Source of the DNA: Pelagibacterium sp. 26DY04
GTDB lineage: Bacteria; Pseudomonadota; Alphaproteobacteria; Rhizobiales; Devosiaceae
Length of the DNA: 64,000 nt
Direction of reading: 5' to 3'
Assembly (NCBI RefSeq): GCF_031202305.1
Contig: NZ_CP101731.1
Coordinates: 1-64,000 of the forward strand
Shown here: piece by piece, positions 1 to 64,000 of the stretch
How the letters are laid out: each line of letters begins with the position of its first letter
How positions within the stretch are numbered: position 1 is the stretch's first letter
Program-made: the position numbers and the translations under genes
The notes under the pieces: model-generated
Seen by the model: only the letters and a program-made list of their open reading frames with translations
Told to the model about the DNA's origin: nothing
Databases searched by the model: none

Positions 1-407
1 GGGTGGCCGGCGGCATATTGCTGCTTTTGATCGCCATCGACATGGTGTTTGCCCGCCATACCGGCGGCACGGGGACGACCACCGAGGAAGAGGCCGAAGG
101 GATGACGCGCGAGGACATATCGGTCTTTCCCCTCGCCATGCCGCTTCTTGCCGGGGCCGGCTCGATTTCGGCGGTGATCCTTTTCACCACCGGCGCCCGG
201 TCCGATGTCGAATTCTGGATCGTCGTGGCAGCGCTTCTGGCTACCCTGTTCCTGGCGTGGCTGGCGCTTCTGGTCGCCATTCCCATTCAGCGCGTGCTGG
301 GGCTCACCGGCATGTCGGTGGTGACGCGCGTGGTCGGCATTCTGCTCACCGCCCTTGCCGTCCAGTTCGTCTTCGATGGCGTGCGCGAGAGCGGTGTTCT
401 GGGCTAG
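1..407 (+). CDS. MarC-family integral membrane protein, 3' part only
   Basis: The gene is cut by the window edge; only the last 134 or so residues are visible. The fragment opens with a hydrophobic stretch ending in the family-typical IDMVFAR, then an acidic linker (EEEAEG), a segment reading FPLAMPLLAGAGSI that matches the conserved repeat of MarC/UPF0056 proteins, and two further membrane segments. Full-length MarC proteins have about 200-220 residues and six membrane helices, so roughly a third is missing upstream. The transported substrate of this family is not established. It ends converging with the barstar-like gene, overlapping it by four bases. Confidence 0.8.
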   Translation, partial: VAGGILLLLIAIDMVFARHTGGTGTTTEEEAEGMTREDISVFPLAMPLLAGAGSISAVILFTTGARSDVEFWIVVAALLATLFLAWLALLVAIPIQRVLGLTGMSVVTRVVGILLTALAVQFVFDGVRESGVLG

Positions 408-793
408 GCGGGGACCAGTTCGATAGTGTCGTGCTCGGCAATGATTTCGAGGACGATATCGAAATAGGTCCGCCCCTCGCCGCGTTCGAGCGCGGCCAGG
501 GCCTGTCTGGCGGTTTCGGCATTGTAGAGGGTGGGGCGCTCGAGCTTGGCCCGGTGCCAGGCCTTTGTCGCCTCCATGCCGAGCGCTGCCCGGCTCTTTT
601 CGAAGTCGCGCCAGACCAGCCGCACCGGCTCGTTGCTTGCAATCGCGCCGAACCCGCCATGGAGCAGATCGTTCAGCGCATCGAGGCTCTGCCCGATCGT
701 CCAGTCTTCCCCGGCCATCAGCACGCGGTTGATCTCGGCATAAAAGGACGCGATGCCATCGATCGCGCCCCCTTCTATGGTGATCGTGCGCAT
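404..793 (-). CDS. Barstar-family (RNase inhibitor-like) protein
   Basis: A 129-residue cytoplasmic protein. Its first half (TIEGGAIDGIASFYAEINR, then GEDWTIGQSLDALNDLLHGG) has the barstar pattern: a short beta strand, a helix, and the conserved W-x-LDAL-ND segment. Barstar inhibits the secreted RNase barnase, but chromosomal homologues in Proteobacteria usually lack a barnase partner, and none is visible here. The gene starts two bases after the stop of the GH25 gene on the same strand, so they are probably co-transcribed. Family assignment is fairly secure; the biological target is unknown. Confidence 0.7.
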   Translation of the reverse strand: MRTITIEGGAIDGIASFYAEINRVLMAGEDWTIGQSLDALNDLLHGGFGAIASNEPVRLVWRDFEKSRAALGMEATKAWHRAKLERPTLYNAETARQALAALERGEGRTYFDIVLEIIAEHDTIELVPA

Positions 794-795
794 GG

Positions 796-1650
796 CTATT
801 TCAGCGGCGCGCAGCGCCCCTGGCTGGCCAGCCGGTAATAGGTGCGCGGGTCGCAGCCGGTGATGAAGAACTGTATCCAGTCGCTTTCCGAACCGAACCA
901 GGCATTGCGATCCACCTCGGTGCGGATGCCCGGCACGGTTCCCGTCTGAGTATATTGCCAGAAGGTGAAGGGGCGGTTGCTGAAACGTTCATGGGGTTCG
1001 GCCGCCGTCGAGCGCAGCCACATGGGATTGTCGAGCGCGACCCCTTCGAGCACGTCGCGGTGGAAATTGATGTCGGTATAGATCACCGGCACCTTGCCGG
1101 TATGGGCTTCCATGCCCGCCAGCAGCACCCGCACTTTTTCCAGCACTTCCTCGCGCGTGAGGCTGTGCTTGCACGAGGAGCCGTTGTTCCATTCCAGATC
1201 GAGCACCGGCGGCAGCGCGTCGGGTTCTGCCGGAACGTTGGCGGCGAACCAGGCCACCTGCTCATGGGCGGGCCGGCACCAATAAACGAAGTGATAGGCG
1301 CCGCGCGGAATGCCCGCGGCGCGCGATTGCTCCCAATTGGTGCGGAAATTGGGGTCGAGATAATCGCCGCCATCGGTGGCCTTGATATAGGCGAAACGCG
1401 TTCCGGCCTGGGCCACGGCGCGCCAGTCGATATTGCCCTGGTGGCGGGAAACGTCGATGCCGTGAATGGGCAGGGAATGGGCGCGCCGCACGCCCGGATG
1501 CGGATCGTTGTCGCCCTTGGCCGGATAGTAATTGTGGCCGCAGGCCGAGAGAAGTCCGATCAGGGCCAGACCCGCCGCCATGGGAAGTATCGAGCTGACC
1601 CATCGAGACGGCGCAAGGTTACGAATGCGGGGCAAGCGCGGCAGGGGCAT
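796..1650 (-). CDS. Glycoside hydrolase family 25 (lysozyme-like) lipoprotein
   Basis: A 284-residue predicted muramidase. The N-terminus has a basic region, a hydrophobic core and a lipobox LLSAC with the lipidation cysteine at about residue 37, so it is probably exported and anchored to a membrane. The GH25 fold starts with GIDVSRHQG (residues 64-72), which holds the first catalytic-site Asp, and continues with the DLEW motif near residue 150 holding the Asp/Glu pair. GH25 enzymes cleave the MurNAc-GlcNAc bond of peptidoglycan. It is upstream of the barstar-like gene in a two-gene unit. An internal Met before the hydrophobic core is an alternative start. Confidence 0.85.
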   Translation of the reverse strand: MPLPRLPRIRNLAPSRWVSSILPMAAGLALIGLLSACGHNYYPAKGDNDPHPGVRRAHSLPIHGIDVSRHQGNIDWRAVAQAGTRFAYIKATDGGDYLDPNFRTNWEQSRAAGIPRGAYHFVYWCRPAHEQVAWFAANVPAEPDALPPVLDLEWNNGSSCKHSLTREEVLEKVRVLLAGMEAHTGKVPVIYTDINFHRDVLEGVALDNPMWLRSTAAEPHERFSNRPFTFWQYTQTGTVPGIRTEVDRNAWFGSESDWIQFFITGCDPRTYYRLASQGRCAPLK

Positions 1651-1789
1651 GGAGCAGGCAACTCGACAATTTGAATGAAAATTCTCTCAAATTGTCCTCG
1701 CCCATTTCTCCTTAACACCGCCCTCACAAGCCTGGTTAACAAAGGGTAATCGGGCGCTGCTGTGGCCCTTGGGGCGCAACAGGAAAAGC

Positions 1790-2155
1790 TCAGGCGGCAA
1801 GCGCCCGAGCGTGGGAAACGACAGCCTGAGTGTTGTAGGGCTTGGGGATGAAATCGTCCGCCACCTCTCGATCCGGGGTTACCCGGCCGGAGGTAACCAT
1901 CACCTTGATGTGCGGCCAATCGGATTTCACCCGGCTGGCCAGTTCCAGCCCATCGATCTCGCCCGCCAGTTCGACGTCGGTAAACACCAGCCCGATCGAT
2001 TTGCGCGTTTTGAGCAATTCCAGCGCCTGCTCGGCATCGGGCACCTCGATCACCGCAAAGCCGGCATCGACCATCGCCAGGGTGATATCGAGCCGCACCA
2101 GCGGCTCGTCTTCGACAACCAGCACAAGGGGCTGGCTTTGTTTTCGCTTCAGCAT
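1790..2155 (-). CDS. Single-domain (CheY-like) response regulator
   Basis: A stand-alone receiver domain of 121 residues: acidic pocket E15-D16, phospho-acceptor Asp60 in VFTDVEL, Thr88 in MVTSG, and Lys105 in FIPKPYN. There is no output domain, so it probably acts by protein-protein contact or phosphorelay. The start at 2155 is chosen because GGAGAG lies a few bases upstream of ATG; the longer reading frame from 2374 has no receiver homology before this point. No histidine kinase is adjacent. It is divergent from yifB. Confidence 0.85.
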   Translation of the reverse strand: MLKRKQSQPLVLVVEDEPLVRLDITLAMVDAGFAVIEVPDAEQALELLKTRKSIGLVFTDVELAGEIDGLELASRVKSDWPHIKVMVTSGRVTPDREVADDFIPKPYNTQAVVSHARALAA

Positions 2156-2459
2156 TTTGCTCTCCAGGTTCGCCAGACCACCAAAAACCAAGAACGGGCT
2201 CCGGCCTTCGGCCGCGCCCTCGCTTCTTCTCGATCTGGATAGTCTCGGTAATTGGGTCCGGCCCGACATCGCTCGAACGGCCTGGGGGGCGGGATCCACT
2301 TTCATCGCTCCAATGCCCGGCGGGCCGCTATGTTCCCTTGCGCCCGGCCCGGCGCGGGAATTGCCGCCATGCAATTAACGCATGTTCTTTAAATGTTCTT
2401 GTTTGCCGCGATAGAGTGTGCTTAGCATTGGTCGATTTGAGGCGGTTTGGGGGACCGGC
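2156..2459. promoter_or_regulatory. Divergent intergenic region, response regulator / yifB
   Basis: About 300 bases between the two divergent starts. It must hold both promoters, but I see no clear sigma-70 boxes, operator palindrome or RNA gene. Confidence 0.4.
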
Positions 2460-3119
2460 ATGACCACGCGCATAACCACAGTGGCCTTTCTGGGCATCGA
2501 GGCGGTGCCGGTGGATGTGCAGGTGCAGGTTTCGCCGGGCATGCCGAAATTCAATATCGTCGGCCTGCCCGACAAGGCGGTGGGGGAAAGCCGCGAGCGG
2601 GTGCGCGCGGCGCTCATTGCTTCGGGCCTGGCGCTGCCGGCCAAGCACATCACCGTCAATCTTGCCCCCGCCGACCTGCCCAAGGAAGGCAGCCATTACG
2701 ATCTTCCCATCGCGCTGGGGCTGATGGCGGCCATGGGCGCCATTCCCGGCGACATGCTGGAAAAATTCTTGGTGCTGGGTGAATTGGCGCTTGATGGCCG
2801 CGTCTCCCCCGTCACCGGCATTCTTCCCGCTGCGATCGCCGCCAACGCCCGAGATTTGGGCATCATATGCCCCGCCGCCTGCGGCGCGGAAGCGGCCTGG
2901 GCCGGCGAAGAGATCGAGATCGTCGCCGTGGATACGCTTTTCGCGCTCGTCAATCATCTGGCCGGCCGCCAAATCGCCGCCCGCCCGCAACCGGTCCGCG
3001 CGCTTCCCAATGCCGGCGGGCCGGACCTTGCCGATTTGCGCGGGCAGGAGGTGGCGCGCCGGGCGCTCGAGGTCGCGGCGGCTGGCGGGCACAATTTTCT
3101 GTGTGCGTGTAACGTTTGA
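2460..3119 (+). pseudogene. yifB: yifB/comM Mg-chelatase-like AAA+ ATPase, 5' fragment split by insertion
   Basis: Start ATG 2460. The first 213 codons encode the complete N-terminal domain of YifB/ComM (VDVQVQVSPGMPKFNIVGLP, then VGESRERVRAAL, then INLAP-type NLAPADLPKEG). The frame enters foreign DNA inside the Leu codon at 3099-3101, directly before the Walker A loop, and stops six residues later at 3119. The rest of the gene is at 28273-29152. ComM is a branch-migration helicase needed for integrating DNA taken up by transformation. The split separates the N-terminal domain from the intact AAA+ module. As read the gene is interrupted, but precise excision would restore it. Confidence 0.92.
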
Positions 3120-3120
3120 A
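3081..3120. repeat. attL of the serine-recombinase island
   Basis: yifB sequence on the left, core CT at 3099-3100, then the attP half-site GTGTGCGTGTAACGTTTGAA at 3101-3120. The arm is the inverted partner of the arm at 26124-26142. Confidence 0.82.
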
Positions 3121-3142
3121 TATGCCTGCACCGGCCCGTCCG

Positions 3143-3171
3143 AAACGTAACATGCACATTTGTGTGCATGT
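3143..3171. promoter_or_regulatory. Second attP-like palindrome in front of the recombinase gene
   Basis: ACATGCAC (3150-3157), a six-base spacer ATTTGT, and GTGCATGT (3164-3171) repeat the 8-6-8 layout of the rebuilt attP (ACATGCAC, GACTGT, GTGCGTGT), but with central TT instead of CT. The upstream flank AAACGTAACATGCAC matches A's right arm AAACGTTACATGCAC at 14 of 15 positions. It lies about 50 bases before the recombinase start, so it could be an accessory binding site, an autoregulatory operator, or a decoy site. Confidence 0.65.
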
Positions 3172-3223
3172 AGCGCAGCAGATAATGGCTGATTGTTAAC
3201 CGGGACGGCTTTATCGTCTTGGA

Positions 3224-5041
3224 ATGAAAGCAGTTATCTACGCCCGCTGGTCATCGCTGGAGCAAGGCAAAGGCTCGTCGCTGGAAAGGCAGATGGACCT
3301 TTGCGAGCAGTTTTGTGCGGAACAAGGATGGGAAGTCATTGATCGTCTGCGAGACGAGGGAAAGAGCGCCTATACTGGTGCGAACCTTCATGAAGGGCAG
3401 CTAGCCAAGTTTACCCAGCGGGTCGAACAGCGGCTGTTGCGCGATGATACAGTGCTAGTCGTCGAGCAACTGGATCGCATTTCGCGTTTGCCACCGGGAC
3501 AGGTGATCGCGTGGATACAGAAAGTCATTGGTCACGGCCTTACGATTGCGACGGCGAACGACAAACTTGTTCTCGACAGCCGCAAGCTCGAAGTCGATCC
3601 AATCGGCATCGTCAGCACGGTATTCAATGCGTTCCGGGCCTTTCAAGAAAGCAAGCACAAGAGCGATCGTATCGCAGAAAGCTGGCGTATCCGCCGAAAA
3701 GCTGCGGAAAGTGGTGGGAAGCCGATTACCAGCGTTAGCCCCGCATGGCTGACTTTGGATCGCGAGACGGGGGTGTTCCATGAAATTCCGGAGCGTGTCG
3801 AGATCGTGAGGCGTATCTTCCGGGAATATGACGAAGGGTTTGGAAAGCGAAAGATCGCCTCACGGCTCAATGCAGAAGGCATCGCGCCATGGGGTAGAGG
3901 TGACAGCAAAGGTGACGGCTGGCATCCCAGTTACGTGCAGAAAATCCTCTCCAACACCGCCGTTCTTGGGGAGTATCAGCCCCACACCAGACCGCGTGGT
4001 GGAAAACGAGAGCCTTCTGGCGATCCCATTCCGAACTACTTCCCGGCGATCATCGATGAGGTTTCATTTGCGCGTGCCAACAGCGGGCGCAAACGCCTGC
4101 CTGGTGGAGCCTCTAAGGGCAATCTGTCCAACTTGTTCAGCGGCCTCACGCGATGTGCTGTCTGTGGCGGCAAGATGACCTACGTGAAAAAGCAGAGTGC
4201 CGGGGCCAAGAGGAAGAACCGGACTGGTGATTACACGTGGTCCGTTAGCGATGACCAAAGCTATCTGGTCTGCGGACGCGCGATCAGGCATTTAGAGTGC
4301 GGCAATCGAAACCACTTCAACTACCAGAAGGTTGAGGCGGGAGTAGTGGAGACCGTGAACCACCTCGTGCTTGATGACGAGCAGTTTGAACGGCCCGACG
4401 AGGCTTTGGAGGTCGAGCAAGAGCTGGTAGCGCTGGAACGCCAATTGGGGAGCCGGAAGGCGAAGTCGCAACGGCTGTTGGAGCTTTATAGCGAGACCAA
4501 CAATGCCGACGCCAAGCGAATGTGGCTTGAAACGGAAAGCAGTATTGCCGAACACGAGCAGCGACTAGCCGAACTGCGTGAACAGTTTCTCACGGCCAAA
4601 GGCGCTGTTTCGCCGGGCGAACATGTCCGTCGCATCAGAAAGTTTGTCGCCCAGATCAACGATGCGGATACCGATACTCGGCTCGATGCTCGACGTAAAA
4701 CGATGGCCGCGATGAACGCGGTTATCGACTTCATCAGCTTCGACGCGAACCGTAAAGCAACCGTGGTGTTTATGGGGGGCGCTCACAACATCAAGCTATC
4801 TGACAAGGGCGCTGTCGAGCAGGAATTTAGCTTCTTGGTCGAGCTTTCCGAGGGCGACAAGACAGTGACCTTGGACGATGGAATCGAGCTGGTTATCCCG
4901 GTTAAATCCCTTCGAGACGGCCTCGCTGGCGATGACCCTGTTCGACAGTCGAAACTCGACAAGTTGGTTGGCCGTGACGAGCGCTATCGTGTCGGCGTGG
5001 CGGAAATTGAAGCCGAAGACCAGAAGGCCAAAGGCGGCTAA
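3224..5041 (+). CDS. Large serine recombinase (integrase of element A)
   Basis: A 605-residue recombinase. The catalytic resolvase domain starts at once (VIYARWSS; nucleophile Ser at about residue 10, Arg8), with LERQMDLCEQFC and LVVEQLDRISR following. A recombinase domain covers roughly residues 180-300, then a Cys zinc ribbon (CAVCGG near 310, later LVCGR and LECGN), then a long helical coiled-coil region around 385-460. This is the full domain order of large serine integrases, which join attP and attB at a dinucleotide core. The gene sits 123 bases from the attL core, as is usual. The ribosome-binding site is weak. No recombination directionality factor could be identified, though small neighbouring genes are candidates. 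Confidence 0.95.
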   Translation: MKAVIYARWSSLEQGKGSSLERQMDLCEQFCAEQGWEVIDRLRDEGKSAYTGANLHEGQLAKFTQRVEQRLLRDDTVLVVEQLDRISRLPPGQVIAWIQKVIGHGLTIATANDKLVLDSRKLEVDPIGIVSTVFNAFRAFQESKHKSDRIAESWRIRRKAAESGGKPITSVSPAWLTLDRETGVFHEIPERVEIVRRIFREYDEGFGKRKIASRLNAEGIAPWGRGDSKGDGWHPSYVQKILSNTAVLGEYQPHTRPRGGKREPSGDPIPNYFPAIIDEVSFARANSGRKRLPGGASKGNLSNLFSGLTRCAVCGGKMTYVKKQSAGAKRKNRTGDYTWSVSDDQSYLVCGRAIRHLECGNRNHFNYQKVEAGVVETVNHLVLDDEQFERPDEALEVEQELVALERQLGSRKAKSQRLLELYSETNNADAKRMWLETESSIAEHEQRLAELREQFLTAKGAVSPGEHVRRIRKFVAQINDADTDTRLDARRKTMAAMNAVIDFISFDANRKATVVFMGGAHNIKLSDKGAVEQEFSFLVELSEGDKTVTLDDGIELVIPVKSLRDGLAGDDPVRQSKLDKLVGRDERYRVGVAEIEAEDQKAKGG

Positions 5042-5106
5042 TCTTAGGTCGCTCTTTTGGATGGAGGCTGTAGGCCGAGTGGGAACCAATCAACTCGGAG
5101 AACAGC

Positions 5107-5553
5107 ATGAGCATCCTGAAGACCCTGAAACTGACCTCGGCTCAGCCCGCTCGAACGAGCAATGATCCCGTAGAGCGCGCCCGCAATAAGGTGATTGCAG
5201 CACTGGCCGAGCAGAAGGCCATGGCCGAGGCCAAAATCGCCGGACAGCACTATGCACCGACACATTTGGTGTGGCGCAAGAATGAAGCCGGGAAACGTGT
5301 GCAGGTAGAGACCCCGAAACGCCTCCGCGCTGGCTGGTTCACCGACGCCAGCGGTCAGACTTTCTTTGCATTGCGCTATGCTGCCAAGCCCATCGAGTTC
5401 GCAAAGGACAAGAACGCGATTGCTGTGGGCGAGCTATCGGCGTTGCCTGCAATTATCGACACGCTGACCGAGGCTGTCCGCGCTGGTGAACTCGATGAGC
5501 AGCTGGCCAAAGCTGCCGCTGAACGCGGACAAATTCTGCGCAAGGCTAGCTAA
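5107..5553 (+). CDS. Small cytoplasmic protein, DUF6641-like
   Basis: 148 residues, no signal or membrane segment. The arrangement SILKTLKL at the start, a charged helix, then YAPTHLVWRKNEAGKRVQVETPKR and GWFTDASGQTFFALRY resembles, from memory, the DUF6641 family, which is often found beside recombinases in proteobacterial islands. Function unknown. It follows the recombinase by 65 bases on the same strand, with GGAG before its ATG, and may share its transcript. A role as accessory or directionality factor is possible but unsupported. Confidence 0.6.
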   Translation: MSILKTLKLTSAQPARTSNDPVERARNKVIAALAEQKAMAEAKIAGQHYAPTHLVWRKNEAGKRVQVETPKRLRAGWFTDASGQTFFALRYAAKPIEFAKDKNAIAVGELSALPAIIDTLTEAVRAGELDEQLAKAAAERGQILRKAS

Positions 5554-5644
5554 AGTTGTCGCCGACATACATCGGAGTGCTGGGGGTGGCCGCAATGCTT
5601 CTCCCAGCACTTTTCGCGTTTCTGGCAGGCGGGGAAATGCGTCC

Positions 5645-5932
5645 ATGACGACCTATATGCCGCCGGGTTCGCCTGAGTATGAGCGGTTCGTTCGGTTCAA
5701 GCGGAACCTGCTCTATTGGGAAGCCAAGCGGGGGATCACACGTCAACAGCTTCTCGACCACATGGGCGTTGACGTGAACCACTTCGACCGCGCTTCCAAA
5801 ATGACCCGAGAACAAAAGATGGCGTACCTCGAAAAGATGGCTGCCTTTTTGGGCATTCCGTTATCGGCGTTGTTTGCGCCGCCACCACCAGATTACCGCT
5901 CGCCGCGTATCGATGGATGGCGTCGAGAATAG
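5645..5932 (+). CDS. Small HTH-like protein of the island
   Basis: 95 residues from ATG 5645. A short Pro-rich head (MPPGSPEYERF) is followed by a helical region (ITRQQLLDHMGVDVNHFDRASKMTREQKMAYLEKMAAFLGIPLSALF) with the length and spacing of a Cro/XRE-type helix-turn-helix domain, although position-specific motifs are weak. It may be a small regulator or an excision factor. The next gene overlaps its end by about 20 bases in another frame, suggesting an operon. Confidence 0.55.
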   Translation: MTTYMPPGSPEYERFVRFKRNLLYWEAKRGITRQQLLDHMGVDVNHFDRASKMTREQKMAYLEKMAAFLGIPLSALFAPPPPDYRSPRIDGWRRE

Positions 5933-6329
5933 AAGTAAATCGCTGCGCATGGCCTTGGTGCTGTTTCTGGCATTCCAGCTTCTTGCTGGTCCTGCCACTG
6001 TCGAAGATCAGCAAGGGCAGCGTGATTGTGCTGCACTACGATCAGCGGTTCTTGAACTGGTCGGTGACTTGTCCAAAGATATGCTTTTTGCCAGCCGTGA
6101 TATGAACCGCAGCGGCTGGCTTGATGCCAATGTCGTGCACGCTGCTTTCAAGGACGTGCAGATCGCGGTGATGCATTTCGACTATGCCTATGAAGTGGTG
6201 CCGAAAACCCGTGATGCGTGCCGTGCGCTGTCCTTCCAGTTCGGCATCGACGTCGGCACCTATATCGAGCGCGTTATGGCTACCGGCACGCGCCCAGAAA
6301 CAGCCATGCAAGGGCTAATAGTCCAATAG
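5913..6329 (+). CDS. Hypothetical secreted or periplasmic protein
   Basis: About 138 residues from ATG 5913 (alternatives 5874 and 5949). A basic start (RSKSLR) and a hydrophobic run ALVLFLAFQLLAGPATVED look like a signal peptide. The mature part has two Cys (DCAAL and DACRAL), consistent with an export-formed disulfide, and helical sequence around YAYEVVPKTRDACRALSFQFGIDVGTYIERV. I do not recognise a family. It overlaps the preceding small gene and ends a possible four-gene unit starting with the recombinase. Confidence 0.5.
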   Translation: MDGVENRSKSLRMALVLFLAFQLLAGPATVEDQQGQRDCAALRSAVLELVGDLSKDMLFASRDMNRSGWLDANVVHAAFKDVQIAVMHFDYAYEVVPKTRDACRALSFQFGIDVGTYIERVMATGTRPETAMQGLIVQ

Positions 6330-6748
6330 GGCGGCACGGCTTGCCCGAAAGCCGCCAACCCCGCCGTTGGGCATCGTAGGGTATCAGCGAGCCACACAAC
6401 CGCATGCAGTTGCCCGTTTCCAGCTTGGCGGCTTCCGACCCCATTGAAGACGTTAAATGACTTATCGTGATGTTCAGAAACCTGCCGTTCGCAGGAGCGG
6501 CGCACGTAAAGTCGAATGTCATGCCGTTTGACTCCGGCCACCGGCTAAGCCAAGCGCCCGACTTCCATCAAGATGGAAATGGGGAGTCTTGGATAAAATG
6601 GTCGCTCATCGTTGTCTACTCGACTTCGTGCCGAACCCGGCTGCTCACGGGGCTCTCCGGAAATTCCCGCTAATAGAAGGAAACTGGTGGATGAACGGTG
6701 CCAGCGCACTATAGGTTGTGATTTGTTGCCCAGGGCAAGGGGGAATCT
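6330..6748. other. Gene-free stretch before the Gabija-like pair
   Basis: About 420 bases. A GGCGGC...GCCGCC hairpin lies just after the preceding stop and may terminate that transcript. The remainder should hold the promoter of the defence pair; I see no convincing boxes or RNA gene. Confidence 0.4.
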
Positions 6749-8716
6749 ATGAAGATTGAGCAGCTGACTATCCGCAACTTCCGATGCTTTGGGCCAGAGG
6801 GAGTCACGTTCACCTTCGAAGAAGCTGTTACGGCCTTCGTCGGCAACAACGGCTCCGGCAAGACGGCGATTTTCGCCGCCATCCAAAAAGCCTTCGGCAC
6901 ATCGGGCGCCCAACGGACGATCCGGAAATCCGACTTCCATGTGCCCAAGGACGACGAGGAGCTCGAGTCGGAAACCTTGATGGTCATCGACTGCTTACTC
7001 GGCTTCCCGGAGCTGGAAGAAGACGATGCGGATACGGACGCTATCCCCGAAGTCTTCAATCAGATGGCCACGAGCGGAGAAGATGAGCCGCTGAAAGTGC
7101 GTATGCGCCTCGAAGCGAAGTGGATCGACGATGGCACGCCCGAAGGAACGATAGAAGAGGCGTTCCGATGGGTGCGCGCAACGGACGACGATTTCGAATG
7201 GGACGAGTGCCAGGCGGTGCAAGCCGTCGAGCGAAACTACATTCAACTCATCTATGTCCCCGCCAACCGCAACGCAGCCGATCAGGTCACGAATCTACTC
7301 AAGGGACGTCTATGGCGCGCCGCGAAATGGTCTCATGAGATGATCGAGCAGGCAGAGACGTCGGCGGGCGCACTTCAAGACAAATTCGATACCGAAGATG
7401 TCACGGAATTTATTCTGGAACGCCTCGAAACCCGATGGTCGGAGGTCTATACGGGAGACACGGACACGACGCCGAAGCTCAGACTGGTCGAGACCAGGCT
7501 TGAAGAGCTCGTTCGGCGCGCGGAGTTTGTCTTCTTTCCGGACGAGGCCGGGCGGGAGCGCCGCCTAGAAGATCTCAGCGACGGACAACGCTCTCTCTTC
7601 CATATCGCACTGACTGCAGCGACACTTGAAATCGAACGCGATGCTCTTCAGGAGCCCACGGCGGACAGCGTGTTCGATCAGGAGAAACTCCGCCGAACTT
7701 ATCTGACCATCCTTGCGATCGAAGAGCCGGAAAACTCCCTCTCGCCGTTTTTTCTGTCCCGCATCATGCGCCAGGCACGCGACATCGGCGGCGCTGCCGA
7801 GGCGCAGGTGATTCTCTCCAGTCACAGTGCCAGCATTCTCAGCCGGGTAGAACCCGAAGAGGTGCGATACGCTCGCCTGGACACCGAGACCCGTGAGTCT
7901 TCGGTAAAGCTCCTTACCCTTCCGGAAGAAGGCACCGAAGCTCGCAAGTATGTGCGTTTGGCCGTGCGTGCTTATCCCGAGCTCTATTTCGCACGGTTCG
8001 TCGTGCTGGCTGAGGGCGAATCAGAAGCGATCGTGCTCCCCGCCATTGCTGAGGCGTCAGACTTCCCGCTCGATCGCTCATTCGTTCCGATCGTGCCTTT
8101 AGCAGGACGGTTCGTCGCTCACTTCTGGCGCCTCCTATCGGATATCGAAATCCCCTATGCCACCCTGCTTGACCTTGATGCCGGACGGCAGCATGGAGGG
8201 GCGAAGACCGTGCAGTACGTCGTTGAGCAGCTCGCCGTTATCGGCAACGACCTCAGCACCAACAAACTCGTTGTGGACGAGGAAATCGATCCGGATGCGA
8301 TTGACGAGATCGACGACCAAGAGCTCATTGACCAAGATCAGGACCATCCGTGGCTCAAGGCTCTGAGACGAGAAGGCGTGTTCTTCTCATCCCCGCTCGA
8401 CATCGATTTTTCGATGCTGCAGATGTTCCCCGACGTTTACCAGAAACCGAGACTGGGCGGCCGTGGCCCCAAAAAGAGTGCTAATGCGCTCGAGGGCAAG
8501 AAGAATGTCACGCTGAAGACGGAAGGCGATCCCGATCTCTACGACGACGAATGGGACGATAGCTTCATCTGGTATCCGTATCTATTCCTGAGCGAGAGCA
8601 AGCCCGAAGCGCACCTCCGCGCTTTGAGCGAAATCGAGCCGGAAGACCTCAAACAGGACGCTCCAGAAGAGCTGAAGAAGCTCATCGCTTACGTTAAGAG
8701 TAAAGTCATCCCATGA
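6749..8716 (+). CDS. gajA: OLD-family ATPase/TOPRIM nuclease, GajA-like (Gabija-type defence)
   Basis: 655 residues. An ABC-type ATPase with Walker A GNNGSGKT (about residues 32-39), signature LSDGQRS (about 275), Walker B ILAIEEPE (about 320) and a switch His in SSHS, followed by a TOPRIM nuclease domain: LAEGESEAIVLP (about 418-430) with the metal-binding Glu and LLDLDAGR (about 472) with the D-x-D pair. Class 2 OLD nucleases with this layout that precede a UvrD-like helicase are the GajA subunit of Gabija, an anti-phage system that nicks DNA when nucleotides are depleted. It overlaps the helicase gene by four bases (ATGA). It is longer than the typical GajA of about 580 residues, so the pair may be a divergent branch. 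Confidence 0.82.
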   Translation: MKIEQLTIRNFRCFGPEGVTFTFEEAVTAFVGNNGSGKTAIFAAIQKAFGTSGAQRTIRKSDFHVPKDDEELESETLMVIDCLLGFPELEEDDADTDAIPEVFNQMATSGEDEPLKVRMRLEAKWIDDGTPEGTIEEAFRWVRATDDDFEWDECQAVQAVERNYIQLIYVPANRNAADQVTNLLKGRLWRAAKWSHEMIEQAETSAGALQDKFDTEDVTEFILERLETRWSEVYTGDTDTTPKLRLVETRLEELVRRAEFVFFPDEAGRERRLEDLSDGQRSLFHIALTAATLEIERDALQEPTADSVFDQEKLRRTYLTILAIEEPENSLSPFFLSRIMRQARDIGGAAEAQVILSSHSASILSRVEPEEVRYARLDTETRESSVKLLTLPEEGTEARKYVRLAVRAYPELYFARFVVLAEGESEAIVLPAIAEASDFPLDRSFVPIVPLAGRFVAHFWRLLSDIEIPYATLLDLDAGRQHGGAKTVQYVVEQLAVIGNDLSTNKLVVDEEIDPDAIDEIDDQELIDQDQDHPWLKALRREGVFFSSPLDIDFSMLQMFPDVYQKPRLGGRGPKKSANALEGKKNVTLKTEGDPDLYDDEWDDSFIWYPYLFLSESKPEAHLRALSEIEPEDLKQDAPEELKKLIAYVKSKVIP

Positions 8717-10566
8717 GCCTCGTTCGTCCGGAAGACTGGGTGCCTCAAGGCATCGAAGAACTAGAAGACCGCGCCTGGGAGGCACTTCGGGAGACCGGTC
8801 GCAGTGTATGTGTCACGGCCGGAGCCGGTGCCGGCAAGACTGAGTTCCTTGCGCAAAAAGCGTCCTACCTCCTGCAGACCGGACTCTGTCCTGCGCCCAA
8901 ACGAATCCTCGCGATCAGCTTCAAACGCGACGCCGCAGAAACTCTTTCGGCTCGCGTGCGGAAACGGTGTCGAGAGGGACAAGCACGGCGGTTTGTGTCC
9001 CTGACATTCGATGCATTTGCCAAAGGGCTTGTAGATCAGTTTCGGATGGCAGTGCCGGCCCTGTACAGACCGCCGGCAAATTATGAGATCTCCTTTCCGA
9101 CTAACGACGCGTTGAACGACTTTCTGATGCGCGCCGGAATTCACAACATCAATGCTCAGCAACTCGCGCGCATTATCGCACGCGTCCGGATCGGCGACGC
9201 TGACCAAAGCGCACCAGCTAGCGTTCAGGCCGTATTCGACGAGTATTGGAGCGATCAGCTGCATGGGCGACCGACCGCTTATCTGACTTTTCCGATGATA
9301 AATCGACTCGGAGAGTATCTCGTACGCGCCAACAGCCGCATCCACACCGCGATCCGCATGACTTACCCCGTCATCTTCCTTGATGAGTTCCAGGACACGC
9401 AGCAAACTCAGTTCGAGCTGCTCACCTCCGCGTTCGACAAAGACCATAACACATTTACCGCCGTCGGAGACGACAAGCAGCGCATCATGGGCTGGGCGGG
9501 CGCGATGCCGAACGGCTTCGAGGTGTACACGCAGCAGTTCGATGCAAGATCTATATCGCTGCTTTTGAACTGGCGCTCGCATACCGATCTCGTGGCGATC
9601 CAGCATATCGTCGCACAAAGCATCGACCCCAATGTAGAGCATGCGGTCGCACGCGGCGAAAGGGCGGTCGATGGAGATGTTTGCGCGATCTGGGATTTCG
9701 GAAGCGAAGAAGAAGAGATCGAACACCTGGCAGACTGGATATCTCAGCAGGTCGATGACGGTATTCCGGCGCACGAACTGGCAGTCCTTGTGCGGAACCA
9801 CCCCGAACGTTTGGAGAAAGAGTTAGGTCCGGCCCTCGCCGAACTCGGCGTCCCTCTTCGAAACGTCGCGCGGAACGTCGGCTCAATCGCGATCCAGGAC
9901 TTGCTCGCTGAAGAGCTATCCGACATTCTCCTTCCGCTGCTGAGGCTCGGGACAGAAAAGCGAAGCCCCGAGGCATGGGCGTCGGCTCAAGAGCAGTTGC
10001 GAAGGCTGGAAGCGATATCTCTTGACGACGACCTCGGACTCCAGCGATCGGCGGCGCGTACCGAAGCGCTCGTAAAATCGATCAGGGCCTTCATTGCCTC
10101 GCACGATCCGGGTGCTGCCGAGGCGGTGGGCGCTGTCGCTCTCCTAATCGAGGAGATAGGTGAGGCCGCCATAAGGCGCGTGACACCATCATACACACGC
10201 AACGCCGATTTCGCTCGCGTGGTAGAAGGTTTCGAACTCCTGCTGTCCGAGTGCCTTGGCGACGCCGACAGCTGGAGCGAGGCCCTCGACCGCTTCGAGG
10301 GACGCAATCAGGTGCAGTTGATGACCATCCACAAGAGCAAGGGGATGGAGTTCCATACGATCGTCTTCTTCGGCCTCGATAGTAACAGCTGGTGGAGCCT
10401 AACTCCTGGCAAGCCGGAGGAGATGAACTCTTTCTTCGTGGCGCTCACGCGCGCAAAACAGCGTGCGTTCTTCACGAACTGCAGCGATCGCGGCGGCAGG
10501 ATTGCCTGGCTGGAAAATCTGCTCGGTGCACACGTGCCTCGCATCGCGAGCGAGGATATCGCCTAG
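8713..10566 (+). CDS. gajB: UvrD/Rep-like superfamily 1 helicase, GajB-like (Gabija-type defence)
   Basis: 617 residues with the superfamily 1A helicase motifs in order: Walker A TAGAGAGKTE (about 36-44), Ia ILAISFKRDAAETL, II VIFLDEFQDTQQTQ, III AVGDDKQRIMGWAGA, IV LLLNWRSH, V LMTIHKSKGMEFHTIVF, VI FFVALTRAKQRAFF. In Gabija, GajB binds GajA and contributes nucleotide hydrolysis or DNA-terminus sensing. Its start overlaps the gajA-like stop, implying translational coupling. It is about 120 residues longer than the commonly described GajB, mostly in the central region. A DNA-repair role is possible in principle, but the pairing and mobile setting favour defence. Confidence 0.82.
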   Translation: MSLVRPEDWVPQGIEELEDRAWEALRETGRSVCVTAGAGAGKTEFLAQKASYLLQTGLCPAPKRILAISFKRDAAETLSARVRKRCREGQARRFVSLTFDAFAKGLVDQFRMAVPALYRPPANYEISFPTNDALNDFLMRAGIHNINAQQLARIIARVRIGDADQSAPASVQAVFDEYWSDQLHGRPTAYLTFPMINRLGEYLVRANSRIHTAIRMTYPVIFLDEFQDTQQTQFELLTSAFDKDHNTFTAVGDDKQRIMGWAGAMPNGFEVYTQQFDARSISLLLNWRSHTDLVAIQHIVAQSIDPNVEHAVARGERAVDGDVCAIWDFGSEEEEIEHLADWISQQVDDGIPAHELAVLVRNHPERLEKELGPALAELGVPLRNVARNVGSIAIQDLLAEELSDILLPLLRLGTEKRSPEAWASAQEQLRRLEAISLDDDLGLQRSAARTEALVKSIRAFIASHDPGAAEAVGAVALLIEEIGEAAIRRVTPSYTRNADFARVVEGFELLLSECLGDADSWSEALDRFEGRNQVQLMTIHKSKGMEFHTIVFFGLDSNSWWSLTPGKPEEMNSFFVALTRAKQRAFFTNCSDRGGRIAWLENLLGAHVPRIASEDIA

Positions 10567-11013
10567 CGATAGCGCGATAACAGCAAAGCTTTGCCTTCGA
10601 GGTTGCCCGCCACCAAAAGTTTAAGGTGGCTCCTCCGCCACGCGAGTTTTCCTGGCGGTGACCACCGACTTCAGTTCGCGGTTCTCTAGAATATGCCGCC
10701 ACCCAATGGGTTTTCGCACCCACCCTAGGTCGCCGAAGCTGCCGGCCTGCGGCGCCAGCTCGGTAGACGCCAAACGTCCGCTCATCATGTCCACTGCCCA
10801 TTAGCAGACTGTCGGCCCCATTGCCGCCACACCGCCAATGCGCGTGTGGCGTCCAGAGAGCTATAGCCATCGGCTATAGCTCTCTGGCCGGGCCCAAAGT
10901 GCCCGGACGCGCAAAATGCCTTCCTGACGCCTTGGTTCTGCTGACTTCTTTTCGCAAAAAACGGCACTTCTTGGCCTTTGATCCATTCGGCTGCATATCC
11001 GGGCATCGATACG
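10567..11013. other. Gene-free stretch after gajB-like gene
   Basis: About 450 bases without a credible gene. A short hairpin GTGGC/GCCAC lies near 10626-10641. A perfect 16-base inverted repeat lies at 10853-10887, followed by a smaller CCGGGC/GCCCGG hairpin. Confidence 0.5.
10853..10887. repeat. Perfect inverted repeat, 16-base arms
   Basis: CCAGAGAGCTATAGCC (10853-10868), loop ATC, GGCTATAGCTCTCTGG (10872-10887). There is no T-tract on either side, so it is not an ordinary intrinsic terminator. It could be a protein-binding site, a bidirectional RNA hairpin, or a mobile-element scar. Confidence 0.75.
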
Positions 11014-11262
11014 ATGATGGAGCAGTATTTGAGGCCGAGGATCACCGAAGGGCATAAGCTGCTTGCGCACAATGTTCGGCGCTGGCGGGAACTGCGCGGG
11101 ATCGATACCGCCGAACTGGCACTGGTTGTGGATTGGCCGCTGCCGATGATCGAGGACATCGAGCAGGCTGCAAGGTTCGACATCACGCTCAACGACATCG
11201 ACCAACTGGCCGAAGCCCTCGATGTTCGGGTGTTCCAACTGCTTGCGCCGGTCAGGGATTAG
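11014..11262 (+). CDS. Small XRE-type HTH protein (1)
   Basis: 82 residues from ATG 11014; a TTG at 10978 in the same frame would add 12. After MMEQYLRPRITEG it has NVRRWRELRGIDTAELALVVDWPLPMIEDIE and a final helix LAEALDVRVFQLL, the length and pattern of a lambda-repressor-like DNA-binding domain with nothing else. Similar proteins follow at 11267 and 13389. It overlaps neither neighbour; the next gene starts five bases after its stop, so they form a pair. The target is unknown; the flagellin gene and island genes nearby are candidates. Confidence 0.65.
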   Translation: MMEQYLRPRITEGHKLLAHNVRRWRELRGIDTAELALVVDWPLPMIEDIEQAARFDITLNDIDQLAEALDVRVFQLLAPVRD

Positions 11263-11266
11263 CCGG

Positions 11267-11506
11267 ATGCCGCGATTGAAACATCCACAAGCCCCGAAGC
11301 TTCTTGCCCGCAATGTCTGGCGATACCGGGAACAGCGCCGGATCACCGCCAATGCATTGGCCGAAACGCTCGATTGGCCATTGGTGGAGATCGACAAGAT
11401 CGAAAGCGGCGACAAGTTCGATCTCAGCCTTGATGAGCTTGAAAGGCTTTCGCTAGCGTTGCACGTTTCCCCCGCTGATCTTCTCAGAAGAAATCCGGAT
11501 CATTAG
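11267..11506 (+). CDS. Small XRE-type HTH protein (2)
   Basis: 79 residues from ATG 11267. NVWRYREQRRITANALAETLDWPLVEIDKIESGDKFDLSLDELERLSLALHVSPADLL aligns along its length with the preceding gene (shared N-V-R/W-R-x-R-E, DWPL, LxVxxxxLL), so the two are tandem paralogues. Its stop lies 11 bases before the end of the convergent flbT-like gene. A role in flagellin expression is plausible from position only. Confidence 0.65.
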   Translation: MPRLKHPQAPKLLARNVWRYREQRRITANALAETLDWPLVEIDKIESGDKFDLSLDELERLSLALHVSPADLLRRNPDH

Positions 11507-11516
11507 GGCACGGTCG

Positions 11517-11906
11517 TTATCGTGGTTGGAGATCGCTTTCGCTGTCGGACCGTCGGTTAAACCGAGCAATTTCGCGGATCGCCATGAAGCAGTTGCCCTC
11601 GGCCAGCCAGCCCTCCACTTGACGCACCAGTCTGGCGGCATATTCAGATTGCGCCTCGACCTCCCGCGCCAGACCCCGATAGTTCACCATATGCTGGGCT
11701 GAATGGCCATGCAGGTAGATTTCCTGCAACAACAGGTGCAGCTTTTGCAGTGGCGTTTCTGCCATTTCGGGATCGATGGCCTCGCGATCCTTGAGGATGG
11801 GCTGTTCGCCATCGATGTAGACGGTGACCGTGGTGTCGGCCCGGATAAGCAGGGTGGACCTGCCGATATAGATCTTTTCGCCGGGCTTGATGGCCAGTTT
11901 GAGCAA
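11517..11906 (-). CDS. flbT: FlbT-like flagellin regulator
   Basis: 129 residues starting with TTG at 11906. The pattern LKLAIKPGEKIYI, then a short beta region, TPLQKLHLLLQEIYL, and a C-terminal helix VEGWLAEGNCFMAIREI matches FlbT, the alphaproteobacterial protein that binds the 5' leader of flagellin mRNA and controls its translation or decay. It lies 53 bases downstream of the flagellin gene in the same direction, so both are probably one transcript. It is shorter than the usual FlbT (about 140 residues) and divergent. Its presence with flagellin on a mobile element is unusual. Confidence 0.7.
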   Translation of the reverse strand: MLKLAIKPGEKIYIGRSTLLIRADTTVTVYIDGEQPILKDREAIDPEMAETPLQKLHLLLQEIYLHGHSAQHMVNYRGLAREVEAQSEYAARLVRQVEGWLAEGNCFMAIREIARFNRRSDSESDLQPR

Positions 11907-11912
11907 GGATCG

Positions 11913-11927
11913 TTCTTCTCAGAAGAA
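11913..11927. promoter_or_regulatory. 15-base palindrome in front of flbT-like gene
   Basis: TTCTTCT-C-AGAAGAA, perfect, seven bases upstream of the flbT-like start and within the flagellin-flbT transcript. A 12-base part (TTCTCAGAAGAA) recurs at 11481-11492, near the end of the second XRE gene. It could be an RNA hairpin or a regulator site. Confidence 0.45.
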
Positions 11928-11959
11928 GGGGTGACGCCGTAACGCCACCCCAGAAGTGT

Positions 11960-13258
11960 TTAGAACAGGCGCAACACGGCCTGATCGGCCTGCGAGGCCA
12001 TAGACAGTGCGGACGAGGAAAGCTGCTGGCGGGTTTGCAGGGCCAGCATGTTGGCGGCTTCCTCGTTCATGTCGGCCAGAGTGAGATTGGCAGCACCCGT
12101 TTGCAGCGTGTTGATAGTGGCCTTGGTGAAATCCTGCCGGGTCTGCACGATCGAGAGATTCGAGCCGAGGTTCGAAGCAATAGACCGCAGCGACACGAGG
12201 GCTTTGCCCAAGCCATCGGCTGCATTTTCAAGGTCGCCATCGCTCTGGAAGTCTATCTCGGCGGCCGCTGAGCCGCCCGCCAGAATGCCAAGGCTTTCGG
12301 CATCAAGCTTAGTGCCAGAAATGTTCAAAGACGCGGCGGCATCGCCGGATTTTTCGTTGAACGCGACCTTGAGTTTATCGCCATTCAACAAGTTGATGCC
12401 GTTGAACGAGGCGTCCTGTGCGAGCTTGCCGATCTGATCGCGGATTTCGTTGAACTGGGACACCAGCTTGGTGCGCACCTCGCTGGACACACCGGTCGAA
12501 GCAACACCGGCATCGGTGAGGGCCGTAGTGCCGTCATTGCCAGTGTTGACGTTCATAGCAGCAAAAGCCGGGGTAGTAGCGCTATCATCGACAACGGCTT
12601 CCAGCCTGAGGGTCTTGCTGTCATTGGCGGTGATCAGAAGCTTGCCCGCATCGTCGACAGAAGCTGTGGCCAGCCCGGAAGCGTTGATGGAGGCAACGAA
12701 TTCACGGACAGTCGTATCTTCCGTGACCTCAAAGGTGTGTCCGGTATCCCCAACGCCAATGTAGACTTGGCCTGTATTGCCCGTGGTGATTGCGCCCATC
12801 AGGCCAGCAATACCATCCGCCCCCGCCGTTGATGCCGTGGCAGTGCCTGCGATGGTCTTGTCGAGCGCGGTTTCGCGAACCGACTTGCCGGTGGCATCGC
12901 TCTCCGTAGCCGTAGCCAAGGACGCATTGAGTTGCGGCTTGGTCTTGGTGGCGGCATCGCCAAGCGCCTGACGGATCGTGGACTGAGCGCTTTCGACAAG
13001 CTTGGTGATCGCCTTGATGCCATTATCGGCTTCCTCGATGGTTTTGATGCCGTTCGACATGCTGTCCATGAGGTTATTGAGATCACCGGCCCGCGCATTG
13101 AGCGAGGCGGCAGTGAAGAAATTTGTCGGATTGTCGAGGGCCGAATTGACCCGGTTGCCGGTGGAAAGGCGCTCTTGCGTCTTGCCCATAAGATTGGCGG
13201 TGTTCTGGAGCGAAAGCAGGTTCGAGCGAACTGCTTTGGAAAGCGAGATCTCAGACAT
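11960..13258 (-). CDS. Flagellin (accessory copy on the island)
   Basis: 432 residues. The conserved N-terminal domain begins SEISLSKAVRSNLLSLQNTANLMGKTQERLSTGNRVNSALDNPTNFF and the conserved C-terminal domain ends NEEAANMLALQTRQQLSSSALSMASQADQAVLRLF; together they form the D0/D1 coiled-coil core of the filament and carry the export signal. The middle 200 residues are Thr/Ala/Gly-rich and variable, as expected for the exposed surface. No flagellar export, hook or motor genes are nearby, so it needs the host's own flagellum. The gene lies between XRE genes and is followed by an flbT-like gene, all within element A. Confidence 0.93.
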   Translation of the reverse strand: MSEISLSKAVRSNLLSLQNTANLMGKTQERLSTGNRVNSALDNPTNFFTAASLNARAGDLNNLMDSMSNGIKTIEEADNGIKAITKLVESAQSTIRQALGDAATKTKPQLNASLATATESDATGKSVRETALDKTIAGTATASTAGADGIAGLMGAITTGNTGQVYIGVGDTGHTFEVTEDTTVREFVASINASGLATASVDDAGKLLITANDSKTLRLEAVVDDSATTPAFAAMNVNTGNDGTTALTDAGVASTGVSSEVRTKLVSQFNEIRDQIGKLAQDASFNGINLLNGDKLKVAFNEKSGDAAASLNISGTKLDAESLGILAGGSAAAEIDFQSDGDLENAADGLGKALVSLRSIASNLGSNLSIVQTRQDFTKATINTLQTGAANLTLADMNEEAANMLALQTRQQLSSSALSMASQADQAVLRLF

Positions 13259-13388
13259 GTGACTTCCTTCTGGAATGGCCGGGGCAAATTCTTTCCCCGG
13301 AACTCCATGAGGCGTAAAAGCATCATATTAAGAAGCCATTAATCCGTGCGTATAATCCTCGCGCGCACAATCATGCATGGGAGGTGGG

Positions 13389-13595
13389 ATGACCAGTGCT
13401 GTGCTGGCCGTGGGCCGGAACATTCGACGGGTTCGGGAGCGCAAGGGGATTTCGCGGGAAGACTTCGCCCGTGCCCTTGGCACCACCATCGAGCATGTGA
13501 TCGGATGGGAGGCCGGACAGACCGATCTCGATGTCGATACGCTGGATCGGATCGTTGAGGTGCTGGGGATCAAGCACCGCGATCTATTCGACTGA
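13389..13595 (+). CDS. Small XRE-type HTH protein (3)
   Basis: 68 residues from ATG 13389, with GGGAGG just upstream. GRNIRRVRERKGISREDFARALGTTIEHVIGWEAGQTDLDVDTLDRIVEVLGIKHRDLF is a complete single HTH domain with the same layout as the proteins at 11014 and 11267. It starts 130 bases from the flagellin start in the opposite direction, so the intergenic region is shared and it is a candidate regulator of flagellin. Confidence 0.7.
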   Translation: MTSAVLAVGRNIRRVRERKGISREDFARALGTTIEHVIGWEAGQTDLDVDTLDRIVEVLGIKHRDLFD

Positions 13596-13667
13596 GCTCT
13601 GCCGCTAGCCTAATTATAGGCGTAGTGTCCGTGGATTAATGCGGCGCTTTATGATGATTTTGCACCC

Positions 13668-13931
13668 ATGAATGCACGTGAATTGGTGGCTTGGAACATG
13701 CGGCGCTTGCGGGTGGCTGCTGGGCTGTCGCAGGAGCATCTTGCCAATGCTGCTGGGGTTGATCGCACCTATGTCAGCCGCCTTGAGCGCAAGATGGAGA
13801 ACCCCTCGATTGGCGTTCTCGAGAAAGTTTCCGAGGCCCTCGGCGTGCATATTTCTGAGATGTTCATCGAACCCGATCCCGACGATAAAGCGCCCAAACC
13901 GTTGAAGGCTGGGCGCAGACCGGGAACCTGA
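13668..13931 (+). CDS. XRE-family transcriptional regulator
   Basis: 87 residues with a classic HTH_3 domain: NMRRLRVAAGLSQEHLANAAGVDRTYVSRLERKMENPSIGVLEKVSEALGVHISEMF, then a short charged Pro tail. It is closer to the typical plasmid/phage repressor consensus than the other three small regulators. It ends 17 bases before the convergent 13948-14361 gene. Regulon unknown. Confidence 0.85.
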   Translation: MNARELVAWNMRRLRVAAGLSQEHLANAAGVDRTYVSRLERKMENPSIGVLEKVSEALGVHISEMFIEPDPDDKAPKPLKAGRRPGT

Positions 13932-13947
13932 TCTACTCAGCAGAAGT

Positions 13948-14361
13948 TCAGCCCGTCGATGATCCGGCGGGTGATGCCTTCACCAGCGCCCGAAACCAGT
14001 TCAGGATGCCATTGGTTCGTCGGAGGGTCTTTTTGCCCGCCAGTGGCTCTGAAAACGCAATTCCGGTGGGTATGGTCTGGTCGGCAAGGTAATTATTGAC
14101 CTGGGCCACGGCACGGCGCAGCACCGCGCGAATTTCCGCATTCGCCGGGTCCGATCCGAGTTCATCAATTTCGGCCAGCAATGTATCACCCAAGCCCATA
14201 ATGACCTCGCCCGAAATTCCCCGCTCCTTTGCCCGCATCGACGTGAGGTAGCTCGGGGATTTCCCGAGCAGCCGTTCGGAAAACTCGCCCTTGGATCGGA
14301 TTATTCCGGCCTCGTGAAGCTGCCCGTAAATTAATTCGAGAAATTCGATCCCCTGCGCCAT
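13948..14361 (-). CDS. Hypothetical protein, DUF6626-like N-terminus
   Basis: 137 residues from ATG 14361, chosen because GGAGGG lies upstream; the ATG at 14382 has no such site. The N-terminal part (FLELIYGQLHEAGIIRSKGEFSERLLGKSPSYLTSMRAKER) resembles, from memory, the DUF6626 family of small alphaproteobacterial proteins with an HTH-like region. The C-terminal half (KKTLRRTNGILNWFRALV) is unfamiliar. It is divergent from the HUH-like gene at 14464 and probably shares its promoter region. Confidence 0.55.
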   Translation of the reverse strand: MAQGIEFLELIYGQLHEAGIIRSKGEFSERLLGKSPSYLTSMRAKERGISGEVIMGLGDTLLAEIDELGSDPANAEIRAVLRRAVAQVNNYLADQTIPTGIAFSEPLAGKKTLRRTNGILNWFRALVKASPAGSSTG

Positions 14362-14463
14362 TTTCGCTGACCCTCCCGCCATAAATAGGACTGAGCAGCA
14401 GGCCGGGAACGGCTGCTGCGCCCGTATTTAGTGGCTGGGGCCGCAGGTGGAGGAATTTCGAAT

Positions 14464-14982
14464 ATGACAACGACGACAACCGATTTGCGCAGCGACGCGG
14501 CACACCGAAAGCGGATTCGGGAAGGCTATCTGGAACTGGCTCAGCGCTTTCCCGACTACTTCGTCACGCTTGTGACGAACCGCAGCAATTTACCGGGCGA
14601 GAAGCTTCGCCATATGCCGCTGGACGAGTTTCACCGGGCAGTGCGCGACTTCCATAAACGCATAGACACCGCGCTGCTCGGCACCAGGGTCAGCAAGAAG
14701 TCCCGAAGCCAGAGGACCAACGGGCTGATGTTCGTGGAGCATGTCGGGCGCAACATTCACGGGCACGCCTTCATGCGGTTCGCGGATCAGGACAACCGCA
14801 CGCGCGAAGAGCTGCAAAAAATCTGCGACATCGCTTGGGGGGTGATCTGCCCCGGCGGCGATGTGCTGGTGCAGACCCAGTATGATGGCGGCCCCGGCTT
14901 CTATCCGAGCAAAGAACTGGAACGCCGCGATTACGATTTCGACCAGACGATCCTGTTTTCCACCTTCGTCAGCAAAGACTGA
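14464..14982 (+). CDS. Possible HUH-type replication/relaxase-like protein
   Basis: 172 residues from ATG 14464 with GGAGGA seven bases upstream. It opens with basic helices, then YFVTLVTNRSN, LDEFHRAVRDFHKRIDTALLG, and MFVEHVGRNIHGHAFMRF. A strand ending H-x-H after an N-terminal V-T-L-x-x-N-R strand is the layout of HUH endonucleases of rolling-circle replication proteins, although the middle residue is Gly rather than a bulky hydrophobic one and no clear Tyr motif is obvious. It could be a degraded or specialised Rep of a small replicon. It is followed by strong hairpins. Confidence 0.45.
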   Translation: MTTTTTDLRSDAAHRKRIREGYLELAQRFPDYFVTLVTNRSNLPGEKLRHMPLDEFHRAVRDFHKRIDTALLGTRVSKKSRSQRTNGLMFVEHVGRNIHGHAFMRFADQDNRTREELQKICDIAWGVICPGGDVLVQTQYDGGPGFYPSKELERRDYDFDQTILFSTFVSKD

Positions 14983-15148
14983 CCCTGCCCGCGAGGTCGG
15001 CTTGTTGCAACGCGCGGTCGGCATGAAGCGGATGGATACTGCCATTTCCGATTTGCCTGCCTTCACCCTGGAGGCGGGCAGTGAAACGGTATTGAATGAT
15101 GGTCTTAGACCTGACACTCAGGCATCAAGACCGTAAGAGATAACACCA

Positions 15149-15192
15149 ACCAGACCACAGGCACCAAGTTAAATCCCATCTGGGTGGTCTGG
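15149..15192. repeat. Hairpin, CCAGACCAC/GTGGTCTGG
   Basis: Nine-base perfect arms (15149-15157 and 15184-15192) enclosing a 26-base loop, between the HUH-like gene and the convergent hypothetical operon. It could be part of a single-strand origin or simply a stem-loop in the 3' region. Confidence 0.45.
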
Positions 15193-15219
15193 ATCGAAAA
15201 TCCCATCGCAATAACGAGA

Positions 15220-15250
15220 ACGGCCACCGACATTCCATCGGTGGCCGTTT
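15220..15250. terminator. Bidirectional intrinsic terminator
   Basis: ACGGCCACCGA (15220-15230), loop CATTCCA, TCGGTGGCCGT (15238-15248), then TTCTGTTTC. It separates the HUH-like gene from the convergent gene ending at 15256. Confidence 0.75.
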
Positions 15251-15255
15251 CTGTT

Positions 15256-15558
15256 TCAGAGTTCCGTGTTTCGGCGCAGCTTGGCGATTTCGTCCAGCCA
15301 TGCCTTGCGGAGGCTATCATCGCCGTCCATGTAGGCATCGCTGGGGCCGGGATCACCGGCCAGCGCAGCAACATAGTAGGGGCTGCAGGCGAGCCATTCT
15401 GGCGGATCACCTGGGTATTGATCGAGTTCGAGGCGAACGGCGATCATGTGGGCGCGTAACGCGTCCAGCTTCGGCTTGAGCCGGTCATAAACCTCAGGTT
15501 GGTCACGCTGGTACTGCCGGATTTCGGTTTCGGCTTTGAATAAGGTGTCAGAAATCAT
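15256..15558 (-). CDS. Hypothetical protein, last gene of unknown operon
   Basis: 100 residues, soluble and highly helical in its first half (KAETEIRQYQRDQPEVYDRLKPKLDALRAHMIAVRLEL), then PPEWLACSPYYVAALAG and a charged end. I do not recognise it. It starts 27 bases after the stop of the gene at 15586-16140, so the two are probably co-transcribed, with the transcript ending at the hairpin 15220-15250. Confidence 0.6.
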   Translation of the reverse strand: MISDTLFKAETEIRQYQRDQPEVYDRLKPKLDALRAHMIAVRLELDQYPGDPPEWLACSPYYVAALAGDPGPSDAYMDGDDSLRKAWLDEIAKLRRNTEL

Positions 15559-15585
15559 GATGGTGTCTTTTCGGGCTCAGTCTGG

Positions 15586-16140
15586 TCATCGGGGCTGGTG
15601 GGGATCAGGATTGTGGTCGCTGTAGGCTGCCAGTGCCTTTTCCAGAATCGTGATCTGGGCGCGGACTTGGGGGGACTGCTTGAAGGCGTTGCCAACAAGA
15701 TGAGCGGGGACCAAGCCTGGGAGACGATCTGCGGGCGTCCGGCCCGTGACCAATTCGGTCGGCCACAGGAAGCCGCGATCATTCTCGGACAGGCCTGCAA
15801 ATGCGCGGTGAGCGGCTTCGACGATGCTGTCGACGTGCCGTTGTTTGAGCGCGAGTTTAGCAGCCTGCCGCTTGCGAAGCTGTTCGAGCTTCTTTGCCTC
15901 TCTCTGCGCACTAACACGGTTTGAGAGATACACGTTGAGGGTTGCCGGAACGCCCGCCTTCAGCATCTCGGCAGCGAAAGCGTCGTCGTCGTCTTCGGCA
16001 TCGAACTGAGCATGCCAGAACTGTTCGTAGAGGTCTTTCCCGACAAGTTCGATGAGCACGTCATTGGCAAGTGGAAACCCGCCATTCTTGAGGGAAGTCA
16101 GCAAGGTCTCCACCTGCTGACGCCAGAGGTTGTTCGTCAT
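15586..16140 (-). CDS. Hypothetical protein, middle gene of unknown operon
   Basis: 184 residues from ATG 16140; the longer frame to 16173 would need TTG. Soluble: an N-terminal helical region (WRQQVETLLTSLKNGGFPL), an acidic patch FDAEDDDDAF, a basic coiled-coil-like stretch RVSAQREAKKLEQLRKRQAAKLALKQRHVDSIVEAAHRAF, and a C-terminal part with PQVRAQITILEKALAAY. No known family comes to mind. It lies between two other unknown genes on the same strand. Confidence 0.6.
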   Translation of the reverse strand: MTNNLWRQQVETLLTSLKNGGFPLANDVLIELVGKDLYEQFWHAQFDAEDDDDAFAAEMLKAGVPATLNVYLSNRVSAQREAKKLEQLRKRQAAKLALKQRHVDSIVEAAHRAFAGLSENDRGFLWPTELVTGRTPADRLPGLVPAHLVGNAFKQSPQVRAQITILEKALAAYSDHNPDPHQPR

Positions 16141-16207
16141 GAGAATTGTTCCTTGAGAGGCGCGACGAGGCAATGAAGCCCCGCCGCGGTTCCTGATATC
16201 GCTGCTG

Positions 16208-17044
16208 CTACTTGGGCGCCTTGGTCTGCAACCGGGCCTCTAGTTCCCGGATCTTGGCGTCTTTGCGCGCCAGCTCACGACGGCGAAGTTCGGCCTCGCT
16301 GGCAACCGCTTGCTTGCGGGCCATCTTCTCCACCTGCTCCGAAGTGGAGTTGACGAACCCGCGAGGGATGAAACGCCCTTCATTCCATTCACCCCACATG
16401 GCGGCCAGCTTGCCCTCCACCGGAGTGCCCAACAGGCTTTCGGGTTTCAGGGAAATCTCGGCAGGAGCGGGCTCCGATAGCGCTAGATCGAGAGCGGCTT
16501 GTTCCGCTTTGAGATCGGGACCGGTTCCGTGGTCGTGCTGGTCCTGCTTTCGGATGCCGTCGAGCTTCTTGCCGTATTCGCCGGAGAAGGTCTCGATGAA
16601 CTGCGCCACGTCCGCAGGCGCGATATCGTGCTCATCTAGGTAGCGGAGCACGGGCGCGTAGGTGTTAGCGGTCGGATCGATGACAAACTTGCCCCTACCG
16701 TCGAAGTGGCCGAACAAAAGCTTGCAGTATGGCAGAAACCGGTTCTGCTCGTCCTTGGCCCACGCAATCCCTCGTTCACCCAACAAGCGCATGAGGAAAG
16801 GGCGGTTCTCTTCTGCCTCAAGCACCACGCACATCCCGAGGGCCTGGCCTATGGTGATGTAGGTTGCTACCCGCTTCTGAACCTGCAGGGTCTTTACGGC
16901 ATCCCTGTACTCGGTTTCCTGCCGCAGCACCTCTCCACTGAACGTGTCAACGTATTGGCGGAAATCATCGTAATCCGCAAATTCACGGACTGCCTCCTCG
17001 AGCGAACGGTCGGCGGGGGAGGTGTTCTGGTCTTTTCGGCTCAT
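16208..17044 (-). CDS. Hypothetical coiled-coil protein, first gene of unknown operon
   Basis: 278 residues from ATG 17044, preceded by AAAGGA. The N-terminal region is acidic and helical; a central part reads VATYITIGQALGMCVVLEAEEN and LLFGHFDGRGKFVIDPTANTYAPVLRYL; the C-terminus from about residue 235 is a basic coiled coil (EKMARKQAVASEAELRRRELARKDAKIRELEARL). I cannot assign a family. The coiled coil suggests a structural or DNA-associated role. A gene-free region of about 500 bases lies upstream and probably holds its promoter. Confidence 0.6.
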   Translation of the reverse strand: MSRKDQNTSPADRSLEEAVREFADYDDFRQYVDTFSGEVLRQETEYRDAVKTLQVQKRVATYITIGQALGMCVVLEAEENRPFLMRLLGERGIAWAKDEQNRFLPYCKLLFGHFDGRGKFVIDPTANTYAPVLRYLDEHDIAPADVAQFIETFSGEYGKKLDGIRKQDQHDHGTGPDLKAEQAALDLALSEPAPAEISLKPESLLGTPVEGKLAAMWGEWNEGRFIPRGFVNSTSEQVEKMARKQAVASEAELRRRELARKDAKIRELEARLQTKAPK

Positions 17045-17564
17045 TTCGAGTCCTTTCAACATTGGGGTTTGAAAGGTGAGCCGTTGCTCTCAACGCAAAA
17101 CGGCCCACCCGCCCGACGACATGTCGGGACTTGGGTGAGCCGCTTGCGGAGCGATCTCGTTTGGTGCCGCCTCCATACTGAGCGTTCCTACTGTATCAAC
17201 AGCAGCCCCATGTCTGGGGAGTGGCCGAAGCCGCTTCTTATCGAACGCCACCCTCTCGGGTTGCACCTGTGCTTGCCCTATGGTTGGTGACCGAGATCAT
17301 TACTCCCCAGAGCCCATCGGCGTCTGAAGAAACCATGTCCGCGAGCGGACCCATAGGTTGGTTTCAGGGTTAAGCCACCCCTTTTGACTGAAACGACGCA
17401 ACACGAGTTGTTTTGCACCATTCCCGTGACCGGCATTGGGTCACGCCACGGGATGAGAAATATCAACAAATCCGATAGGCGCAACATTACTGTTGAATTA
17501 TGGTTAACGTCGCTTATTTGTCCCATGATTACTAATCATGACTACCGATGTTCTGTCGTTCAGC
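17045..17564. other. Gene-free stretch upstream of unknown operon
   Basis: About 520 bases. It contains CCCGAC/GTCGGG (17112-17128) inside a longer imperfect stem, a GTGACC/GGTCAC hairpin (17426-17444), and the palindrome CATGATTA-C-TAATCATG at 17524-17540, which recurs inside the tyrosine recombinase gene. No gene or RNA gene is evident. Confidence 0.5.
17524..17540. repeat. 17-base palindrome, copy 1
   Basis: CATGATTACTAATCATG, perfect palindrome around the central C, 24 bases past the 3' end of the tyrosine recombinase gene. An identical copy is at 17837-17853. Confidence 0.8.
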
Positions 17565-18137
17565 CTATAGCAGTTCGACCGCCGCCCGCATCATGTCATC
17601 GCGAACGTCGATATAGCGCTGGGTTGTCGTAAGGTTCCGGTGCCCGGCCAAAACCATAATCACCTTGGGGGAAACGCCTGAGTGCGCAAGCTGAGTGATG
17701 AACCAGCGGCGGCCCGAGTGAGACGAAGCCCCATCAAGGCCTGCCGAACGATAGAGTTGCCCCATCAATTGGCAGAGCGTGTTCGGGGAGAACGCGGTTC
17801 GCTTTTGGGTGAGCAGGAGCGGACGATCCCGATCTCCATGATTACTAATCATGGCCTCGCGGTAGCGCTCGATCTCTTTGCGCAGGCGTTCGCTCATGAA
17901 CACAACACGTTCATACCCACCCTTGGCGATGCCAGCGCGAACCCGAAGCTGTTCCCGAACATCGCCATTGGCCTCGAATACGTCCCGCATGATCAACCCA
18001 GCGATTTCTCCAACGCGCAAACCCGCTAGGTGCGATAGCATAAGCGCAAGGCGATTTCGGGCAGCATGCTTGCGCTGCGCCACCACAGCCAGCAGGCGTT
18101 TAAACTCGGGATCGGTGAGCACTCGGGCTTGTCGCAT
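17565..18137 (-). CDS. Short tyrosine recombinase (catalytic domain only)
   Basis: 190 residues from ATG 18137, with GAGG five bases upstream; a TTG at 18224 would add 29. The catalytic pattern is complete: Arg in GLRVGEIAGL, H-x-x-R in SSHSGRR, His/Arg in LAGHRNLTTTQ and the nucleophile Tyr in RYIDV. The N-terminal core-binding domain of full-length integrases is missing, giving the size of FimB/FimE-type recombinases. It might invert or excise local DNA. It does not match the island's att structure, which belongs to the serine recombinase. Confidence 0.85.
   Translation of the reverse strand: MRQARVLTDPEFKRLLAVVAQRKHAARNRLALMLSHLAGLRVGEIAGLIMRDVFEANGDVREQLRVRAGIAKGGYERVVFMSERLRKEIERYREAMISNHGDRDRPLLLTQKRTAFSPNTLCQLMGQLYRSAGLDGASSHSGRRWFITQLAHSGVSPKVIMVLAGHRNLTTTQRYIDVRDDMMRAAVELL
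17837..17853. repeat. 17-base palindrome, copy 2 (inside recombinase gene)
   Basis: Identical to 17524-17540. In the reading frame it encodes M-I-S-N-H-G between the first catalytic Arg region and the H-x-x-R box. Confidence 0.8.
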
Positions 18138-18503
18138 GAAAACCTCATGATAGGCATGGATCGGACGCCTTTCATGATGTTGCCGTTGACCCTGCTGAGC
18201 GACCAAAGAGTGGAAATCGCTCAAAACGCCAAGGATTGCGGGCGACTCAGCATTATGGGGAACCTAATTAAATACGCATTATGTGATGTTCGCTTGGTCG
18301 ACGCCTCCGATCAGTCCACCAACGACTTATACCGGACATTCTGGTTTCGACGCCATCTCGGCCATAGCGAGTACGTCCGCCTCTCCGCAAAAGCAGACAT
18401 CGTTCGATTAATCCTGATCGCCGCTACATCAACGGCATGGCTACGGGCGACAGGCTGCGCGCGAGCAAGGGTTGGGCAGCCGTGTAGGCTGACCTGCCGC
18501 CCT
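18138..18503. other. Gene-free stretch between recombinase and efflux operon
   Basis: About 370 bases, the probable promoter region of the recombinase and the 3' end of the efflux operon. By eye the DNA becomes more GC-rich on crossing it. No gene or clear signal is seen. Confidence 0.4.
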
Positions 18504-19658
18504 TCAACTGTCGAGCACGGCTTGACCCGGCAGTCCGTGTCTGCCGCGCAACAAGCGCAGTCCGGCGAGGACGACCGCGGCATATGCGGCAGTCAGAATC
18601 CAGAGCGTCGCCACCTGAGGGGTGAGGTCCTGCCATGAGGCGCCCATCTGATTGATGCGCACCATGCCAGGAATGGCCGAGGTGCTAGGGGCCACGAGCG
18701 CAACCTGTTGCATCCATTGCGGCAGCATCTCGATCGGCCATGCCACGCCCGACAGGAAGAATAGCGGGATGCCCATGGCCATCATGGCCAGGATCGCCCA
18801 TTCACGCACTGGCAGGACCATGGACAAGACAAGCCCAAGAAAAATGGTCGCGAGAATGAAGGGGACGCCGAGAATGAAAAGATCGAGCAGGCCGCCGATG
18901 CGCGGCATGCCCAGAATGACCGGCAGCAACACCAGATAGGCCAGCATCCATATGCCATAAAGCAGGCTGTAGGCCGCGACCCGCGCGGTGAGGACGGCAA
19001 ACGGCCGGACGCTGTGGCGGGCGTTTGCCGCACCGGCGTTCAGAAGCGCGACCCCAATCAAAAGGGTCTGTTGCAGGATGAGGACCACCGAGGCGGGAAC
19101 GACATAGCTGGCGTAGCCCCCCTGGGGATTGAACAGCGGCACCGCCGTCACGGTCATGGGCTGGACGCTGGCAGCCGCCCGAGCACCCTTGCCTTGCTGC
19201 ACCATGCGTCTGGCGGCGATTTCTGCTCCCGTTTCGCGGGCGGCGGAGGTGATGGCCGTCATGGTGGTGTTGTAGAGCAGGAAATAGCTGGCATCGCCAT
19301 AAGCGGCGACCGGCGCGCTACGCCCGGCCAGAAGGTCGCGCTCGAAGAATTCGGGAATGACGAGGATGGCGAAGGCTTGCCTGGCCTGAAGCGCCCTGCG
19401 CGCGGCCACCATGTCGGGAACCGAGCCGGCGATCTGCACAGTGTCATAGGCGCCGATACGGCGCAGCAACTCCCGGGACGTGACGGAATTGTCCTGATCG
19501 ACCACAACGATGGGCGCCTCGCGCACCACCTCGCCTAGATAGGGCTGAGGATAAAGCAGGCCATAGACGATGATCGCCAGAACCATGATCGAGAAGGCGG
19601 CCCGGTCCTTGAATATCGCCGAAAAGGCATCCTGGAATTCTTCGAACCACGCTTTCAT
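18504..19658 (-). CDS. ABC-2 type transporter permease (2)
   Basis: 384 residues from ATG 19658. One N-terminal membrane helix (FSIMVLAIIVYGLLYPQPYL), a large periplasmic domain (VVREAPIVVVDQDNSVTSRELLRRI), then about five helices, the layout of ABC2_membrane_3 permeases such as YbhR/YhhJ. Its start overlaps the preceding permease stop by four bases (ATGA). Together with the other permease and the HlyD protein it should form an efflux pump for drugs or lipophilic compounds. No gene for the ATPase subunit is visible beside it. Confidence 0.85.
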   Translation of the reverse strand: MKAWFEEFQDAFSAIFKDRAAFSIMVLAIIVYGLLYPQPYLGEVVREAPIVVVDQDNSVTSRELLRRIGAYDTVQIAGSVPDMVAARRALQARQAFAILVIPEFFERDLLAGRSAPVAAYGDASYFLLYNTTMTAITSAARETGAEIAARRMVQQGKGARAAASVQPMTVTAVPLFNPQGGYASYVVPASVVLILQQTLLIGVALLNAGAANARHSVRPFAVLTARVAAYSLLYGIWMLAYLVLLPVILGMPRIGGLLDLFILGVPFILATIFLGLVLSMVLPVREWAILAMMAMGIPLFFLSGVAWPIEMLPQWMQQVALVAPSTSAIPGMVRINQMGASWQDLTPQVATLWILTAAYAAVVLAGLRLLRGRHGLPGQAVLDS

Positions 19659-20860
19659 ACCGAGGCCTCCTTCATCTCTCTGGAGGCGTCGCGTGGCCGC
19701 CGGATGACCAGCAGCAGCGCCGCGAGGACCGCATAGGCCAGAGCCGACCACCCCAGAGCCCCGAGGGAAGCGAGCGAGATATCCACCGGCACGCCGCGCA
19801 GCATCTGGTCCACGCGGAGATCCATATACCAGGTGAGTGGCATGAGGACGCTCCAGAACGTCGCGAAACCGTGCATGGCGAGACGGGGAAAGCTGACCCC
19901 GATGAACCCGAAGGCCGGCGCGGTGAAGATGCCGGCTGCGCCGAGCGCAAGCGAAATCGACGAGGCGGCCAGACCGAAAACCACCCCGATCATCTGATAG
20001 GCGATGATGAACAGGAGGCTGCCGGTCAGATAGACCGGCATGCTGCCATTGAACGGCATGTCATAGACAAAGAGCAGCAAAGCGTCGCCAAGGGCGAGGA
20101 CGGTCGCGAAAATGACGGTGTAGGGCAAAAGTTTGCCGAGCATCGCAGGCATCAACCCGCCGCCGAGCCGCGTCATGGCTCTCAACCTGCCCGGCCTCAA
20201 CTGCTCGAGCGCGACGGTATAGGCGGTCGCGGCGCAAATGAAGATTTGCAGCGCGGCGGGCATCAGGGCGGCCAGCAGGAAGTGGACATAGTCCAGTGTG
20301 GGATTGAAGAGCGGGCTTTGCTGCACGGGGATGGGATTGACCGCCTGTATCGCCTGATGGTCGGGTTCGCCTTGCGCGACGCGCATGGAAACCGCGATCC
20401 CGGCGTTCACATTGGCGAGCGCGGTCTGCATGCTTCGCGCCACGGCGCTGCCGGGAGTCATGAACTGGTTATTGTAGAACAGCACCACCTCCGGGCGACG
20501 GCCGGCGCGCACGTCGCGCTCCAGTTCGGCCGGCAACAGCACCACGCCATAGGCCTGCCCGCTCAGAACCAGGTGCCGCGCCTCGGAAAGATCGAGCGGG
20601 CGATGAGCGACCGCGACTTCGGGCATCGCGTCCACCGCCTGCACGATCTGGCGGGAAAGAGCGCTACGATCGAGGTCGAGCACTGCCACCGGCAGGCCGG
20701 CAGGCACGCCGGCCCGGAAGATCGAGGCGAGCATGAGAAAGACCAGAAGCGGTAAGGCCAGAACGAAAAAGGACAGCGCGGGACGGCGGGCGATGCGGCA
20801 CAACTCGCGCTGGGCCACCCGCATAACCCCCGGCCGCACCGCTTTTTCAGCGGCCAGCAT
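19655..20860 (-). CDS. ABC-2 type transporter permease (1)
   Basis: 401 residues with the same fold as its neighbour: N-terminal helix (LSFFVLALPLLVFLMLASIF), a periplasmic domain (LPVAVLDLDRSALSRQIVQAV) and about five C-terminal helices. Resembles YbhS/YhhJ-type permeases. It overlaps the HlyD gene by 14 bases at its start and the second permease at its end, so the three are one operon under the control region at 21864-21932. Confidence 0.85.
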   Translation of the reverse strand: MLAAEKAVRPGVMRVAQRELCRIARRPALSFFVLALPLLVFLMLASIFRAGVPAGLPVAVLDLDRSALSRQIVQAVDAMPEVAVAHRPLDLSEARHLVLSGQAYGVVLLPAELERDVRAGRRPEVVLFYNNQFMTPGSAVARSMQTALANVNAGIAVSMRVAQGEPDHQAIQAVNPIPVQQSPLFNPTLDYVHFLLAALMPAALQIFICAATAYTVALEQLRPGRLRAMTRLGGGLMPAMLGKLLPYTVIFATVLALGDALLLFVYDMPFNGSMPVYLTGSLLFIIAYQMIGVVFGLAASSISLALGAAGIFTAPAFGFIGVSFPRLAMHGFATFWSVLMPLTWYMDLRVDQMLRGVPVDISLASLGALGWSALAYAVLAALLLVIRRPRDASREMKEASV

Positions 20861-21836
20861 GACCGGCCTGCCAGTCGATGATGGCGCTCATGCCGGGGCG
20901 CAGGCCTTCGATGGGTTCAACCGGGCGGGCGCGGATCTGGAAGGTGCGCAGATCGAAATCCCCCGTCGCCCGCGTCGCCCGCCAGTTGGCGTATGCGCCC
21001 AGTGCGCTGATCGAGGTGACGCTTACCTGTACGCCATCCCGGCCGACGGCGGGAACGCCGGCCAATAGCACATCTCCGACTTGCAAACCGTCCAGAAAAT
21101 CCTCGCGCAGATTGAACGTGAACCAGACATCGTCCAGATCGACGATGGACAGAAGCGGAGCGCCCGAGGCAGCGAGCGCTCCGACCTCGGCGACCCGGCT
21201 GACCACTTCGCCCGAGATCGGCGCGAAGACGGACAACTCCCCGACATCGGTGCGGATCTGGTTGAGGGCGGCTTCGGCCTGCTGCAACTGCGCGTCGGCG
21301 ACCGTGCGCTCCTCGGTGCTGGCGCCGTTGACTGCAAGGGTCAGGTTGGCTTGAGCCGCCGTGACTCCGGCGCGAGCGGCGGAGAGCGAATTTCCGGCGT
21401 TGTCGAGCTGCTGCTGGGAAGCGATCGAACGTTCGGTCAGCGCTACGAGGCGATCATAGGTCTGCTGGGCGAGTTCGAGATCGGCCTGAGCCTTCGCGAG
21501 TTCGGCCTCACGGGCTTCGATGACCTCGGGACGGGTGCTGTTGATGCGCTCGCGGTCGGCTTGCGCGACCCGCGCCGCAGCTTCAGCCGAGGCCAGACTT
21601 GCCATGAGTTGGGGACTGTCGAGTTCGACCAGTAGCGTGCCAGCTTCGACGCGTTCGCCTTCATTGACATGCACCGCGGCCACTTGGCCCGACGCCCGGG
21701 GCGCGATATCCACACGCGTAGCCTCCACCTCGCCCTGAACAAGAACGGTGGCAGGCGCCAGGGAAGCCCATATGGACAGGGCCGCAACGCCTGCGAGCAC
21801 GACGATGGCAATAATGAAGGCGATTCTCGATTTCAT
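20847..21836 (-). CDS. HlyD-family membrane fusion/adaptor protein
   Basis: 329 residues from ATG 21836 (ATG 21863 is an alternative that would overlap the operator). One N-terminal membrane anchor (IAFIIAIVVLAGVAALSIWA), a first lipoyl half (VDIAPRASGQVAAVHVNEGERVEAG), a long coiled-coil hairpin rich in Ala/Glu/Gln, a second lipoyl half (ELSVFAPISGEVVSRV) and a beta-barrel domain. It links an inner-membrane pump to an outer-membrane channel. It is the first gene of the efflux operon and divergent from a TetR gene. Confidence 0.9.
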   Translation of the reverse strand: MKSRIAFIIAIVVLAGVAALSIWASLAPATVLVQGEVEATRVDIAPRASGQVAAVHVNEGERVEAGTLLVELDSPQLMASLASAEAAARVAQADRERINSTRPEVIEAREAELAKAQADLELAQQTYDRLVALTERSIASQQQLDNAGNSLSAARAGVTAAQANLTLAVNGASTEERTVADAQLQQAEAALNQIRTDVGELSVFAPISGEVVSRVAEVGALAASGAPLLSIVDLDDVWFTFNLREDFLDGLQVGDVLLAGVPAVGRDGVQVSVTSISALGAYANWRATRATGDFDLRTFQIRARPVEPIEGLRPGMSAIIDWQAGHAGR

Positions 21837-21869
21837 GACAATGGCATCCTTGATCCGATGCATACGTAC

Positions 21870-21909
21870 ATATCAGTTGATATTTACATGTCAAGTGATA
21901 TGTAAATAT
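21870..21909. promoter_or_regulatory. Operator region for TetR regulator
   Basis: ATATTTACAT (21880-21889), ten-base spacer, ATGTAAATAT (21900-21909): perfect 10-base arms. Next to it ATATCA-GT-TGATAT (21870-21883). It lies between divergent TetR and HlyD starts, so the regulator probably represses both. Confidence 0.8.
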
Positions 21910-21932
21910 GGAAAGCATCGATCAGGAAGAGT

Positions 21933-22511
21933 ATGATGAGACACGCCGACAGAAAGCAGATGACGCGCGAAGCGCTAATCGCTTCCGCGAACGCCGAGAT
22001 TTTCGAGAACGGAATTTCCGGCGCCTCCGTGCGCCGCATCGCGGAGCGTGCCGGCTACACGCAGGGCGCCTTTTACTCCAATTTTGCAACGCGCAACGCT
22101 CTTCTCGAGGCAGTATTGGAAAAACACATGCAGGTCCGGCTGGACAGGATGGAGGCCATTCTGCTCGGGGAAGGGCCGCTCGAAGTGATCATGGAGCGAC
22201 TGGGCGCTTGGCTCAAATCCATGCAGGACGACAGAGCCGGAACACTGGTGATGCTCGAATTCCAGGTTCACGAGCTAAGAGATCATGAGTTTGCGGCGAC
22301 TTACAACCGATTGCGTGCCGTTCAGCATGCCTCCATCGCGCACGCTATCGAAGCAATCCGAAAGCAATATGGCGTGGAGACGAAACTGCCGCCGATGTTG
22401 ATGTCGCTCGGATTTTCCGCCCTCTGGTCCGGTTTCGCGCTACAGGGGCGGATCCCCGATGACGTCGAGGCCGACGATCTGATCGGAGCGTTCATACGCG
22501 CGTTGATCTGA
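21933..22511 (+). CDS. TetR-family transcriptional repressor
   Basis: 192 residues. The N-terminal HTH reads REALIASANAEIFENGISGASVRRIAERAGYTQGAFYSNFATRNALLEAVLEKH, the canonical TetR domain; the C-terminal half is a helical ligand-binding domain with LGFSALWSGFALQGRI. It is divergent from the HlyD/ABC-2 operon across a palindromic operator, so it most likely represses that pump and itself until an inducer, perhaps a pump substrate, binds. Confidence 0.92.
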   Translation: MMRHADRKQMTREALIASANAEIFENGISGASVRRIAERAGYTQGAFYSNFATRNALLEAVLEKHMQVRLDRMEAILLGEGPLEVIMERLGAWLKSMQDDRAGTLVMLEFQVHELRDHEFAATYNRLRAVQHASIAHAIEAIRKQYGVETKLPPMLMSLGFSALWSGFALQGRIPDDVEADDLIGAFIRALI

Positions 22512-22837
22512 ATGAATACCGATTGGATATGGGATGAAGTAGCAAGGTCGATTGTGCCGCCATGCCAGAAGCCAGGGCAACGCAGAAGGACGGCCTCGGC
22601 ATGGCGGCAGCGTCATCCCCGCCCCATGGAAAGGCACGTCGGCTTAGCCATGTCCGCTTTCCCCACATGAAACCCCATAAGCGGATTGACAGCAGTCCAC
22701 CCCCTGCTTGCCGTTCTGCATACTGAAAGCGAACGCTTGAAAGCAGTCGGGCAGGCTACGACTCCATTTTGGACATTCAAAGATCGCCTGCAAATTCCTT
22801 AAAGCTGCCGTCGTGCAGCGGGGAAGCCGCGGTTCGC
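22512..22837. other. Gene-free stretch between TetR and metal cluster
   Basis: About 325 bases between convergent genes. I see no gene, RNA or clear terminator. It may be a junction between cargo modules. Confidence 0.4.
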
Positions 22838-23434
22838 TCACCGCTCCAATTCAATGATCCCTGGTTCGAGCTCAAAATATCCCGAAAGGGTGAGTTGAAC
22901 ATGAGCAGGGTCATCGAACGCGGAATTGGCGAAGTACCATCCATGAATGCCGTCGATCGGAGCCACCAGCGTTCCGTTGGCTGATGTGCCTTCTCCAGCG
23001 ACATAGTCCATGACTTCGATTGGTTCGCCTGTGCGGTCATCGACCGTATGACCGTGGAACTCGAAGATGAGCGGGCGATCGCTGGTCCAGCTATAGAGCA
23101 ATAGGTCCCCTTCGTTCATCGAAATCTTGTATTCGAGAGCGCCATAATTGACGGAAAACGGGTTCACTTCGATTTCAATGGTTTCGGTGCGGAATTCCCG
23201 CTCGCGCAGCGTCGCGATCTCCGGCGGAGCGGTGAAACGCGTCTCGACGACGATCTCTTGTGGAGCAGATATACGGGTCAGCCCCATGGCAGTCCCCAGG
23301 CCCGTAGGGTCGATTCCGTACTCGGCGGGCAATACGAACACGCCGGCTATGACAGCGGCGGCGATCGCGGCGCCTGCGATGGGCAGCGCGAAGCGGCGGG
23401 CGCGGGAGCGATTGCGGGGAGCAGGGTCTGTCAT
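22838..23434 (-). CDS. Membrane-anchored periplasmic protein of metal cluster
   Basis: 198 residues: basic start (RNRSRARR), one membrane anchor (FALPIAGAAIAAAVIAGVFVLP), then a soluble periplasmic domain rich in beta strands with YKISMNEGDLLLYSWTSDRPLIFEFHGH. Such 'transmembrane anchor' proteins often accompany HupE/UreJ-like genes in metal-resistance clusters. Its ATG overlaps the HupE/UreJ stop by four bases. Exact function unknown; metal handling is inferred from neighbours. Confidence 0.65.
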   Translation of the reverse strand: MTDPAPRNRSRARRFALPIAGAAIAAAVIAGVFVLPAEYGIDPTGLGTAMGLTRISAPQEIVVETRFTAPPEIATLREREFRTETIEIEVNPFSVNYGALEYKISMNEGDLLLYSWTSDRPLIFEFHGHTVDDRTGEPIEVMDYVAGEGTSANGTLVAPIDGIHGWYFANSAFDDPAHVQLTLSGYFELEPGIIELER

Positions 23435-24174
23435 GCGTTCATCTCCAAATAGAACCCGAATGCCTGATAGAAGAAGAGGACAAAACCGAGCATCACAAGA
23501 ACGATGTTGGCGGCGCGGGCGTGGCGCTCGAAGGATTTCGTTCCTCGCCAGGCATTCATGAGAATGAGGATAGCGGCCAGGGCGACGATCTGCCCGACTT
23601 CAACGCCCACATTGAACGCGAGCATATTGGGGACGAAGCCATCGGGCGACAATGCGATATCCTGAAGCTTGGTCGATAGCCCAAAGCCGTGAACCAGGCC
23701 AAAGCCGAATACTGCCATCTTCTGATTGGGCACAAAACCCAGCGTCGCTTCGAAAAAGCCTAAATTGTCGAGGGCTTTATAGACGACGGAGAGACCGATG
23801 ACGGCGTCGACCAGATAAGAGCTGATCGTGATCCCGCTCAGGACCCCGAACAGCAGCGTGATGGAATGGCCGAGGCTGAACAGGCTGACGAAGATCACCA
23901 CGTCCCTGAAGCGGGACAGGAAGAACACGACCCCGATCAGAAACAGCAGGTGGTCGTAACCGGTCACCATATGCTTGGCGCCGAGATAGAAATACGCCCC
24001 CAGATGCATGCCTTGGGCGCCTGCTAGAAATTCAGCGTCTCCGCCCGAAACGCCGTGGGCAAGCGCTCCGGGAATGATCGAAAGCGAAATCGGCAGGACA
24101 AGCAACAGGACGAAGGCCAGACGCAGGATTCGGTGGGCCGTAAAGCTCTCCCCGGTCGAAAAATTCATATCCAC
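23431..24174 (-). CDS. HupE/UreJ-family membrane protein
   Basis: 247 residues with an apparent signal/first helix ending ALAHG and about six membrane helices. Conserved His/Asp motifs in membrane segments (GAKHMVTGYDHLLFLIGV, SLFSLGHSITLL, FGFGLVHGFGLS) match the HupE/UreJ family, associated with nickel transport for hydrogenase or urease. No hydrogenase or urease genes are present here, so a role with the adjacent metal-efflux genes is likelier. It is translationally coupled to the anchored protein downstream. Confidence 0.82.
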   Translation of the reverse strand: MDMNFSTGESFTAHRILRLAFVLLLVLPISLSIIPGALAHGVSGGDAEFLAGAQGMHLGAYFYLGAKHMVTGYDHLLFLIGVVFFLSRFRDVVIFVSLFSLGHSITLLFGVLSGITISSYLVDAVIGLSVVYKALDNLGFFEATLGFVPNQKMAVFGFGLVHGFGLSTKLQDIALSPDGFVPNMLAFNVGVEVGQIVALAAILILMNAWRGTKSFERHARAANIVLVMLGFVLFFYQAFGFYLEMNA

Positions 24175-24286
24175 TCCGAGCAGAAGACTGTTTCAGGTGC
24201 CGATCATTGGAGTGGGGGAGGTCGATGTCCTGCACATTTCATACAAAACCCTGCACGGATGCCACTGGTTTGAACCGGCGACCCCG

Positions 24287-25606
24287 TTATTGCGCCGGCC
24301 AGGCGACATGCTCGGCGTCGATGACGTAGGCATGGGCGTGGCGGTAACCTGTTCCTGTGTGCTCGGCGCCGGCGAGATGGGGATGATGAGGATCAAGGTC
24401 CGTATGGGTGTGGGCAATGATTTCTTCATCGTTTCGGGGCCATAGGCGCCATGCGAGCGCCGCGCCCACGATCCCGATGGCGCCCATGGCGAGAAATGCC
24501 GCCGGCAGCCCGGCGGTCGCTCCCAGCCAGCCGACCAGCGGATAGGTCAGAAGCCAGCACGCATGCGAGAGCGCGAACTGGGCAGCAAACACGGCGGGAC
24601 GATCCTCCGGGTGGGCCGACTTGCGTAAGAGCCGGCCGGAGGGCGTAAGGGCGGCTGAATATACAGCGCCAACGAAAATCCAGAGCATGAGAAGCCCCGC
24701 AAATCCTTGGACCAGCGAACCCGCGATCATCAAGCCCGATGCCGTAGCCGCCGCCCAGAGCATGACCGGGCGATCGGGCATACGGTCGAGGAGCGTGGGG
24801 AGGGCGAGAGCGGTCAACATCGATCCACCACCGAATGCCGCCAAGGCTAGCGCCATCTCCGAATTGCCAAGGCCGAAGCGGCCCTGGACGAGGACGACGG
24901 TGTTGACGATCACCATCGCCCCGGCTGCTGCGGCCGCAAGATTGATGGCGAGCAGCCCACGAAGGCGCGGCGTTTTCAGATAGATGCGGATACCGCGTGT
25001 CGTTCGATCGTAGATGCCGCGCGGCGCGGTCGGCTTGGGACTGGGCAACCGAACCGAAAGCACCAGCAGGGCCGAAGCAAAGAAGCCAACAACGGTTCCG
25101 GCAAACAGGCCGTTGAACGAAATGACCATCAACAATGCCGCCGCCAGCAGCGGGCTGGCAACGCTCTCAAGGTCATAGGCAAGCCGCGAGAGCGACAGCG
25201 CGCGGGTATATTCACGTTCGTCGGGCAGAATGTCGGGGATCGTCGCCTGAAAGGTCGGGGTAAAGCCGGCCGAAGCCGATTGTAGGACGAAGATCAGCAC
25301 ATAGACCTGCCAGATCTCGGTCACGAATGGCAGAAGGACCGCCACAAGGCCGCGCATGACGTCGAGGGTCACCAACATCGCGCGGCGCGGAACGCGTTCT
25401 GCGAATGCCGAGGCGATCGGCGCTACGCCGACATAGGCGATCATCTTGATCGCAAGAGCCGTGCCCAAAACGACGCCCGCATTGTCGCCCGCCAGCTCGA
25501 ATGCGAGCAGGCCCAGGGCAACGGTAGCAAGCCCGGTGCCGATCAGGGCGATGATCTGGGCCGAAAACAGGTGGCGATAGGTGCGATTGGCCAGAATGGC
25601 GAACAT
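24287..25606 (-). CDS. MFS exporter with His-rich tail (NreB-like, Ni/Co resistance)
   Basis: 439 residues, about 12 membrane helices of the major facilitator type (MFAILANRTYRHLFSAQIIALIGTGLATVALGLLAFEL at the start). The last 35 residues form a His-rich cytoplasmic tail (HTHTDLDPHHPHLAGAEH and YRHAHAY), as described for nickel exporters of the NreB type. It starts nine bases after the metal-sensing repressor, so both are controlled by the operator at 25906-25925. Nickel or cobalt export is inferred from tail and context. Confidence 0.8.
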   Translation of the reverse strand: MFAILANRTYRHLFSAQIIALIGTGLATVALGLLAFELAGDNAGVVLGTALAIKMIAYVGVAPIASAFAERVPRRAMLVTLDVMRGLVAVLLPFVTEIWQVYVLIFVLQSASAGFTPTFQATIPDILPDEREYTRALSLSRLAYDLESVASPLLAAALLMVISFNGLFAGTVVGFFASALLVLSVRLPSPKPTAPRGIYDRTTRGIRIYLKTPRLRGLLAINLAAAAAGAMVIVNTVVLVQGRFGLGNSEMALALAAFGGGSMLTALALPTLLDRMPDRPVMLWAAATASGLMIAGSLVQGFAGLLMLWIFVGAVYSAALTPSGRLLRKSAHPEDRPAVFAAQFALSHACWLLTYPLVGWLGATAGLPAAFLAMGAIGIVGAALAWRLWPRNDEEIIAHTHTDLDPHHPHLAGAEHTGTGYRHAHAYVIDAEHVAWPAQ

Positions 25607-25615
25607 GGTCGAAGC

Positions 25616-25897
25616 TCAGAGATATTTGGCGATGGTGCGGAACTGGTCGATCTCCGACCGTTTGGTGGGGTCGAGCCCGCCTGTTGCATCGGCGAGGCAA
25701 TGATCGAGATGGTCATGGATCAGCGTCTTCTTGGCCTGGGCAATCGCCTTTTCGACAGCATGAAGCTGCTGTGCGATGTCCAAGCACGATCGTTCGGATT
25801 CGATCATCTCGATGACGGAACGGAGATGGCCGTCGGCGCGCTTGAGGCGTTTGACGATGGCGGGGTGAGATTTGTGCTTATCATCAATCGGTTGCAT
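25616..25897 (-). CDS. CsoR/RcnR-family metal-sensing repressor
   Basis: 93 residues, all-helical. The family pattern is clear: IVKRLKRADGHLRSVIEMIESERSCLDIAQQLHAVEKAIAQAKKTLIHDHLDHCL. Ligand positions are Cys38, His63 and Cys67, with the spacing (25 and 4) of the CsoR Cys-His-Cys site and of the last three ligands in nickel sensor InrS; extra His at 8, 11, 61 and 66 could complete a four-coordinate site. These proteins release their operator on binding Cu(I), Ni or Co. The NreB-like exporter next to it favours Ni/Co, but the ligands alone do not exclude Cu. Confidence 0.9.
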   Translation of the reverse strand: MQPIDDKHKSHPAIVKRLKRADGHLRSVIEMIESERSCLDIAQQLHAVEKAIAQAKKTLIHDHLDHCLADATGGLDPTKRSEIDQFRTIAKYL

Positions 25898-25905
25898 GGC
25901 TCACC

Positions 25906-25925
25906 ATAACCCCCCAGGGGGATAT
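25906..25925. promoter_or_regulatory. CsoR/RcnR-type operator
   Basis: ATAACCCCCCAGGGGGATAT: two G/C tracts around a central A, flanked by AT-rich ends, directly upstream of the repressor start. This is the form of operators used by the CsoR/RcnR/InrS family. Confidence 0.85.
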
Positions 25926-26550
25926 CGCAAGTGCCACAAGCAGGAGCGTGCCCGGGAGGCCGTGCTGTGCTTGGAAACGAATGGATGTTAAGACGGATAT
26001 AAGTCCGATTTTGCGGTTATCGACCAAGAAGCCGTCGTTCCGCAACCCACCCCTTTTTCGCCCTTCCCGGAGCAACAATGCGTGTTTGCAGTGAAACCCC
26101 ATAAAAGTGCCCGAACGCCGGCGATTCAAACGTTACATGCACGACTAATGCTGTGCCCTGACCAATGGAACGGTTGTGGCCCACCCAGGCGCAACGATTT
26201 GAATGGCTTAAGCCGGGCCGAGTTCCCGGCTAGGGCAGCTAACGACCCCAGTTCGGTCGTTCAGGCTGAACTGTAGAGCGCTTGAGACCCGCCGTTCGTT
26301 CAGCTCCTGAAGTTCGGCTCAAAACGGAGCCATCTCCAGCCCGTCCGCTGCCGGAGTCTGAGCGTCGAAAGTGGACATTGACATTCAGGGTATCTAGCCC
26401 GTCGAGACCTTTCCAAGAACAGCTCGGGCTGGTTCATCCGGAATTGGCAAGGGCGTGTGCCCAACACGCTTCGACCAACTGCGATGTGGAAAAATTCCGG
26501 GGCACCGTGGCGCCCCGATTGTCAGCAACTTGCCATCACTGTCTGGGAAA
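25926..26550. other. Gene-free stretch holding the right end of element A
   Basis: About 620 bases with no credible gene. It contains A's right attP arm and core (26123-26146) and the left end of unit B. No other signal was recognised. Confidence 0.5.
26123..26150. repeat. Internal att site, predicted right end of element A
   Basis: ATTCAAACGTTACATGCAC (26124-26142), GA, core CT (26145-26146), then AATG. The arm pairs with the left end at 18 of 19 positions, and TACATGCACGACTAATG (26134-26150) is repeated exactly at 28260-28276. Confidence 0.75.
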
Positions 26551-27849
26551 TCAAAGTTTCATCTTCTTGGTCAGTTGCACAGCCATATCAACGCGCTTTA
26601 TCTCGCGTCGAAGAGGCGCGCTGTCGGGATAAGCCGCCTGCAGAATGCTCTTGAGCGTCAACAGCAAGTCGATCACACCCTGTCGGGTAGCAGCTGCCTT
26701 TTCGAAAGGGGCGTCGCTGGCGGTTGCGCGGTAATAGACGTCGAAGAACTCGGGGCCTTCAAGCTCCTTGGGACCTATCTCCAAGCTCATCCAGTCTTCG
26801 AGATTGGAACGCAAGGTATTCAGTCGGGTGTATACGCCCCATGGCCGCTGACCGGATGACATGACCGCCTTGATGATACTTCCGGCTTCAATATGGCCCG
26901 CAACACCCAGCGCACCTTTGGGCCGCCGACGCCTCGTACCCATGCTGAAACTGTAAGGGACTGAGGTAGATGTTGCGGTTGGAAAAATGGTTCCCCGGGG
27001 CCGTGCTCTTCGCAGGTCTTGTGGCGTGTGCGCCTTGGGGCTGGTGAAGGTGTCCCAGGAATTTGAGGATTCACCGGACCAGTCGCTTTCCACCAGGGGT
27101 TTTGGCATCGCGTCAATCGTGGCCAACAGATGGTCGAGGTTGTAGCCGTTGCTCACGTCGCTCGCGACATAGAGGTCGCAGTTATATGGAAAGTACATGC
27201 CGGGCCACGTGCTCTTTTTGACGTCCCATCCATGCTTAGCCGCCCACTCAGCGCGTTCGACCGAATTGGGTGCAATTGAGTAGGGCTCGTCGACCAGGAT
27301 CATCTGCCCCGTCTTGATTTCAATCCATTCGGTTGGATGATCGCTGTACGGCAATTTGCCGATGGCCTCCTTGTAGGACTTCCATTTCCGTGGGCGAGGC
27401 TGGAGCCCTGTATGCTCCATGAACCGCAGCGAACGTTGTGCTTCGCAAAGCGACTTCCGCGCTTGCTCCTGGCTGTCTAACACCATGTCGCGGATAAAGT
27501 GATCGGCAGCAACCATTCGTAGGGCTTCAAACCCACGGACCCGCTTCAACTCGGCTTTTCCGCAGATATCCAAGATTTCTTTGGAGAGTTCGATACGCAG
27601 GGTCTCGCGGCCAACGTGGTACTTGCCGCCCCTGTCCCTCCAATATGCAGTGAGCAGAACATAGGGCCGATCCAGAACGCTCCCTCCCGAAGGAAGCGTC
27701 CGTTGGGCATGACGAAAATTTTCACAGTTGGCGGCTTTCGCGGCCAGATCCAACGCGGTGAAGTACTTTACTCCCCGCCTTCTGCGAATTTCGGATGCAA
27801 GACTTTTTACGCCGCTGAGCGTCGTAGGACGCACGTCATCGATCAACAT
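26551..27849 (-). CDS. Hypothetical protein of unit B (possibly DUF5623-like)
   Basis: 432 residues from ATG 27849, with AGGAGA six bases upstream. Soluble. The N-terminus (MLIDDVRPTTLSGVKSLASEIRRRRGVKYFTALDLAAKAANCENFRHAQRTLP) resembles, from memory, plasmid- and island-borne proteins carrying the DUF5623 label; the remainder has a Gly/Arg-rich basic segment near residue 300 (GTRRRRPKG) and a helical C-terminus. No catalytic motif is recognised. It is the only gene in the 2.1 kb unit, so it is either the cargo or the reason the unit is kept. Confidence 0.55.
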   Translation of the reverse strand: MLIDDVRPTTLSGVKSLASEIRRRRGVKYFTALDLAAKAANCENFRHAQRTLPSGGSVLDRPYVLLTAYWRDRGGKYHVGRETLRIELSKEILDICGKAELKRVRGFEALRMVAADHFIRDMVLDSQEQARKSLCEAQRSLRFMEHTGLQPRPRKWKSYKEAIGKLPYSDHPTEWIEIKTGQMILVDEPYSIAPNSVERAEWAAKHGWDVKKSTWPGMYFPYNCDLYVASDVSNGYNLDHLLATIDAMPKPLVESDWSGESSNSWDTFTSPKAHTPQDLRRARPRGTIFPTATSTSVPYSFSMGTRRRRPKGALGVAGHIEAGSIIKAVMSSGQRPWGVYTRLNTLRSNLEDWMSLEIGPKELEGPEFFDVYYRATASDAPFEKAAATRQGVIDLLLTLKSILQAAYPDSAPLRREIKRVDMAVQLTKKMKL

Positions 27850-28270
27850 AGCCAATCTCCTGGCTCGATCTCAGCGTCACTCGCCAACCACTTTGCGAGC
27901 CCGGATGGATGTTGTCGGGTTCGAGTAATTACAGCAGTGCTGCCAGCAGCTTCGGAACGGCGAGTGCCATGCTCATGCCCAGAGCCCTGCTAATTTAGCG
28001 CGAGTCGAATGCCGCTTCAACCGATGGTGTTGCTTTATTCCTAGACCGAGCGACAGAGATCGAACGGTAGCTTTAAATAAATTCGGGCTCACTTGAATGA
28101 CTACAGTGTGTGCCTTGGCGTTGGACAGGAGCGGCCAACTGAGTGTCCACTTTCCGAGACCGCCATTGAAAACCCGCCAGTCCGCTCTCCACCCCAAAGC
28201 CGCCAATCTCCGGGAAAACAGGATCGAAATGATGTGGTGGACTGGAGCATCGTTTAATGTACATGCACGA
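27850..28270. other. Gene-free stretch, right end of unit B
   Basis: About 420 bases. An open frame from 28097 runs into the yifB 3' half, but it has no ribosome-binding site and no known homology in its first 58 codons. The last bases are the right att half. Confidence 0.45.
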
Positions 28271-28290
28271 CTAATGATCGGGCCGCCCGG
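28251..28290. repeat. attR of the composite island
   Basis: CGTTTAATGTACATGCACGA, core CT (28271-28272), then yifB (AATGATCGGGCCGCCC). The 11 bases before CT equal those before the internal core at 26145; further out the two arms differ. Confidence 0.8.
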
Positions 28291-29152
28291 CGCGGGCAAA
28301 TCCATGCTCGCCCAGCGCCTGCCTTCCATCCTGCCGCCGCTCAACCCGCGTGAATTGCTCGATGTGTCGATGATCGCTTCGATCGCCGGGGAATTGAAGG
28401 GCGGGCAGATTTCCGACCGCCGTCCTTTCCGCGCTCCGCACCATTCGGCATCCATGGCCGCCTTGGTGGGCGGTGGCCTGCGCGTGCGGCCGGGCGAGGT
28501 GTCGTTGGCCCACAATGGCGTGCTGTTCCTCGACGAATTGCCCGAATTCCAGCCACAGGCTCTCGACAGCCTTCGCCAGCCGCTCGAATCGGGGGAAACG
28601 GTGATCGCGCGGGCCAATGCTCGCGTCACCTATCCGGCCCGTTTTCAGCTCGTCGCGGCGATGAACCCCTGCAAATGCGGCTTGGCCGGCATGCCCGGCC
28701 ACACCTGTCGACGCGGGGAAAAATGCGCCGCCGACTACCAGGGCCGCGTCTCGGGCCCGTTCCTCGACCGCATCGACATCCGGATCGATGTCCCTGCCGT
28801 TACCGCGTCCGATATGATCGCCGCCCAGCCGGGCGAGCCCAGCGCCACCGTCGCCGAACGCGTCGCCCGGGCGCGCAAAGTCCAGCGCGAGCGTTTTGCG
28901 GCGCTCGATCTGGCCGGCGTTCACACCAATTCGGCCGCGCCCTCAAGTGCCATCGAACAGATCGTCGCCCCGGACGGCGAAAGCCGCGATCTGCTCTTGA
29001 AAGCCGCCGAAACCTTCCAGCTCTCGGCCCGCGCCTATCATCGGGTGCTCAAGGTCGCCCTCACCCTGGCCGACCTCGCCGGCAGCGCCAAGGTGGCCCG
29101 TCCCCATATCGCCGAAGCGCTGAGCTATCGCATCAATATGGCGGGTGCGTGA
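28273..29152 (+). pseudogene. yifB: yifB/comM 3' fragment (complete AAA+ module)
   Basis: Resumes at the Walker A loop (MIGPPGAGKSMLAQRLPSILPPL) and continues with the Mg-chelatase features GGQISDRRPFRAPHHSASMAALVGGG, Walker B GVLFLDELPEF, a Cys-rich segment (MNPCKCGLAGMPGHTCRRGEKC) and the C-terminal helical domain. All catalytic residues are on this side of the insertion. The frame is open upstream to 28097, so a chimeric or ATG 28274-initiated product could be made, but without the N-terminal domain. Confidence 0.92.
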
Positions 29153-29163
29153 GATGAGCGGAG

Positions 29164-29192
29164 TTGACAACTGTAAACTAACAGTTTACACC
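29164..29192 (+). promoter_or_regulatory. higBA promoter and operator
   Basis: TTGACA (29164-29169) and, 17 bases on, TACACC as a poor -10. Between and over them lies TGTAAACT-AAC-AGTTTACA (29172-29190), perfect 8-base arms, as expected for autorepression by the HigA antitoxin. Confidence 0.75.
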
Positions 29193-29194
29193 AC

Positions 29195-29473
29195 GTGATT
29201 GTTGGCTTCCGCCACAAGGCGCTCAGGCGCTTCTATGATACCGGAACAGCCCGGGGCCTGCCGACTGAAATGATCGGCAGGATTGCAACGGTTCTCGCGG
29301 CGCTCGATCAGGCGCAACAGATCGAGGATCTGAACCGTCCAAGCTTCCGCCTGCATGCGCTCAAAGGCGATTTGGCTGGGTATTGGGCAGTCAGCGTCAG
29401 CGGAAACTGGCGGATCGTTTTCCGATTCGTGGGCACCGATGTCGAAGACGTGGACCTGATGGACTATCATTAG
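29195..29473 (+). CDS. higB: HigB-type toxin (RelE superfamily mRNA interferase)
   Basis: 92 residues from GTG 29195, which matches the usual HigB start (IVGFRHKALRRFY). The core LNRPSFRLHALKGDLAGYWAVSVSGNWRIVFRF and the ending VDLMDYH are the hallmarks of the HigB/plasmid-killer branch of RelE toxins, which cut mRNA on the ribosome. The antitoxin gene follows five bases after the stop, the toxin-first order typical of higBA. The start codon is very close to the predicted promoter, so the mRNA may be leaderless. Confidence 0.92.
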   Translation: MIVGFRHKALRRFYDTGTARGLPTEMIGRIATVLAALDQAQQIEDLNRPSFRLHALKGDLAGYWAVSVSGNWRIVFRFVGTDVEDVDLMDYH

Positions 29474-29478
29474 CGGAT

Positions 29479-29784
29479 ATGACCATGAGCATGAAATTGC
29501 CGCCACATCCGGGCCTCGGGTTAAAGGACGATCTCGACGCCCTCGGGCTTACCATCGCCCAAGGCGCGCGCGCTTTGGGCGTTACGCGCCAGCAACTTTA
29601 CAAACTAACCAATGGCGATAGCGCCATCAGCCCCGAAATGGCTATTCGCATCGAGCAGGCGATTGGGGGGCGGGCCGATCATTGGCTCCGGCTGCAGGCC
29701 GCCTATGATCTCGCACGCATTCGCGATCGCGGCACAATCCACCTCGATCGCGTCCAGCCGCTCGAACCTGCCCAGGAGGGCTAA
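29479..29784 (+). CDS. higA: HigA-type antitoxin (XRE family)
   Basis: 101 residues (ATGs at 29485 and 29491 are alternatives). After PPHPGLGLKDDLDALGLTIAQGARALGVTRQQLYKLTNGDSAISPEMAIRIEQAIGGRADHWLRLQAAYDLA, the VapI/HigA-type HTH, there is a short tail. It should neutralise HigB and repress its own promoter at the palindrome 29172-29190. It converges with prfC, overlapping it by four bases. Confidence 0.92.
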   Translation: MTMSMKLPPHPGLGLKDDLDALGLTIAQGARALGVTRQQLYKLTNGDSAISPEMAIRIEQAIGGRADHWLRLQAAYDLARIRDRGTIHLDRVQPLEPAQEG

Positions 29785-31361
29785 GCGGCGATCCCGCGAT
29801 CCTTGGTCGTCATGAACGTCAGCTCGGGAAAGTCCTTGGCGCAGCGGTCGATTTCCCACTGGCTCGGGGCCAGGAACACCGGATCGCCATAGCGGTCCTC
29901 GGCGATGTTCAATCGGTGCAGCGCCGCGAATTTTTCGAACTGGGCCTTGTCGTTGACCTTCACCCACCGCGCCGTCACATATTGCGCCGGCTCGATGCGG
30001 ATCGGCACCGAATATTCGACGGCGGCGCGGCTGGTCAGAACCTCGAGCTGCAGCGGCCCCACCGCGCCCACATAATAGCCCGAGCCCAGGGTGGGCTTGA
30101 ACACCTGCACCACGCCCTCTTCGGCCAGGTCGTTGAGCGCCTTGGCGAGCTGCTTGGTCTTGCTCGCATCGGAAAGATGCACCCGCCGCAGCATTTCCGG
30201 CGCGAAATTGGGGATGCCGGTCACCGTCACATCGGCACCATCGGTCAGCGTATCGCCCACCGAAAGCGTGCCGTGATTGGGGATACCGACAACGTCCCCG
30301 GCCACCGCCTCGTCGGCCAGTTCGCGCTCGCGGGCGAAAAAGAACATCGGATTGGCGACCTTGAGATCCTTGCCCGAGCGCACGTTCTTTAAGCGCATGC
30401 CGCGCTTCAATGTGCCCGATGCCACCCGCACGAAGGCCACGCGATCGCGGTGGTTGGGGTCCATATTGGCCTGCACCTTGAAGACGAAGCCGGTGCAGGC
30501 CGCATCCCCTGGCTCCACCGGAGTGGGTGCCGCCGGCTGGGTGCGGGGCGCGGGGGCGAAACGGCACACGGCTTCGAGCAGTTCGCGCACGCCCACAGAT
30601 TTCAAGGCCGAGCCGAAATAAACCGGCGTCAGCGTGCCCTCTTCAAAAGCCGTCTGATCGAATTTGGGCAGCGAATCCGAGGCCAGTTCCAGCCCTTCCA
30701 TCGCCTGGCGCACCAGGATGTTCTGGGTGTCGGCGTAGCGTTGGGTGAGCGCGTCCACCCCCGGAGCTTCGGCTTCGGGCACCCCTTCGGGCGAGATGAA
30801 CCGCCCGCGCTCGAGGTCGATAAGCCCGCCAAAATCAACGCCCGCACCCACCGGCCACATCATGGGCGCGGTATCGAGGGCCAGGGTCTCCATGATCTCA
30901 TCGAGGATTTCCAGTGTATCGCGCGCTTCGCGGTCGATCTTGTTGACGAAGGTGATGATGGGAATGTCGCGCAGGCGGCACACTTCGAAAAGCTTTCGCG
31001 TCTGCGCCTCGATGCCCTTGGCCGCGTCGATCACCATGATCGCGGAGTCCACCGCGGTCAGCGTCCGGTAGGTGTCCTCGGAAAAGTCCGCGTGGCCGGG
31101 AGTGTCGAGCAGGTTGAGCGTCAGCCCGTCGTGCTCGAAGGTCATCACCGACGAGGTGATCGAAATGCCGCGCTTTTGCTCGATCTCCATCCAGTCGCTG
31201 CGCGTGCGCCGGCGCTCGCCGCGTTCCTTGACCTCGCCGGCCAGGTGAATGGCGCCCGAGTTCAAAAGCAGCTTTTCGGTCAGCGTCGTCTTGCCCGCGT
31301 CCGGGTGCGAAATGATCGCGAAGGTGCGGCGGCTCTTATAACCGGTGATCTCAGGGCCCAC
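29781..31361 (-). CDS. prfC: Peptide chain release factor 3
   Basis: 526 residues from GTG 31361, the normal RF3 length. GTPase motifs: G1 HPDAGKTT (about 19-26), G2 region with ISITSSVM, G3 DTPGHADF, G4 NKID. Domain II and III follow (KVQANMDPNHRDRVAFVRVASG; LGSGYYVGAVGPLQLEVL). RF3 removes RF1/RF2 from the ribosome after peptide release. It is a single gene, convergent with higA. Confidence 0.97.
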   Translation of the reverse strand: MGPEITGYKSRRTFAIISHPDAGKTTLTEKLLLNSGAIHLAGEVKERGERRRTRSDWMEIEQKRGISITSSVMTFEHDGLTLNLLDTPGHADFSEDTYRTLTAVDSAIMVIDAAKGIEAQTRKLFEVCRLRDIPIITFVNKIDREARDTLEILDEIMETLALDTAPMMWPVGAGVDFGGLIDLERGRFISPEGVPEAEAPGVDALTQRYADTQNILVRQAMEGLELASDSLPKFDQTAFEEGTLTPVYFGSALKSVGVRELLEAVCRFAPAPRTQPAAPTPVEPGDAACTGFVFKVQANMDPNHRDRVAFVRVASGTLKRGMRLKNVRSGKDLKVANPMFFFARERELADEAVAGDVVGIPNHGTLSVGDTLTDGADVTVTGIPNFAPEMLRRVHLSDASKTKQLAKALNDLAEEGVVQVFKPTLGSGYYVGAVGPLQLEVLTSRAAVEYSVPIRIEPAQYVTARWVKVNDKAQFEKFAALHRLNIAEDRYGDPVFLAPSQWEIDRCAKDFPELTFMTTKDRGIAA

Positions 31362-31470
31362 GGTCGGCGTGTCTCCGAAAAGGTATGTCGATGCGACCTA
31401 TATGGTCCGCGCGCCTCCCTATACCAAATTCCCCGCCCTAAAAAGCCCTCTGGACAGCAGTGGAAACTAC

Positions 31471-31496
31471 ATTTAACAAGATGATGCTTGTTAAAT
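31471..31496. promoter_or_regulatory. Palindromic operator upstream of MFS gene
   Basis: ATTTAACAAG (31471-31480), spacer ATGATG, CTTGTTAAAT (31487-31496): perfect 10-base arms, ending 12 bases before the MFS start. No regulator gene is adjacent, so control is probably by an unlinked TetR-, MarR- or ROK-like protein. Confidence 0.8.
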
Positions 31497-31508
31497 TGGA
31501 TTGCCACA

Positions 31509-32888
31509 ATGACAGCAACCGTCTCGGGCTGGTCCGCCATCGTCTCTCCCCGTTATCTCGGCGCCACGGTCACGCTCTGCCTGGGCGTGGCGCTTCTGGC
31601 GTTCAATGGCTTTCTGGTGTCCACGGCGCTTCCCACGGCGGTCGAGGAACTGGGCGGGGTGGCGCTGCTCTCCTGGGTCACCACGGTCTTTCTGGTCTTT
31701 GCCATCATGGGCGGCGCCGGCGCCGCGCTGCTCAAGGAGCGGCTGGGCGCCCGCATGGCTCTGATCGCGGCAGCCTCGGTGTTCCTTTTGGGCTCGCTCA
31801 TCGCCGCCATCGCCGGATCGATGCCCGAACTGCTTGTCGGCCGCGCCTTGCAGGGGCTGGGCGAAGGCATTGTCGCAGCCATTTGCTACGCGCTGATCCC
31901 CGAACTTTTTCCCTCTTCTCTCGTCCCCAAAGTGTTCGGGGCCGAATCGGTGGTCTGGGCGCTGGCCGCCTTTGGCGGCCCCGTGCTTTCGGGCGGGCTC
32001 ACCGAGACCTTGTCCTGGCGCGCCGCCTTTGCCGTGAACCTGCCGATCGGGGCGATCTTCATCGCCCTGGTGCTGCTCATCGTGCCACGCGGCATCAGGA
32101 GCAAGGTCGAAGGCCGCTTGCCGATCGTGAGACTGTTGCTGATCGGGGCGGCCATCATGGCCGTGTCGGTGGGTGGGCTCCTGGATTCGCCGATGCTGAC
32201 CGGCCTTTGCCTGGTCCTCGCCGCGGCCACCCTCTGGTCGGTCATCGTCCGGGACCGCACGGCCGCGACGCCGCTGTTTCCCACCCACGCCTTCCGCCTC
32301 GACGATGTGGTGGGCGCCGGGCTGTGGGTCATCCTGCTGATGCCTCTCGCCCAGGCGGGCTCGGCCGTGTTCCTGGTCTATGCGCTGCAGAATATTTTCG
32401 CTTTCGGCCCGACCCTGGCCGGCATGGTCGGCGCCGTGATGGCCATCACCTGGAGCACTGTGGCAATTCTCGTCGCGGGCGTGTCCGACGCCGCGCGCCC
32501 GCGCCTCATCCGCACCGGCCCGATGCTTCTGGTGGCCGGGCTCGGCCTTCTCGCCGTCGCGCTGGCGATGGAGCAACTGCCGCTTGTGATCTTATCCCAG
32601 GTGCTGATCGGCGCGTCCTATGGCGCCTCTTGGGCCTATACCAGCCAGACGATCATGGAAGCGGCACGCCCCGGCGAACGCGACAGGGCCTCGGCCCTGC
32701 TCCCCACCATCCAGTCGGCCGGCTATGGCATCGGCGCGGCGGTCGCGGGGTTGATCGCTAACAGCGCGGGTATCGCGGCGGCGTCAACGCCCGAGGCACT
32801 GACGGGGGTATTGGTGATGACATTCGCTCTCTGCGCCGGCCTGAGCGTTCCCGCTGTCTGGGCTGCCCTGGCCATGACGCGGCGATGA
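31509..32888 (+). CDS. MFS transporter, drug-exporter type
   Basis: 459 residues from ATG 31509. Start GWSAIVSPRYLGATVTLCLGVALLAFNGFLVSTALPTAVEELGG, then the family motif A region (GGAGAALLKERLGARMAL) and motif C-like GRALQGLGEGIVAAICYALIPELF; about 14 membrane segments as in the DHA2 group. Likely a proton-driven exporter of drugs or metabolites; substrate unknown. A strong palindrome overlaps its promoter region, so expression should be tightly regulated. It shares a terminator with aceA. Confidence 0.88.
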   Translation: MTATVSGWSAIVSPRYLGATVTLCLGVALLAFNGFLVSTALPTAVEELGGVALLSWVTTVFLVFAIMGGAGAALLKERLGARMALIAAASVFLLGSLIAAIAGSMPELLVGRALQGLGEGIVAAICYALIPELFPSSLVPKVFGAESVVWALAAFGGPVLSGGLTETLSWRAAFAVNLPIGAIFIALVLLIVPRGIRSKVEGRLPIVRLLLIGAAIMAVSVGGLLDSPMLTGLCLVLAAATLWSVIVRDRTAATPLFPTHAFRLDDVVGAGLWVILLMPLAQAGSAVFLVYALQNIFAFGPTLAGMVGAVMAITWSTVAILVAGVSDAARPRLIRTGPMLLVAGLGLLAVALAMEQLPLVILSQVLIGASYGASWAYTSQTIMEAARPGERDRASALLPTIQSAGYGIGAAVAGLIANSAGIAAASTPEALTGVLVMTFALCAGLSVPAVWAALAMTRR

Positions 32889-32890
32889 GC

Positions 32891-32923
32891 GATTCACGTG
32901 AAGCACATTGCTTCACGTGAATC
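32891..32923. terminator. Bidirectional terminator with parS-like core
   Basis: GATTCACGTGAAGCA (32891-32905), loop CAT, TGCTTCACGTGAATC (32909-32923), then ATTTTG: perfect 15-base arms between convergent MFS and aceA genes. Both arms contain TTCACGTGAA. Confidence 0.8.
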
Positions 32924-32957
32924 ATTTTGCTGTGGATAAGATCGGGGATAAACCCTG

Positions 32958-34253
32958 TCAGTGGAACTGTGCTGTCTCGGTGGACCCCGCCATCGCCGTC
33001 GTGGCGCTTTTTCCGCCGCTGACGGCGGTAGCCACGGCGTCGAAATAGCTCGTCCCCACCTCGCGCTGGTGCCGGGTCGCCGAAAAGCCCTCGCGCTCGG
33101 CGGCGAACTCGGCCTGCTGCAGTTCCGAATAAGCGGCCATGCCGCGCTCCCTGTAGCCGCGCGCCAGATTGAAGGTGGCCAGTGACAGGCTGTGGAAGCC
33201 GGCCAGGGTAATGAACTGGTATTTGTACCCCATGGCCCCCAGCTCGCGCTGGAACGCCTCCATTTCCGCTTCGCCCATATATTTGGCCCAGTTGAACGAA
33301 GGCGAGCAATTATAGGCCAGCATCTGGTCTGGATGCTCCTTGCGGATCGCCTCGGCAAAGCGCCTGGCGTCCTCGAGACTGGGTGTCGAGGTCTCGCACC
33401 AGATCAGGTCCGCATAGGGGGCATAGGCCAGCCCGCGCGCGATCGCCGCCTCGAACCCGCCCTTCAAACGATAGAACCCTTCCTCGGTGCGCTCGCCGGT
33501 GATGAAGGGCGCATCGTATTCGTCGACATCCGAGGTGATCAGTTGGGCCGCCTCCGCGTCGGTGCGCGCCATGATCAGGGTGGGGACGCCCATCACATCG
33601 GCGGCCAGGCGCGCCGCGTTGAGCGTGCGGATAAAGGTGCGGGTCGGCACCAGCACCTTGCCGCCCAGATGCCCGCATTTCTTTTCGGAGGCGAGCTGAT
33701 CCTCGAAATGAACCGCTGCGGCGCCCGCTTCGATCATTGCTTTCATCAACTCGAAAACATTGAGCGCTCCGCCGAACCCGGCTTCCGCGTCGGCGATGAT
33801 GGGAACGAAAAAGTCGATATCCTCGTCGGACTTGCCGTCCAGCCGCTCCATGGCCTGGATCTGGTCGGCCCGCTGCAGCGCCTTGTTGATCCGCTTGACG
33901 ATCGCGGGCACCGAGTCGGCGGGATAGAGCGACTGGTCGGGGTACATATTGCCCGATGTGTTGGCGTCCGCCGCCACCTGCCAGCCGGAAAGATAAATGG
34001 CTTTGAGGCCTGCCTTGACCTGCTGGACGGCCTGATTGCCGGTGAAGGTGCCCAGCGTGGGAACGAAATCCTCGGTGTGCAGCAATTCCCAAAGCCGCCG
34101 CGCCCCGTTTTCGGCCAGCGTGTGGCGGATGGGCAGCGACCCGGAAAGCCGCGCCACATCGTCGGGGGTGTAGTCGCGGGCGATATTGGCCCAGCGGTCG
34201 GGCGCCCAATCGGGGGCTTCGAAAGTGTGCGGGGCGGGTGATCTCTCGAGCAT
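32958..34253 (-). CDS. aceA: Isocitrate lyase
   Basis: 431 residues from ATG 34253 (AGGAGG upstream), the standard length. The catalytic loop KKCGHLGGK has the active-site Cys at 193; other conserved stretches are [42 protein letters not shown] and YNCSPSFNW. It splits isocitrate into glyoxylate and succinate, the first step of the glyoxylate shunt used on acetate and fatty acids. The ScfR-type regulator on the other strand is its probable controller. Confidence 0.98.
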
Positions 34254-34307
34254 TGTGGTGTCCTCCTGTCGAATGAAAGATCGGCGTCGGTAGTATCGGC
34301 AAGCGCT

Positions 34308-34446
34308 GCGCCCCCTCATCCGACCGCTTCGCGGCCACCTTCTCCCACCAGGGGAGAAGGGGAGCTGAGTTTGTGGGAGCTTCAGAGCTAGCCAAAAGAG
34401 CCCCCTTCTCCCCTGGTGGGAGAAGGGTCGGGGATGAGGGGGGCGC
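34308..34446. repeat. Intergenic inverted repeat, family 1 copy A
   Basis: Outer arms GCGCCCCCTCAT and GATGAGGGGGGCGC enclose two oppositely oriented copies of CCTTCTCCCACCAGGGGAGAAGG. A related copy is at 39046-39120. It resembles the dispersed palindromic repeats of Hyphomicrobiales genomes. Confidence 0.75.
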
Positions 34447-34475
34447 TGAGCTTCAGGGTACACCCACCCCAGCGA

Positions 34476-34697
34476 CTACCCCCGCCGCGCGAACGTTGCG
34501 GCGACCATCTGAGCGCCGTCGAACAGCTTCTGCCCGCCGGCCATGGTAAAGCTGTGCTTTCCGGCGCGGTGGACGATTGAATAGTCCCGCTCGGCCAGCC
34601 CCTGGCTCTTGAAGCTCGCCATCACCTCGGCCATCGATGGGGCGATGATGGTGACGAAGTCCTCCTTGGTCGTGTCGATGATCTCTTGCGCGTTCAT
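34476..34697 (-). CDS. Small conserved-looking protein upstream of aceA
   Basis: 73 residues; AAAGGAGAG lies well placed before its ATG, supporting translation. Sequence: NAQEIIDTTKEDFVTIIAPSMAEVMASFKSQGLAERDYSIVHRAGKHSFTMAGG, soluble and mixed helix/strand. No family recognised. It sits between the ScfR-type regulator and aceA, on the aceA strand, so it may be co-regulated with the glyoxylate shunt, although the repeat at 34308-34446 separates them. Confidence 0.65.
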   Translation of the reverse strand: MNAQEIIDTTKEDFVTIIAPSMAEVMASFKSQGLAERDYSIVHRAGKHSFTMAGGQKLFDGAQMVAATFARRG

Positions 34698-34743
34698 GTT
34701 CTCTCTCCTTTCGTCGGTGGCACGTCGCTGCGTGCCTGTTGAG

Positions 34744-34857
34744 GTAAAGAATTGACAATCAAACGCGAAAGGGCAAGAAAAGAAGCAGAAACAGCGTGTT
34801 AAGCTGTAAAGTGCTGAAAAGATCGCTCCGCTGATCTGTAAAGTCAGTAAAGAATTG
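34744..34857. promoter_or_regulatory. Repeated GTAAAG motifs, candidate ScfR sites
   Basis: GTAAAGAATTG occurs at 34744-34754 and again at 34847-34857, with GTAAAGT at about 34806 and 34838. All lie between the divergent 73-residue gene and the regulator gene. Confidence 0.5.
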
Positions 34858-34876
34858 CCGTTGAGGAGGAATGGCG

Positions 34877-36274
34877 ATGAACGGGATCGACCTGCAGATC
34901 GGCGGCCGCATCAAGCGGCTGCGGCGGCAGAAATCGGTGAGCCAGGCACAACTCGCCGAAGCGCTGGAGATTTCCGCCTCCTACCTCAATCTGATCGAGC
35001 ACAATCGCCGCCGCATCACCGTGCCGCTGCTGTTCCGGGTTGCGGGATATTTCGGGGTGGAACCCGGTGAACTCGCCGAAAGCGACGATGCGCGGCTCGC
35101 CGGAGATCTGATGGAAATGTTCGGCGACGACATCTTCGCCGATGCAGATCTGACCAACACCGATATCCGCGATCTGGCCACCCATCATCCGGCAGTGGGC
35201 CGTGCGGTGCTGAAACTCTTCGACCAGATGCGGCACCTGCAGGCGCCCAAATCGTCCGCCACCGAACCTCCCATAACGGGCCACAACGTCGTGACCGAGG
35301 CGGTCTCCGACTTCCTGCAGGAGAACGCCAACTATTTCCCCACCCTGGAAGCGGCCGCCGAGCGGGTGCGCCAGGATATCGACAACACCTCGGACAGTTT
35401 CGAGGCGGGGCTGAAAACCTATCTTTTCAACGTCTTCGGCATCGAAACCCGGCTGGCCTCGCTCCCCAATGGCGTCGTCCGCCGCCTCGACGAGAGCGGA
35501 CGCGTGCTGCTGGTTTCCGATACGCTCGAGCCCGAATCCGAACTCTTCACCCTGGCCCAGCACCTGGCGCTGCTGGTGGGCGACGACCCAATCGGGGCGC
35601 TGATCGAGCAAAGCACCCTGCCCCAGCCCGACAGCATGGGATTGGCCCGAAATGTGCTGGCCTCCTATCTCGCCGCCGCGCTGGTCATGCCTTATGAGGC
35701 GTTCTTCCGCGCCTGCCGCGACACCCGCTACGATATCGAGCGGCTGGGGCGCCGCTTCCGCGCCAGTTTCGAACAGGTCTGCCACCGCATGACCACGCTG
35801 CAGCGGCCATCGATGAGCGGCATTCCGCTGCATCTGGTCAGGACCGATATAGCGGGGAACATCTCCAAGCGCTTCTCGCTTTCGGGCATCCACATCCCGC
35901 GCCATTCGGGCGCCTGCCCGCGCTGGAACGTCTATTCGGCGTTCTTGAACCCCGGCCAGATCAGCGTCCAGCTTTCCCAGATGCCCGATGGCCAGCGCTA
36001 TTTCTGCATCGCCAAGGCCATCACCAAGGGCGGCTATGCCCACAACGCGCCGCGCCGCCATGTCGCCATCGGGCTGGGCTGCCATGTGACCCACGCCGCC
36101 GGCATGATCTATGCCGATGGCGTCGACCTGTCAGCGCCCGCCGGCGCCGTCCCCATCGGCGTGGGCTGCCGCATCTGCCCGCGCCGCGAATGCGGGCAGC
36201 GCGCCCATCCGCCCGCCGATCATCGTTTCATGACCGATGACGGCCAGCGCATGGAAAATCTCTATATGAGCTGA
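34877..36274 (+). CDS. ScfR/RamB-type short-chain fatty acyl regulator
   Basis: 465 residues from ATG 34877 (six bases after AGGAGG; ATG 34871 is too close to it). N-terminal XRE domain (GGRIKRLRRQKSVSQAQLAEALEISASYLNLIEHNRR), a middle ImmA/IrrE-like domain (VLLVSDTLEPESELFTLAQHLALL) with the zinc motif altered (HLALLVGDD), and a C-terminal domain with HIPRHSGACPRWN and a Cys-rich end (VGCRICPRRECGQRAHP). Such regulators sense acyl-CoA status and control propionate/acetate genes; RamB controls aceA in actinobacteria. The divergent aceA side makes that the likely target. Confidence 0.85.
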   Translation: MNGIDLQIGGRIKRLRRQKSVSQAQLAEALEISASYLNLIEHNRRRITVPLLFRVAGYFGVEPGELAESDDARLAGDLMEMFGDDIFADADLTNTDIRDLATHHPAVGRAVLKLFDQMRHLQAPKSSATEPPITGHNVVTEAVSDFLQENANYFPTLEAAAERVRQDIDNTSDSFEAGLKTYLFNVFGIETRLASLPNGVVRRLDESGRVLLVSDTLEPESELFTLAQHLALLVGDDPIGALIEQSTLPQPDSMGLARNVLASYLAAALVMPYEAFFRACRDTRYDIERLGRRFRASFEQVCHRMTTLQRPSMSGIPLHLVRTDIAGNISKRFSLSGIHIPRHSGACPRWNVYSAFLNPGQISVQLSQMPDGQRYFCIAKAITKGGYAHNAPRRHVAIGLGCHVTHAAGMIYADGVDLSAPAGAVPIGVGCRICPRRECGQRAHPPADHRFMTDDGQRMENLYMS

Positions 36275-36275
36275 G

Positions 36276-36728
36276 CTAGCTGTCGCCTCCGGCAGCCTCC
36301 AGCGCTCTGGTCAACGCGTTGATCTCGTCGCGCAGCGCCACCACGCCCGGCAGGTCCCGTCCGCTGGCGCAGGCGATCGCCTGGGGAATGTCGCGCGCCT
36401 TGTCTTCCAGCGCCCGCCCCTTGTCGGTCAGCGCGATCACCACCTTGCGCTCGTCCTGGGCGCTGCGCGTCCGGGTCAGCAGGCCGCTCGCTTCCAGGCG
36501 CTTGAGCAGCGGCGTCAGCGTGCCCGTATCGAGCCCCAGCCGCTGCCCGATGGCCGAGACCGACACCCCGTCATCGCGCCAGAGCACCAGCATGACGAGA
36601 TATTGCGGATAGGTCAGCCCCAAAGGCTCGAGCAGCCCGCGATAGAGGCGGTTGAATGCCTGTCCGGCGGCGTAAACCGCGAAACAGAGCTGGTCTTGGG
36701 GTGGCAGGGTATCGGTGCGGTGTTTCAT
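36276..36728 (-). CDS. ohrR: OhrR, MarR-family peroxide-sensing repressor
   Basis: 150 residues from ATG 36728. N-terminal [22 protein letters not shown] carries the reactive Cys15 conserved in OhrR, followed by a winged helix ([51 protein letters not shown]). Oxidation of the Cys by organic peroxides releases the operator. It is divergent from ohr with an OhrR-like palindrome in between. Confidence 0.93.
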
Positions 36729-36749
36729 GACAGAATCATCGCACAAAAT

Positions 36750-36767
36750 TATATTGCGCACAATATA
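36750..36767. promoter_or_regulatory. OhrR operator
   Basis: TATATTGCGCACAATATA, arms TATATTG and CAATATA, between ohrR and ohr starts. Confidence 0.8.
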
Positions 36768-36867
36768 TTTTTATCCTATCGTACCTTCACCGCCTGAACC
36801 GCAACCGTCTTTGCCGCGTTGCCCAGACGGCCAGATTTCGATGCCCAATCACAAAGGAGCGTGCATC

Positions 36868-37296
36868 ATGGAAGTTCTTTACACCGCTCATGCCACGGCC
36901 ACCGGCGGCCGGGAAAACGGCCACGCCAAAACCGATGACGGCAAGGTCGACGTCAAGCTCTCGACGCCCAAGGAAATGGGTGGCTCGGGCGGCGAAGGCA
37001 CCAATCCCGAACAGCTCTTCGCCTCGGGTTATTCGGCCTGCTTTCTCGGCGCCATGAAGTTCGTGGCCGGCCAGGACAAGATCAAGCTTCCCGACGAGAG
37101 CACGGTTGCCGCCGATGTCGGCTTCGGCAAGCGCGATGACGGCCAGGGTTTTGGGCTCAAGGTCGGCCTCACCGCCACGGTTCCCGGCCTCGACCCTGAA
37201 AAGGTCAAGGACATCATGGACCGCGCCCACATCGTCTGCCCCTATTCCCACGCCACGCGCGGCAATATCGAAGTGACCCTCACCGTGGGCCAATAG
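36868..37296 (+). CDS. ohr: Organic hydroperoxide resistance protein Ohr (OsmC family)
   Basis: 142 residues from ATG 36868 (AAAGGAG upstream). Both peroxidatic/resolving cysteines are present, Cys58 in SGYSACFLGAMK and Cys124 in HIVCPYSHATRGN, with LYTAHATATGGRENG at the start. Reduces fatty-acid and other organic hydroperoxides using lipoyl proteins. Regulated by the divergent OhrR. Confidence 0.96.
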   Translation: MEVLYTAHATATGGRENGHAKTDDGKVDVKLSTPKEMGGSGGEGTNPEQLFASGYSACFLGAMKFVAGQDKIKLPDESTVAADVGFGKRDDGQGFGLKVGLTATVPGLDPEKVKDIMDRAHIVCPYSHATRGNIEVTLTVGQ

Positions 37297-37358
37297 CGTT
37301 CCTGGCGAACGCGGATTGCGCTTTTGCGGCTCGAGCACGCGACCAGCAAAGATTTTCG

Positions 37359-37386
37359 GCGGGCGGATTCACGTGAAACCGCCCGC
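37359..37386. terminator. Terminator after ohr, parS-like core
   Basis: GCGGGCGGATTC ACGT GAAACCGCCCGC read as one near-perfect 28-base palindrome followed by TTTG. The centre is ATTCACGTGAAA, like the hairpin at 32891-32923. Lies between convergent ohr and the GH43 gene. Confidence 0.7.
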
Positions 37387-37423
37387 TTTGCGTCCAGAAA
37401 GGAGCGCGGCAAAATTAAAAAAC

Positions 37424-39007
37424 TTAAAGCGGCCGATAGACGAAATGGGAAAAATCGGCCGGCCGCGCGGTGCCGTTGAGGTCCTGCGCCGCCATCCCCA
37501 CAAACGCGCCGGTGAAGCTCCCATGCTCGGCATGCCCGCCGCATTCGTCCGAAAGGATCGAAGCATCGAGCACCGGCCCGATCTCCTTCCAGGCTTCGTC
37601 GCCCTGGGCATAAAAATACTGCAGGCCCGAGTTCTTCACCCGCACCTTCATCTTGATCGGCCCCTCGCCCACCGGCACCGGATCGATCCAATAGATGAGC
37701 CTGCCGTCGGGGAACGAGACGACCGAGGAAAAGATGTTGAGCTCGCGCCCGCCCTCAGGGTTGGCGGTCAGGTGCAGATAGTGGAAATTATACCGCCCGT
37801 AATAGGCGGTCAGCCCCGCCATTTCCCGCTCGTCCTGGGGATCGAAGGTCAGCTCGGTCTCGGCCTCGTAGTCGAAATGCTGCTGCCGGCGGGCAACCAG
37901 GGCCTGCTCGAACCACGAGGCGATCGATTCTTGGCCGAAGAGGCGTAGCCTTCCACCGCCGCACACGAAAATCCGCTCCGTTTCCGGCGTCCGCAGCCAC
38001 TGGAAATCGATGTGCAAATCGCCATCGAAGTTGTATCGCCGCTCCGCGTCGAACGCCGCCTGGTCGTAGACCCCCGGCACCTCGACCTCCGATTTCGGCA
38101 GGCTCGACCCGCCGACCAGATAAAGCCAGCCATCGTCCCGCCACTCGGCCTTCTGGACCGCCGTCTCGCGCCCGAGCACGCAGCGCCGCTTCTGCGTCGT
38201 CGGCCGTCCGGTCAGGTGCACGATATAGGTCTCGCCCTCCGGCGTTTCGACGATATCCCCATGCCCGGCCCGCTGCAGCGGATTGAGCGGATCGTCCTTG
38301 GCGGTGATGATGTGCATGTCCGGATGCAGCTCATACGGCCCGTCGATGTTTTTCGACCGTGCCAGCGTGCAGGCGTGGTCATACCCCGTGCCGCCCTCGG
38401 CGGTCAGCAGGTAATACCACCCGTCGCGCTTATAGAGATGCGGCCCCTCGACGAGCTTCAAGGGCGAGCCCTTGAAGATGTTCTTGCGCTCGCCCACCAG
38501 CTTGCCCGCCACCGGATCGAACTCCTGCAGCGCGATCCCCGCGAACCGGTGATGCCCGTTGCGGTGGTCCCACAGCATGTTGACGAACCACTTCTTTCCG
38601 TCATCGTCGTGAAACAGCGAGGGATCGAAGCCCGAGGAATTGACGTAGATGGGATCGGACCACGGCCCGGTGATTTCATCGGCCGTCACGATATAATTGT
38701 GGGCGTCCTTGAAGTTGCCGTCCTTGCGCTTGACGTCGGTATAGACCAGCCAGAATTTCTTCCCGTCATGGGTAAGGCATGGCGCCCATATCCCGCAGCT
38801 ATCGGGGTTCCCGCGCATGTCGAGCTGGCTCTTGCGGGTGAGCGGCCGGGTCAGCAGCTCCCAATTGGCGAGGTCTTTCGAATGGTGGATCTGCACGCCC
38901 GGATACCATTCAAAGGTCGATGTCGCGATGTAGTAATCCCCCCCGACCCGCAGGATCGAGGGGTCCGGATTAAAGCCCGGCAGGATGGGGTTTTGGCGGA
39001 TGGGCAT
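37424..39007 (-). CDS. xynB: GH43 beta-xylosidase/arabinosidase
   Basis: 527 residues from ATG 39007 (GGAGG upstream). The five-bladed beta-propeller of GH43 begins NPILPGFNPDPSILRVGGDYYIATSTFEWYPG with the catalytic base Asp in FNPDPS; SSGFDPSLFHDDDGKKWFVNM holds the second Asp and LVEGPHLYKRDGWYYLLTAEGG the acid Glu. A C-terminal beta-sandwich follows (LTAYYGRYNFHYLHL). No signal peptide, so it acts on imported xylo-oligosaccharides in the cytoplasm. It is the last gene of the xylose operon. Confidence 0.95.
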   Translation of the reverse strand: MPIRQNPILPGFNPDPSILRVGGDYYIATSTFEWYPGVQIHHSKDLANWELLTRPLTRKSQLDMRGNPDSCGIWAPCLTHDGKKFWLVYTDVKRKDGNFKDAHNYIVTADEITGPWSDPIYVNSSGFDPSLFHDDDGKKWFVNMLWDHRNGHHRFAGIALQEFDPVAGKLVGERKNIFKGSPLKLVEGPHLYKRDGWYYLLTAEGGTGYDHACTLARSKNIDGPYELHPDMHIITAKDDPLNPLQRAGHGDIVETPEGETYIVHLTGRPTTQKRRCVLGRETAVQKAEWRDDGWLYLVGGSSLPKSEVEVPGVYDQAAFDAERRYNFDGDLHIDFQWLRTPETERIFVCGGGRLRLFGQESIASWFEQALVARRQQHFDYEAETELTFDPQDEREMAGLTAYYGRYNFHYLHLTANPEGGRELNIFSSVVSFPDGRLIYWIDPVPVGEGPIKMKVRVKNSGLQYFYAQGDEAWKEIGPVLDASILSDECGGHAEHGSFTGAFVGMAAQDLNGTARPADFSHFVYRPL

Positions 39008-39045
39008 GTGGTTTCCTCCCACTTGTGAGTTCTGTCGCAGGCTCT

Positions 39046-39120
39046 GCGCCCCCTCCACCCCCGTCCCCTCTCCCACCAGGAGAGAGGGGGCTCCCGGAGC
39101 GGTCGGATGAGGGGGGCGCC
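39046..39120. repeat. Intergenic inverted repeat, family 1 copy B
   Basis: GCGCCCCCTC ... CCTCTCCCACCAGGAGAGAGG ... GATGAGGGGGGCGC between xylA and the GH43 gene. Same outer arms and core as 34308-34446 but with one inner unit. Confidence 0.7.
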
Positions 39121-39142
39121 AAGAGCGCCGACGCCCTGGTCG

Positions 39143-40450
39143 TCAAACGAACCGGTTGATCAGATTTTCGAGATATTCCTGCCGCCCCGATCTCGGCCGC
39201 GGGTTGATCCCCTCGGCCTCCACCCGCGCCGCGATCTCCTCGAGCGTGCGCTCGCCCTTGAGCATCGCCTGCGCCTCGGCGCCGCTCCAGCCGGCATAAC
39301 GCTCATCAAGAAACGCGTCGTAGCTTCCGTCCTCGATGATGGCGGCGGCAGCCTTCAGCCCCCGCGCGCAGGTGTCCATGCCCCCGATATGGCCGTGCAG
39401 CAGGTCTTCGGGATCGATCGATTGCCGCCGCAGCTTGGCGTCGAAATTGGTGCCGCCCGTCGTGAATCCCCCGGCCTTCAAAATGTGGTAATAGGCCAGC
39501 GCCACCTCGGGTACGTTGTTGGGGAACTGGTCCGTATCCCAGCCCGACTGGTAGTCGTTGCGGTTCATATCGATCGAACCGAAAATCCCCAGCGCCGCGG
39601 CGGTGGCCACCTCGTGCTCGAAGGTGTGGCCGGCCAGGATGGCGTGCCCCACCTCGATATTGACCTTCACCTCGTTTTCCAGCCCATAGCGCTTGAGGAA
39701 CCCATAAACCGTCGCCACGTCGAAATCGTACTGGTGTTTGGTGGGCTCTTGCGGCTTGGGTTCGATCAGGATGGTGCCGGGAAAGCCGATCTTGTGCTTG
39801 TATTCGACCACCATGGAGAGCATGCGCGCCATTTGGTCGAATTCCTGGCCCAGCCGGGTATTGAGCAGGGTTTCGTACCCTTCGCGCCCGCCCCAGAGCA
39901 CGTAGTTCTCGCCCCCCAGCCGGTGGGTCAGATCCATGTTCGCCTTGATGGTCGCCGCCGCATAGGCGAAAACGTCCGGGTCCGGGTTGGTCGCCGCGCC
40001 GGCCATGAAGCGGCGGTTGGAAAAGAGGTTGGCGGTGCCCCACAGCAGCTTGGTGCCCGTCTCGGCGATCTTTTGCTCGAAAATGTCCCCGATCGCCTCG
40101 AGCCGCTTCTTGCTTTCGGCAAAACTTTCGCCTTCGGGCCGCACATCGGCGTCGTGGAAGCAGAAATAGGGCGCGCCGAGCAGATCAAACAATTCGAATG
40201 CCACATCGGCCTTGACCTTGGCCGCATCCATGCCGCCATCGAACCAGGGGCGCTCGAAGGTCCGTCCGCCGAACGGGTCGCCACCCTCCCAGGCAAAGGA
40301 ATGCCAATAGGCGACCGCAAAGCGCAGATGCTCCTCCATGCGCTTGCCCAGCACGATCTCGTCGGGATTGTAGTGGCGGAAGGCCAGCGGATTGGTGCTC
40401 TCGGGCCCCTCATAGGGAACCTTGCTCAGGCCTTTGAAAAAGTCGGTCAT
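39143..40450 (-). CDS. xylA: Xylose isomerase
   Basis: 435 residues, normal for class II XylA. Conserved active-site segments: [27 protein letters not shown] (catalytic His and Asp), [19 protein letters not shown] and [15 protein letters not shown] for metal binding, [19 protein letters not shown]. Converts D-xylose to D-xylulose. Its ATG overlaps the xylB stop by four bases. Confidence 0.98.
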
Positions 40451-41910
40451 TGTGCGCGGGCCTCCTCGATTGCCCCGTAAAGCGCGCGATAGCGCCGGTA
40501 TTGGTCGTCATGGGCCGATTTGAGGTCCGCCCTTGGTTCGATTGTCTTGCTGATGGCCGGCTTGGTGCAGATCGCCTTGGGGTCGGCCCCCGTCGCCGCG
40601 ATCAGTCCCAGCCGCGCCGCGCCGAACGCGCCGCCGAAATCCCCGTCCTCTGGCACCTCGATTGCCATCCCGAGATTGGTGGCGATCATTTCGAGCCAAA
40701 GATCGGATTTCGATCCCCCGCCCACCGCGATCAGCGTATCGATCCCGGTTCCCGCATCGGTCAGCACGCGCTGGCAATCGCGCACGGCATAGGCCACGCC
40801 CTCCATCACCGCCCGCGCCATGGTCTTGGCGTCGGAGAGATGCGAGAGCCCGACGAACGCGCCGCGCGCATAGGCATTGTTGTGTGGCGTGCGCTCGCCC
40901 GAAAGATAGGGCAGGAAAATCTCCTCCCCCGGCCCGGCATAATCGGCGGCAACCGCCTTGGTCAGCGCCGCCGCCTCCTGTCCCACCAGTTTGGACAGCC
41001 AGTTGAGGCTGTCGGTGGCCGAAAGGAACACCCCCATCTGATGCCAGGTTCTGGGGATCGCATGGCAGAAGGCGTGCACCGCCCCTTCGGTATTCGGCGA
41101 GAATTTTTCGTTCGAAACGAACAGCACCCCCGAGGTGCCCAGCGACACGAACCCGGTTCCCGGCTCCACCGCCCCAATGCCGCAGGCGGAGGCGGCATTG
41201 TCGCCCCCGCCCCCCGCCACCACCGGGGCTTGCGCGATCCCCCAGCGGCGGCAGAGTTCGTCCTTCAAATGCCCCGAGGGCTCGGTTCCCTCGACCAGCG
41301 AAGGCATATGCTCGGTAGTCAAGCCCGTGACGGCCAGAAGATCGTCCGACCAGCCGCGATATTCGACGTCCAGCCACAGCGTCCCCGCCGCGTCCGACAT
41401 GTCCGAGACGTAGGTGCCGGTCAGAAGAAAGCGCACATAGTCCTTGGGCAGTAGCACCTTGGCGATGCGATCATAGTTTTCCGGCTCGTGCTTTTTGACC
41501 CAAAGGATCTTCGGCGCCGTGAACCCAGGCATGGCGATGTTGCCGGCGATCTGGCGCAGGGAAGGCAGCGCCTTCTCCATCTCCGCGCACTCGGCGGCCG
41601 AGCGCACGTCGTTCCAGAGAATGGCGGGGCGGATCACCTGGTTATCGGCATCGAGCAGCGTTGCCCCATGCATCTGCCCCGAAAGCCCGATCCCCTTGAT
41701 GGCCGCAACGGCCTGCGGATGCTTGTCCCTGAGGTTGTCGACCGCCTTGAGCACGGCCTGCCACCAATCGGATGGATCCTGCTCGGAAAATCCCGGCCTC
41801 GGCCGCGACACGCTGAGCGGCGCATTGGCCTCCCCCAGCGCCTTGCCCTCGCCGTCGATCAGCACGGCCTTGACCCCGGACGTGCCGATATCGAGCCCGA
41901 GAAAGCTCAT
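40447..41910 (-). CDS. xylB: Xylulokinase
   Basis: 487 residues. FGGY-family kinase: phosphate loop [16 protein letters not shown] at the start, [13 protein letters not shown], catalytic region [21 protein letters not shown] and [18 protein letters not shown] near the C-terminus. Phosphorylates xylulose to enter the pentose phosphate pathway. First structural gene of the operon xylB-xylA-GH43, downstream of the LacI-type regulator. Confidence 0.97.
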
Positions 41911-41934
41911 GATCCCCTCCGATTGCCCATAGAT

Positions 41935-41949
41935 GAGGAACGTACCTCA
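41935..41949. promoter_or_regulatory. Candidate operator of the xylose operon
   Basis: GAGGAACGTACCTCA; its reverse complement TGAGGTACGTTCCTC shares TGAGGTACGT with a site upstream of the regulator gene (43079-43094). Located 25 bases before the xylB start, with a central CG as in LacI-family operators. Confidence 0.65.
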
Positions 41950-42026
41950 AAATCGGTCATACAAGAAACTCCTCCTTCCAGGATGCCCTTGGGGCCGCTC
42001 CGGCGCTCTCGATGATGGCCCCGTTC

Positions 42027-43061
42027 TTAGCGCAGATTGTCGCGCAGGAAAACCTTGATCTCGATGGGTGCCGCCGGCGGCGCGGCGTCGGGGCCCAGCA
42101 CCAGCCGCCGCGCCGCAGCGCACACCGCACGGATTTCGTCCTCCGGGCTCTGGTCGAGCACCAGATCGACCGCTCCCGATTCCAGCCCGGCGCGCGTCGG
42201 CCCGGTCAATTCGTGCCCGATCACCCGCACCGTGCCCGCCAGTCCCTTTTCATTGAGCGCCATCAGCATGCCTGCATTGCCGGCGCCGGCATTGTAGAGG
42301 CCGCTCAGATCCGGGTGGTGCGTCAAAAGCTCCAGCGTCCTCTCATAGGTGAGCGTGAATTCATCCTGCCCCTCGATCGGCCCGGCAATGGCGATGGCGG
42401 GAAACTCCGCCTCGGCAACCTCCCGGAACCCTTCCACCCGCTCGGCATGGTCGATCAGCTCCAGCGATCCGGCCACCAGCCCCACCATACCGCCCTGGGG
42501 CAGGAACCGGCCCATCAGCGAAGCCGCCGTGCGCCCCGCCGCCCGGTTGTCGATCCCCACGAACGCCTGACGCGCCGATCCGGGCAGGTCGGACACCAGC
42601 GTGATCACCCTGATCCCGCGCCCGGCGGCCCGCGTCACTGCCGCATGCACCTCTGGCTTGTCGATGGCGACGATCACCGCGCAATCGCTGTGGTCCGATG
42701 CCACCGCATCGAGCGCCACGACCAGCGCCCGCGTGTCCATGGCCCGGATTCGCGTGAGGTCGAGCCGCAGCCGCTCGGCCCGCATCTGGTGCCCGATCGT
42801 TTCCACCGCCTCGGCCAGCTTGCCGAAAAACTGGTTTGTGCCCTCGGGCACGATCACGGCCATCCCGATATCGCGGGCCCGCGCCAGCATCGAAGCGGTC
42901 AAGTCGCGCCGGAAGCCGATCTCGGCAATTGCGGCCTCAACCTTATCGATCGTCCCCTGCCGCACCCCCGGCCGCCCGTTGAGCACGCGATCCACCGTCG
43001 CCAGCGACACCCCCGCCGCCCGCGCCAGATCGTGGACTGTGACTCGGCCGCCGGTGGTCAA
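42027..43061 (-). CDS. LacI-family regulator of the xylose operon
   Basis: 344 residues. N-terminal LacI HTH (VTVHDLARAAGVSLATVDRVLNGRPGVRQGTIDKVEAAIAEIGFRRDLTASMLAR) with hinge helix, then a periplasmic-binding-protein-like sensor domain (GMAVIVPEGTNQFFGKLAEAV to the C-terminus). Transcribed toward xylB, 116 bases upstream of it. A shared 10-base motif before both genes suggests it controls xylBA-GH43 and itself, probably induced by xylose or a xyloside. Confidence 0.9.
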   Translation of the reverse strand: MTTGGRVTVHDLARAAGVSLATVDRVLNGRPGVRQGTIDKVEAAIAEIGFRRDLTASMLARARDIGMAVIVPEGTNQFFGKLAEAVETIGHQMRAERLRLDLTRIRAMDTRALVVALDAVASDHSDCAVIVAIDKPEVHAAVTRAAGRGIRVITLVSDLPGSARQAFVGIDNRAAGRTAASLMGRFLPQGGMVGLVAGSLELIDHAERVEGFREVAEAEFPAIAIAGPIEGQDEFTLTYERTLELLTHHPDLSGLYNAGAGNAGMLMALNEKGLAGTVRVIGHELTGPTRAGLESGAVDLVLDQSPEDEIRAVCAAARRLVLGPDAAPPAAPIEIKVFLRDNLR

Positions 43062-43078
43062 AAGTGTTCCTCCCTCAT

Positions 43079-43094
43079 TGAGGTACGTAAGTCA
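43079..43094. promoter_or_regulatory. Candidate operator of the LacI-type regulator
   Basis: TGAGGTACGTAAGTCA, a near-palindrome sharing TGAGGTACGT with the site before xylB. Confidence 0.6.
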
Positions 43095-43359
43095 TGACCG
43101 CTCCTCGCGCGCACGTCAATACGGGTTGATAGCGGTCGATACCCACACCCCTGCTGAGGTGTCGGCGATGTTGCGGATTGTCGGGATCAAGGCCGACAAG
43201 GACGAAGGCAGGGCCGCAGCCATAGGGAACTCACATCAATTCGTCGTCTTCGGGCTGGACCCCGACAATCCGCAACACCTCCGCGTTCCCGAAAAGAAGT
43301 TCCTTCCGCTTCCACCCGCCGCAATTCCCTCCCGCCTTCAACTCCAGTACAAAGGAGAA

Positions 43360-44193
43360 ATGATCGAAACCGCCCTCCAACGCGCACCCGCAGCACCGCT
43401 TCTCCTCGCCCGCCTGGGCCAGTTCGAGGTGCGCCTGGCCGCCACCCCGGCCGAACGCCACGCCGCCTTCCGCCTGCGCTATGAGGTCTTCCACCGCGAG
43501 CGCGGCGTCGATGCGCCCTCGATGGACCATGCCGAACACGTCGAAGCCGACGCCTTCGACCCGTTCTGCGACCATATCATCGTCATCGACACCCGCGCCC
43601 GCACCCTAGGGGATGCCCCGGCGATCGTTGGCACCTACCGCGCCATGCGCAGCCCGGCGCCCGGCCTGGGCTGGTACGCCGATACCGAATTCGATCTTTC
43701 CAACCTTTTCGCCCGCCATCCCGACCTGCGCTTTTGCGAAGTCGGACGCTCCTGCGTCGCACCTTCCTACCGTTCCATGCGCACCATCGAGGCGCTCTGG
43801 TGCGGGCTCTGGGCCTATGCCTGTCGCAACGGCATCGACGCCTATTTCGGCGCCGCCAGTTTTCCCGGCACCGATCCCGCCGCCCACGGCCTGGCCCTTT
43901 CGCACCTCTACCAGACCGCCCGCGCCCCAGAGGAATGGTCGGCAACCGCCCGGCCCGGCAACGCCCTGCCCATGAACCGGCTCGAAACCGTCGACCGCCA
44001 CGCCGCCCTGCGCGCCATGCCTCCGCTTGTGCGCGGCTATCTGCGCGTCAACGCCGTCTTCGGCGACACGGCCTATGTGGACAGGGCCTTCGGCACCACC
44101 GATGTCTTCGTTCTCGCCCGCTTCGCCGCCGCCCCGCTCGCCTATCGCCGCCGCGTCGAGCGCGTCACCGGCCTGCGGCATCCTGGGCTTTAG
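43360..44193 (+). CDS. olsB: OlsB, ornithine N-alpha-acyltransferase
   Basis: 277 residues from ATG 43360, where the homology begins (LGQFEVRLAATPAERHAAFRLRYEVFHRE). GNAT-like acyltransferase; later motifs FCEVGRSCVAPSYRSMRTIEALWCGLWAYACRNGIDAYFGAASFPGTDP and LPPLVRGYLRVNAVFGD-type MPPLVRGYLRVNAVFGD are typical of OlsB. It moves a 3-hydroxyacyl chain from acyl carrier protein to ornithine, giving lyso-ornithine lipid. The OlsA partner is not adjacent; the PlsC-like protein at 60143 is the general candidate. The open frame extends upstream but without homology. Confidence 0.88.
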   Translation: MIETALQRAPAAPLLLARLGQFEVRLAATPAERHAAFRLRYEVFHRERGVDAPSMDHAEHVEADAFDPFCDHIIVIDTRARTLGDAPAIVGTYRAMRSPAPGLGWYADTEFDLSNLFARHPDLRFCEVGRSCVAPSYRSMRTIEALWCGLWAYACRNGIDAYFGAASFPGTDPAAHGLALSHLYQTARAPEEWSATARPGNALPMNRLETVDRHAALRAMPPLVRGYLRVNAVFGDTAYVDRAFGTTDVFVLARFAAAPLAYRRRVERVTGLRHPGL

Positions 44194-44275
44194 ATCACCG
44201 GTTGGAATCACAACGCTTTTGTCATAGCGTGCCGGCTGCCTTTGAGAGCCATGTGCCGGATTTCCTAAGCCCTAG

Positions 44276-46981
44276 ATGACGCAGACCGAGCCCCAGGCCG
44301 ATTACGCGCCGCCCGCCGCAACGGGCATGACGCCGATGATGGCCCAATATTTCGAAATAAAGGGCGTCAATCCCGGCTATCTGCTGTTCTATCGCATGGG
44401 CGATTTCTACGAATTGTTCTTCGAGGACGCCGAGATCGCCGCCGCCGCCCTGGGCATCACATTGACCAAGCGCGGCAAGCATCTGGGCGAGGATATCCCC
44501 ATGTGCGGCGTGCCCATCCATGCCGCCCAGGATTACCTCAAAAAGCTCATTTCCCTGGGCCACAAGGTCGCCGTCTGCGAACAGGTCGAAGACCCGGCCG
44601 AAGCCAAAAAGCGCGGCTCCAAATCGGTCGTCAAGCGCGACGTGGTGCGCCTGGTCACCCCCGGAACGCTCACCGAAGACGATCTCCTTCCCGCCCGCGG
44701 CAACAATTTCCTCCTTTGCCTGGCGCGCCTGGGCGCCGATGGCGAAGGCTTTGCGATCGCCTGGGCCGATATTTCGACCGGTGAATTGCTGGTGACCGAT
44801 CTGGACCGCGACGCGTTGGCCGATGAGATCGCCCGCATCGATCCGGCCGAACTGGTCCTCTCCGATCGCCTCGCCGACGAACTGCGCGAGTTGCGTTTCC
44901 TCTCGGCCGATCGCCTCGCCGCCGCCACCCGTCGCCCGCATGAAAGTTTCGATTCCGAAACCGGCGCGCGCCTTTTGCGCGAAACATTCGAAGGCGCGGT
45001 CGACCCCACCGCCTTTTCCCGCACCGCCCGCGCCGCGCTCGGGGCGCTCATCGCCTATGTCGCCGAAACGCAAAAAGGCGCCGGCGTCCCTCTGCGCCTT
45101 CCCCGCCGCGAGGCGGCGAGCGAGCATATGCAGATCGATGCGGCGACGCGTTCCTCGCTCGAATTGCTGGTCACCCAGCGCGGCGACACGCGCGGTTCGC
45201 TGCGCGGCACCGTCGATCTGACCGTCACCGGCGCCGGCGCCCGCCTTTTCGCCGGCCGCCTCGCTGCGCCCCTCAACGATCCGGCGGCCATCAACGCCCG
45301 CCTCGACGCCCTCGATGTGCTGATCGACAATTCAATCGAGACCGACGCGATGCGGAAAGGCCTGCGCGCCGCTCCCGATATCGCCCGTGCGCTGACTCGC
45401 CTCACCCTCGAACGCGGCGGCCCGCGCGATCTGGCCGCCATCGGCCGCGGCATCACCCAGGCCCGTGCTCTCGCCGCGCTGGTCTCCAGCCTGCCCGATC
45501 CCGGCGCCGAACTGCAATCGATCGCCGCCGGCCTTGCCCGCGCGCCGGAAATTCTTGCTGACGAATTTGCCCGGGCGCTTGTGGACGAACCGCCTCTTTT
45601 GGCCCGCGATGGCGGTTTTGTCGCCTCGGGCTATGATGCCGAACTCGATACCCAACGCCGGCTGGGCTCGGAAAGCCGCAAGGTTGTCGCCGAGCTCCAG
45701 GCAGCGCTGTGCGACTCCACAGGCGTCAAGGCCCTCAAGATCAAGCACAACAATGTGCTCGGTTTCTTCGTCGAAGTCCCCGCCTCCCACGGCGCGCGCC
45801 TGCTCGAAGACAGCGTTTTCATCCACCGCCAGACCCTCGCCAATGCCATGCGGTTCACCACGACCGAACTGGCCGAACTCGAAGGAAAAATCGCCCGCGC
45901 CCAGGAAACAGCCGTCGAGATCGAACTCTCTATCTTTTCCCGCCTGTGGCAAGCGGCCATCGCCCAGTCCCGCGACCTTGTCGCCGCTGCCGATGCCATG
46001 GCCGCGCTCGATGTCGCCGCAGCGCTCGCCACGCTGGCCGCCCAGCGCAATTGGTGCCGCCCCCATGTCGATGGTTCCCTTGCCTTTGAAATCGAATCCG
46101 GTCGCCATCCGGTGGTGGAAAGAACGCTGGAGGCCGAGGGCCGTGCCTTCGTCGCCAATGATTGCAACCTCTCGGCTCCCGAAACCGAGGATGGCGGCCA
46201 ATTGTGGCTGGTGACCGGCCCCAATATGGGCGGTAAATCGACCTTCCTGCGCCAGAACGCGCTGATCGCCATCCTGGCGCAGATGGGGTCCTATGTTCCG
46301 GCCACCTCCGCTCATATCGGGGTGGTCGATCGCGTCTTTTCCCGTGTCGGGGCGTCCGACGATATCGCGCAAGGCCGTTCGACCTTCATGGTCGAAATGG
46401 TGGAAACCGCTGCGATCCTCAACCGGGCCACCCGATCTTCGCTCGTGATCCTCGACGAAATCGGCCGTGGCACCGCCACCTTCGATGGGCTTTCCATCGC
46501 CTGGGCGTGTGTGGAGGCCCTGCACGAAACCACCTTCTGCCGGGCGATCTTTGCCACCCATTACCACGAATTAACCGCCCTTTCGGCGGCGCTCTCGCGG
46601 GTTTCCAACCACACGATGAGCGTCAAGGAATACAAGGGCGACGTCGTGTTCCTCCATGAGGTCGTCCCCGGCGCCGCCGATCGGTCTTATGGCATCCAGG
46701 TGGCCAAGCTTGCCGGCCTGCCGGCTCCCGTCATCGCCCGGGCCCGCCAGGTGCTCGATCAACTCGAAGCGAGGGGCCAGTCCAACCCGGCCTCGGCCCT
46801 TGCGGACCTGCCGCTCTTTGCCCATATGCCAATCCCTCTTGAGCCGGACGCGCCTCAACCTCATGCTAACCCGGCCCTCGATATGATCGAGACCGTGCGC
46901 CCCGACGATCTTTCTCCACGTGCCGCGCTCGAATGGATTTATGAACTCAAGAAGGCTGCCAATGCCGACGGCAACCGTTGA
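44276..46981 (+). CDS. mutS: DNA mismatch repair protein MutS
   Basis: 901 residues. N-terminal mismatch-binding domain with the Phe-x-Glu region (LLFYRMGDFYELFFEDA, near residue 43), connector and lever domains, then the ATPase with Walker A GPNMGGKST (about 648-656), VDRVFSRVGASDDIAQGRSTFMVEM, Walker B LVILDEIGRGT and the switch ATHYHEL. Recognises mismatches in replication. glnD starts 20 bases before its stop. Confidence 0.98.
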   Translation: MTQTEPQADYAPPAATGMTPMMAQYFEIKGVNPGYLLFYRMGDFYELFFEDAEIAAAALGITLTKRGKHLGEDIPMCGVPIHAAQDYLKKLISLGHKVAVCEQVEDPAEAKKRGSKSVVKRDVVRLVTPGTLTEDDLLPARGNNFLLCLARLGADGEGFAIAWADISTGELLVTDLDRDALADEIARIDPAELVLSDRLADELRELRFLSADRLAAATRRPHESFDSETGARLLRETFEGAVDPTAFSRTARAALGALIAYVAETQKGAGVPLRLPRREAASEHMQIDAATRSSLELLVTQRGDTRGSLRGTVDLTVTGAGARLFAGRLAAPLNDPAAINARLDALDVLIDNSIETDAMRKGLRAAPDIARALTRLTLERGGPRDLAAIGRGITQARALAALVSSLPDPGAELQSIAAGLARAPEILADEFARALVDEPPLLARDGGFVASGYDAELDTQRRLGSESRKVVAELQAALCDSTGVKALKIKHNNVLGFFVEVPASHGARLLEDSVFIHRQTLANAMRFTTTELAELEGKIARAQETAVEIELSIFSRLWQAAIAQSRDLVAAADAMAALDVAAALATLAAQRNWCRPHVDGSLAFEIESGRHPVVERTLEAEGRAFVANDCNLSAPETEDGGQLWLVTGPNMGGKSTFLRQNALIAILAQMGSYVPATSAHIGVVDRVFSRVGASDDIAQGRSTFMVEMVETAAILNRATRSSLVILDEIGRGTATFDGLSIAWACVEALHETTFCRAIFATHYHELTALSAALSRVSNHTMSVKEYKGDVVFLHEVVPGAADRSYGIQVAKLAGLPAPVIARARQVLDQLEARGQSNPASALADLPLFAHMPIPLEPDAPQPHANPALDMIETVRPDDLSPRAALEWIYELKKAANADGNR

Positions 46982-49751
46982 ACCGATTTCGCGCAGACGG
47001 GCTGGCGTTCTCGATGCCGAGGCGCTGATCGCGTCGGTGCGGGCAAAAATCGGCGACGCCGCTCCCGATAGCGCCACGGCCCGCGCGGCTCTGCTGGCGG
47101 CTCTGCGCGCCGCGCTCAAATCGGCGCGCACCAACGCCGAAGCCGAGCTCGTCGCCACCCATAAGGGCACGCGCTGCGCGACGACCCTCGCCGCCGCCCA
47201 GGATGAGGTGATCAAGGCCGCCCATTTCTGGGCCACCCGCTATGTCTTCCCGCGCGAAAATCCCTCGGGCGCCGAATCGCTCGCCATTGCCGCTGTGGGC
47301 GGCTATGGCCGCGGCACGCTGGCGCCGGGATCCGATATCGATCTACTCTTTATCCTTCCCTATAAGCAGACCCCCTGGGGCGAGAGCGTCACCGAATACG
47401 TCCTTTATATGCTCTGGGATCTGGGCCAGAAGGTCGGCCATGCCGTCCGCTCGGTCGATGATTCGATCCGCATGGCCCGCTCGGACATGACGGTGCGCAC
47501 CGCAACGCTCGAAAGCCGGTTCCTGGTGGGCGATCAGAAGCTTTTCGCCCAGATGCGCGAAAAGTTCGAAACCGAGATCGTCGAAAAGACCGGCCCCGAA
47601 TTCATCGCCGCGAAAATGGCCGAGCGCGACACGCGCCACGAAGCCCAGGGCAACACCCGCTATGTGGTCGAGCCCAACGTCAAGGACGGCAAGGGTGGGC
47701 TGCGCGATCTCAACACCCTCTATTGGATCGGCAAATATTTCTATCGCGTGGCTACGCCAGCCGAGCTGATCGACAAGGGCGTGTTCTCCAAGGCCGAATA
47801 CCGCGCCTTCCAGCGCGCCGAGGATTTTTTGTGGGCGGTGCGCTGCAATCTCCATTTCCTTGTCGGGCGCGCCGATGACCGGCTGACCTTCGAAGTGCAG
47901 CAGGAAATGGCCGAACGCCTGGGCTATTCGGGCCGCGCCGGCATGCTGGGTGTCGAGCGCTTCATGAAGCGCTATTTCCTCGTCGCCAAGGATGTGGGCG
48001 ATCTCACCCGCATCTTTTGCACCTCACTCGAATTTGCCCACGCCAAAAAGGTCGATACCTTCGGGCGCGTGCTCTCGACGTTCCGCAAGCCGCGCCGCGC
48101 CATCAGGGGCGAGCCCGATTTCGTCCTCGAACATGGGCGCATCACCGTTTCGGCCGATGACGCGTTCGAAAAAGACCCGGTCAACATCGTCAAGATCTTC
48201 TGGGTCGCCGCCCGCGAGGGGGTGATGTTCCACCCCGATGCGCTGAAGCTTCTGACCCGCTCAATGCGGCTGATCGATGCCAAGCTGCGTGGCAACGAGC
48301 GCGCCAACTCCTATTTCCTCGATATCCTCACCAGTCCCAAATCGGTCGAGCGCGTGCTGCGCTGGATGAACGAGGCCGGGGTCCTGGGCAAGTTCGTGCC
48401 CGAATTCGGCAAGATCGTCGCCCTGATGCAGTTCAACATGTATCACCACTATACGGTGGACGAGCACCTGATCCGCGCCGTTGGCGTCATGGCCGATATC
48501 GCCAATGGCGGATTGAAAAACGAACTGCCTTTGACCCATGAGCTGCTGCCGCACCTTCAGGATGTGCGCCTGCTTTATGTCGCCCTGTTCCTGCACGATA
48601 TCGCCAAGGGCCGCCCGGAAGATCATTCCGAAGCCGGCGAAGCCATCGCGCGAAGGTTCTGTCCGCGCCTGGGGCTGTCGCCCGCCGAGACCGACACCGT
48701 GGCCTGGCTGGTGCGCTACCATCTTCTGATGAGCGAGATTTCCCAATCGCGCGACATTCAGGACCCCGACACCGCGCGCCAGTTCGCGGCCGTGGTCCAG
48801 AGCCCGCAGCGCCTGGCGCTCCTGATGATCCTGACCGCCTGCGACATCCGCGCCGTCGGCCCGGGCACCTGGACCGGCTGGAAGGGTTCGCTCCTGCGCG
48901 CGCTCTATTACGCCACCGAACCGCTGCTTTCGGGCGGCCATTCCCAGGTTTCCCAGCGCGACCGCGTGCACGAGGCCCAGGACGAATTGCGCGCGGGCCT
49001 TTCCGACTGGCCTGCCGAAAAGGTCGATCGCTATATCGAGCGTCATTTCACCAATTACTGGCTGCGCGCCGAACCCGAGCTGCAACTAGCCCATGCCAGG
49101 ATGATCGATGCGGCCGAGGCCAAGGAGTCCGCCTTTGCCGGCTCGACGGCCATCAAGAGTTTCGAGGGCATCACCGAAGTCACCTTCTATACCCCCGATC
49201 ATCCACGTCTGCTTTCGCTGATCGCCGGCGCCTGCACCATGGCCGATGCCTCGATCATCGGCGCGCAGATCTTCAACACCCGCGATGGCCATGCGCTCGA
49301 CACCTTCCGCCTGCGCCGCGCCTTTACCGCCGACGAGGACGAAAAGATCAGGGCAGCCCGCATCACCGATACGGTCAAGGCGCTGCTCGAGGGCAAGAAA
49401 TACCTGCCTGCCGATCTGGGCGTGGACTCGCGCTACAACCGGCGGCTGAAACCCTTCTCGGTGCCCACCGAAATCTATATTTCCAACGCGCTCTCGGACA
49501 AATTCACCGTGATCGAGATCTCCGGCCTCGACCGTACGGGCCTGCTCTACCATCTGACCCGCGCCCTGTCCGACCTCAACCTCACCATCGGCTCGGCCCA
49601 TATCGGTACTTATGGCGAAAAGGCGGTGGACGTTTTCTACGTCACCGATCTGATGGGCGGAAAGATCACCTCCAAGGTGAGGCAAAAGCGCATCCACGAC
49701 GCCCTGGCCGCCGTCTTCGCCCCCGCCCGCCGCGAAAAGGCTTCGGCGTGA
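46962..49751 (+). CDS. glnD: GlnD, PII uridylyltransferase/uridylyl-removing enzyme
   Basis: 929 residues from ATG 46962. Nucleotidyltransferase motif VGGYGRGTLAPGSDIDLLF, HD phosphohydrolase motif LFLHDIAKGRPEDHSEAG, and two C-terminal ACT domains (EVTFYTPDHPRLLSLIAGACTMADA; FTVIEISGLDRTGLLYHLTRAL). Uridylylates PII proteins when glutamine is low and reverses it when high. mutS-glnD-murJ-trpS is a common order in Hyphomicrobiales. Confidence 0.97.
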   Translation: MPTATVEPISRRRAGVLDAEALIASVRAKIGDAAPDSATARAALLAALRAALKSARTNAEAELVATHKGTRCATTLAAAQDEVIKAAHFWATRYVFPRENPSGAESLAIAAVGGYGRGTLAPGSDIDLLFILPYKQTPWGESVTEYVLYMLWDLGQKVGHAVRSVDDSIRMARSDMTVRTATLESRFLVGDQKLFAQMREKFETEIVEKTGPEFIAAKMAERDTRHEAQGNTRYVVEPNVKDGKGGLRDLNTLYWIGKYFYRVATPAELIDKGVFSKAEYRAFQRAEDFLWAVRCNLHFLVGRADDRLTFEVQQEMAERLGYSGRAGMLGVERFMKRYFLVAKDVGDLTRIFCTSLEFAHAKKVDTFGRVLSTFRKPRRAIRGEPDFVLEHGRITVSADDAFEKDPVNIVKIFWVAAREGVMFHPDALKLLTRSMRLIDAKLRGNERANSYFLDILTSPKSVERVLRWMNEAGVLGKFVPEFGKIVALMQFNMYHHYTVDEHLIRAVGVMADIANGGLKNELPLTHELLPHLQDVRLLYVALFLHDIAKGRPEDHSEAGEAIARRFCPRLGLSPAETDTVAWLVRYHLLMSEISQSRDIQDPDTARQFAAVVQSPQRLALLMILTACDIRAVGPGTWTGWKGSLLRALYYATEPLLSGGHSQVSQRDRVHEAQDELRAGLSDWPAEKVDRYIERHFTNYWLRAEPELQLAHARMIDAAEAKESAFAGSTAIKSFEGITEVTFYTPDHPRLLSLIAGACTMADASIIGAQIFNTRDGHALDTFRLRRAFTADEDEKIRAARITDTVKALLEGKKYLPADLGVDSRYNRRLKPFSVPTEIYISNALSDKFTVIEISGLDRTGLLYHLTRALSDLNLTIGSAHIGTYGEKAVDVFYVTDLMGGKITSKVRQKRIHDALAAVFAPARREKASA

Positions 49752-49815
49752 GCGATCATTGCACGAGGACGTGCTCGCCGCACGCACCCTCGCCCGCGCG
49801 TGAGCGCCGCATCCC

Positions 49816-51378
49816 ATGAGCCTCTTTCGCAACACGCTCTCGGTGGGCGGGCTCACCCTCATCTCGCGCATCTTCGGCTTCATCCGCGATGCGCTGATCG
49901 CCGCCGTGCTCGGCATCGGCCCGGCCGCCGATGCCTTTCAGGCCGCGTTCCGCTTCCCCAATCTCTTCCGGCGCCTTTTCGCCGAAGGCGCCTTCAACAC
50001 CGCCTTCGTGCCCATGTTCTCGGGCGCGCTCGAAACCCAAGGCCCCGACGAGGCCAAAAAGCTCGCCGGCCGCATCATGAGCTGGCTGGTGGCCGCCATC
50101 GTCATCGTTACGATCCTGGCCGAAATCTTCATGGGCCAGATCATGTTGGTGTTCGTCCCCGGCTTCGTGGACGATCCGGAAAAGTTCGAGCTCACCGTCT
50201 TTCTCTCGCGCATCATGTTCCCCTACCTGGCCTGCATGAGCCTGATGGCCGCCTATGGCGCCATCCTCAACAGCCTGGGTAAATTCTTCGCCGCCGCCTT
50301 CGCCCCGGTGCTCTTGAACATCGTCAACATCGCCGTCCTCGTCCCCCTGGCGGTGCTCGCGATCGAAAACCCCGCCGATGTCGCCTTCTGGCTCGGCGTC
50401 GCCGCCATGGCCGGCGGGGTGGCGCAATTGGCGCTCGTCTGGTGGGCCATCCAGCGCGCCGGTTTCGCGCCACGGATTTCCTGGCCGCGCTACAATGAGG
50501 ACGTCAAACGCTTCTGGCTCCTGGCGCTGCCGGCCATCGCGGCGGGCGGCATCATCCAGATCAACGTCTTCGTGGGCACCGTCATCGCCTCCCAGGCCGA
50601 CAAGGCCATCGCCATCATCGCCAATGCCGACCGGCTCTATCAGCTTCCGCTCGGCATCATCGGCATAGCCATCGGCACCGTGCTTCTGCCCGAACTCTCG
50701 CGCCACCTCTCGGCGGGGCGGGATACCGAGGCGCGCGCCAGCCAGAGCCAGGCGATCCTGCTCTCGATGACGCTCACCCTCCCCGCCGCCGCCGCGCTCA
50801 TCGCCATCGGCGTCCCCATCGTGCGCGTGCTGTTCGAGCGCGGCGCCTTCGATGCCGCCGCCACCGTCGCGGTGTCCGAGGCGTTGGCGGGATTTGCCGT
50901 CGGCCTTCCCGCCTTCGTCCTCGTCCGCGTGCTCCAGCCGGGGTTTTTCTCCCGCCGCGACACCAAGACCCCGACGCTGCTCGCCGGGCTTTCCATGGTG
51001 GTCAACATCGCCGTGTCGCTTGCCCTCTTCCCAACCCTCCAGCATATCGGCATCGCCCTCGCCACCTCGGTCTCGGCCTGGGTAAACGTGATCCTCCTCG
51101 CCGTCCTCCTGGGCCGGCGTGGCCATTTCCGCCTCTCTAGCGGGGAAACCGCCCGCCTCGCCGGTATTTTGGCTGCCGCCGCCGCCATGGGCGCCATTTT
51201 GTGGCTGGCATCGGTCTGGGCTCGACCGGTCTTTGCTCCGGGCGCCTTCTTTCTCTTCCAGCTCATTGCTCTCGCCGCCTTTGTGGGGCTGGGCGCCGGG
51301 CTCTATTTCGCCACCCTCCACTTCACCGGCATCCAGCGGCTCGATCCCTTCCTCGCCCGCTTGCGGCGCCGGCGTTGA
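49816..51378 (+). CDS. murJ: Lipid II flippase MurJ
   Basis: 520 residues, about 14 membrane helices. The start SLFRNTLSVGGLTLISRIFGFIRDALIAAVLGIGPAADAFQAAFRFPNLFRRLFAEGAFNTAFVP is the MurJ/MviN signature, with conserved Arg and Asp lining the central cavity. It moves lipid II across the inner membrane for cell-wall synthesis. The opposite strand is open almost throughout but is a high-GC shadow. Confidence 0.97.
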   Translation: MSLFRNTLSVGGLTLISRIFGFIRDALIAAVLGIGPAADAFQAAFRFPNLFRRLFAEGAFNTAFVPMFSGALETQGPDEAKKLAGRIMSWLVAAIVIVTILAEIFMGQIMLVFVPGFVDDPEKFELTVFLSRIMFPYLACMSLMAAYGAILNSLGKFFAAAFAPVLLNIVNIAVLVPLAVLAIENPADVAFWLGVAAMAGGVAQLALVWWAIQRAGFAPRISWPRYNEDVKRFWLLALPAIAAGGIIQINVFVGTVIASQADKAIAIIANADRLYQLPLGIIGIAIGTVLLPELSRHLSAGRDTEARASQSQAILLSMTLTLPAAAALIAIGVPIVRVLFERGAFDAAATVAVSEALAGFAVGLPAFVLVRVLQPGFFSRRDTKTPTLLAGLSMVVNIAVSLALFPTLQHIGIALATSVSAWVNVILLAVLLGRRGHFRLSSGETARLAGILAAAAAMGAILWLASVWARPVFAPGAFFLFQLIALAAFVGLGAGLYFATLHFTGIQRLDPFLARLRRRR

Positions 51379-51423
51379 GGGCCTCGCAGGGTTTGCCGCC
51401 GACCTTCCATAACCACCCTGTCA

Positions 51424-51512
51424 CCCCGGGCTGGATCCGGGGTCCAGTAACCGGCAGCGCCCGAGATAGTCTGCCAATGCTTCCGGTTACTGGATCCCGG
51501 GTCTCCGCCCGG
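51424..51512. repeat. Inverted repeat between murJ and trpS
   Basis: CCCCGGGC...TCCAGTAACCGG (51424-51454) and CCGGTTACTGGA...GCCCGGG (51483-51512): 12-base inner and 7-base outer matching arms around an unmatched 11-12 base middle, enclosing a 28-base loop. Looks like a dispersed palindromic intergenic repeat of a different family from 34308-34446. Confidence 0.7.
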
Positions 51513-51624
51513 GATAACGCGTTCGGGGTGATGCTCTGCTCCCGACAAGCTCCTCTGCTTGTCATCCCCCCTCGCCTGTGCGACACCCGCTCATCAATGT
51601 CATAGAACTCGCAAAGACCTAGCC

Positions 51625-52653
51625 ATGCCTGCCAACAATCGCGTCTTTTCCGGCATCCAGCCCTCGGGCGATCTGCACCTTGGCAATTATCTCGGCGCCA
51701 TCCGTCGTTTCGTGCCGCTGCAGCAGACCCATGAGTGCCTTTATTGCGTCGTCGATATGCACGCGATCACCGTCTGGCAGGAACCCAACGAGCTGCGCCG
51801 TGCCACCCGCGAAGTCGCCGCCGCCTTCATCGCCGCTGGCATCGACCCCAAGACCTCGATCGTCTTCAACCAGTCCCAGGTGGTCCAGCACGCCGAACTG
51901 GCCTGGATCTTCAACTGCGTCGCCCGCATCGGCTGGATGAACCGCATGACCCAGTTCAAGGACAAGGCGGGGAAAAATTCCGAAAACGTCTCATTGGGCC
52001 TTCTCGCCTACCCCTCGCTGATGGCCGCCGATATCCTGCTCTATAAGGCCGGCTCGGTCCCGGTGGGCGACGATCAGAAGCAGCATCTCGAACTCACCCG
52101 CGACATCGCGCAGAAGTTCAACAATGATTACGCCGCCTCCATCGCCGAAAACGGCTTCGATCCGGAATTCTTCCCCATCACCGAGCCGCTGATCGCGGGC
52201 CCCGCCACCCGCATCATGAGCCTGCGCGACGGGACGAAAAAGATGAGCAAGTCGGACCCCTCCGACGCCTCGCGCATCTCGCTGCTCGACGATGCCGATG
52301 CCATCGCCAAAAAGATCAGACGCGCCACCACCGATCCCGAGCCGCTCCCTTCCGATGTCGAAGGGCTCAAGGGCCGCGCCGAGGCCGACAATCTGGTGGG
52401 CATCTATGCGGCGCTGTCGGACAAGACCAAGTCCGAAGTGCTCACCGAATTCGCGGGCGCCGGTTGGGGCACCTTCAAGCCGGCCCTTGCCGACCTCGCC
52501 GTCACGGTGCTCGAACCGATCTCGACCGAGATGCGGCGCCTGCTTGCCGATCCGCAAACCATTGATGGCTATCTGCGCGACGGCGCCGAGCGGGCCGGCG
52601 TGCTGGCCGAAAAGACAATGAAGCAAGTCCGCGCCATCGTGGGCTTCATCTAA
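51625..52653 (+). CDS. trpS: Tryptophanyl-tRNA synthetase
   Basis: 342 residues from ATG 51625. Class I motifs: HIGH-equivalent [13 protein letters not shown] near the start and KMSKS in [30 protein letters not shown] is also typical of TrpRS. Charges tRNA-Trp. A strong terminator follows immediately. Confidence 0.98.
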
Positions 52654-52657
52654 AATG

Positions 52658-52687
52658 AAAAGGGGGACGTTACGCCCCCTTTTTTAT
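52658..52687 (+). terminator. Intrinsic terminator of trpS
   Basis: AAAAGGGGG-ACGTTACG-CCCCCTTTT followed by TT and an AT-rich stretch, starting five bases after the trpS stop; also covers the 3' end of the convergent ubiH-like gene. Confidence 0.85.
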
Positions 52688-53832
52688 TGTCCCATTCCGA
52701 AGGCGATGGCGCGCTTGCGCAGCGCCGGAAACGCCTTGAGGCTCCAAAGCCCGGCGGTGCGGAAAGCCTGCGCCGGCAGGTGCGGGGACAGCAGCGAGCC
52801 GAACAGGCCATCCACGAACGCTCCCGTGCGCCCCAGATCCCCCTTGCGGGCCGCGGCATAGCTTTTCGCCACCGCGTCGGCCCAGCCGAAGGCCCCCGGA
52901 TTGGCTGCCCTGAGGCACAGATCGAGGTCGGCGACGTCGCGCAACCCCAGATTGAGCCCCTGTGCCCCGATGGGGGGAAACGCATGCGCCGATTCCCCCG
53001 CCAGCACCGCGCCGTTGCGGCCCGCCGCCTCGACCGAAAGCGAAGACAGCGGAAAAACGAAACTCGGCGTTATAACCCTGATGGCACCGAACAGATGCTG
53101 CGACCGTGCGTTGACGGCTTCCTCCAAGCCGTCGGCCCGCGCCGCTTCGAGAATGTCGCGGCGGTCGATCCAGACCAGATTGGCGCGGTTCTCCCCGGCC
53201 GGAACCAGCGTGAACGGGCCGTCGCGATAGTGGAACTCGACCGATTCCCCATCCAGCCCACGGTCGATCTCGAGGTCGCACACCAGCGCCGCCTGATCGA
53301 ATTTGCGCTCCCGCACGCCGATCCCTGCCGCCTTGCGCACGCTGGACCCCTTGCCGTCCGCCCCCACGATGAGGTCGGCGGTCACCTCTTCCCCACTGTC
53401 GAGGTTAAGGTGCCAGAGCTCATCGATGCGCCGGGCAGCAGCCAGGCTGGCGGCCTTGAGCTCCAGCCCCGCGCAATCGGCCCCGGCGCGTGCAAAGCTC
53501 TCGCCCAGCCGCGCATTGGCAAAGTTCCAGCCAAAGGCCCGGTGGCCGAATTCGGAAGCGGCAAACACCGTTTCGGGCGCCCGCAGCAAGCGGTCGGTAG
53601 CATCGATGATCCGGATGCGGGTCAGCGGAAGGCCCAGCGCCTCGGGCTCGCCGATCAGCCCGGCCCTGGTCATGTACTCGACCGAAGGTCCCATCAGAGC
53701 CGATGTCCGCCGGTCGGCCGGGGCCTGGGGGGCGATATGGAGGGTCGAAAATCCCGCCTTGGCCGCGGCGACCGCCGATGCCTTGCCGACGAGGCCGCCA
53801 CCGATAACGGCGACTTGAGTGTGGGTGGCCAT
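52684..53832 (-). CDS. UbiH/UbiF-type FAD monooxygenase
   Basis: 382 residues. FAD-binding GGGLVGKASAVAAAKAGF at the N-terminus, the DG motif VGADGKGSSVRKAAGI in the middle, and LAGESAHAFPPIGAQGLNLGLRDVADL, the second FAD motif typical of ubiquinone hydroxylases (UbiH/UbiF/UbiL/VisC). Probably hydroxylates the ubiquinone ring. The first motif has GKAS rather than the common GLxLA, a minor variation. Position-specific assignment among the Ubi hydroxylases is not possible. Confidence 0.88.
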   Translation of the reverse strand: MATHTQVAVIGGGLVGKASAVAAAKAGFSTLHIAPQAPADRRTSALMGPSVEYMTRAGLIGEPEALGLPLTRIRIIDATDRLLRAPETVFAASEFGHRAFGWNFANARLGESFARAGADCAGLELKAASLAAARRIDELWHLNLDSGEEVTADLIVGADGKGSSVRKAAGIGVRERKFDQAALVCDLEIDRGLDGESVEFHYRDGPFTLVPAGENRANLVWIDRRDILEAARADGLEEAVNARSQHLFGAIRVITPSFVFPLSSLSVEAAGRNGAVLAGESAHAFPPIGAQGLNLGLRDVADLDLCLRAANPGAFGWADAVAKSYAAARKGDLGRTGAFVDGLFGSLLSPHLPAQAFRTAGLWSLKAFPALRKRAIAFGMGQ

Positions 53833-54017
53833 GGTTCACCTTTATGCTTGGTCAAGAGATAGGCCGCGGCGCCATCCACCGCAAGCATCGCCGCCCGTTC
53901 TGCCGCTTTATTGCCGTTGTTGCCCGCAAGTGTGCGCCGGCAAAAAAGTTCGCGCCGGGGCGGTCGCTAAATATTGTGTGCAGGTGATATCCTGCGTCTC
54001 AACCTTAGGGGCAGCGC

Positions 54018-55139
54018 ATGATTGATTTTCTCTTCGAACCGGCCTTCTGGGCCAGCCTCGCCCTGCTGATCGGCATGGAAGTGGCCTTGGGCGCCGACAA
54101 TGTGGTTTTCATTTCAACCATCGCCGCCAAGCTTCCGCCGGAGCACCGGCAGCGCACCCTGCGGATCGGCCTGGTCATGGCCGCCATTTTCCGCCTGCTG
54201 CTTCTGGCGGGCATCGTCTGGGTTCTGGGGTTGCAGCGCACGGCATTCACCATCGGCGCCTGGGCGCCGAGCTGGCGCGAGCTCATTCTTTTGGGCGGCG
54301 GCCTGTTCCTTGTCTATAAGGCTGTGAGCGAGCTTCACCTTCTCGTCGAACATCCCGCCCAAAGGCCGGAAGCCACCGGCACCGCGATCTCGGACAGCCC
54401 CACCCTGGCCGTCATCCAGATCGTTCTGATCAATGCGGTGTTTTCCGTCGATTCCATCATCACTGCCATCGGCCTTACCAGCTATGTCCAGGCCATGGCC
54501 GCCGCAGTCGTGATCTCGATCGCCATCCTCTATTTCGCCGCGGAAGTGGTCGGCAGGCTGATCGAGCGGCACCCTTCGATCAAGGCGCTGGCGCTGGGCT
54601 TCCTGCTTCTGGTCGGCGCCGTCCTGGTTGCCGATGGCCTGGGCTTTGAGGTCGTGCGTCCATACCTCTATGGCGCCATGGGCTTCGGCGTCGCCGTTCT
54701 GCTGGTGGTCAAGCTGGTCCATCGCCGGACGTGGGAAAGCCCGGCGGTGGCCGCGCCGGCGGCTGCCACGGTGGCCGATCGGGCCGAACCCACGCTCGAG
54801 CCGGTCGTCCCCGAGCCGCAACACCGCGATGAACCCCCGCTCGAGCCCGCCGCCTCGGCTGAACCGCCCCAGATCGAACCCGAACCGGTCGAACTGCCTG
54901 AGGAGGTGCAGCCATCCGAGGCGGTCGAGCCCGAACCCGGCGAGCCGGAAGTGCCCGAGCCTGCCGAACCCCAGGCCGTTGCCGAGATCGAGCCGGTGCA
55001 GGAGGCCGAAGATGGAGAAATGCCTGATGACGAAGAGGGGGTTGGCGAAGAACGCGCCACCGTGCAAAAGTCCCGCCGTAAACGACCCATCCTTCGGCGC
55101 AGACCCCCAAGGCTGCGTACAGCCAGAAGAAGAGAGTAG
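54018..55139 (+). CDS. TerC-family membrane protein with Pro/Glu-rich tail
   Basis: 373 residues. The first 230 form the TerC fold with about seven helices and the metal-site motifs MEVALGADNVVFIS and INAVFSVDSIITAIGLT, associated with Mn2+ export or co-factor loading of secreted proteins. The last 140 residues are a low-complexity Pro/Glu-rich region (EPVVPEPQ, EPEPGEPEVPEPAEP) ending in a strongly basic stretch (KSRRKRPILRRRPPRLRTARRRE). Such a tail is not part of the core family. The tail's function is unknown. Confidence 0.88.
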   Translation: MIDFLFEPAFWASLALLIGMEVALGADNVVFISTIAAKLPPEHRQRTLRIGLVMAAIFRLLLLAGIVWVLGLQRTAFTIGAWAPSWRELILLGGGLFLVYKAVSELHLLVEHPAQRPEATGTAISDSPTLAVIQIVLINAVFSVDSIITAIGLTSYVQAMAAAVVISIAILYFAAEVVGRLIERHPSIKALALGFLLLVGAVLVADGLGFEVVRPYLYGAMGFGVAVLLVVKLVHRRTWESPAVAAPAAATVADRAEPTLEPVVPEPQHRDEPPLEPAASAEPPQIEPEPVELPEEVQPSEAVEPEPGEPEVPEPAEPQAVAEIEPVQEAEDGEMPDDEEGVGEERATVQKSRRKRPILRRRPPRLRTARRRE

Positions 55140-55148
55140 GCAAGATCC

Positions 55149-56117
55149 ATGAAAGCTGTTGTCGTCGATCAGTTTGGCGGGCCAGAGGCCCTCGATTTCC
55201 GGGACGCGGAAGTGGGGCAGCCCGGTTCGGGTGAAATCCTCGTCCGTCACCACGCGATCGGCGTCAACTTCATCGATACCTATCACCGCACCGGGCTTTA
55301 TCCCAACCCGCTGCCGCTGATCCCCGGTTCGGAAGGCGCGGGCGAGGTTCTGGCCGTGGGGGCGGGCGTCTCCGAGTTCAAGCCCGGCGACCGCATCGCC
55401 TATCAGGGGACGCTCGGCTCCTATTGCCAGGAACGCGTCATGCCCGCCGCCAAAGCGGTGCTTTTGCCCGATTCCATCGATTACGAAACGGCGGCGGCCA
55501 TCATGCTCAAGGGGCTGACGGCATACTACCTGCTGTTCCTGACCTGGCCGGTGCGGGCCGGCGAAACCATCCTCTTTCACGCAGCGGCCGGCGGCATGGG
55601 GCTGATTGCCTGCCAATGGGCCAAATCCATCGGCGCGCGGGTCATCGGCACCGCCGGCAGCCCCGAAAAGGTCGAACTGGCGCTCAAAAATGGCTGCGAC
55701 ACGGTCATCAACTATTCGCAAGAGGATTTCGCCCAGCGGGTGCGTGAGCTGACCAATAACAAGGGCGTCGATGTCGTCTATGACGGGGTTGGGCAGGCCA
55801 CCTTCGAAAAATCGCTCGATTGCCTGCGCCCCATGGGGCTGATGGTCAGCTATGGCAATGCCACCGGCCCGGTGTCGGTCCCCGATCTGGGCATTCTCGC
55901 CCGCAAGGGTTCGCTGTTCGTCACCCGGCCGACAGGCGCTCACTATTTTGCCGACCGCTCGGCACTTTTGGCTGGCGCGAAGGCCCTGTTCGCGGCCGTC
56001 GAATCCGGCGCGGTCAAGCCCCATATCGGCCAGCGCTTCGCGCTGTCCGAAGCAGCCGAGGCCCATCGGGCGCTCGAAGGGCGCAAGACGGTGGGCTCGA
56101 CCATCCTCCTGCCATGA
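55149..56117 (+). CDS. qor: NADPH:quinone oxidoreductase (zeta-crystallin type)
   Basis: 322 residues. Medium-chain dehydrogenase/reductase without catalytic zinc: HHAIGVNFIDTYHRTGLYPNPLPLIPGSEGAGEV, then nucleotide-binding HAAAGGMGLIACQWAKSIGARVIGTAGS and VVYDGVGQATFEKSLDCL. Reduces quinones with NADPH. Starts nine bases after the TerC-family gene. Confidence 0.93.
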   Translation: MKAVVVDQFGGPEALDFRDAEVGQPGSGEILVRHHAIGVNFIDTYHRTGLYPNPLPLIPGSEGAGEVLAVGAGVSEFKPGDRIAYQGTLGSYCQERVMPAAKAVLLPDSIDYETAAAIMLKGLTAYYLLFLTWPVRAGETILFHAAAGGMGLIACQWAKSIGARVIGTAGSPEKVELALKNGCDTVINYSQEDFAQRVRELTNNKGVDVVYDGVGQATFEKSLDCLRPMGLMVSYGNATGPVSVPDLGILARKGSLFVTRPTGAHYFADRSALLAGAKALFAAVESGAVKPHIGQRFALSEAAEAHRALEGRKTVGSTILLP

Positions 56118-56134
56118 CCGCCGGATAGCCCAAC

Positions 56135-57025
56135 GTGACACGCGCAACGCTGATCGGGTTCGCCGCCATTTTAATGTGGTCGCTTCTGGCGCTGTTTTCG
56201 AGCCTGTCGGGAGCGGTACCGCCCTTTCTGCTCTGCGCGTTTTCCTTTGCCATCGCAACGCTCGTCGGGCTGGTCGCCACCGGGCGCCGCCAGCCGGACG
56301 CCACCCCGGCACGCATTCCACTTATGGCCTGGATCGTGGGAATCGGCGGGCTGTTCGGCTATCATTTCTTCTATTTCTCCGCCGTCCGCAGCGCGCCGGT
56401 GATCGAGGCCAACCTCATCAACTATCTCTGGCCGCTGCTTATCGTTCTCGGCTCGGCACTGATGCCGGGCGAGGGATTGCGCTGGCACCATATCGTGGGG
56501 GCCTTGCTCGGGCTCCTGGGCACGGTCCTTATCGTCTCGGACGGGGGGCGCTTTGCCTTCGATGCGCAATATTTCGCCGGCTACGGCCTGGGCGTGCTCG
56601 CGGCACTGACCTGGGCGAGCTATTCGCTGATTTCGCGGCGCTTTGCCGCCGTGCCCACGCGCATGGTGAGCTGGTATTGTGCGGCGGCAGCGGTGCTTTC
56701 GCTCGTCTGCCATCTGGCCTTGGAACAAACGGTGATGCCGGCGGACGCCGTTCAATGGCTCGCCGTCCTGGGCATGGGGCTCATGCCGGTGGGCGGCGCG
56801 TTCTTTGTGTGGGATTACGGCGTCAAGCATGGCAACATCCAGGTCCTGGGCGCGGCAGGCTATGCCGCCCCGCTTCTTTCCACCCTGCTGCTCATCGCCT
56901 TCGGCATCGACACCCTCACCGTCCCCATCGCCATCGCGTGCCTGCTGATCACCGCCGGCGCCGCCCTGGCGTCCAAGGACATGATCGCGCCCAAACCCAA
57001 GCCGGCTCCCGCCGCGCTCTCCTGA
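56135..57025 (+). CDS. EamA/DMT-family exporter, YddG-like
   Basis: 296 residues from GTG 56135, with ten membrane segments in two EamA repeats. Start TLIGFAAILMWSLLALFSSLSGAVPPFLLCAFSFAIATLVG, and GGLFGYHFFYFSAVRSAPVIEANLINYLWPLLIVL is close to the YddG aromatic amino acid exporter. Substrate is therefore probably an amino acid or related metabolite. It follows qor by 17 bases. Confidence 0.85.
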   Translation: MTRATLIGFAAILMWSLLALFSSLSGAVPPFLLCAFSFAIATLVGLVATGRRQPDATPARIPLMAWIVGIGGLFGYHFFYFSAVRSAPVIEANLINYLWPLLIVLGSALMPGEGLRWHHIVGALLGLLGTVLIVSDGGRFAFDAQYFAGYGLGVLAALTWASYSLISRRFAAVPTRMVSWYCAAAAVLSLVCHLALEQTVMPADAVQWLAVLGMGLMPVGGAFFVWDYGVKHGNIQVLGAAGYAAPLLSTLLLIAFGIDTLTVPIAIACLLITAGAALASKDMIAPKPKPAPAALS

Positions 57026-57092
57026 TCCACTGGACACCGCCCCGCCGAAACGCTAAATGCAGGCGACGGCCAGTCCTTTTCGGGTGCCCATC

Positions 57093-57182
57093 GGGTGGGT
57101 GGCAGAGTGGTTGATTGCACCGGTCTTGAAAACCGGCGGGCGTGAGAGCGTCTCGGGAGTTCGAATCTCCCCCCACCCGCCA
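57093..57182 (+). tRNA. tRNA-Ser (anticodon UGA)
   Basis: 90 bases including encoded CCA. Acceptor GGGTGGG (57093-57099) pairs with CCCACCC (57172-57178), discriminator G; anticodon stem CCGGT/ACCGG with loop CTTGAAA and anticodon TGA at 57127-57129; long variable arm as in class II tRNAs; T-loop TTCGAAT. Reads UCA. A T-run follows near 57201. Confidence 0.96.
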
Positions 57183-57288
57183 ATTTTGGTGCTCCGGCCG
57201 CTTTTTTCCGAGCTTTTGAGAGATGGCTTGCGCATAAAAAGCGCAGGTGGCAGCATGCACCGCCCTAAAAAAGCGACGGACGCTCCGC

Positions 57289-57783
57289 TTGACCGATATC
57301 CAGTCCCAGGGCGACGACGAATACAAACGCAAATTCCTCGTCGTCGTCGATGAAAGCCCCGAATGCGCCAAGGCGGTCACCTTTGCCGCCCTGCGCGTGC
57401 GCCGCACCGGCGGCGTCGTCGTCCTACTTTCGGTAATCGAATCGGACAATTTCCAGCACTGGCTCGGCGTCGAGGAAGTGATGCGCGCCGAGGCCTATGA
57501 GGCGACCCAGGCCCTCCAGGCCCGCCACGCCGCGTCCATCGCCGCATATGGTTCGATCAAGGTCGAACGGGTGATCCGCGAGGGGAAAAAGACCGAACAG
57601 GTCGAAGCCCAGATCGCCGAGGATCCGGCCATCGCCATTCTGGTGCTCGCCGCCGCCGATTCATCGGAAGGTCCCGGCCCCCTCGTCGCATCGATCGCCG
57701 CGCGCGGCGCCAACGCCTTCCGCGTGCCGGTGACGGTGGTTCCGGGCACCATTTCGGACGCCGATCTGGCCGCTTTGTGCTAA
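57289..57783 (+). CDS. Universal stress protein (UspA family)
   Basis: 164 residues if TTG 57289 is the start, which gives the usual short acidic head (TDIQSQGDDEYKRKFLVVVDESPECAKAV); GTG 57247 in frame would add 14 unlikely residues. The fold is UspA-like, with ILVLAAADSSEGPGPLVASIA near the end, but the ATP-binding G-x2-G-x9-G motif is only partly kept (SSEGPGPLVASIAARGANAF). Probably a stress-response protein. It lies between tRNA-Ser and nfu. Confidence 0.8.
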   Translation: MTDIQSQGDDEYKRKFLVVVDESPECAKAVTFAALRVRRTGGVVVLLSVIESDNFQHWLGVEEVMRAEAYEATQALQARHAASIAAYGSIKVERVIREGKKTEQVEAQIAEDPAIAILVLAAADSSEGPGPLVASIAARGANAFRVPVTVVPGTISDADLAALC

Positions 57784-57892
57784 ATTTCGCACAAGAGTGT
57801 CGGCAAGAGTGTCGGCAAGAGCCGGATAGACCCGTCGATCACGCGCATATTCCCCTTGCAGAACCCCTCTGCTCCGCCTATTTTAGAGCCAA

Positions 57893-57910
57893 CTTGGAAT
57901 GGTTCTAAAA
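57893..57910. promoter_or_regulatory. Irr-box-like (iron control element) site upstream of nfu
   Basis: CTTGGAATGGTTCTAAAA, close to the iron-control-element pattern TTTAGAA-N3-TTCTAAA. It also sits in a wider imperfect inverted repeat TTTTAGAGCCA...TGGTTCTAAAA. It starts 37 bases before the nfu ATG. Confidence 0.55.
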
Positions 57911-57929
57911 AGCCTTGAGAGGCGACAAC

Positions 57930-58496
57930 ATGTTCATTCAGACCGAAGCGACCCCCAATCCGGCGACGCTCAAATTCCTTCCCGGCCGCGAGGTTCTGCC
58001 CGGCGAGCCGCGCGATTTCCGCGACGTGGACACCGCCCGCATCTCCCCGCTCGCCTCGGCCCTGTTCTCGGTCGACGGCGTTGCCGGCGTTTTCCTGGGA
58101 TCCGATTTCGTTTCGGTCACCAAGGACGAAGCCATTGACTGGGCTCACATAAAGCCCGCCATCCTCGGCGTGGTCATGGAGCATTTCATGGCCGGAAAAC
58201 CCGTCCTCGCCGAGAGCGCCGCGTTCGAACCGGTCGTTGATGGCGATGAATTCTTCGACGAGGAAGACACCGAAACCGTCGAGGTCATCAAGGAACTCCT
58301 CGCCACCCGCGTCCGCCCCGCTGTCGCCATGGATGGCGGCGACATCACCTTCAAGGGCTACAAGGAAGGCACGGTATTCCTGCACATGCAGGGCGCCTGC
58401 TCGGGCTGTCCTTCCTCGACCGCAACGCTCAAATCGGGCATCGAAAACCTCCTGCGCCACTTCGTTCCCGGCGTGGAACAAGTCCAGCAGATATAG
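57930..58496 (+). CDS. nfu: NifU-like Fe-S scaffold/carrier protein Nfu
   Basis: 188 residues from ATG 57930 with GAGG upstream. N-terminal Nfu_N domain (MFIQTEATPNPATLKFLPG) and C-terminal NifU-like domain with RPAVAMDGGDITFKGYKEGTVFLHMQGACSGCPSSTATLKSGIENLL, in which the C-x-x-C pair (about 157 and 160) holds the Fe-S cluster. Delivers Fe-S clusters to target enzymes. An Irr-box-like site suggests iron control. Confidence 0.95.
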   Translation: MFIQTEATPNPATLKFLPGREVLPGEPRDFRDVDTARISPLASALFSVDGVAGVFLGSDFVSVTKDEAIDWAHIKPAILGVVMEHFMAGKPVLAESAAFEPVVDGDEFFDEEDTETVEVIKELLATRVRPAVAMDGGDITFKGYKEGTVFLHMQGACSGCPSSTATLKSGIENLLRHFVPGVEQVQQI

Positions 58497-58527
58497 GCGT
58501 TCCAACCAGTTAGGCCTCACGCCTTGA

Positions 58528-58562
58528 AAGCCCCGCAAGCGCGAACCGCTTGCGGGGCTTTG
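58528..58562 (+). terminator. Intrinsic terminator of nfu
   Basis: AAAGCCCCGCAAGCG, loop CGAAC, CGCTTGCGGGGCTTT, then GTATTTC: perfect 15-base arms. Confidence 0.85.
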
Positions 58563-58586
58563 TATTTCAGCCTATCGACTTGATCC

Positions 58587-59183
58587 ATGACAACGCCGGT
58601 TACCCTTGCCATCGATACCGCCCGCGAGCGCCTGCAGCTCGCGCTGATCCTGGCCGATGGCACCGCCGACACCGAGATTCGCGACATCGCCAAGGGGCAC
58701 GCTGAAATCATCTTTCCGGCCATCGATGCTCTTCTGGCGCGCCATGGCCTAGCTTACAAGGATCTCCAGCGCATCGGGGTTTCCACGGGACCTGGCTCGT
58801 TCACCGGCCTTCGGATCGGGCTCTCGGCCGCTCGCGGCTTGGGCGTTGCGCTCGATATTGCCGTCATCGGTATTCCCTCGCTTGTCGCCCTCTCGCTCTC
58901 GCGGCCGGGGCCGAGCGAGTTGATCGTCGATGCCAGGCGCGACCAGGCCTATCGCCAGCGCTTCTCGGGGCCCGGCAGGCCTTTGGGGGCGCCCGAACTT
59001 ACCGATCTCGCTCAAAGCCTGGAAGTCGCCGCCCGCACCGCGCCGGACGATCCGACCATAAACATCGTTCTTTTGGCCCGGTTCGCCGCGAGCGCCGATC
59101 CTGCCGCGTTTCCACCCGATCCCACCTATATCCGGCCCGCCGATGCCAAGCCGCAGACCAGGGCCCAGGTGGCGCGGCAATGA
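58587..59183 (+). CDS. tsaB: TsaB, tRNA threonylcarbamoyladenosine biosynthesis protein
   Basis: 198 residues. LAIDTARERLQLAL at the start and VSTGPGSFTGLRIGLSAARGLGVAL are diagnostic of TsaB/YeaZ, the pseudo-enzyme partner of TsaD in t6A formation. rimI overlaps its stop by four bases, the usual coupling. Confidence 0.96.
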   Translation: MTTPVTLAIDTARERLQLALILADGTADTEIRDIAKGHAEIIFPAIDALLARHGLAYKDLQRIGVSTGPGSFTGLRIGLSAARGLGVALDIAVIGIPSLVALSLSRPGPSELIVDARRDQAYRQRFSGPGRPLGAPELTDLAQSLEVAARTAPDDPTINIVLLARFAASADPAAFPPDPTYIRPADAKPQTRAQVARQ

Positions 59184-59659
59184 ATCTCTGGCTCGCCCCC
59201 TCCGGCCTCCACATCGCCCGAGGCGAGGTCCGCGATGCCCCTGCCCTTGCCAGATTGCATGCGGGGGGCTTCTATCGCGGCTGGCCCACCACCGATTTCG
59301 AAGCCTACCTCGCCGATCCCGCGACCACGCCGGCCTATGTCGCGGTCGATGCCAAACGCACCGTTTTCGGCTTTGCCATACTGCGGCTCGCCGAGGACGA
59401 AAGCGAGCTTTTGACCATCGCCGTCGATCCCAAGAAACGCGGCAAGGGGCTGGGCCGGGCGCTGCTTTCGGCGGCCTTTGCCGACCTTGCCATGAGCCCG
59501 GTCAGAACCATATTTCTCGAAGTCGACGAAACCAATGCTTCGGCCATCGCGCTTTATCGCCGCTTCGGCTTTGCCGAGATCGGCAAGCGCAAGGGCTATT
59601 ATCCCAAGCCCGACGGCAGCGCCGCTACCGCCCTTGTCATGCGCGCGCCGATCGGCTAA
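59180..59659 (+). CDS. rimI: RimI, ribosomal protein alanine N-acetyltransferase
   Basis: 159 residues. GNAT fold with acetyl-CoA-binding segment LTIAVDPKKRGKGLGRALLSAAF and FLEVDETNASAIALYRRFGFAEIGKRKGYY, the RimI pattern. Acetylates the N-terminus of ribosomal protein S18. Coupled to tsaB by an ATGA overlap. Confidence 0.93.
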   Translation: MNLWLAPSGLHIARGEVRDAPALARLHAGGFYRGWPTTDFEAYLADPATTPAYVAVDAKRTVFGFAILRLAEDESELLTIAVDPKKRGKGLGRALLSAAFADLAMSPVRTIFLEVDETNASAIALYRRFGFAEIGKRKGYYPKPDGSAATALVMRAPIG

Positions 59660-59700
59660 CCCCGACCTCACAGCAAGAACAGATGCGCAAAGGTGCGCCA

Positions 59701-60132
59701 ATGGGGACCCAGCCCGAAGCGACGCTTGAAGAGCAATGCGTGGCGCGCAACATGCGCATGACCGAGCAGCGCCGCGTCATCGCCCGCGTGCTCGAAGCGG
59801 CATCCGACCACCCCGATGTGGAAGAACTCTACCGCCGCGCCGCCGCGATCGATCCCAGGATTTCACTCTCGACGGTCTACCGCACCGTCAATCTTTTCGA
59901 GGAAGCCGGGCTTGTCACCAAGCACGATTTCAAGGACGGCCGCGCCCGCTTCGAGCAGATTCCCGACGAACATCACGACCATCTGATCGATATCCGCTCG
60001 GGCAAGGTCATCGAGTTCCGCAACGAGGAAATCGAGGCCATTCAGGAAGTGATCGCCAAAAAGCTCGGCTATAAGCTCGTCGACCATCGGCTGGAGCTTT
60101 ATGCCATCCCGCTCGAGGACAAGACGTCCTGA
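59701..60132 (+). CDS. Fur-family regulator (Fur/Mur type)
   Basis: 143 residues from ATG 59701 with AAAGGTG upstream (ATG 59683 is an alternative). Winged-helix LEEQCVARNMRMTEQRRVIARVLEAASDHPDVEELYRRAAAIDPRISLSTVYRTVNLFEEAGLV and metal-site EHHDHLIDIRSGKVIEF. The C-x-x-C of classic Fur is replaced (DIRSG), as in the rhizobial manganese-responsive Mur. Position between rimI and plsC-miaB is the conserved Hyphomicrobiales location of fur/mur. Confidence 0.9.
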   Translation: MGTQPEATLEEQCVARNMRMTEQRRVIARVLEAASDHPDVEELYRRAAAIDPRISLSTVYRTVNLFEEAGLVTKHDFKDGRARFEQIPDEHHDHLIDIRSGKVIEFRNEEIEAIQEVIAKKLGYKLVDHRLELYAIPLEDKTS

Positions 60133-60142
60133 GTCGCCCTTC

Positions 60143-60946
60143 ATGGTCCAGCGCCTGCTGTTTTTGGGGTTGGTTGTTCTGCCCTTCATCCTGATCGGGC
60201 TGCCGGTTCAGTTTCTGATCCTCTGGGCCAATCTGCCCGGCTGGCGGGTTCTGCCGCTGGTTTTCTTCAAGCTTTTGGCGTTTGGGCTCGGCTTGCGGGT
60301 TCAGGTCGCCGGCATGCCGGTCCGAAACGGCCCCGTGCTGCTGGTCGCCAATCACATCGGCTGGCTCGATATCGTAGCGGTGGCGTCGAAATTCCCGGTG
60401 AGCTTCGTCGCCAAATCCGAAATCGCCCGCTGGCCGATCGTTGGGTTCATGGCTAGATTGCAAAAAACCATCTTTGTTGACCGCAAGCGCCGCACCGATA
60501 CCGGCCGCACGGCGCGCGAGATGAGCGGACGCATTGTCGAGGGAACCTCGGTCCTGCTTTTTGCCGAGGGCACCTCCGATATCGGCACCCACGTTCTCCC
60601 CTTCCGTTCGGCCCTGATGGGCGCGGCGAGCGCCGCCATGGCCGAGGGAGCGGACAAGCCGGTGATGATCCAGCCTCTCGCTATTGCCTATACCGCTATC
60701 TCCGGCCTTCCGCTCTCGCGCAACGAACGGCGCCAGGTCGCCTGGATCGGGGACATGGATATCGCCGACAATTTGGGCGCGATCCTGTCCTCGGGCCCCA
60801 AGGATGTGACCCTTGCCCTGGGTGCTCCCCTTCCCGCCAATGGGGACCGCAAAGCAATGGCCAAGGCGGCAGAAATGGAGGTGCGGCAAATGCTCAACGC
60901 GCTCAATCGCGGTCAACCTTTGCCAAGCGCCCGGACTTTGGTGTAA
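60143..60946 (+). CDS. plsC: 1-acyl-sn-glycerol-3-phosphate acyltransferase (PlsC type)
   Basis: 267 residues from ATG 60143. N-terminal membrane segment ([23 protein letters not shown]), the H-x4-D motif NHIGWLD, and VPEGTS-like [11 protein letters not shown] for glycerol-phosphate binding. Makes phosphatidic acid, or the second acyl transfer of ornithine lipid in OlsA-type members. It lies between fur/mur and miaB. Confidence 0.9.
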
Positions 60947-60956
60947 ACCGGCGCCC

Positions 60957-62339
60957 ATGAGCGAAAACCAGCACCTGCCCAACGCCAAGAAGGTCTTCAT
61001 CAAGACCTATGGCTGCCAGATGAACGTCTATGACAGCGACCGGATGACCGACGCGCTGGCGCCGCACGGCTATACGCCGACGAGCGACATGGGCGAGGCC
61101 GATCTGGTGCTCTTGAACACCTGCCACATCCGCGAAAAGGCGGCCGAAAAGGTTTATTCCGAACTCGGCCGCATCCGCGATTTCCGCAATGAACGCGGAC
61201 CCGACGCCAAGAAGATGCTGATCGGCGTGGCCGGCTGCGTGGCGCAGGCCGAAGGCGAGGAGATCATGGCGCGCGCACCGGCGGTGGATCTGGTGTTCGG
61301 CCCTCAATCCTACCATCGCCTGCCCGAACTGGTGGCCAAGGCGCAGACCGCCCGCGTGGTCGATACCGAGTTCCCCCAAGAAGACAAGTTTGCTCACCTG
61401 CCGGCGCCCAAAAAGGAAGTGACCATTTCGCGCGGGCTCACCGCCTTCCTGACGGTGCAGGAAGGGTGCGACAAGTTCTGCTCGTTCTGCGTCGTGCCCT
61501 ATACGCGCGGCGCCGAGGTTTCGCGCCCCGTGGCGCAGGTGCTCGCCGAGGCACGCGCGCTGGCCGAGGCGGGCGTGCGCGAGGTGACGCTTCTGGGGCA
61601 GAACGTCAACGCCTATCACGGGCTGGACGGCAATGGCCGCCCGGTGAGCCTTGGCGCGCTCTGTCATATGTTGGCCGAGATCGATGGGCTGGAGCGTATC
61701 CGCTACACCACTTCCCATCCGCGCGACATGGATGACGAACTGATCGCCGCCCATCGCGATCTCGATAAGCTCATGCCCTATCTGCACCTGCCGGTGCAGT
61801 CGGGGTCCGACGCCATTCTCAAGGCCATGAACCGCCGGCATACGGCTGCCGAATATCTCGAGCTCATCGACCGCATCCGCGAGGCGCGCCCCGATATGGC
61901 GCTTTCGGGCGATTTCATCGTTGGCTTCCCCGGCGAAACCGATGCCGATTTCCAGGCGACTGTAGAGATCGTCCAAAAGGCCGGCTATGCCTCTGCTTTT
62001 TCGTTCAAATATTCCACCCGCCCCGGCACGCCGGGCGCCGAAATGGACAACCAGATCGAAGAACACGTCAAAGCCGAGCGGCTGGAAATCCTTCAGGCCG
62101 AGATCACCCGCCAGTCCCAGGCTTTCAACGCCGGCTGCGTGGGGCTGACCCTGCCAGTGCTGATCGAAAAGCCGGGCCGCAACCCCGGCCAGGTCGCAGG
62201 CCGCTCGCCTTATCTGCAGGCCGTCCACATCGCCGCCGACAAGGGCCTGATCGGGCAAATCCTGCCGGTCGAGATCGTCGGACAGGCGAAAAATTCGCTC
62301 GAAGGCAGAATTGTCACAGCGAACGCGATGGCGGTCTGA
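60957..62339 (+). CDS. miaB: MiaB, tRNA-2-methylthio-N6-dimethylallyladenosine synthase
   Basis: 460 residues from ATG 60957. N-terminal UPF0004 domain with three Cys ([24 protein letters not shown]), radical SAM motif CDKFCSFC, and a C-terminal TRAM domain. Adds the methylthio group at A37 of tRNAs. Followed by phoH as in related genomes. Confidence 0.98.
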
Positions 62340-62386
62340 TACGTTGATGCCGGTAAGAATCGCATGATGCCTTGGAGCCATCGCGT

Positions 62387-63424
62387 TTGACACGGAATTT
62401 GCGGTCGCAATCCGACCAGTCCGCCGCCGCCCATCTCGAACTGGCGTTCGAAGACAATCGGCTCGTCTCTCAACTTTACGGCGAATTCGACCAGAACCTG
62501 GCGTTGATCGAGCAGCGTCTGGGTGTCGAAGCCAATTCGCGCGGCAATCACGTGATGCTGCGCGGCGGCGCCAACGCCATCGATCAGGCACGCCGGGCGC
62601 TGGAGTCGCTCTACGACATGCTCGAAGAGGGCAAGCATGTGGGGGTGGGTGACGTAGATGGCGTCATCCGCATGGTCCAGTCCGAGGACAACCAGCTTTC
62701 CCTGCCCACGCTCGAGAAAAAGGGCAAGGTGCGCATGGCGCAGATCGCCACGCGCAAGGCGACCATCGTGGCCCGCAATCCGGCTCAGGACGGCTATATC
62801 CGCGCCATGGACCGGTTCGAGCTGGTGTTCGGCGTTGGCCCGGCGGGCACCGGCAAGACCTATCTGGCTGTCGCCCACGCGGCAACGCTGCTCGAACGCG
62901 GCGAGATTTCGCGCATCATCCTTTCGCGTCCCGCCGTGGAAGCCGGCGAGCGGCTGGGCTTTCTGCCCGGCGACCTTAAAGAAAAGGTCGATCCCTATCT
63001 GCGCCCACTCTATGACGCGCTTTACGACATGATGCAGCCCGAAGTGGTCGAACGCTGCCTTGCCGCCGGCACCATCGAGGTGGCCCCGCTCGCCTTCATG
63101 CGCGGGCGCACGCTCTCGAACGCCGCGGTGATCCTCGATGAAGCGCAGAACACCACATCGATGCAGATGAAGATGTTCCTGACCCGCCTGGGTGAAAATT
63201 CAAAAATGATCGTGACGGGCGACCCCACCCAGGTCGACCTGCCGCGCGGGGAAAAATCGGGACTGGTCGAGGCGCTGCATCTGCTTTCGGACGTCGAAGG
63301 CATCCATGTCACGCGGTTTTCCGACAAGGACGTGGTCCGGCACGCGCTGGTTGCCCGCATCGTGCGCGCCTATGAAGGGGCCACCGGCAAGGACCCTTCG
63401 GCTGACGGAAAGCTCGACGTTTGA
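62387..63424 (+). CDS. phoH: PhoH-like ATPase
   Basis: 345 residues from TTG 62387, chosen because GGAG lies eight bases upstream; TTG 62372 is an in-frame alternative. An N-terminal KH-like region, then Walker A GPAGTGKTYLA, LSRPAVEAGERLGFLPGDLKEKVDPYLRPLYDAL and Walker B VILDEAQNTT with GDPTQVDLP. PhoH proteins are linked to RNA metabolism, and co-occur with YbeY. ybeY starts inside the phoH stop. Confidence 0.95.
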   Translation: MTRNLRSQSDQSAAAHLELAFEDNRLVSQLYGEFDQNLALIEQRLGVEANSRGNHVMLRGGANAIDQARRALESLYDMLEEGKHVGVGDVDGVIRMVQSEDNQLSLPTLEKKGKVRMAQIATRKATIVARNPAQDGYIRAMDRFELVFGVGPAGTGKTYLAVAHAATLLERGEISRIILSRPAVEAGERLGFLPGDLKEKVDPYLRPLYDALYDMMQPEVVERCLAAGTIEVAPLAFMRGRTLSNAAVILDEAQNTTSMQMKMFLTRLGENSKMIVTGDPTQVDLPRGEKSGLVEALHLLSDVEGIHVTRFSDKDVVRHALVARIVRAYEGATGKDPSADGKLDV

Positions 63425-63909
63425 CCGCCCAGCTCACCGTCGAGATCGCCATCGAGAACGGCGATTGGCCAGAGGGTCTGCAACCGATCGCCGAGAGGGC
63501 CCTTGTAGCGGCGCTCGAACACTCCGGCTATGCGGTGGACGGGCCGTGCGAAATCAGCGTGCTTTTGACCGACGATGCCAGCCAGCGCATGCTCAACCGC
63601 GAGTGGCGCGGCAAGGACAAGCCGACAAACGTGCTGTCTTTCCCCGCCCTCGATGCTGACGATCCGCTCGAAGGTCTTCTGGGTGACATATCCCTGGCCT
63701 ATGAAACGCTGGTTCGGGAAGCTGCGGAGCTCGAAAAGCCTTTCGAGCATCATTTCGCCCACCTTCTGGTGCACGGGATGCTTCACGTTTTGGGCTATGA
63801 CCATCTTTCCGAGGAAGAGGCCCTTGCCATGGAGGCAAGAGAAACCGATATTATGGGGCTGTTGGGCTATCCCGACCCTTATGACGGTCAGGTCCTCGTG
63901 GACGATTGA
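63421..63909 (+). CDS. ybeY: YbeY, rRNA-maturation endoribonuclease
   Basis: 162 residues from TTG 63421, which overlaps the phoH stop (TTGA), suggesting translational coupling. Conserved RxxN-x5-TNVLSFP region (NREWRGKDKPTNVLSFP) and zinc site HGMLHVLGYDH. Needed for 16S rRNA 3' end maturation and ribosome quality control. Confidence 0.95.
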   Translation: MTAQLTVEIAIENGDWPEGLQPIAERALVAALEHSGYAVDGPCEISVLLTDDASQRMLNREWRGKDKPTNVLSFPALDADDPLEGLLGDISLAYETLVREAAELEKPFEHHFAHLLVHGMLHVLGYDHLSEEEALAMEARETDIMGLLGYPDPYDGQVLVDD

Positions 63910-63990
63910 CCGGGAGCCGAAGGCTCCACTTGCGCAACAAGATACGGAGTGCCGACGGTTGGCCCCATAGGATTGGCCACCGCACCCCAG

Positions 63991-64000
63991 ATGACCGACA
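63991..64000 (+). CDS. Possible start of next gene (CorC/TlyC-like by synteny)
   Basis: ATGACCGACA at the window end opens Met-Thr-Asp. In related genomes a CorC/hemolysin-family gene follows ybeY. Only three codons are visible, so this rests on gene order alone. Confidence 0.3.

Follow-up and report, generated by a model that had tools for sequence, protein, structure and literature searches.

What fixes the point at which a mobile element opens the comM (yifB) gene, and how might such an element keep access to its target when the codon at that point is spelled differently from host to host? These questions are raised by the first 64,000 nucleotides of contig NZ_CP101731.1 of Pelagibacterium sp. 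26DY04 (this whole stretch is hereafter called the window), in which comM lies in two parts with integrated DNA between them:

2460..3101, plus strand: N-terminal part of comM, codons 1-214, established by translation and by the join
3099..3100, plus strand: crossover core CT of the left junction, nucleotides 1-2 of codon 214
28271..29152, plus strand: C-terminal part of comM from codon 214 (Walker A onwards), with the core CT at 28271-28272

Codon 214 starts at 3099, and the frame of the N-terminal part continues into the island as far as a stop at 3117-3119. When the two halves are joined at the shared CT, the translated product is open and in frame for 506 residues through NFLMIGPPGAGKS, as the initial annotation had proposed. 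Its further statement, that the break lies precisely in front of the Walker A loop, is accurate to two codons, the core belonging to L214 and GPPGAGKS occupying residues 217-224. Searching the organism's own genome (3,887,506 bases, one contig) with comM returned only the two halves at E <= 1e-15, with no second orthologue at that threshold; a ChlI-domain search of the same genome gave two more, far weaker places (4.2e-9 and 2.0e-7, versus 3.6e-42).

The integrated DNA had been taken for a single insert of 25 kb, a reading that does not survive comparison with a relative in Pelagibacterium lacus. Three CT cores delimit a 23.0-kb serine-recombinase element, which reaches to 26146, and a 2.1-kb segment. 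At positions 26085-26146 the window matches the right-hand end of the P. lacus element in 62/62 bases (with 96.6% identity over 118 bases between the two right ends), and the sequences of the two elements diverge directly after the CT at 26145-26146. Because the match ends there, the element is assigned to 3101-26146 (23,046 bp), followed by a separate segment, e2. The attachment site of the free element (attP), rebuilt from the element's own ends (26146 and 3101), has a dyad of 15/18, the next offset within 15 bases reaching 7, whereas a site rebuilt with 28272 as the right end reaches 9/18 and is tied with another offset. A single 25-kb element is thereby excluded, the true right end being 26146 rather than 28272. 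This part of the window is arranged as follows:

26125..26146, plus strand: left arm of the attP site used here (attP-a) with its core CT (26145-26146), where the serine-recombinase element truly ends on the right
26147..28272, plus strand: second segment e2, 2,126 bp, between the element and the C-terminal half of comM
26551-27855, minus strand: DUF5623 gene inside e2

The borders of e2 appear att-like by sequence, and at each of them lies one copy of a direct repeat of 17 bp, TACATGCACGACTAATG (26134-26150 and 28260-28276). The segment's own ends give no dyad (4/18, with another offset reaching 9), and a comparison with the loci assembled up to that point matched e2 at the DNA level to nothing but the window's own copy. 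Its DUF5623 protein has 259 relatives at E <= 0.001.

The larger element carries a recombinase gene close to its left end and a varied cargo:

3224..5041, plus strand: large serine recombinase, 605 aa (Resolvase, Recombinase and zinc ribbon domains)
6749..8716, plus strand: GajA of the Gabija defence system (E 3.6e-243)
8713..10566, plus strand: GajB of the Gabija defence system (E 9e-208)
11517..13258, minus strand: FlbT-like and flagellin genes
17565..18224, minus strand: short tyrosine recombinase, 219 aa
18504..21863, minus strand: two ABC-2 membrane proteins and an HlyD-type protein
23431..25897, minus strand: HupE/UreJ protein, MFS transporter and metal-sensitive repressor

The resolvase, recombinase and zinc-ribbon domains together mark this as a large serine recombinase element. 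With GajA and GajB adjacent, the Gabija pair is predicted to protect against phage. A TetR-type regulator is also present among the cargo of the island. Defence cargo as a rule for such elements is not supported: ten cargo proteins chosen from six compact elements yielded one PADLOC match at 1e-8 (AbiU).

Relatives of the recombinase, sought with an alignment of 25 rows in overlapping samples of the order, the family and the class, lie for the most part in the same codon. In the order sample they occur in 13 of 297 genomes (E <= 1e-30), and 11 of these have the recombinase at a comM split at codon 214, comM being intact in the other two (G078 and G262); the earlier claim that the recombinase targets a conserved comM codon is thus supported. 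The family sample holds the recombinase in 9 of 136 genomes at 1e-40, eight at codon 214 and one (G401) at about codon 32. At 1e-50, 8 of the 385 genomes of the class sample have it: six at codon 214 (G000, G094, G433, G604, G794 and G795), one near codons 31-36 (G583) and one with an intact comM (G482). The recombinase gene starts near a junction, either adjoining the N-terminal half and reading with comM or adjoining the C-terminal half and reading against it; in G368 it lies 1.7 kb inside the island. The codon-214 recombinases were not found to form one clade in the recombinase tree, and both insertion orientations are mixed within it. Searches beyond these samples covered two other orders, in which nothing was added to the centre genomes themselves (1 of 76 and 1 of 17), and plasmid and phage collections, where distant recombinases occur at 1e-30 in four records and one record, respectively. 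From viral contigs came a further case at codon 214, one-ended (L289 and L355, a single contig), and also relatives of the recombinase that sit in comM near codons 33, 338 and 380.

Within the genus, comM is split at codon 214 in 4 of 13 genomes (G000, G009, G010, which is taken to be P. lacus, and G011), and the empty sites that the initial annotation had proposed to seek in related genomes do exist. One filled genome (G009, with an insert of 26,588 bp) has a near-identical empty counterpart (G012): after the flanks of the former are joined at CT, the two differ by 2 mismatches in 1282 bases. The empty target thus equals the joined flanks, the intact gene is reproduced by joining at CT as that annotation required of an empty homologue, and the comparison of these two sequences shows that insertion at codon 214 was precise in this pair. 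For the window's own insertion, the relatives with an empty site are more distant ones.

To characterize the attachment sites we rebuilt attP for 21 two-ended elements and scored dyads centred on nucleotides 1-2 of codon 214. This count leaves out G302, where the contig with the N-terminal part stops short of codon 214, then G170 and G331, which lie at contig edges and whose recombinase is degraded or was not seen, and finally the one-ended loci L021-L026, L033, L034, L044 and L289; L019 repeats L151. The core offset beats all others within 15 bases in 19 of the 21 elements; it loses in G126 (7 versus 8) and, in the window, ties if the end of e2 is used in place of the element's own. The rebuilt attP is therefore an imperfect inverted repeat centred on the 2-bp core common to attL and attR. 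That core reads CT on both sides in 14 elements and TT on both sides in three (P. lacus, G011 and G412), while in the remaining four (G094, G245, G794 and G366) the first base is C on one side and T on the other; the second base is T in all 21, left and right. The four mismatched cores may mean that a mismatch is sometimes tolerated or that the base changed later, and the codon of the host before insertion can be read only as the core itself. For the Bxb1 integrase, orientation reportedly depends on the central dinucleotide.

The codon that receives this core is invariant in meaning and variable in spelling. Every one of the 42 distinct comM genes with an unbroken sequence around codon 214 encodes Leu there (44 rows less two repeats of G008; the set includes G008 itself, frameshifted at a later point, as well as G401 and G583, both broken near codon 32). 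The codon begins with C in 28 of them (CTG, CTC, CTT or CTA), as it does in G012, and is TTG in 14, as in G007; within the genus, six of nine genes are C-first and three T-first. The proposal that so conserved a codon guarantees a target is too simple, because the first base of the core is C in 28/42 and T in 14/42. Serine integrases that have been studied require complementary central dinucleotides (PMC4111918, as far as the part available to us goes), so that a target gene varying silently at the core would be partly closed to them.

Immediately inside its left end, the window's element holds a second attachment site:

3101..3120, plus strand: right arm of attP-a, the site with core CT, which integration has placed in the left junction
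3140..3181, plus strand: spare, unrecombined attP-b with core TT at 3160-3161 (6.4 SD), the site used by the P. lacus relative

The two dyads are 61 bp apart; the one with core CT has been used and the one with core TT is intact. In the close relative in P. lacus the TT site has been used and the CT site kept, and thus the two elements share the twin but differ in the member used, so that each member has been used in nature. Between the two species, attP-a is conserved at 41/42 bases and attP-b at 39/42, compared with 8/19 in the 19-bp spacer. Scanning the first 1.5 kb at each end of every two-ended element with that element's own arms, the core being left unscored, revealed a spare dyad at 6.3-8.0 SD in 5 of the 21: the window (at +61, core TT), P. 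lacus (-61, CT), G269 (-44, TT), G433 (-59, TT) and G368 (-67, TT). Every one of these spare cores is whichever of CT and TT the used site lacks, in the same orientation. No spare attP above 5.1 SD was detected in the other 16 (the maximum is in G412, with core AC), and none of 4200 control scans with shuffled arms reached 6.0 SD (maximum 5.73). Since the window and P. lacus represent one lineage, and G269 and G368 one supported clade, the twins have three or four independent origins.

These observations lead us to the following proposal. The large serine recombinase would insert its element into comM at the first two nucleotides of the Leu214 codon and would require matching core dinucleotides; hosts would spell Leu214 as CTN or as TTG; and twin attP sites would let one recombinase enter either kind of host. 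On this account the element of the window entered via CT and its P. lacus relative via TT, integration would break comM until excision, and e2, with its att-like borders, would sit between the element and the C-terminal half. If complementary dinucleotides are needed, and if cores are exchangeable, as the available part of one report indicates for integrases (PMC10083194), then an element with two cores could enter both CTN and TTG hosts. From the sequences compared here, we judge that the element in comM Leu214 probably keeps CT and TT attP sites so that one recombinase enters both host types. We also hold it fairly likely that some serine-recombinase elements carry two attP sites whose central dinucleotides are matched to the synonymous C and T first bases of a target leucine codon, gaining access despite a silent difference between hosts, and that comM-214 elements acquired this arrangement on some three or four occasions. 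Should core mismatches be tolerated, the need for twins would be lessened, but not their existence.

The spare dyad might instead be an operator or accessory site bound by the recombinase, perhaps in regulating the promoter of its gene, with the core incidental. In G269, G368 and the window it is found towards the recombinase gene from the used site, which would suit such a role, but in P. lacus the same site served for integration and the other one lies at the far end, and the core, although unscored, read CT or TT in all five; we regard this explanation as unlikely. No more probable, in our estimation, is that the twin is a relic of two tandem elements at comM, one of which was lost except for its end. 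A tandem layout does exist here, the serine-recombinase element and e2 lying in comM with three CT cores; yet two species carry the twin in different integrated states, both sites are conserved while the spacer is not, and comparably short spacings (44-67 bp) recur in other lineages.

The initial annotation offered a different emphasis, in which one 25-kb unit gains from the loss of comM, through less transformation and less competing DNA, the halves perhaps acting as split proteins. Elements of other types do break comM in the order, where a comM match at 1e-40 is present in 279 of 297 genomes. Following up 20 genomes with odd matches (G082, G192, G197 and G314, with two matches of which one is near full length, being left out) located breaks near codons 241-246 (G096 and G112), 260 (G067), 270-283 (G143, G158 and G188) and 303-318 (G195 and G213). 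IS1595-type transposases lie in three of the gaps (G112, G195 and G213), and G143, whose break is near codons 270-283 rather than 214, has Tn7-like genes. Loss of comM through mobile elements is documented for Acinetobacter, where blocking competing DNA by way of transformation is already a published idea (PMC11472951, in the part available), and competence genes are reported to be enriched among recombinase targets (PMC10083194, likewise in part). Against this stand the right end at 26146 instead of 28272 and the consideration that comM is perhaps just conserved and dispensable. As for split proteins, dN/dS relative to G007 is 0.076 and 0.067 for the two halves, inside the range of intact pairs (0.006-0.131), which implies either that the insertion is recent or that the halves have been kept; recent insertion would account for these values as well as retained function would, and the comparison gave no sign of a split-protein function. 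We therefore consider this alternative quite improbable, and retain the proposal of twin attP sites matched to the two spellings of Leu214.

Serine recombinases that target the comM family are already published, and what is new here is the attachment sites. Durrant et al. 2022 report that, among the site-specific integrases predicted, 12.4% have a magnesium chelatase/ATP-dependent protease gene as their target; their systems resemble that of the window in combining a serine recombinase with the same target gene family and differ from it in that the available part of the paper mentions no pair of attP sites with unlike cores and no correspondence to synonymous codons (PMC10083194). The Wolbachia phage sr1WO, whose serine recombinase integrates in a magnesium chelatase gene, is likewise alphaproteobacterial and has gene parts at both sides, but it is a phage and no second attP with another core is described in the accessible portion of its report; it is compared here by its description (PMC9203015). 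The AbaR/AbGRI islands of Acinetobacter also reside in comM and have a published link to lower transformation; in the section available, however, the targeting of comM is ascribed to a Tn7-like element (PMC11472951). A literature search for natural twin attP sites, judged mainly from titles together with available parts of PMC3556126 and PMC4111918, recognized none.

The known comM hotspot thus gains an example of precise insertion, from one filled and one empty genome, and a number of additional target codons. If the proposal of twin attP sites is true, it would show by what means mobile DNA can hold on to its host range as codons drift synonymously, would predict which hosts are open to each attP site and would provide native two-core attP pairs for studies of recombinase specificity.

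Among the other elements inserted at codon 214 of comM, four (L157, L162, L203 and L197/L251) have left and right copies of the two-base crossover core that differ in their first base, C or T. The comM gene of one compared genome, G368, lies in three pieces covering codons 1-216, 211-326 and 305-505 (L255, L256 and L257), and has therefore been broken twice. In another, G009 (L226, L227), the codon-214 island spans 26.6 kb, with no detectable recombinase relative and with IS110-type transposases close to each end.

Codons of comM other than 214 are occupied by IS1595-type transposases (L207, L208, L209) and by Tn7-like genes (L210). Related recombinases are likewise found elsewhere in the gene: one lies at about codon 32 in G401 (L199/L258), in an element whose inverted ends are long and matching and whose core, judged by eye, looks like a palindromic AT. 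In viral contigs (L353, L357, L356, L358, L361, L365 and L367), such recombinases adjoin comM pieces that start or stop near codons 338 or 380.

The island in the window and the region beyond it hold the following genes:

11517-13258, two cargo genes of the island, one for a flagellin and the other FlbT-like
17565-18224, a tyrosine recombinase within the island, short at 219 aa
29195-29473, a HigB-like toxin gene, immediately 3' of comM

A small frame following the toxin gene looks, by eye, like its antitoxin, and the tyrosine recombinase is perhaps the leftover of another mobile unit.
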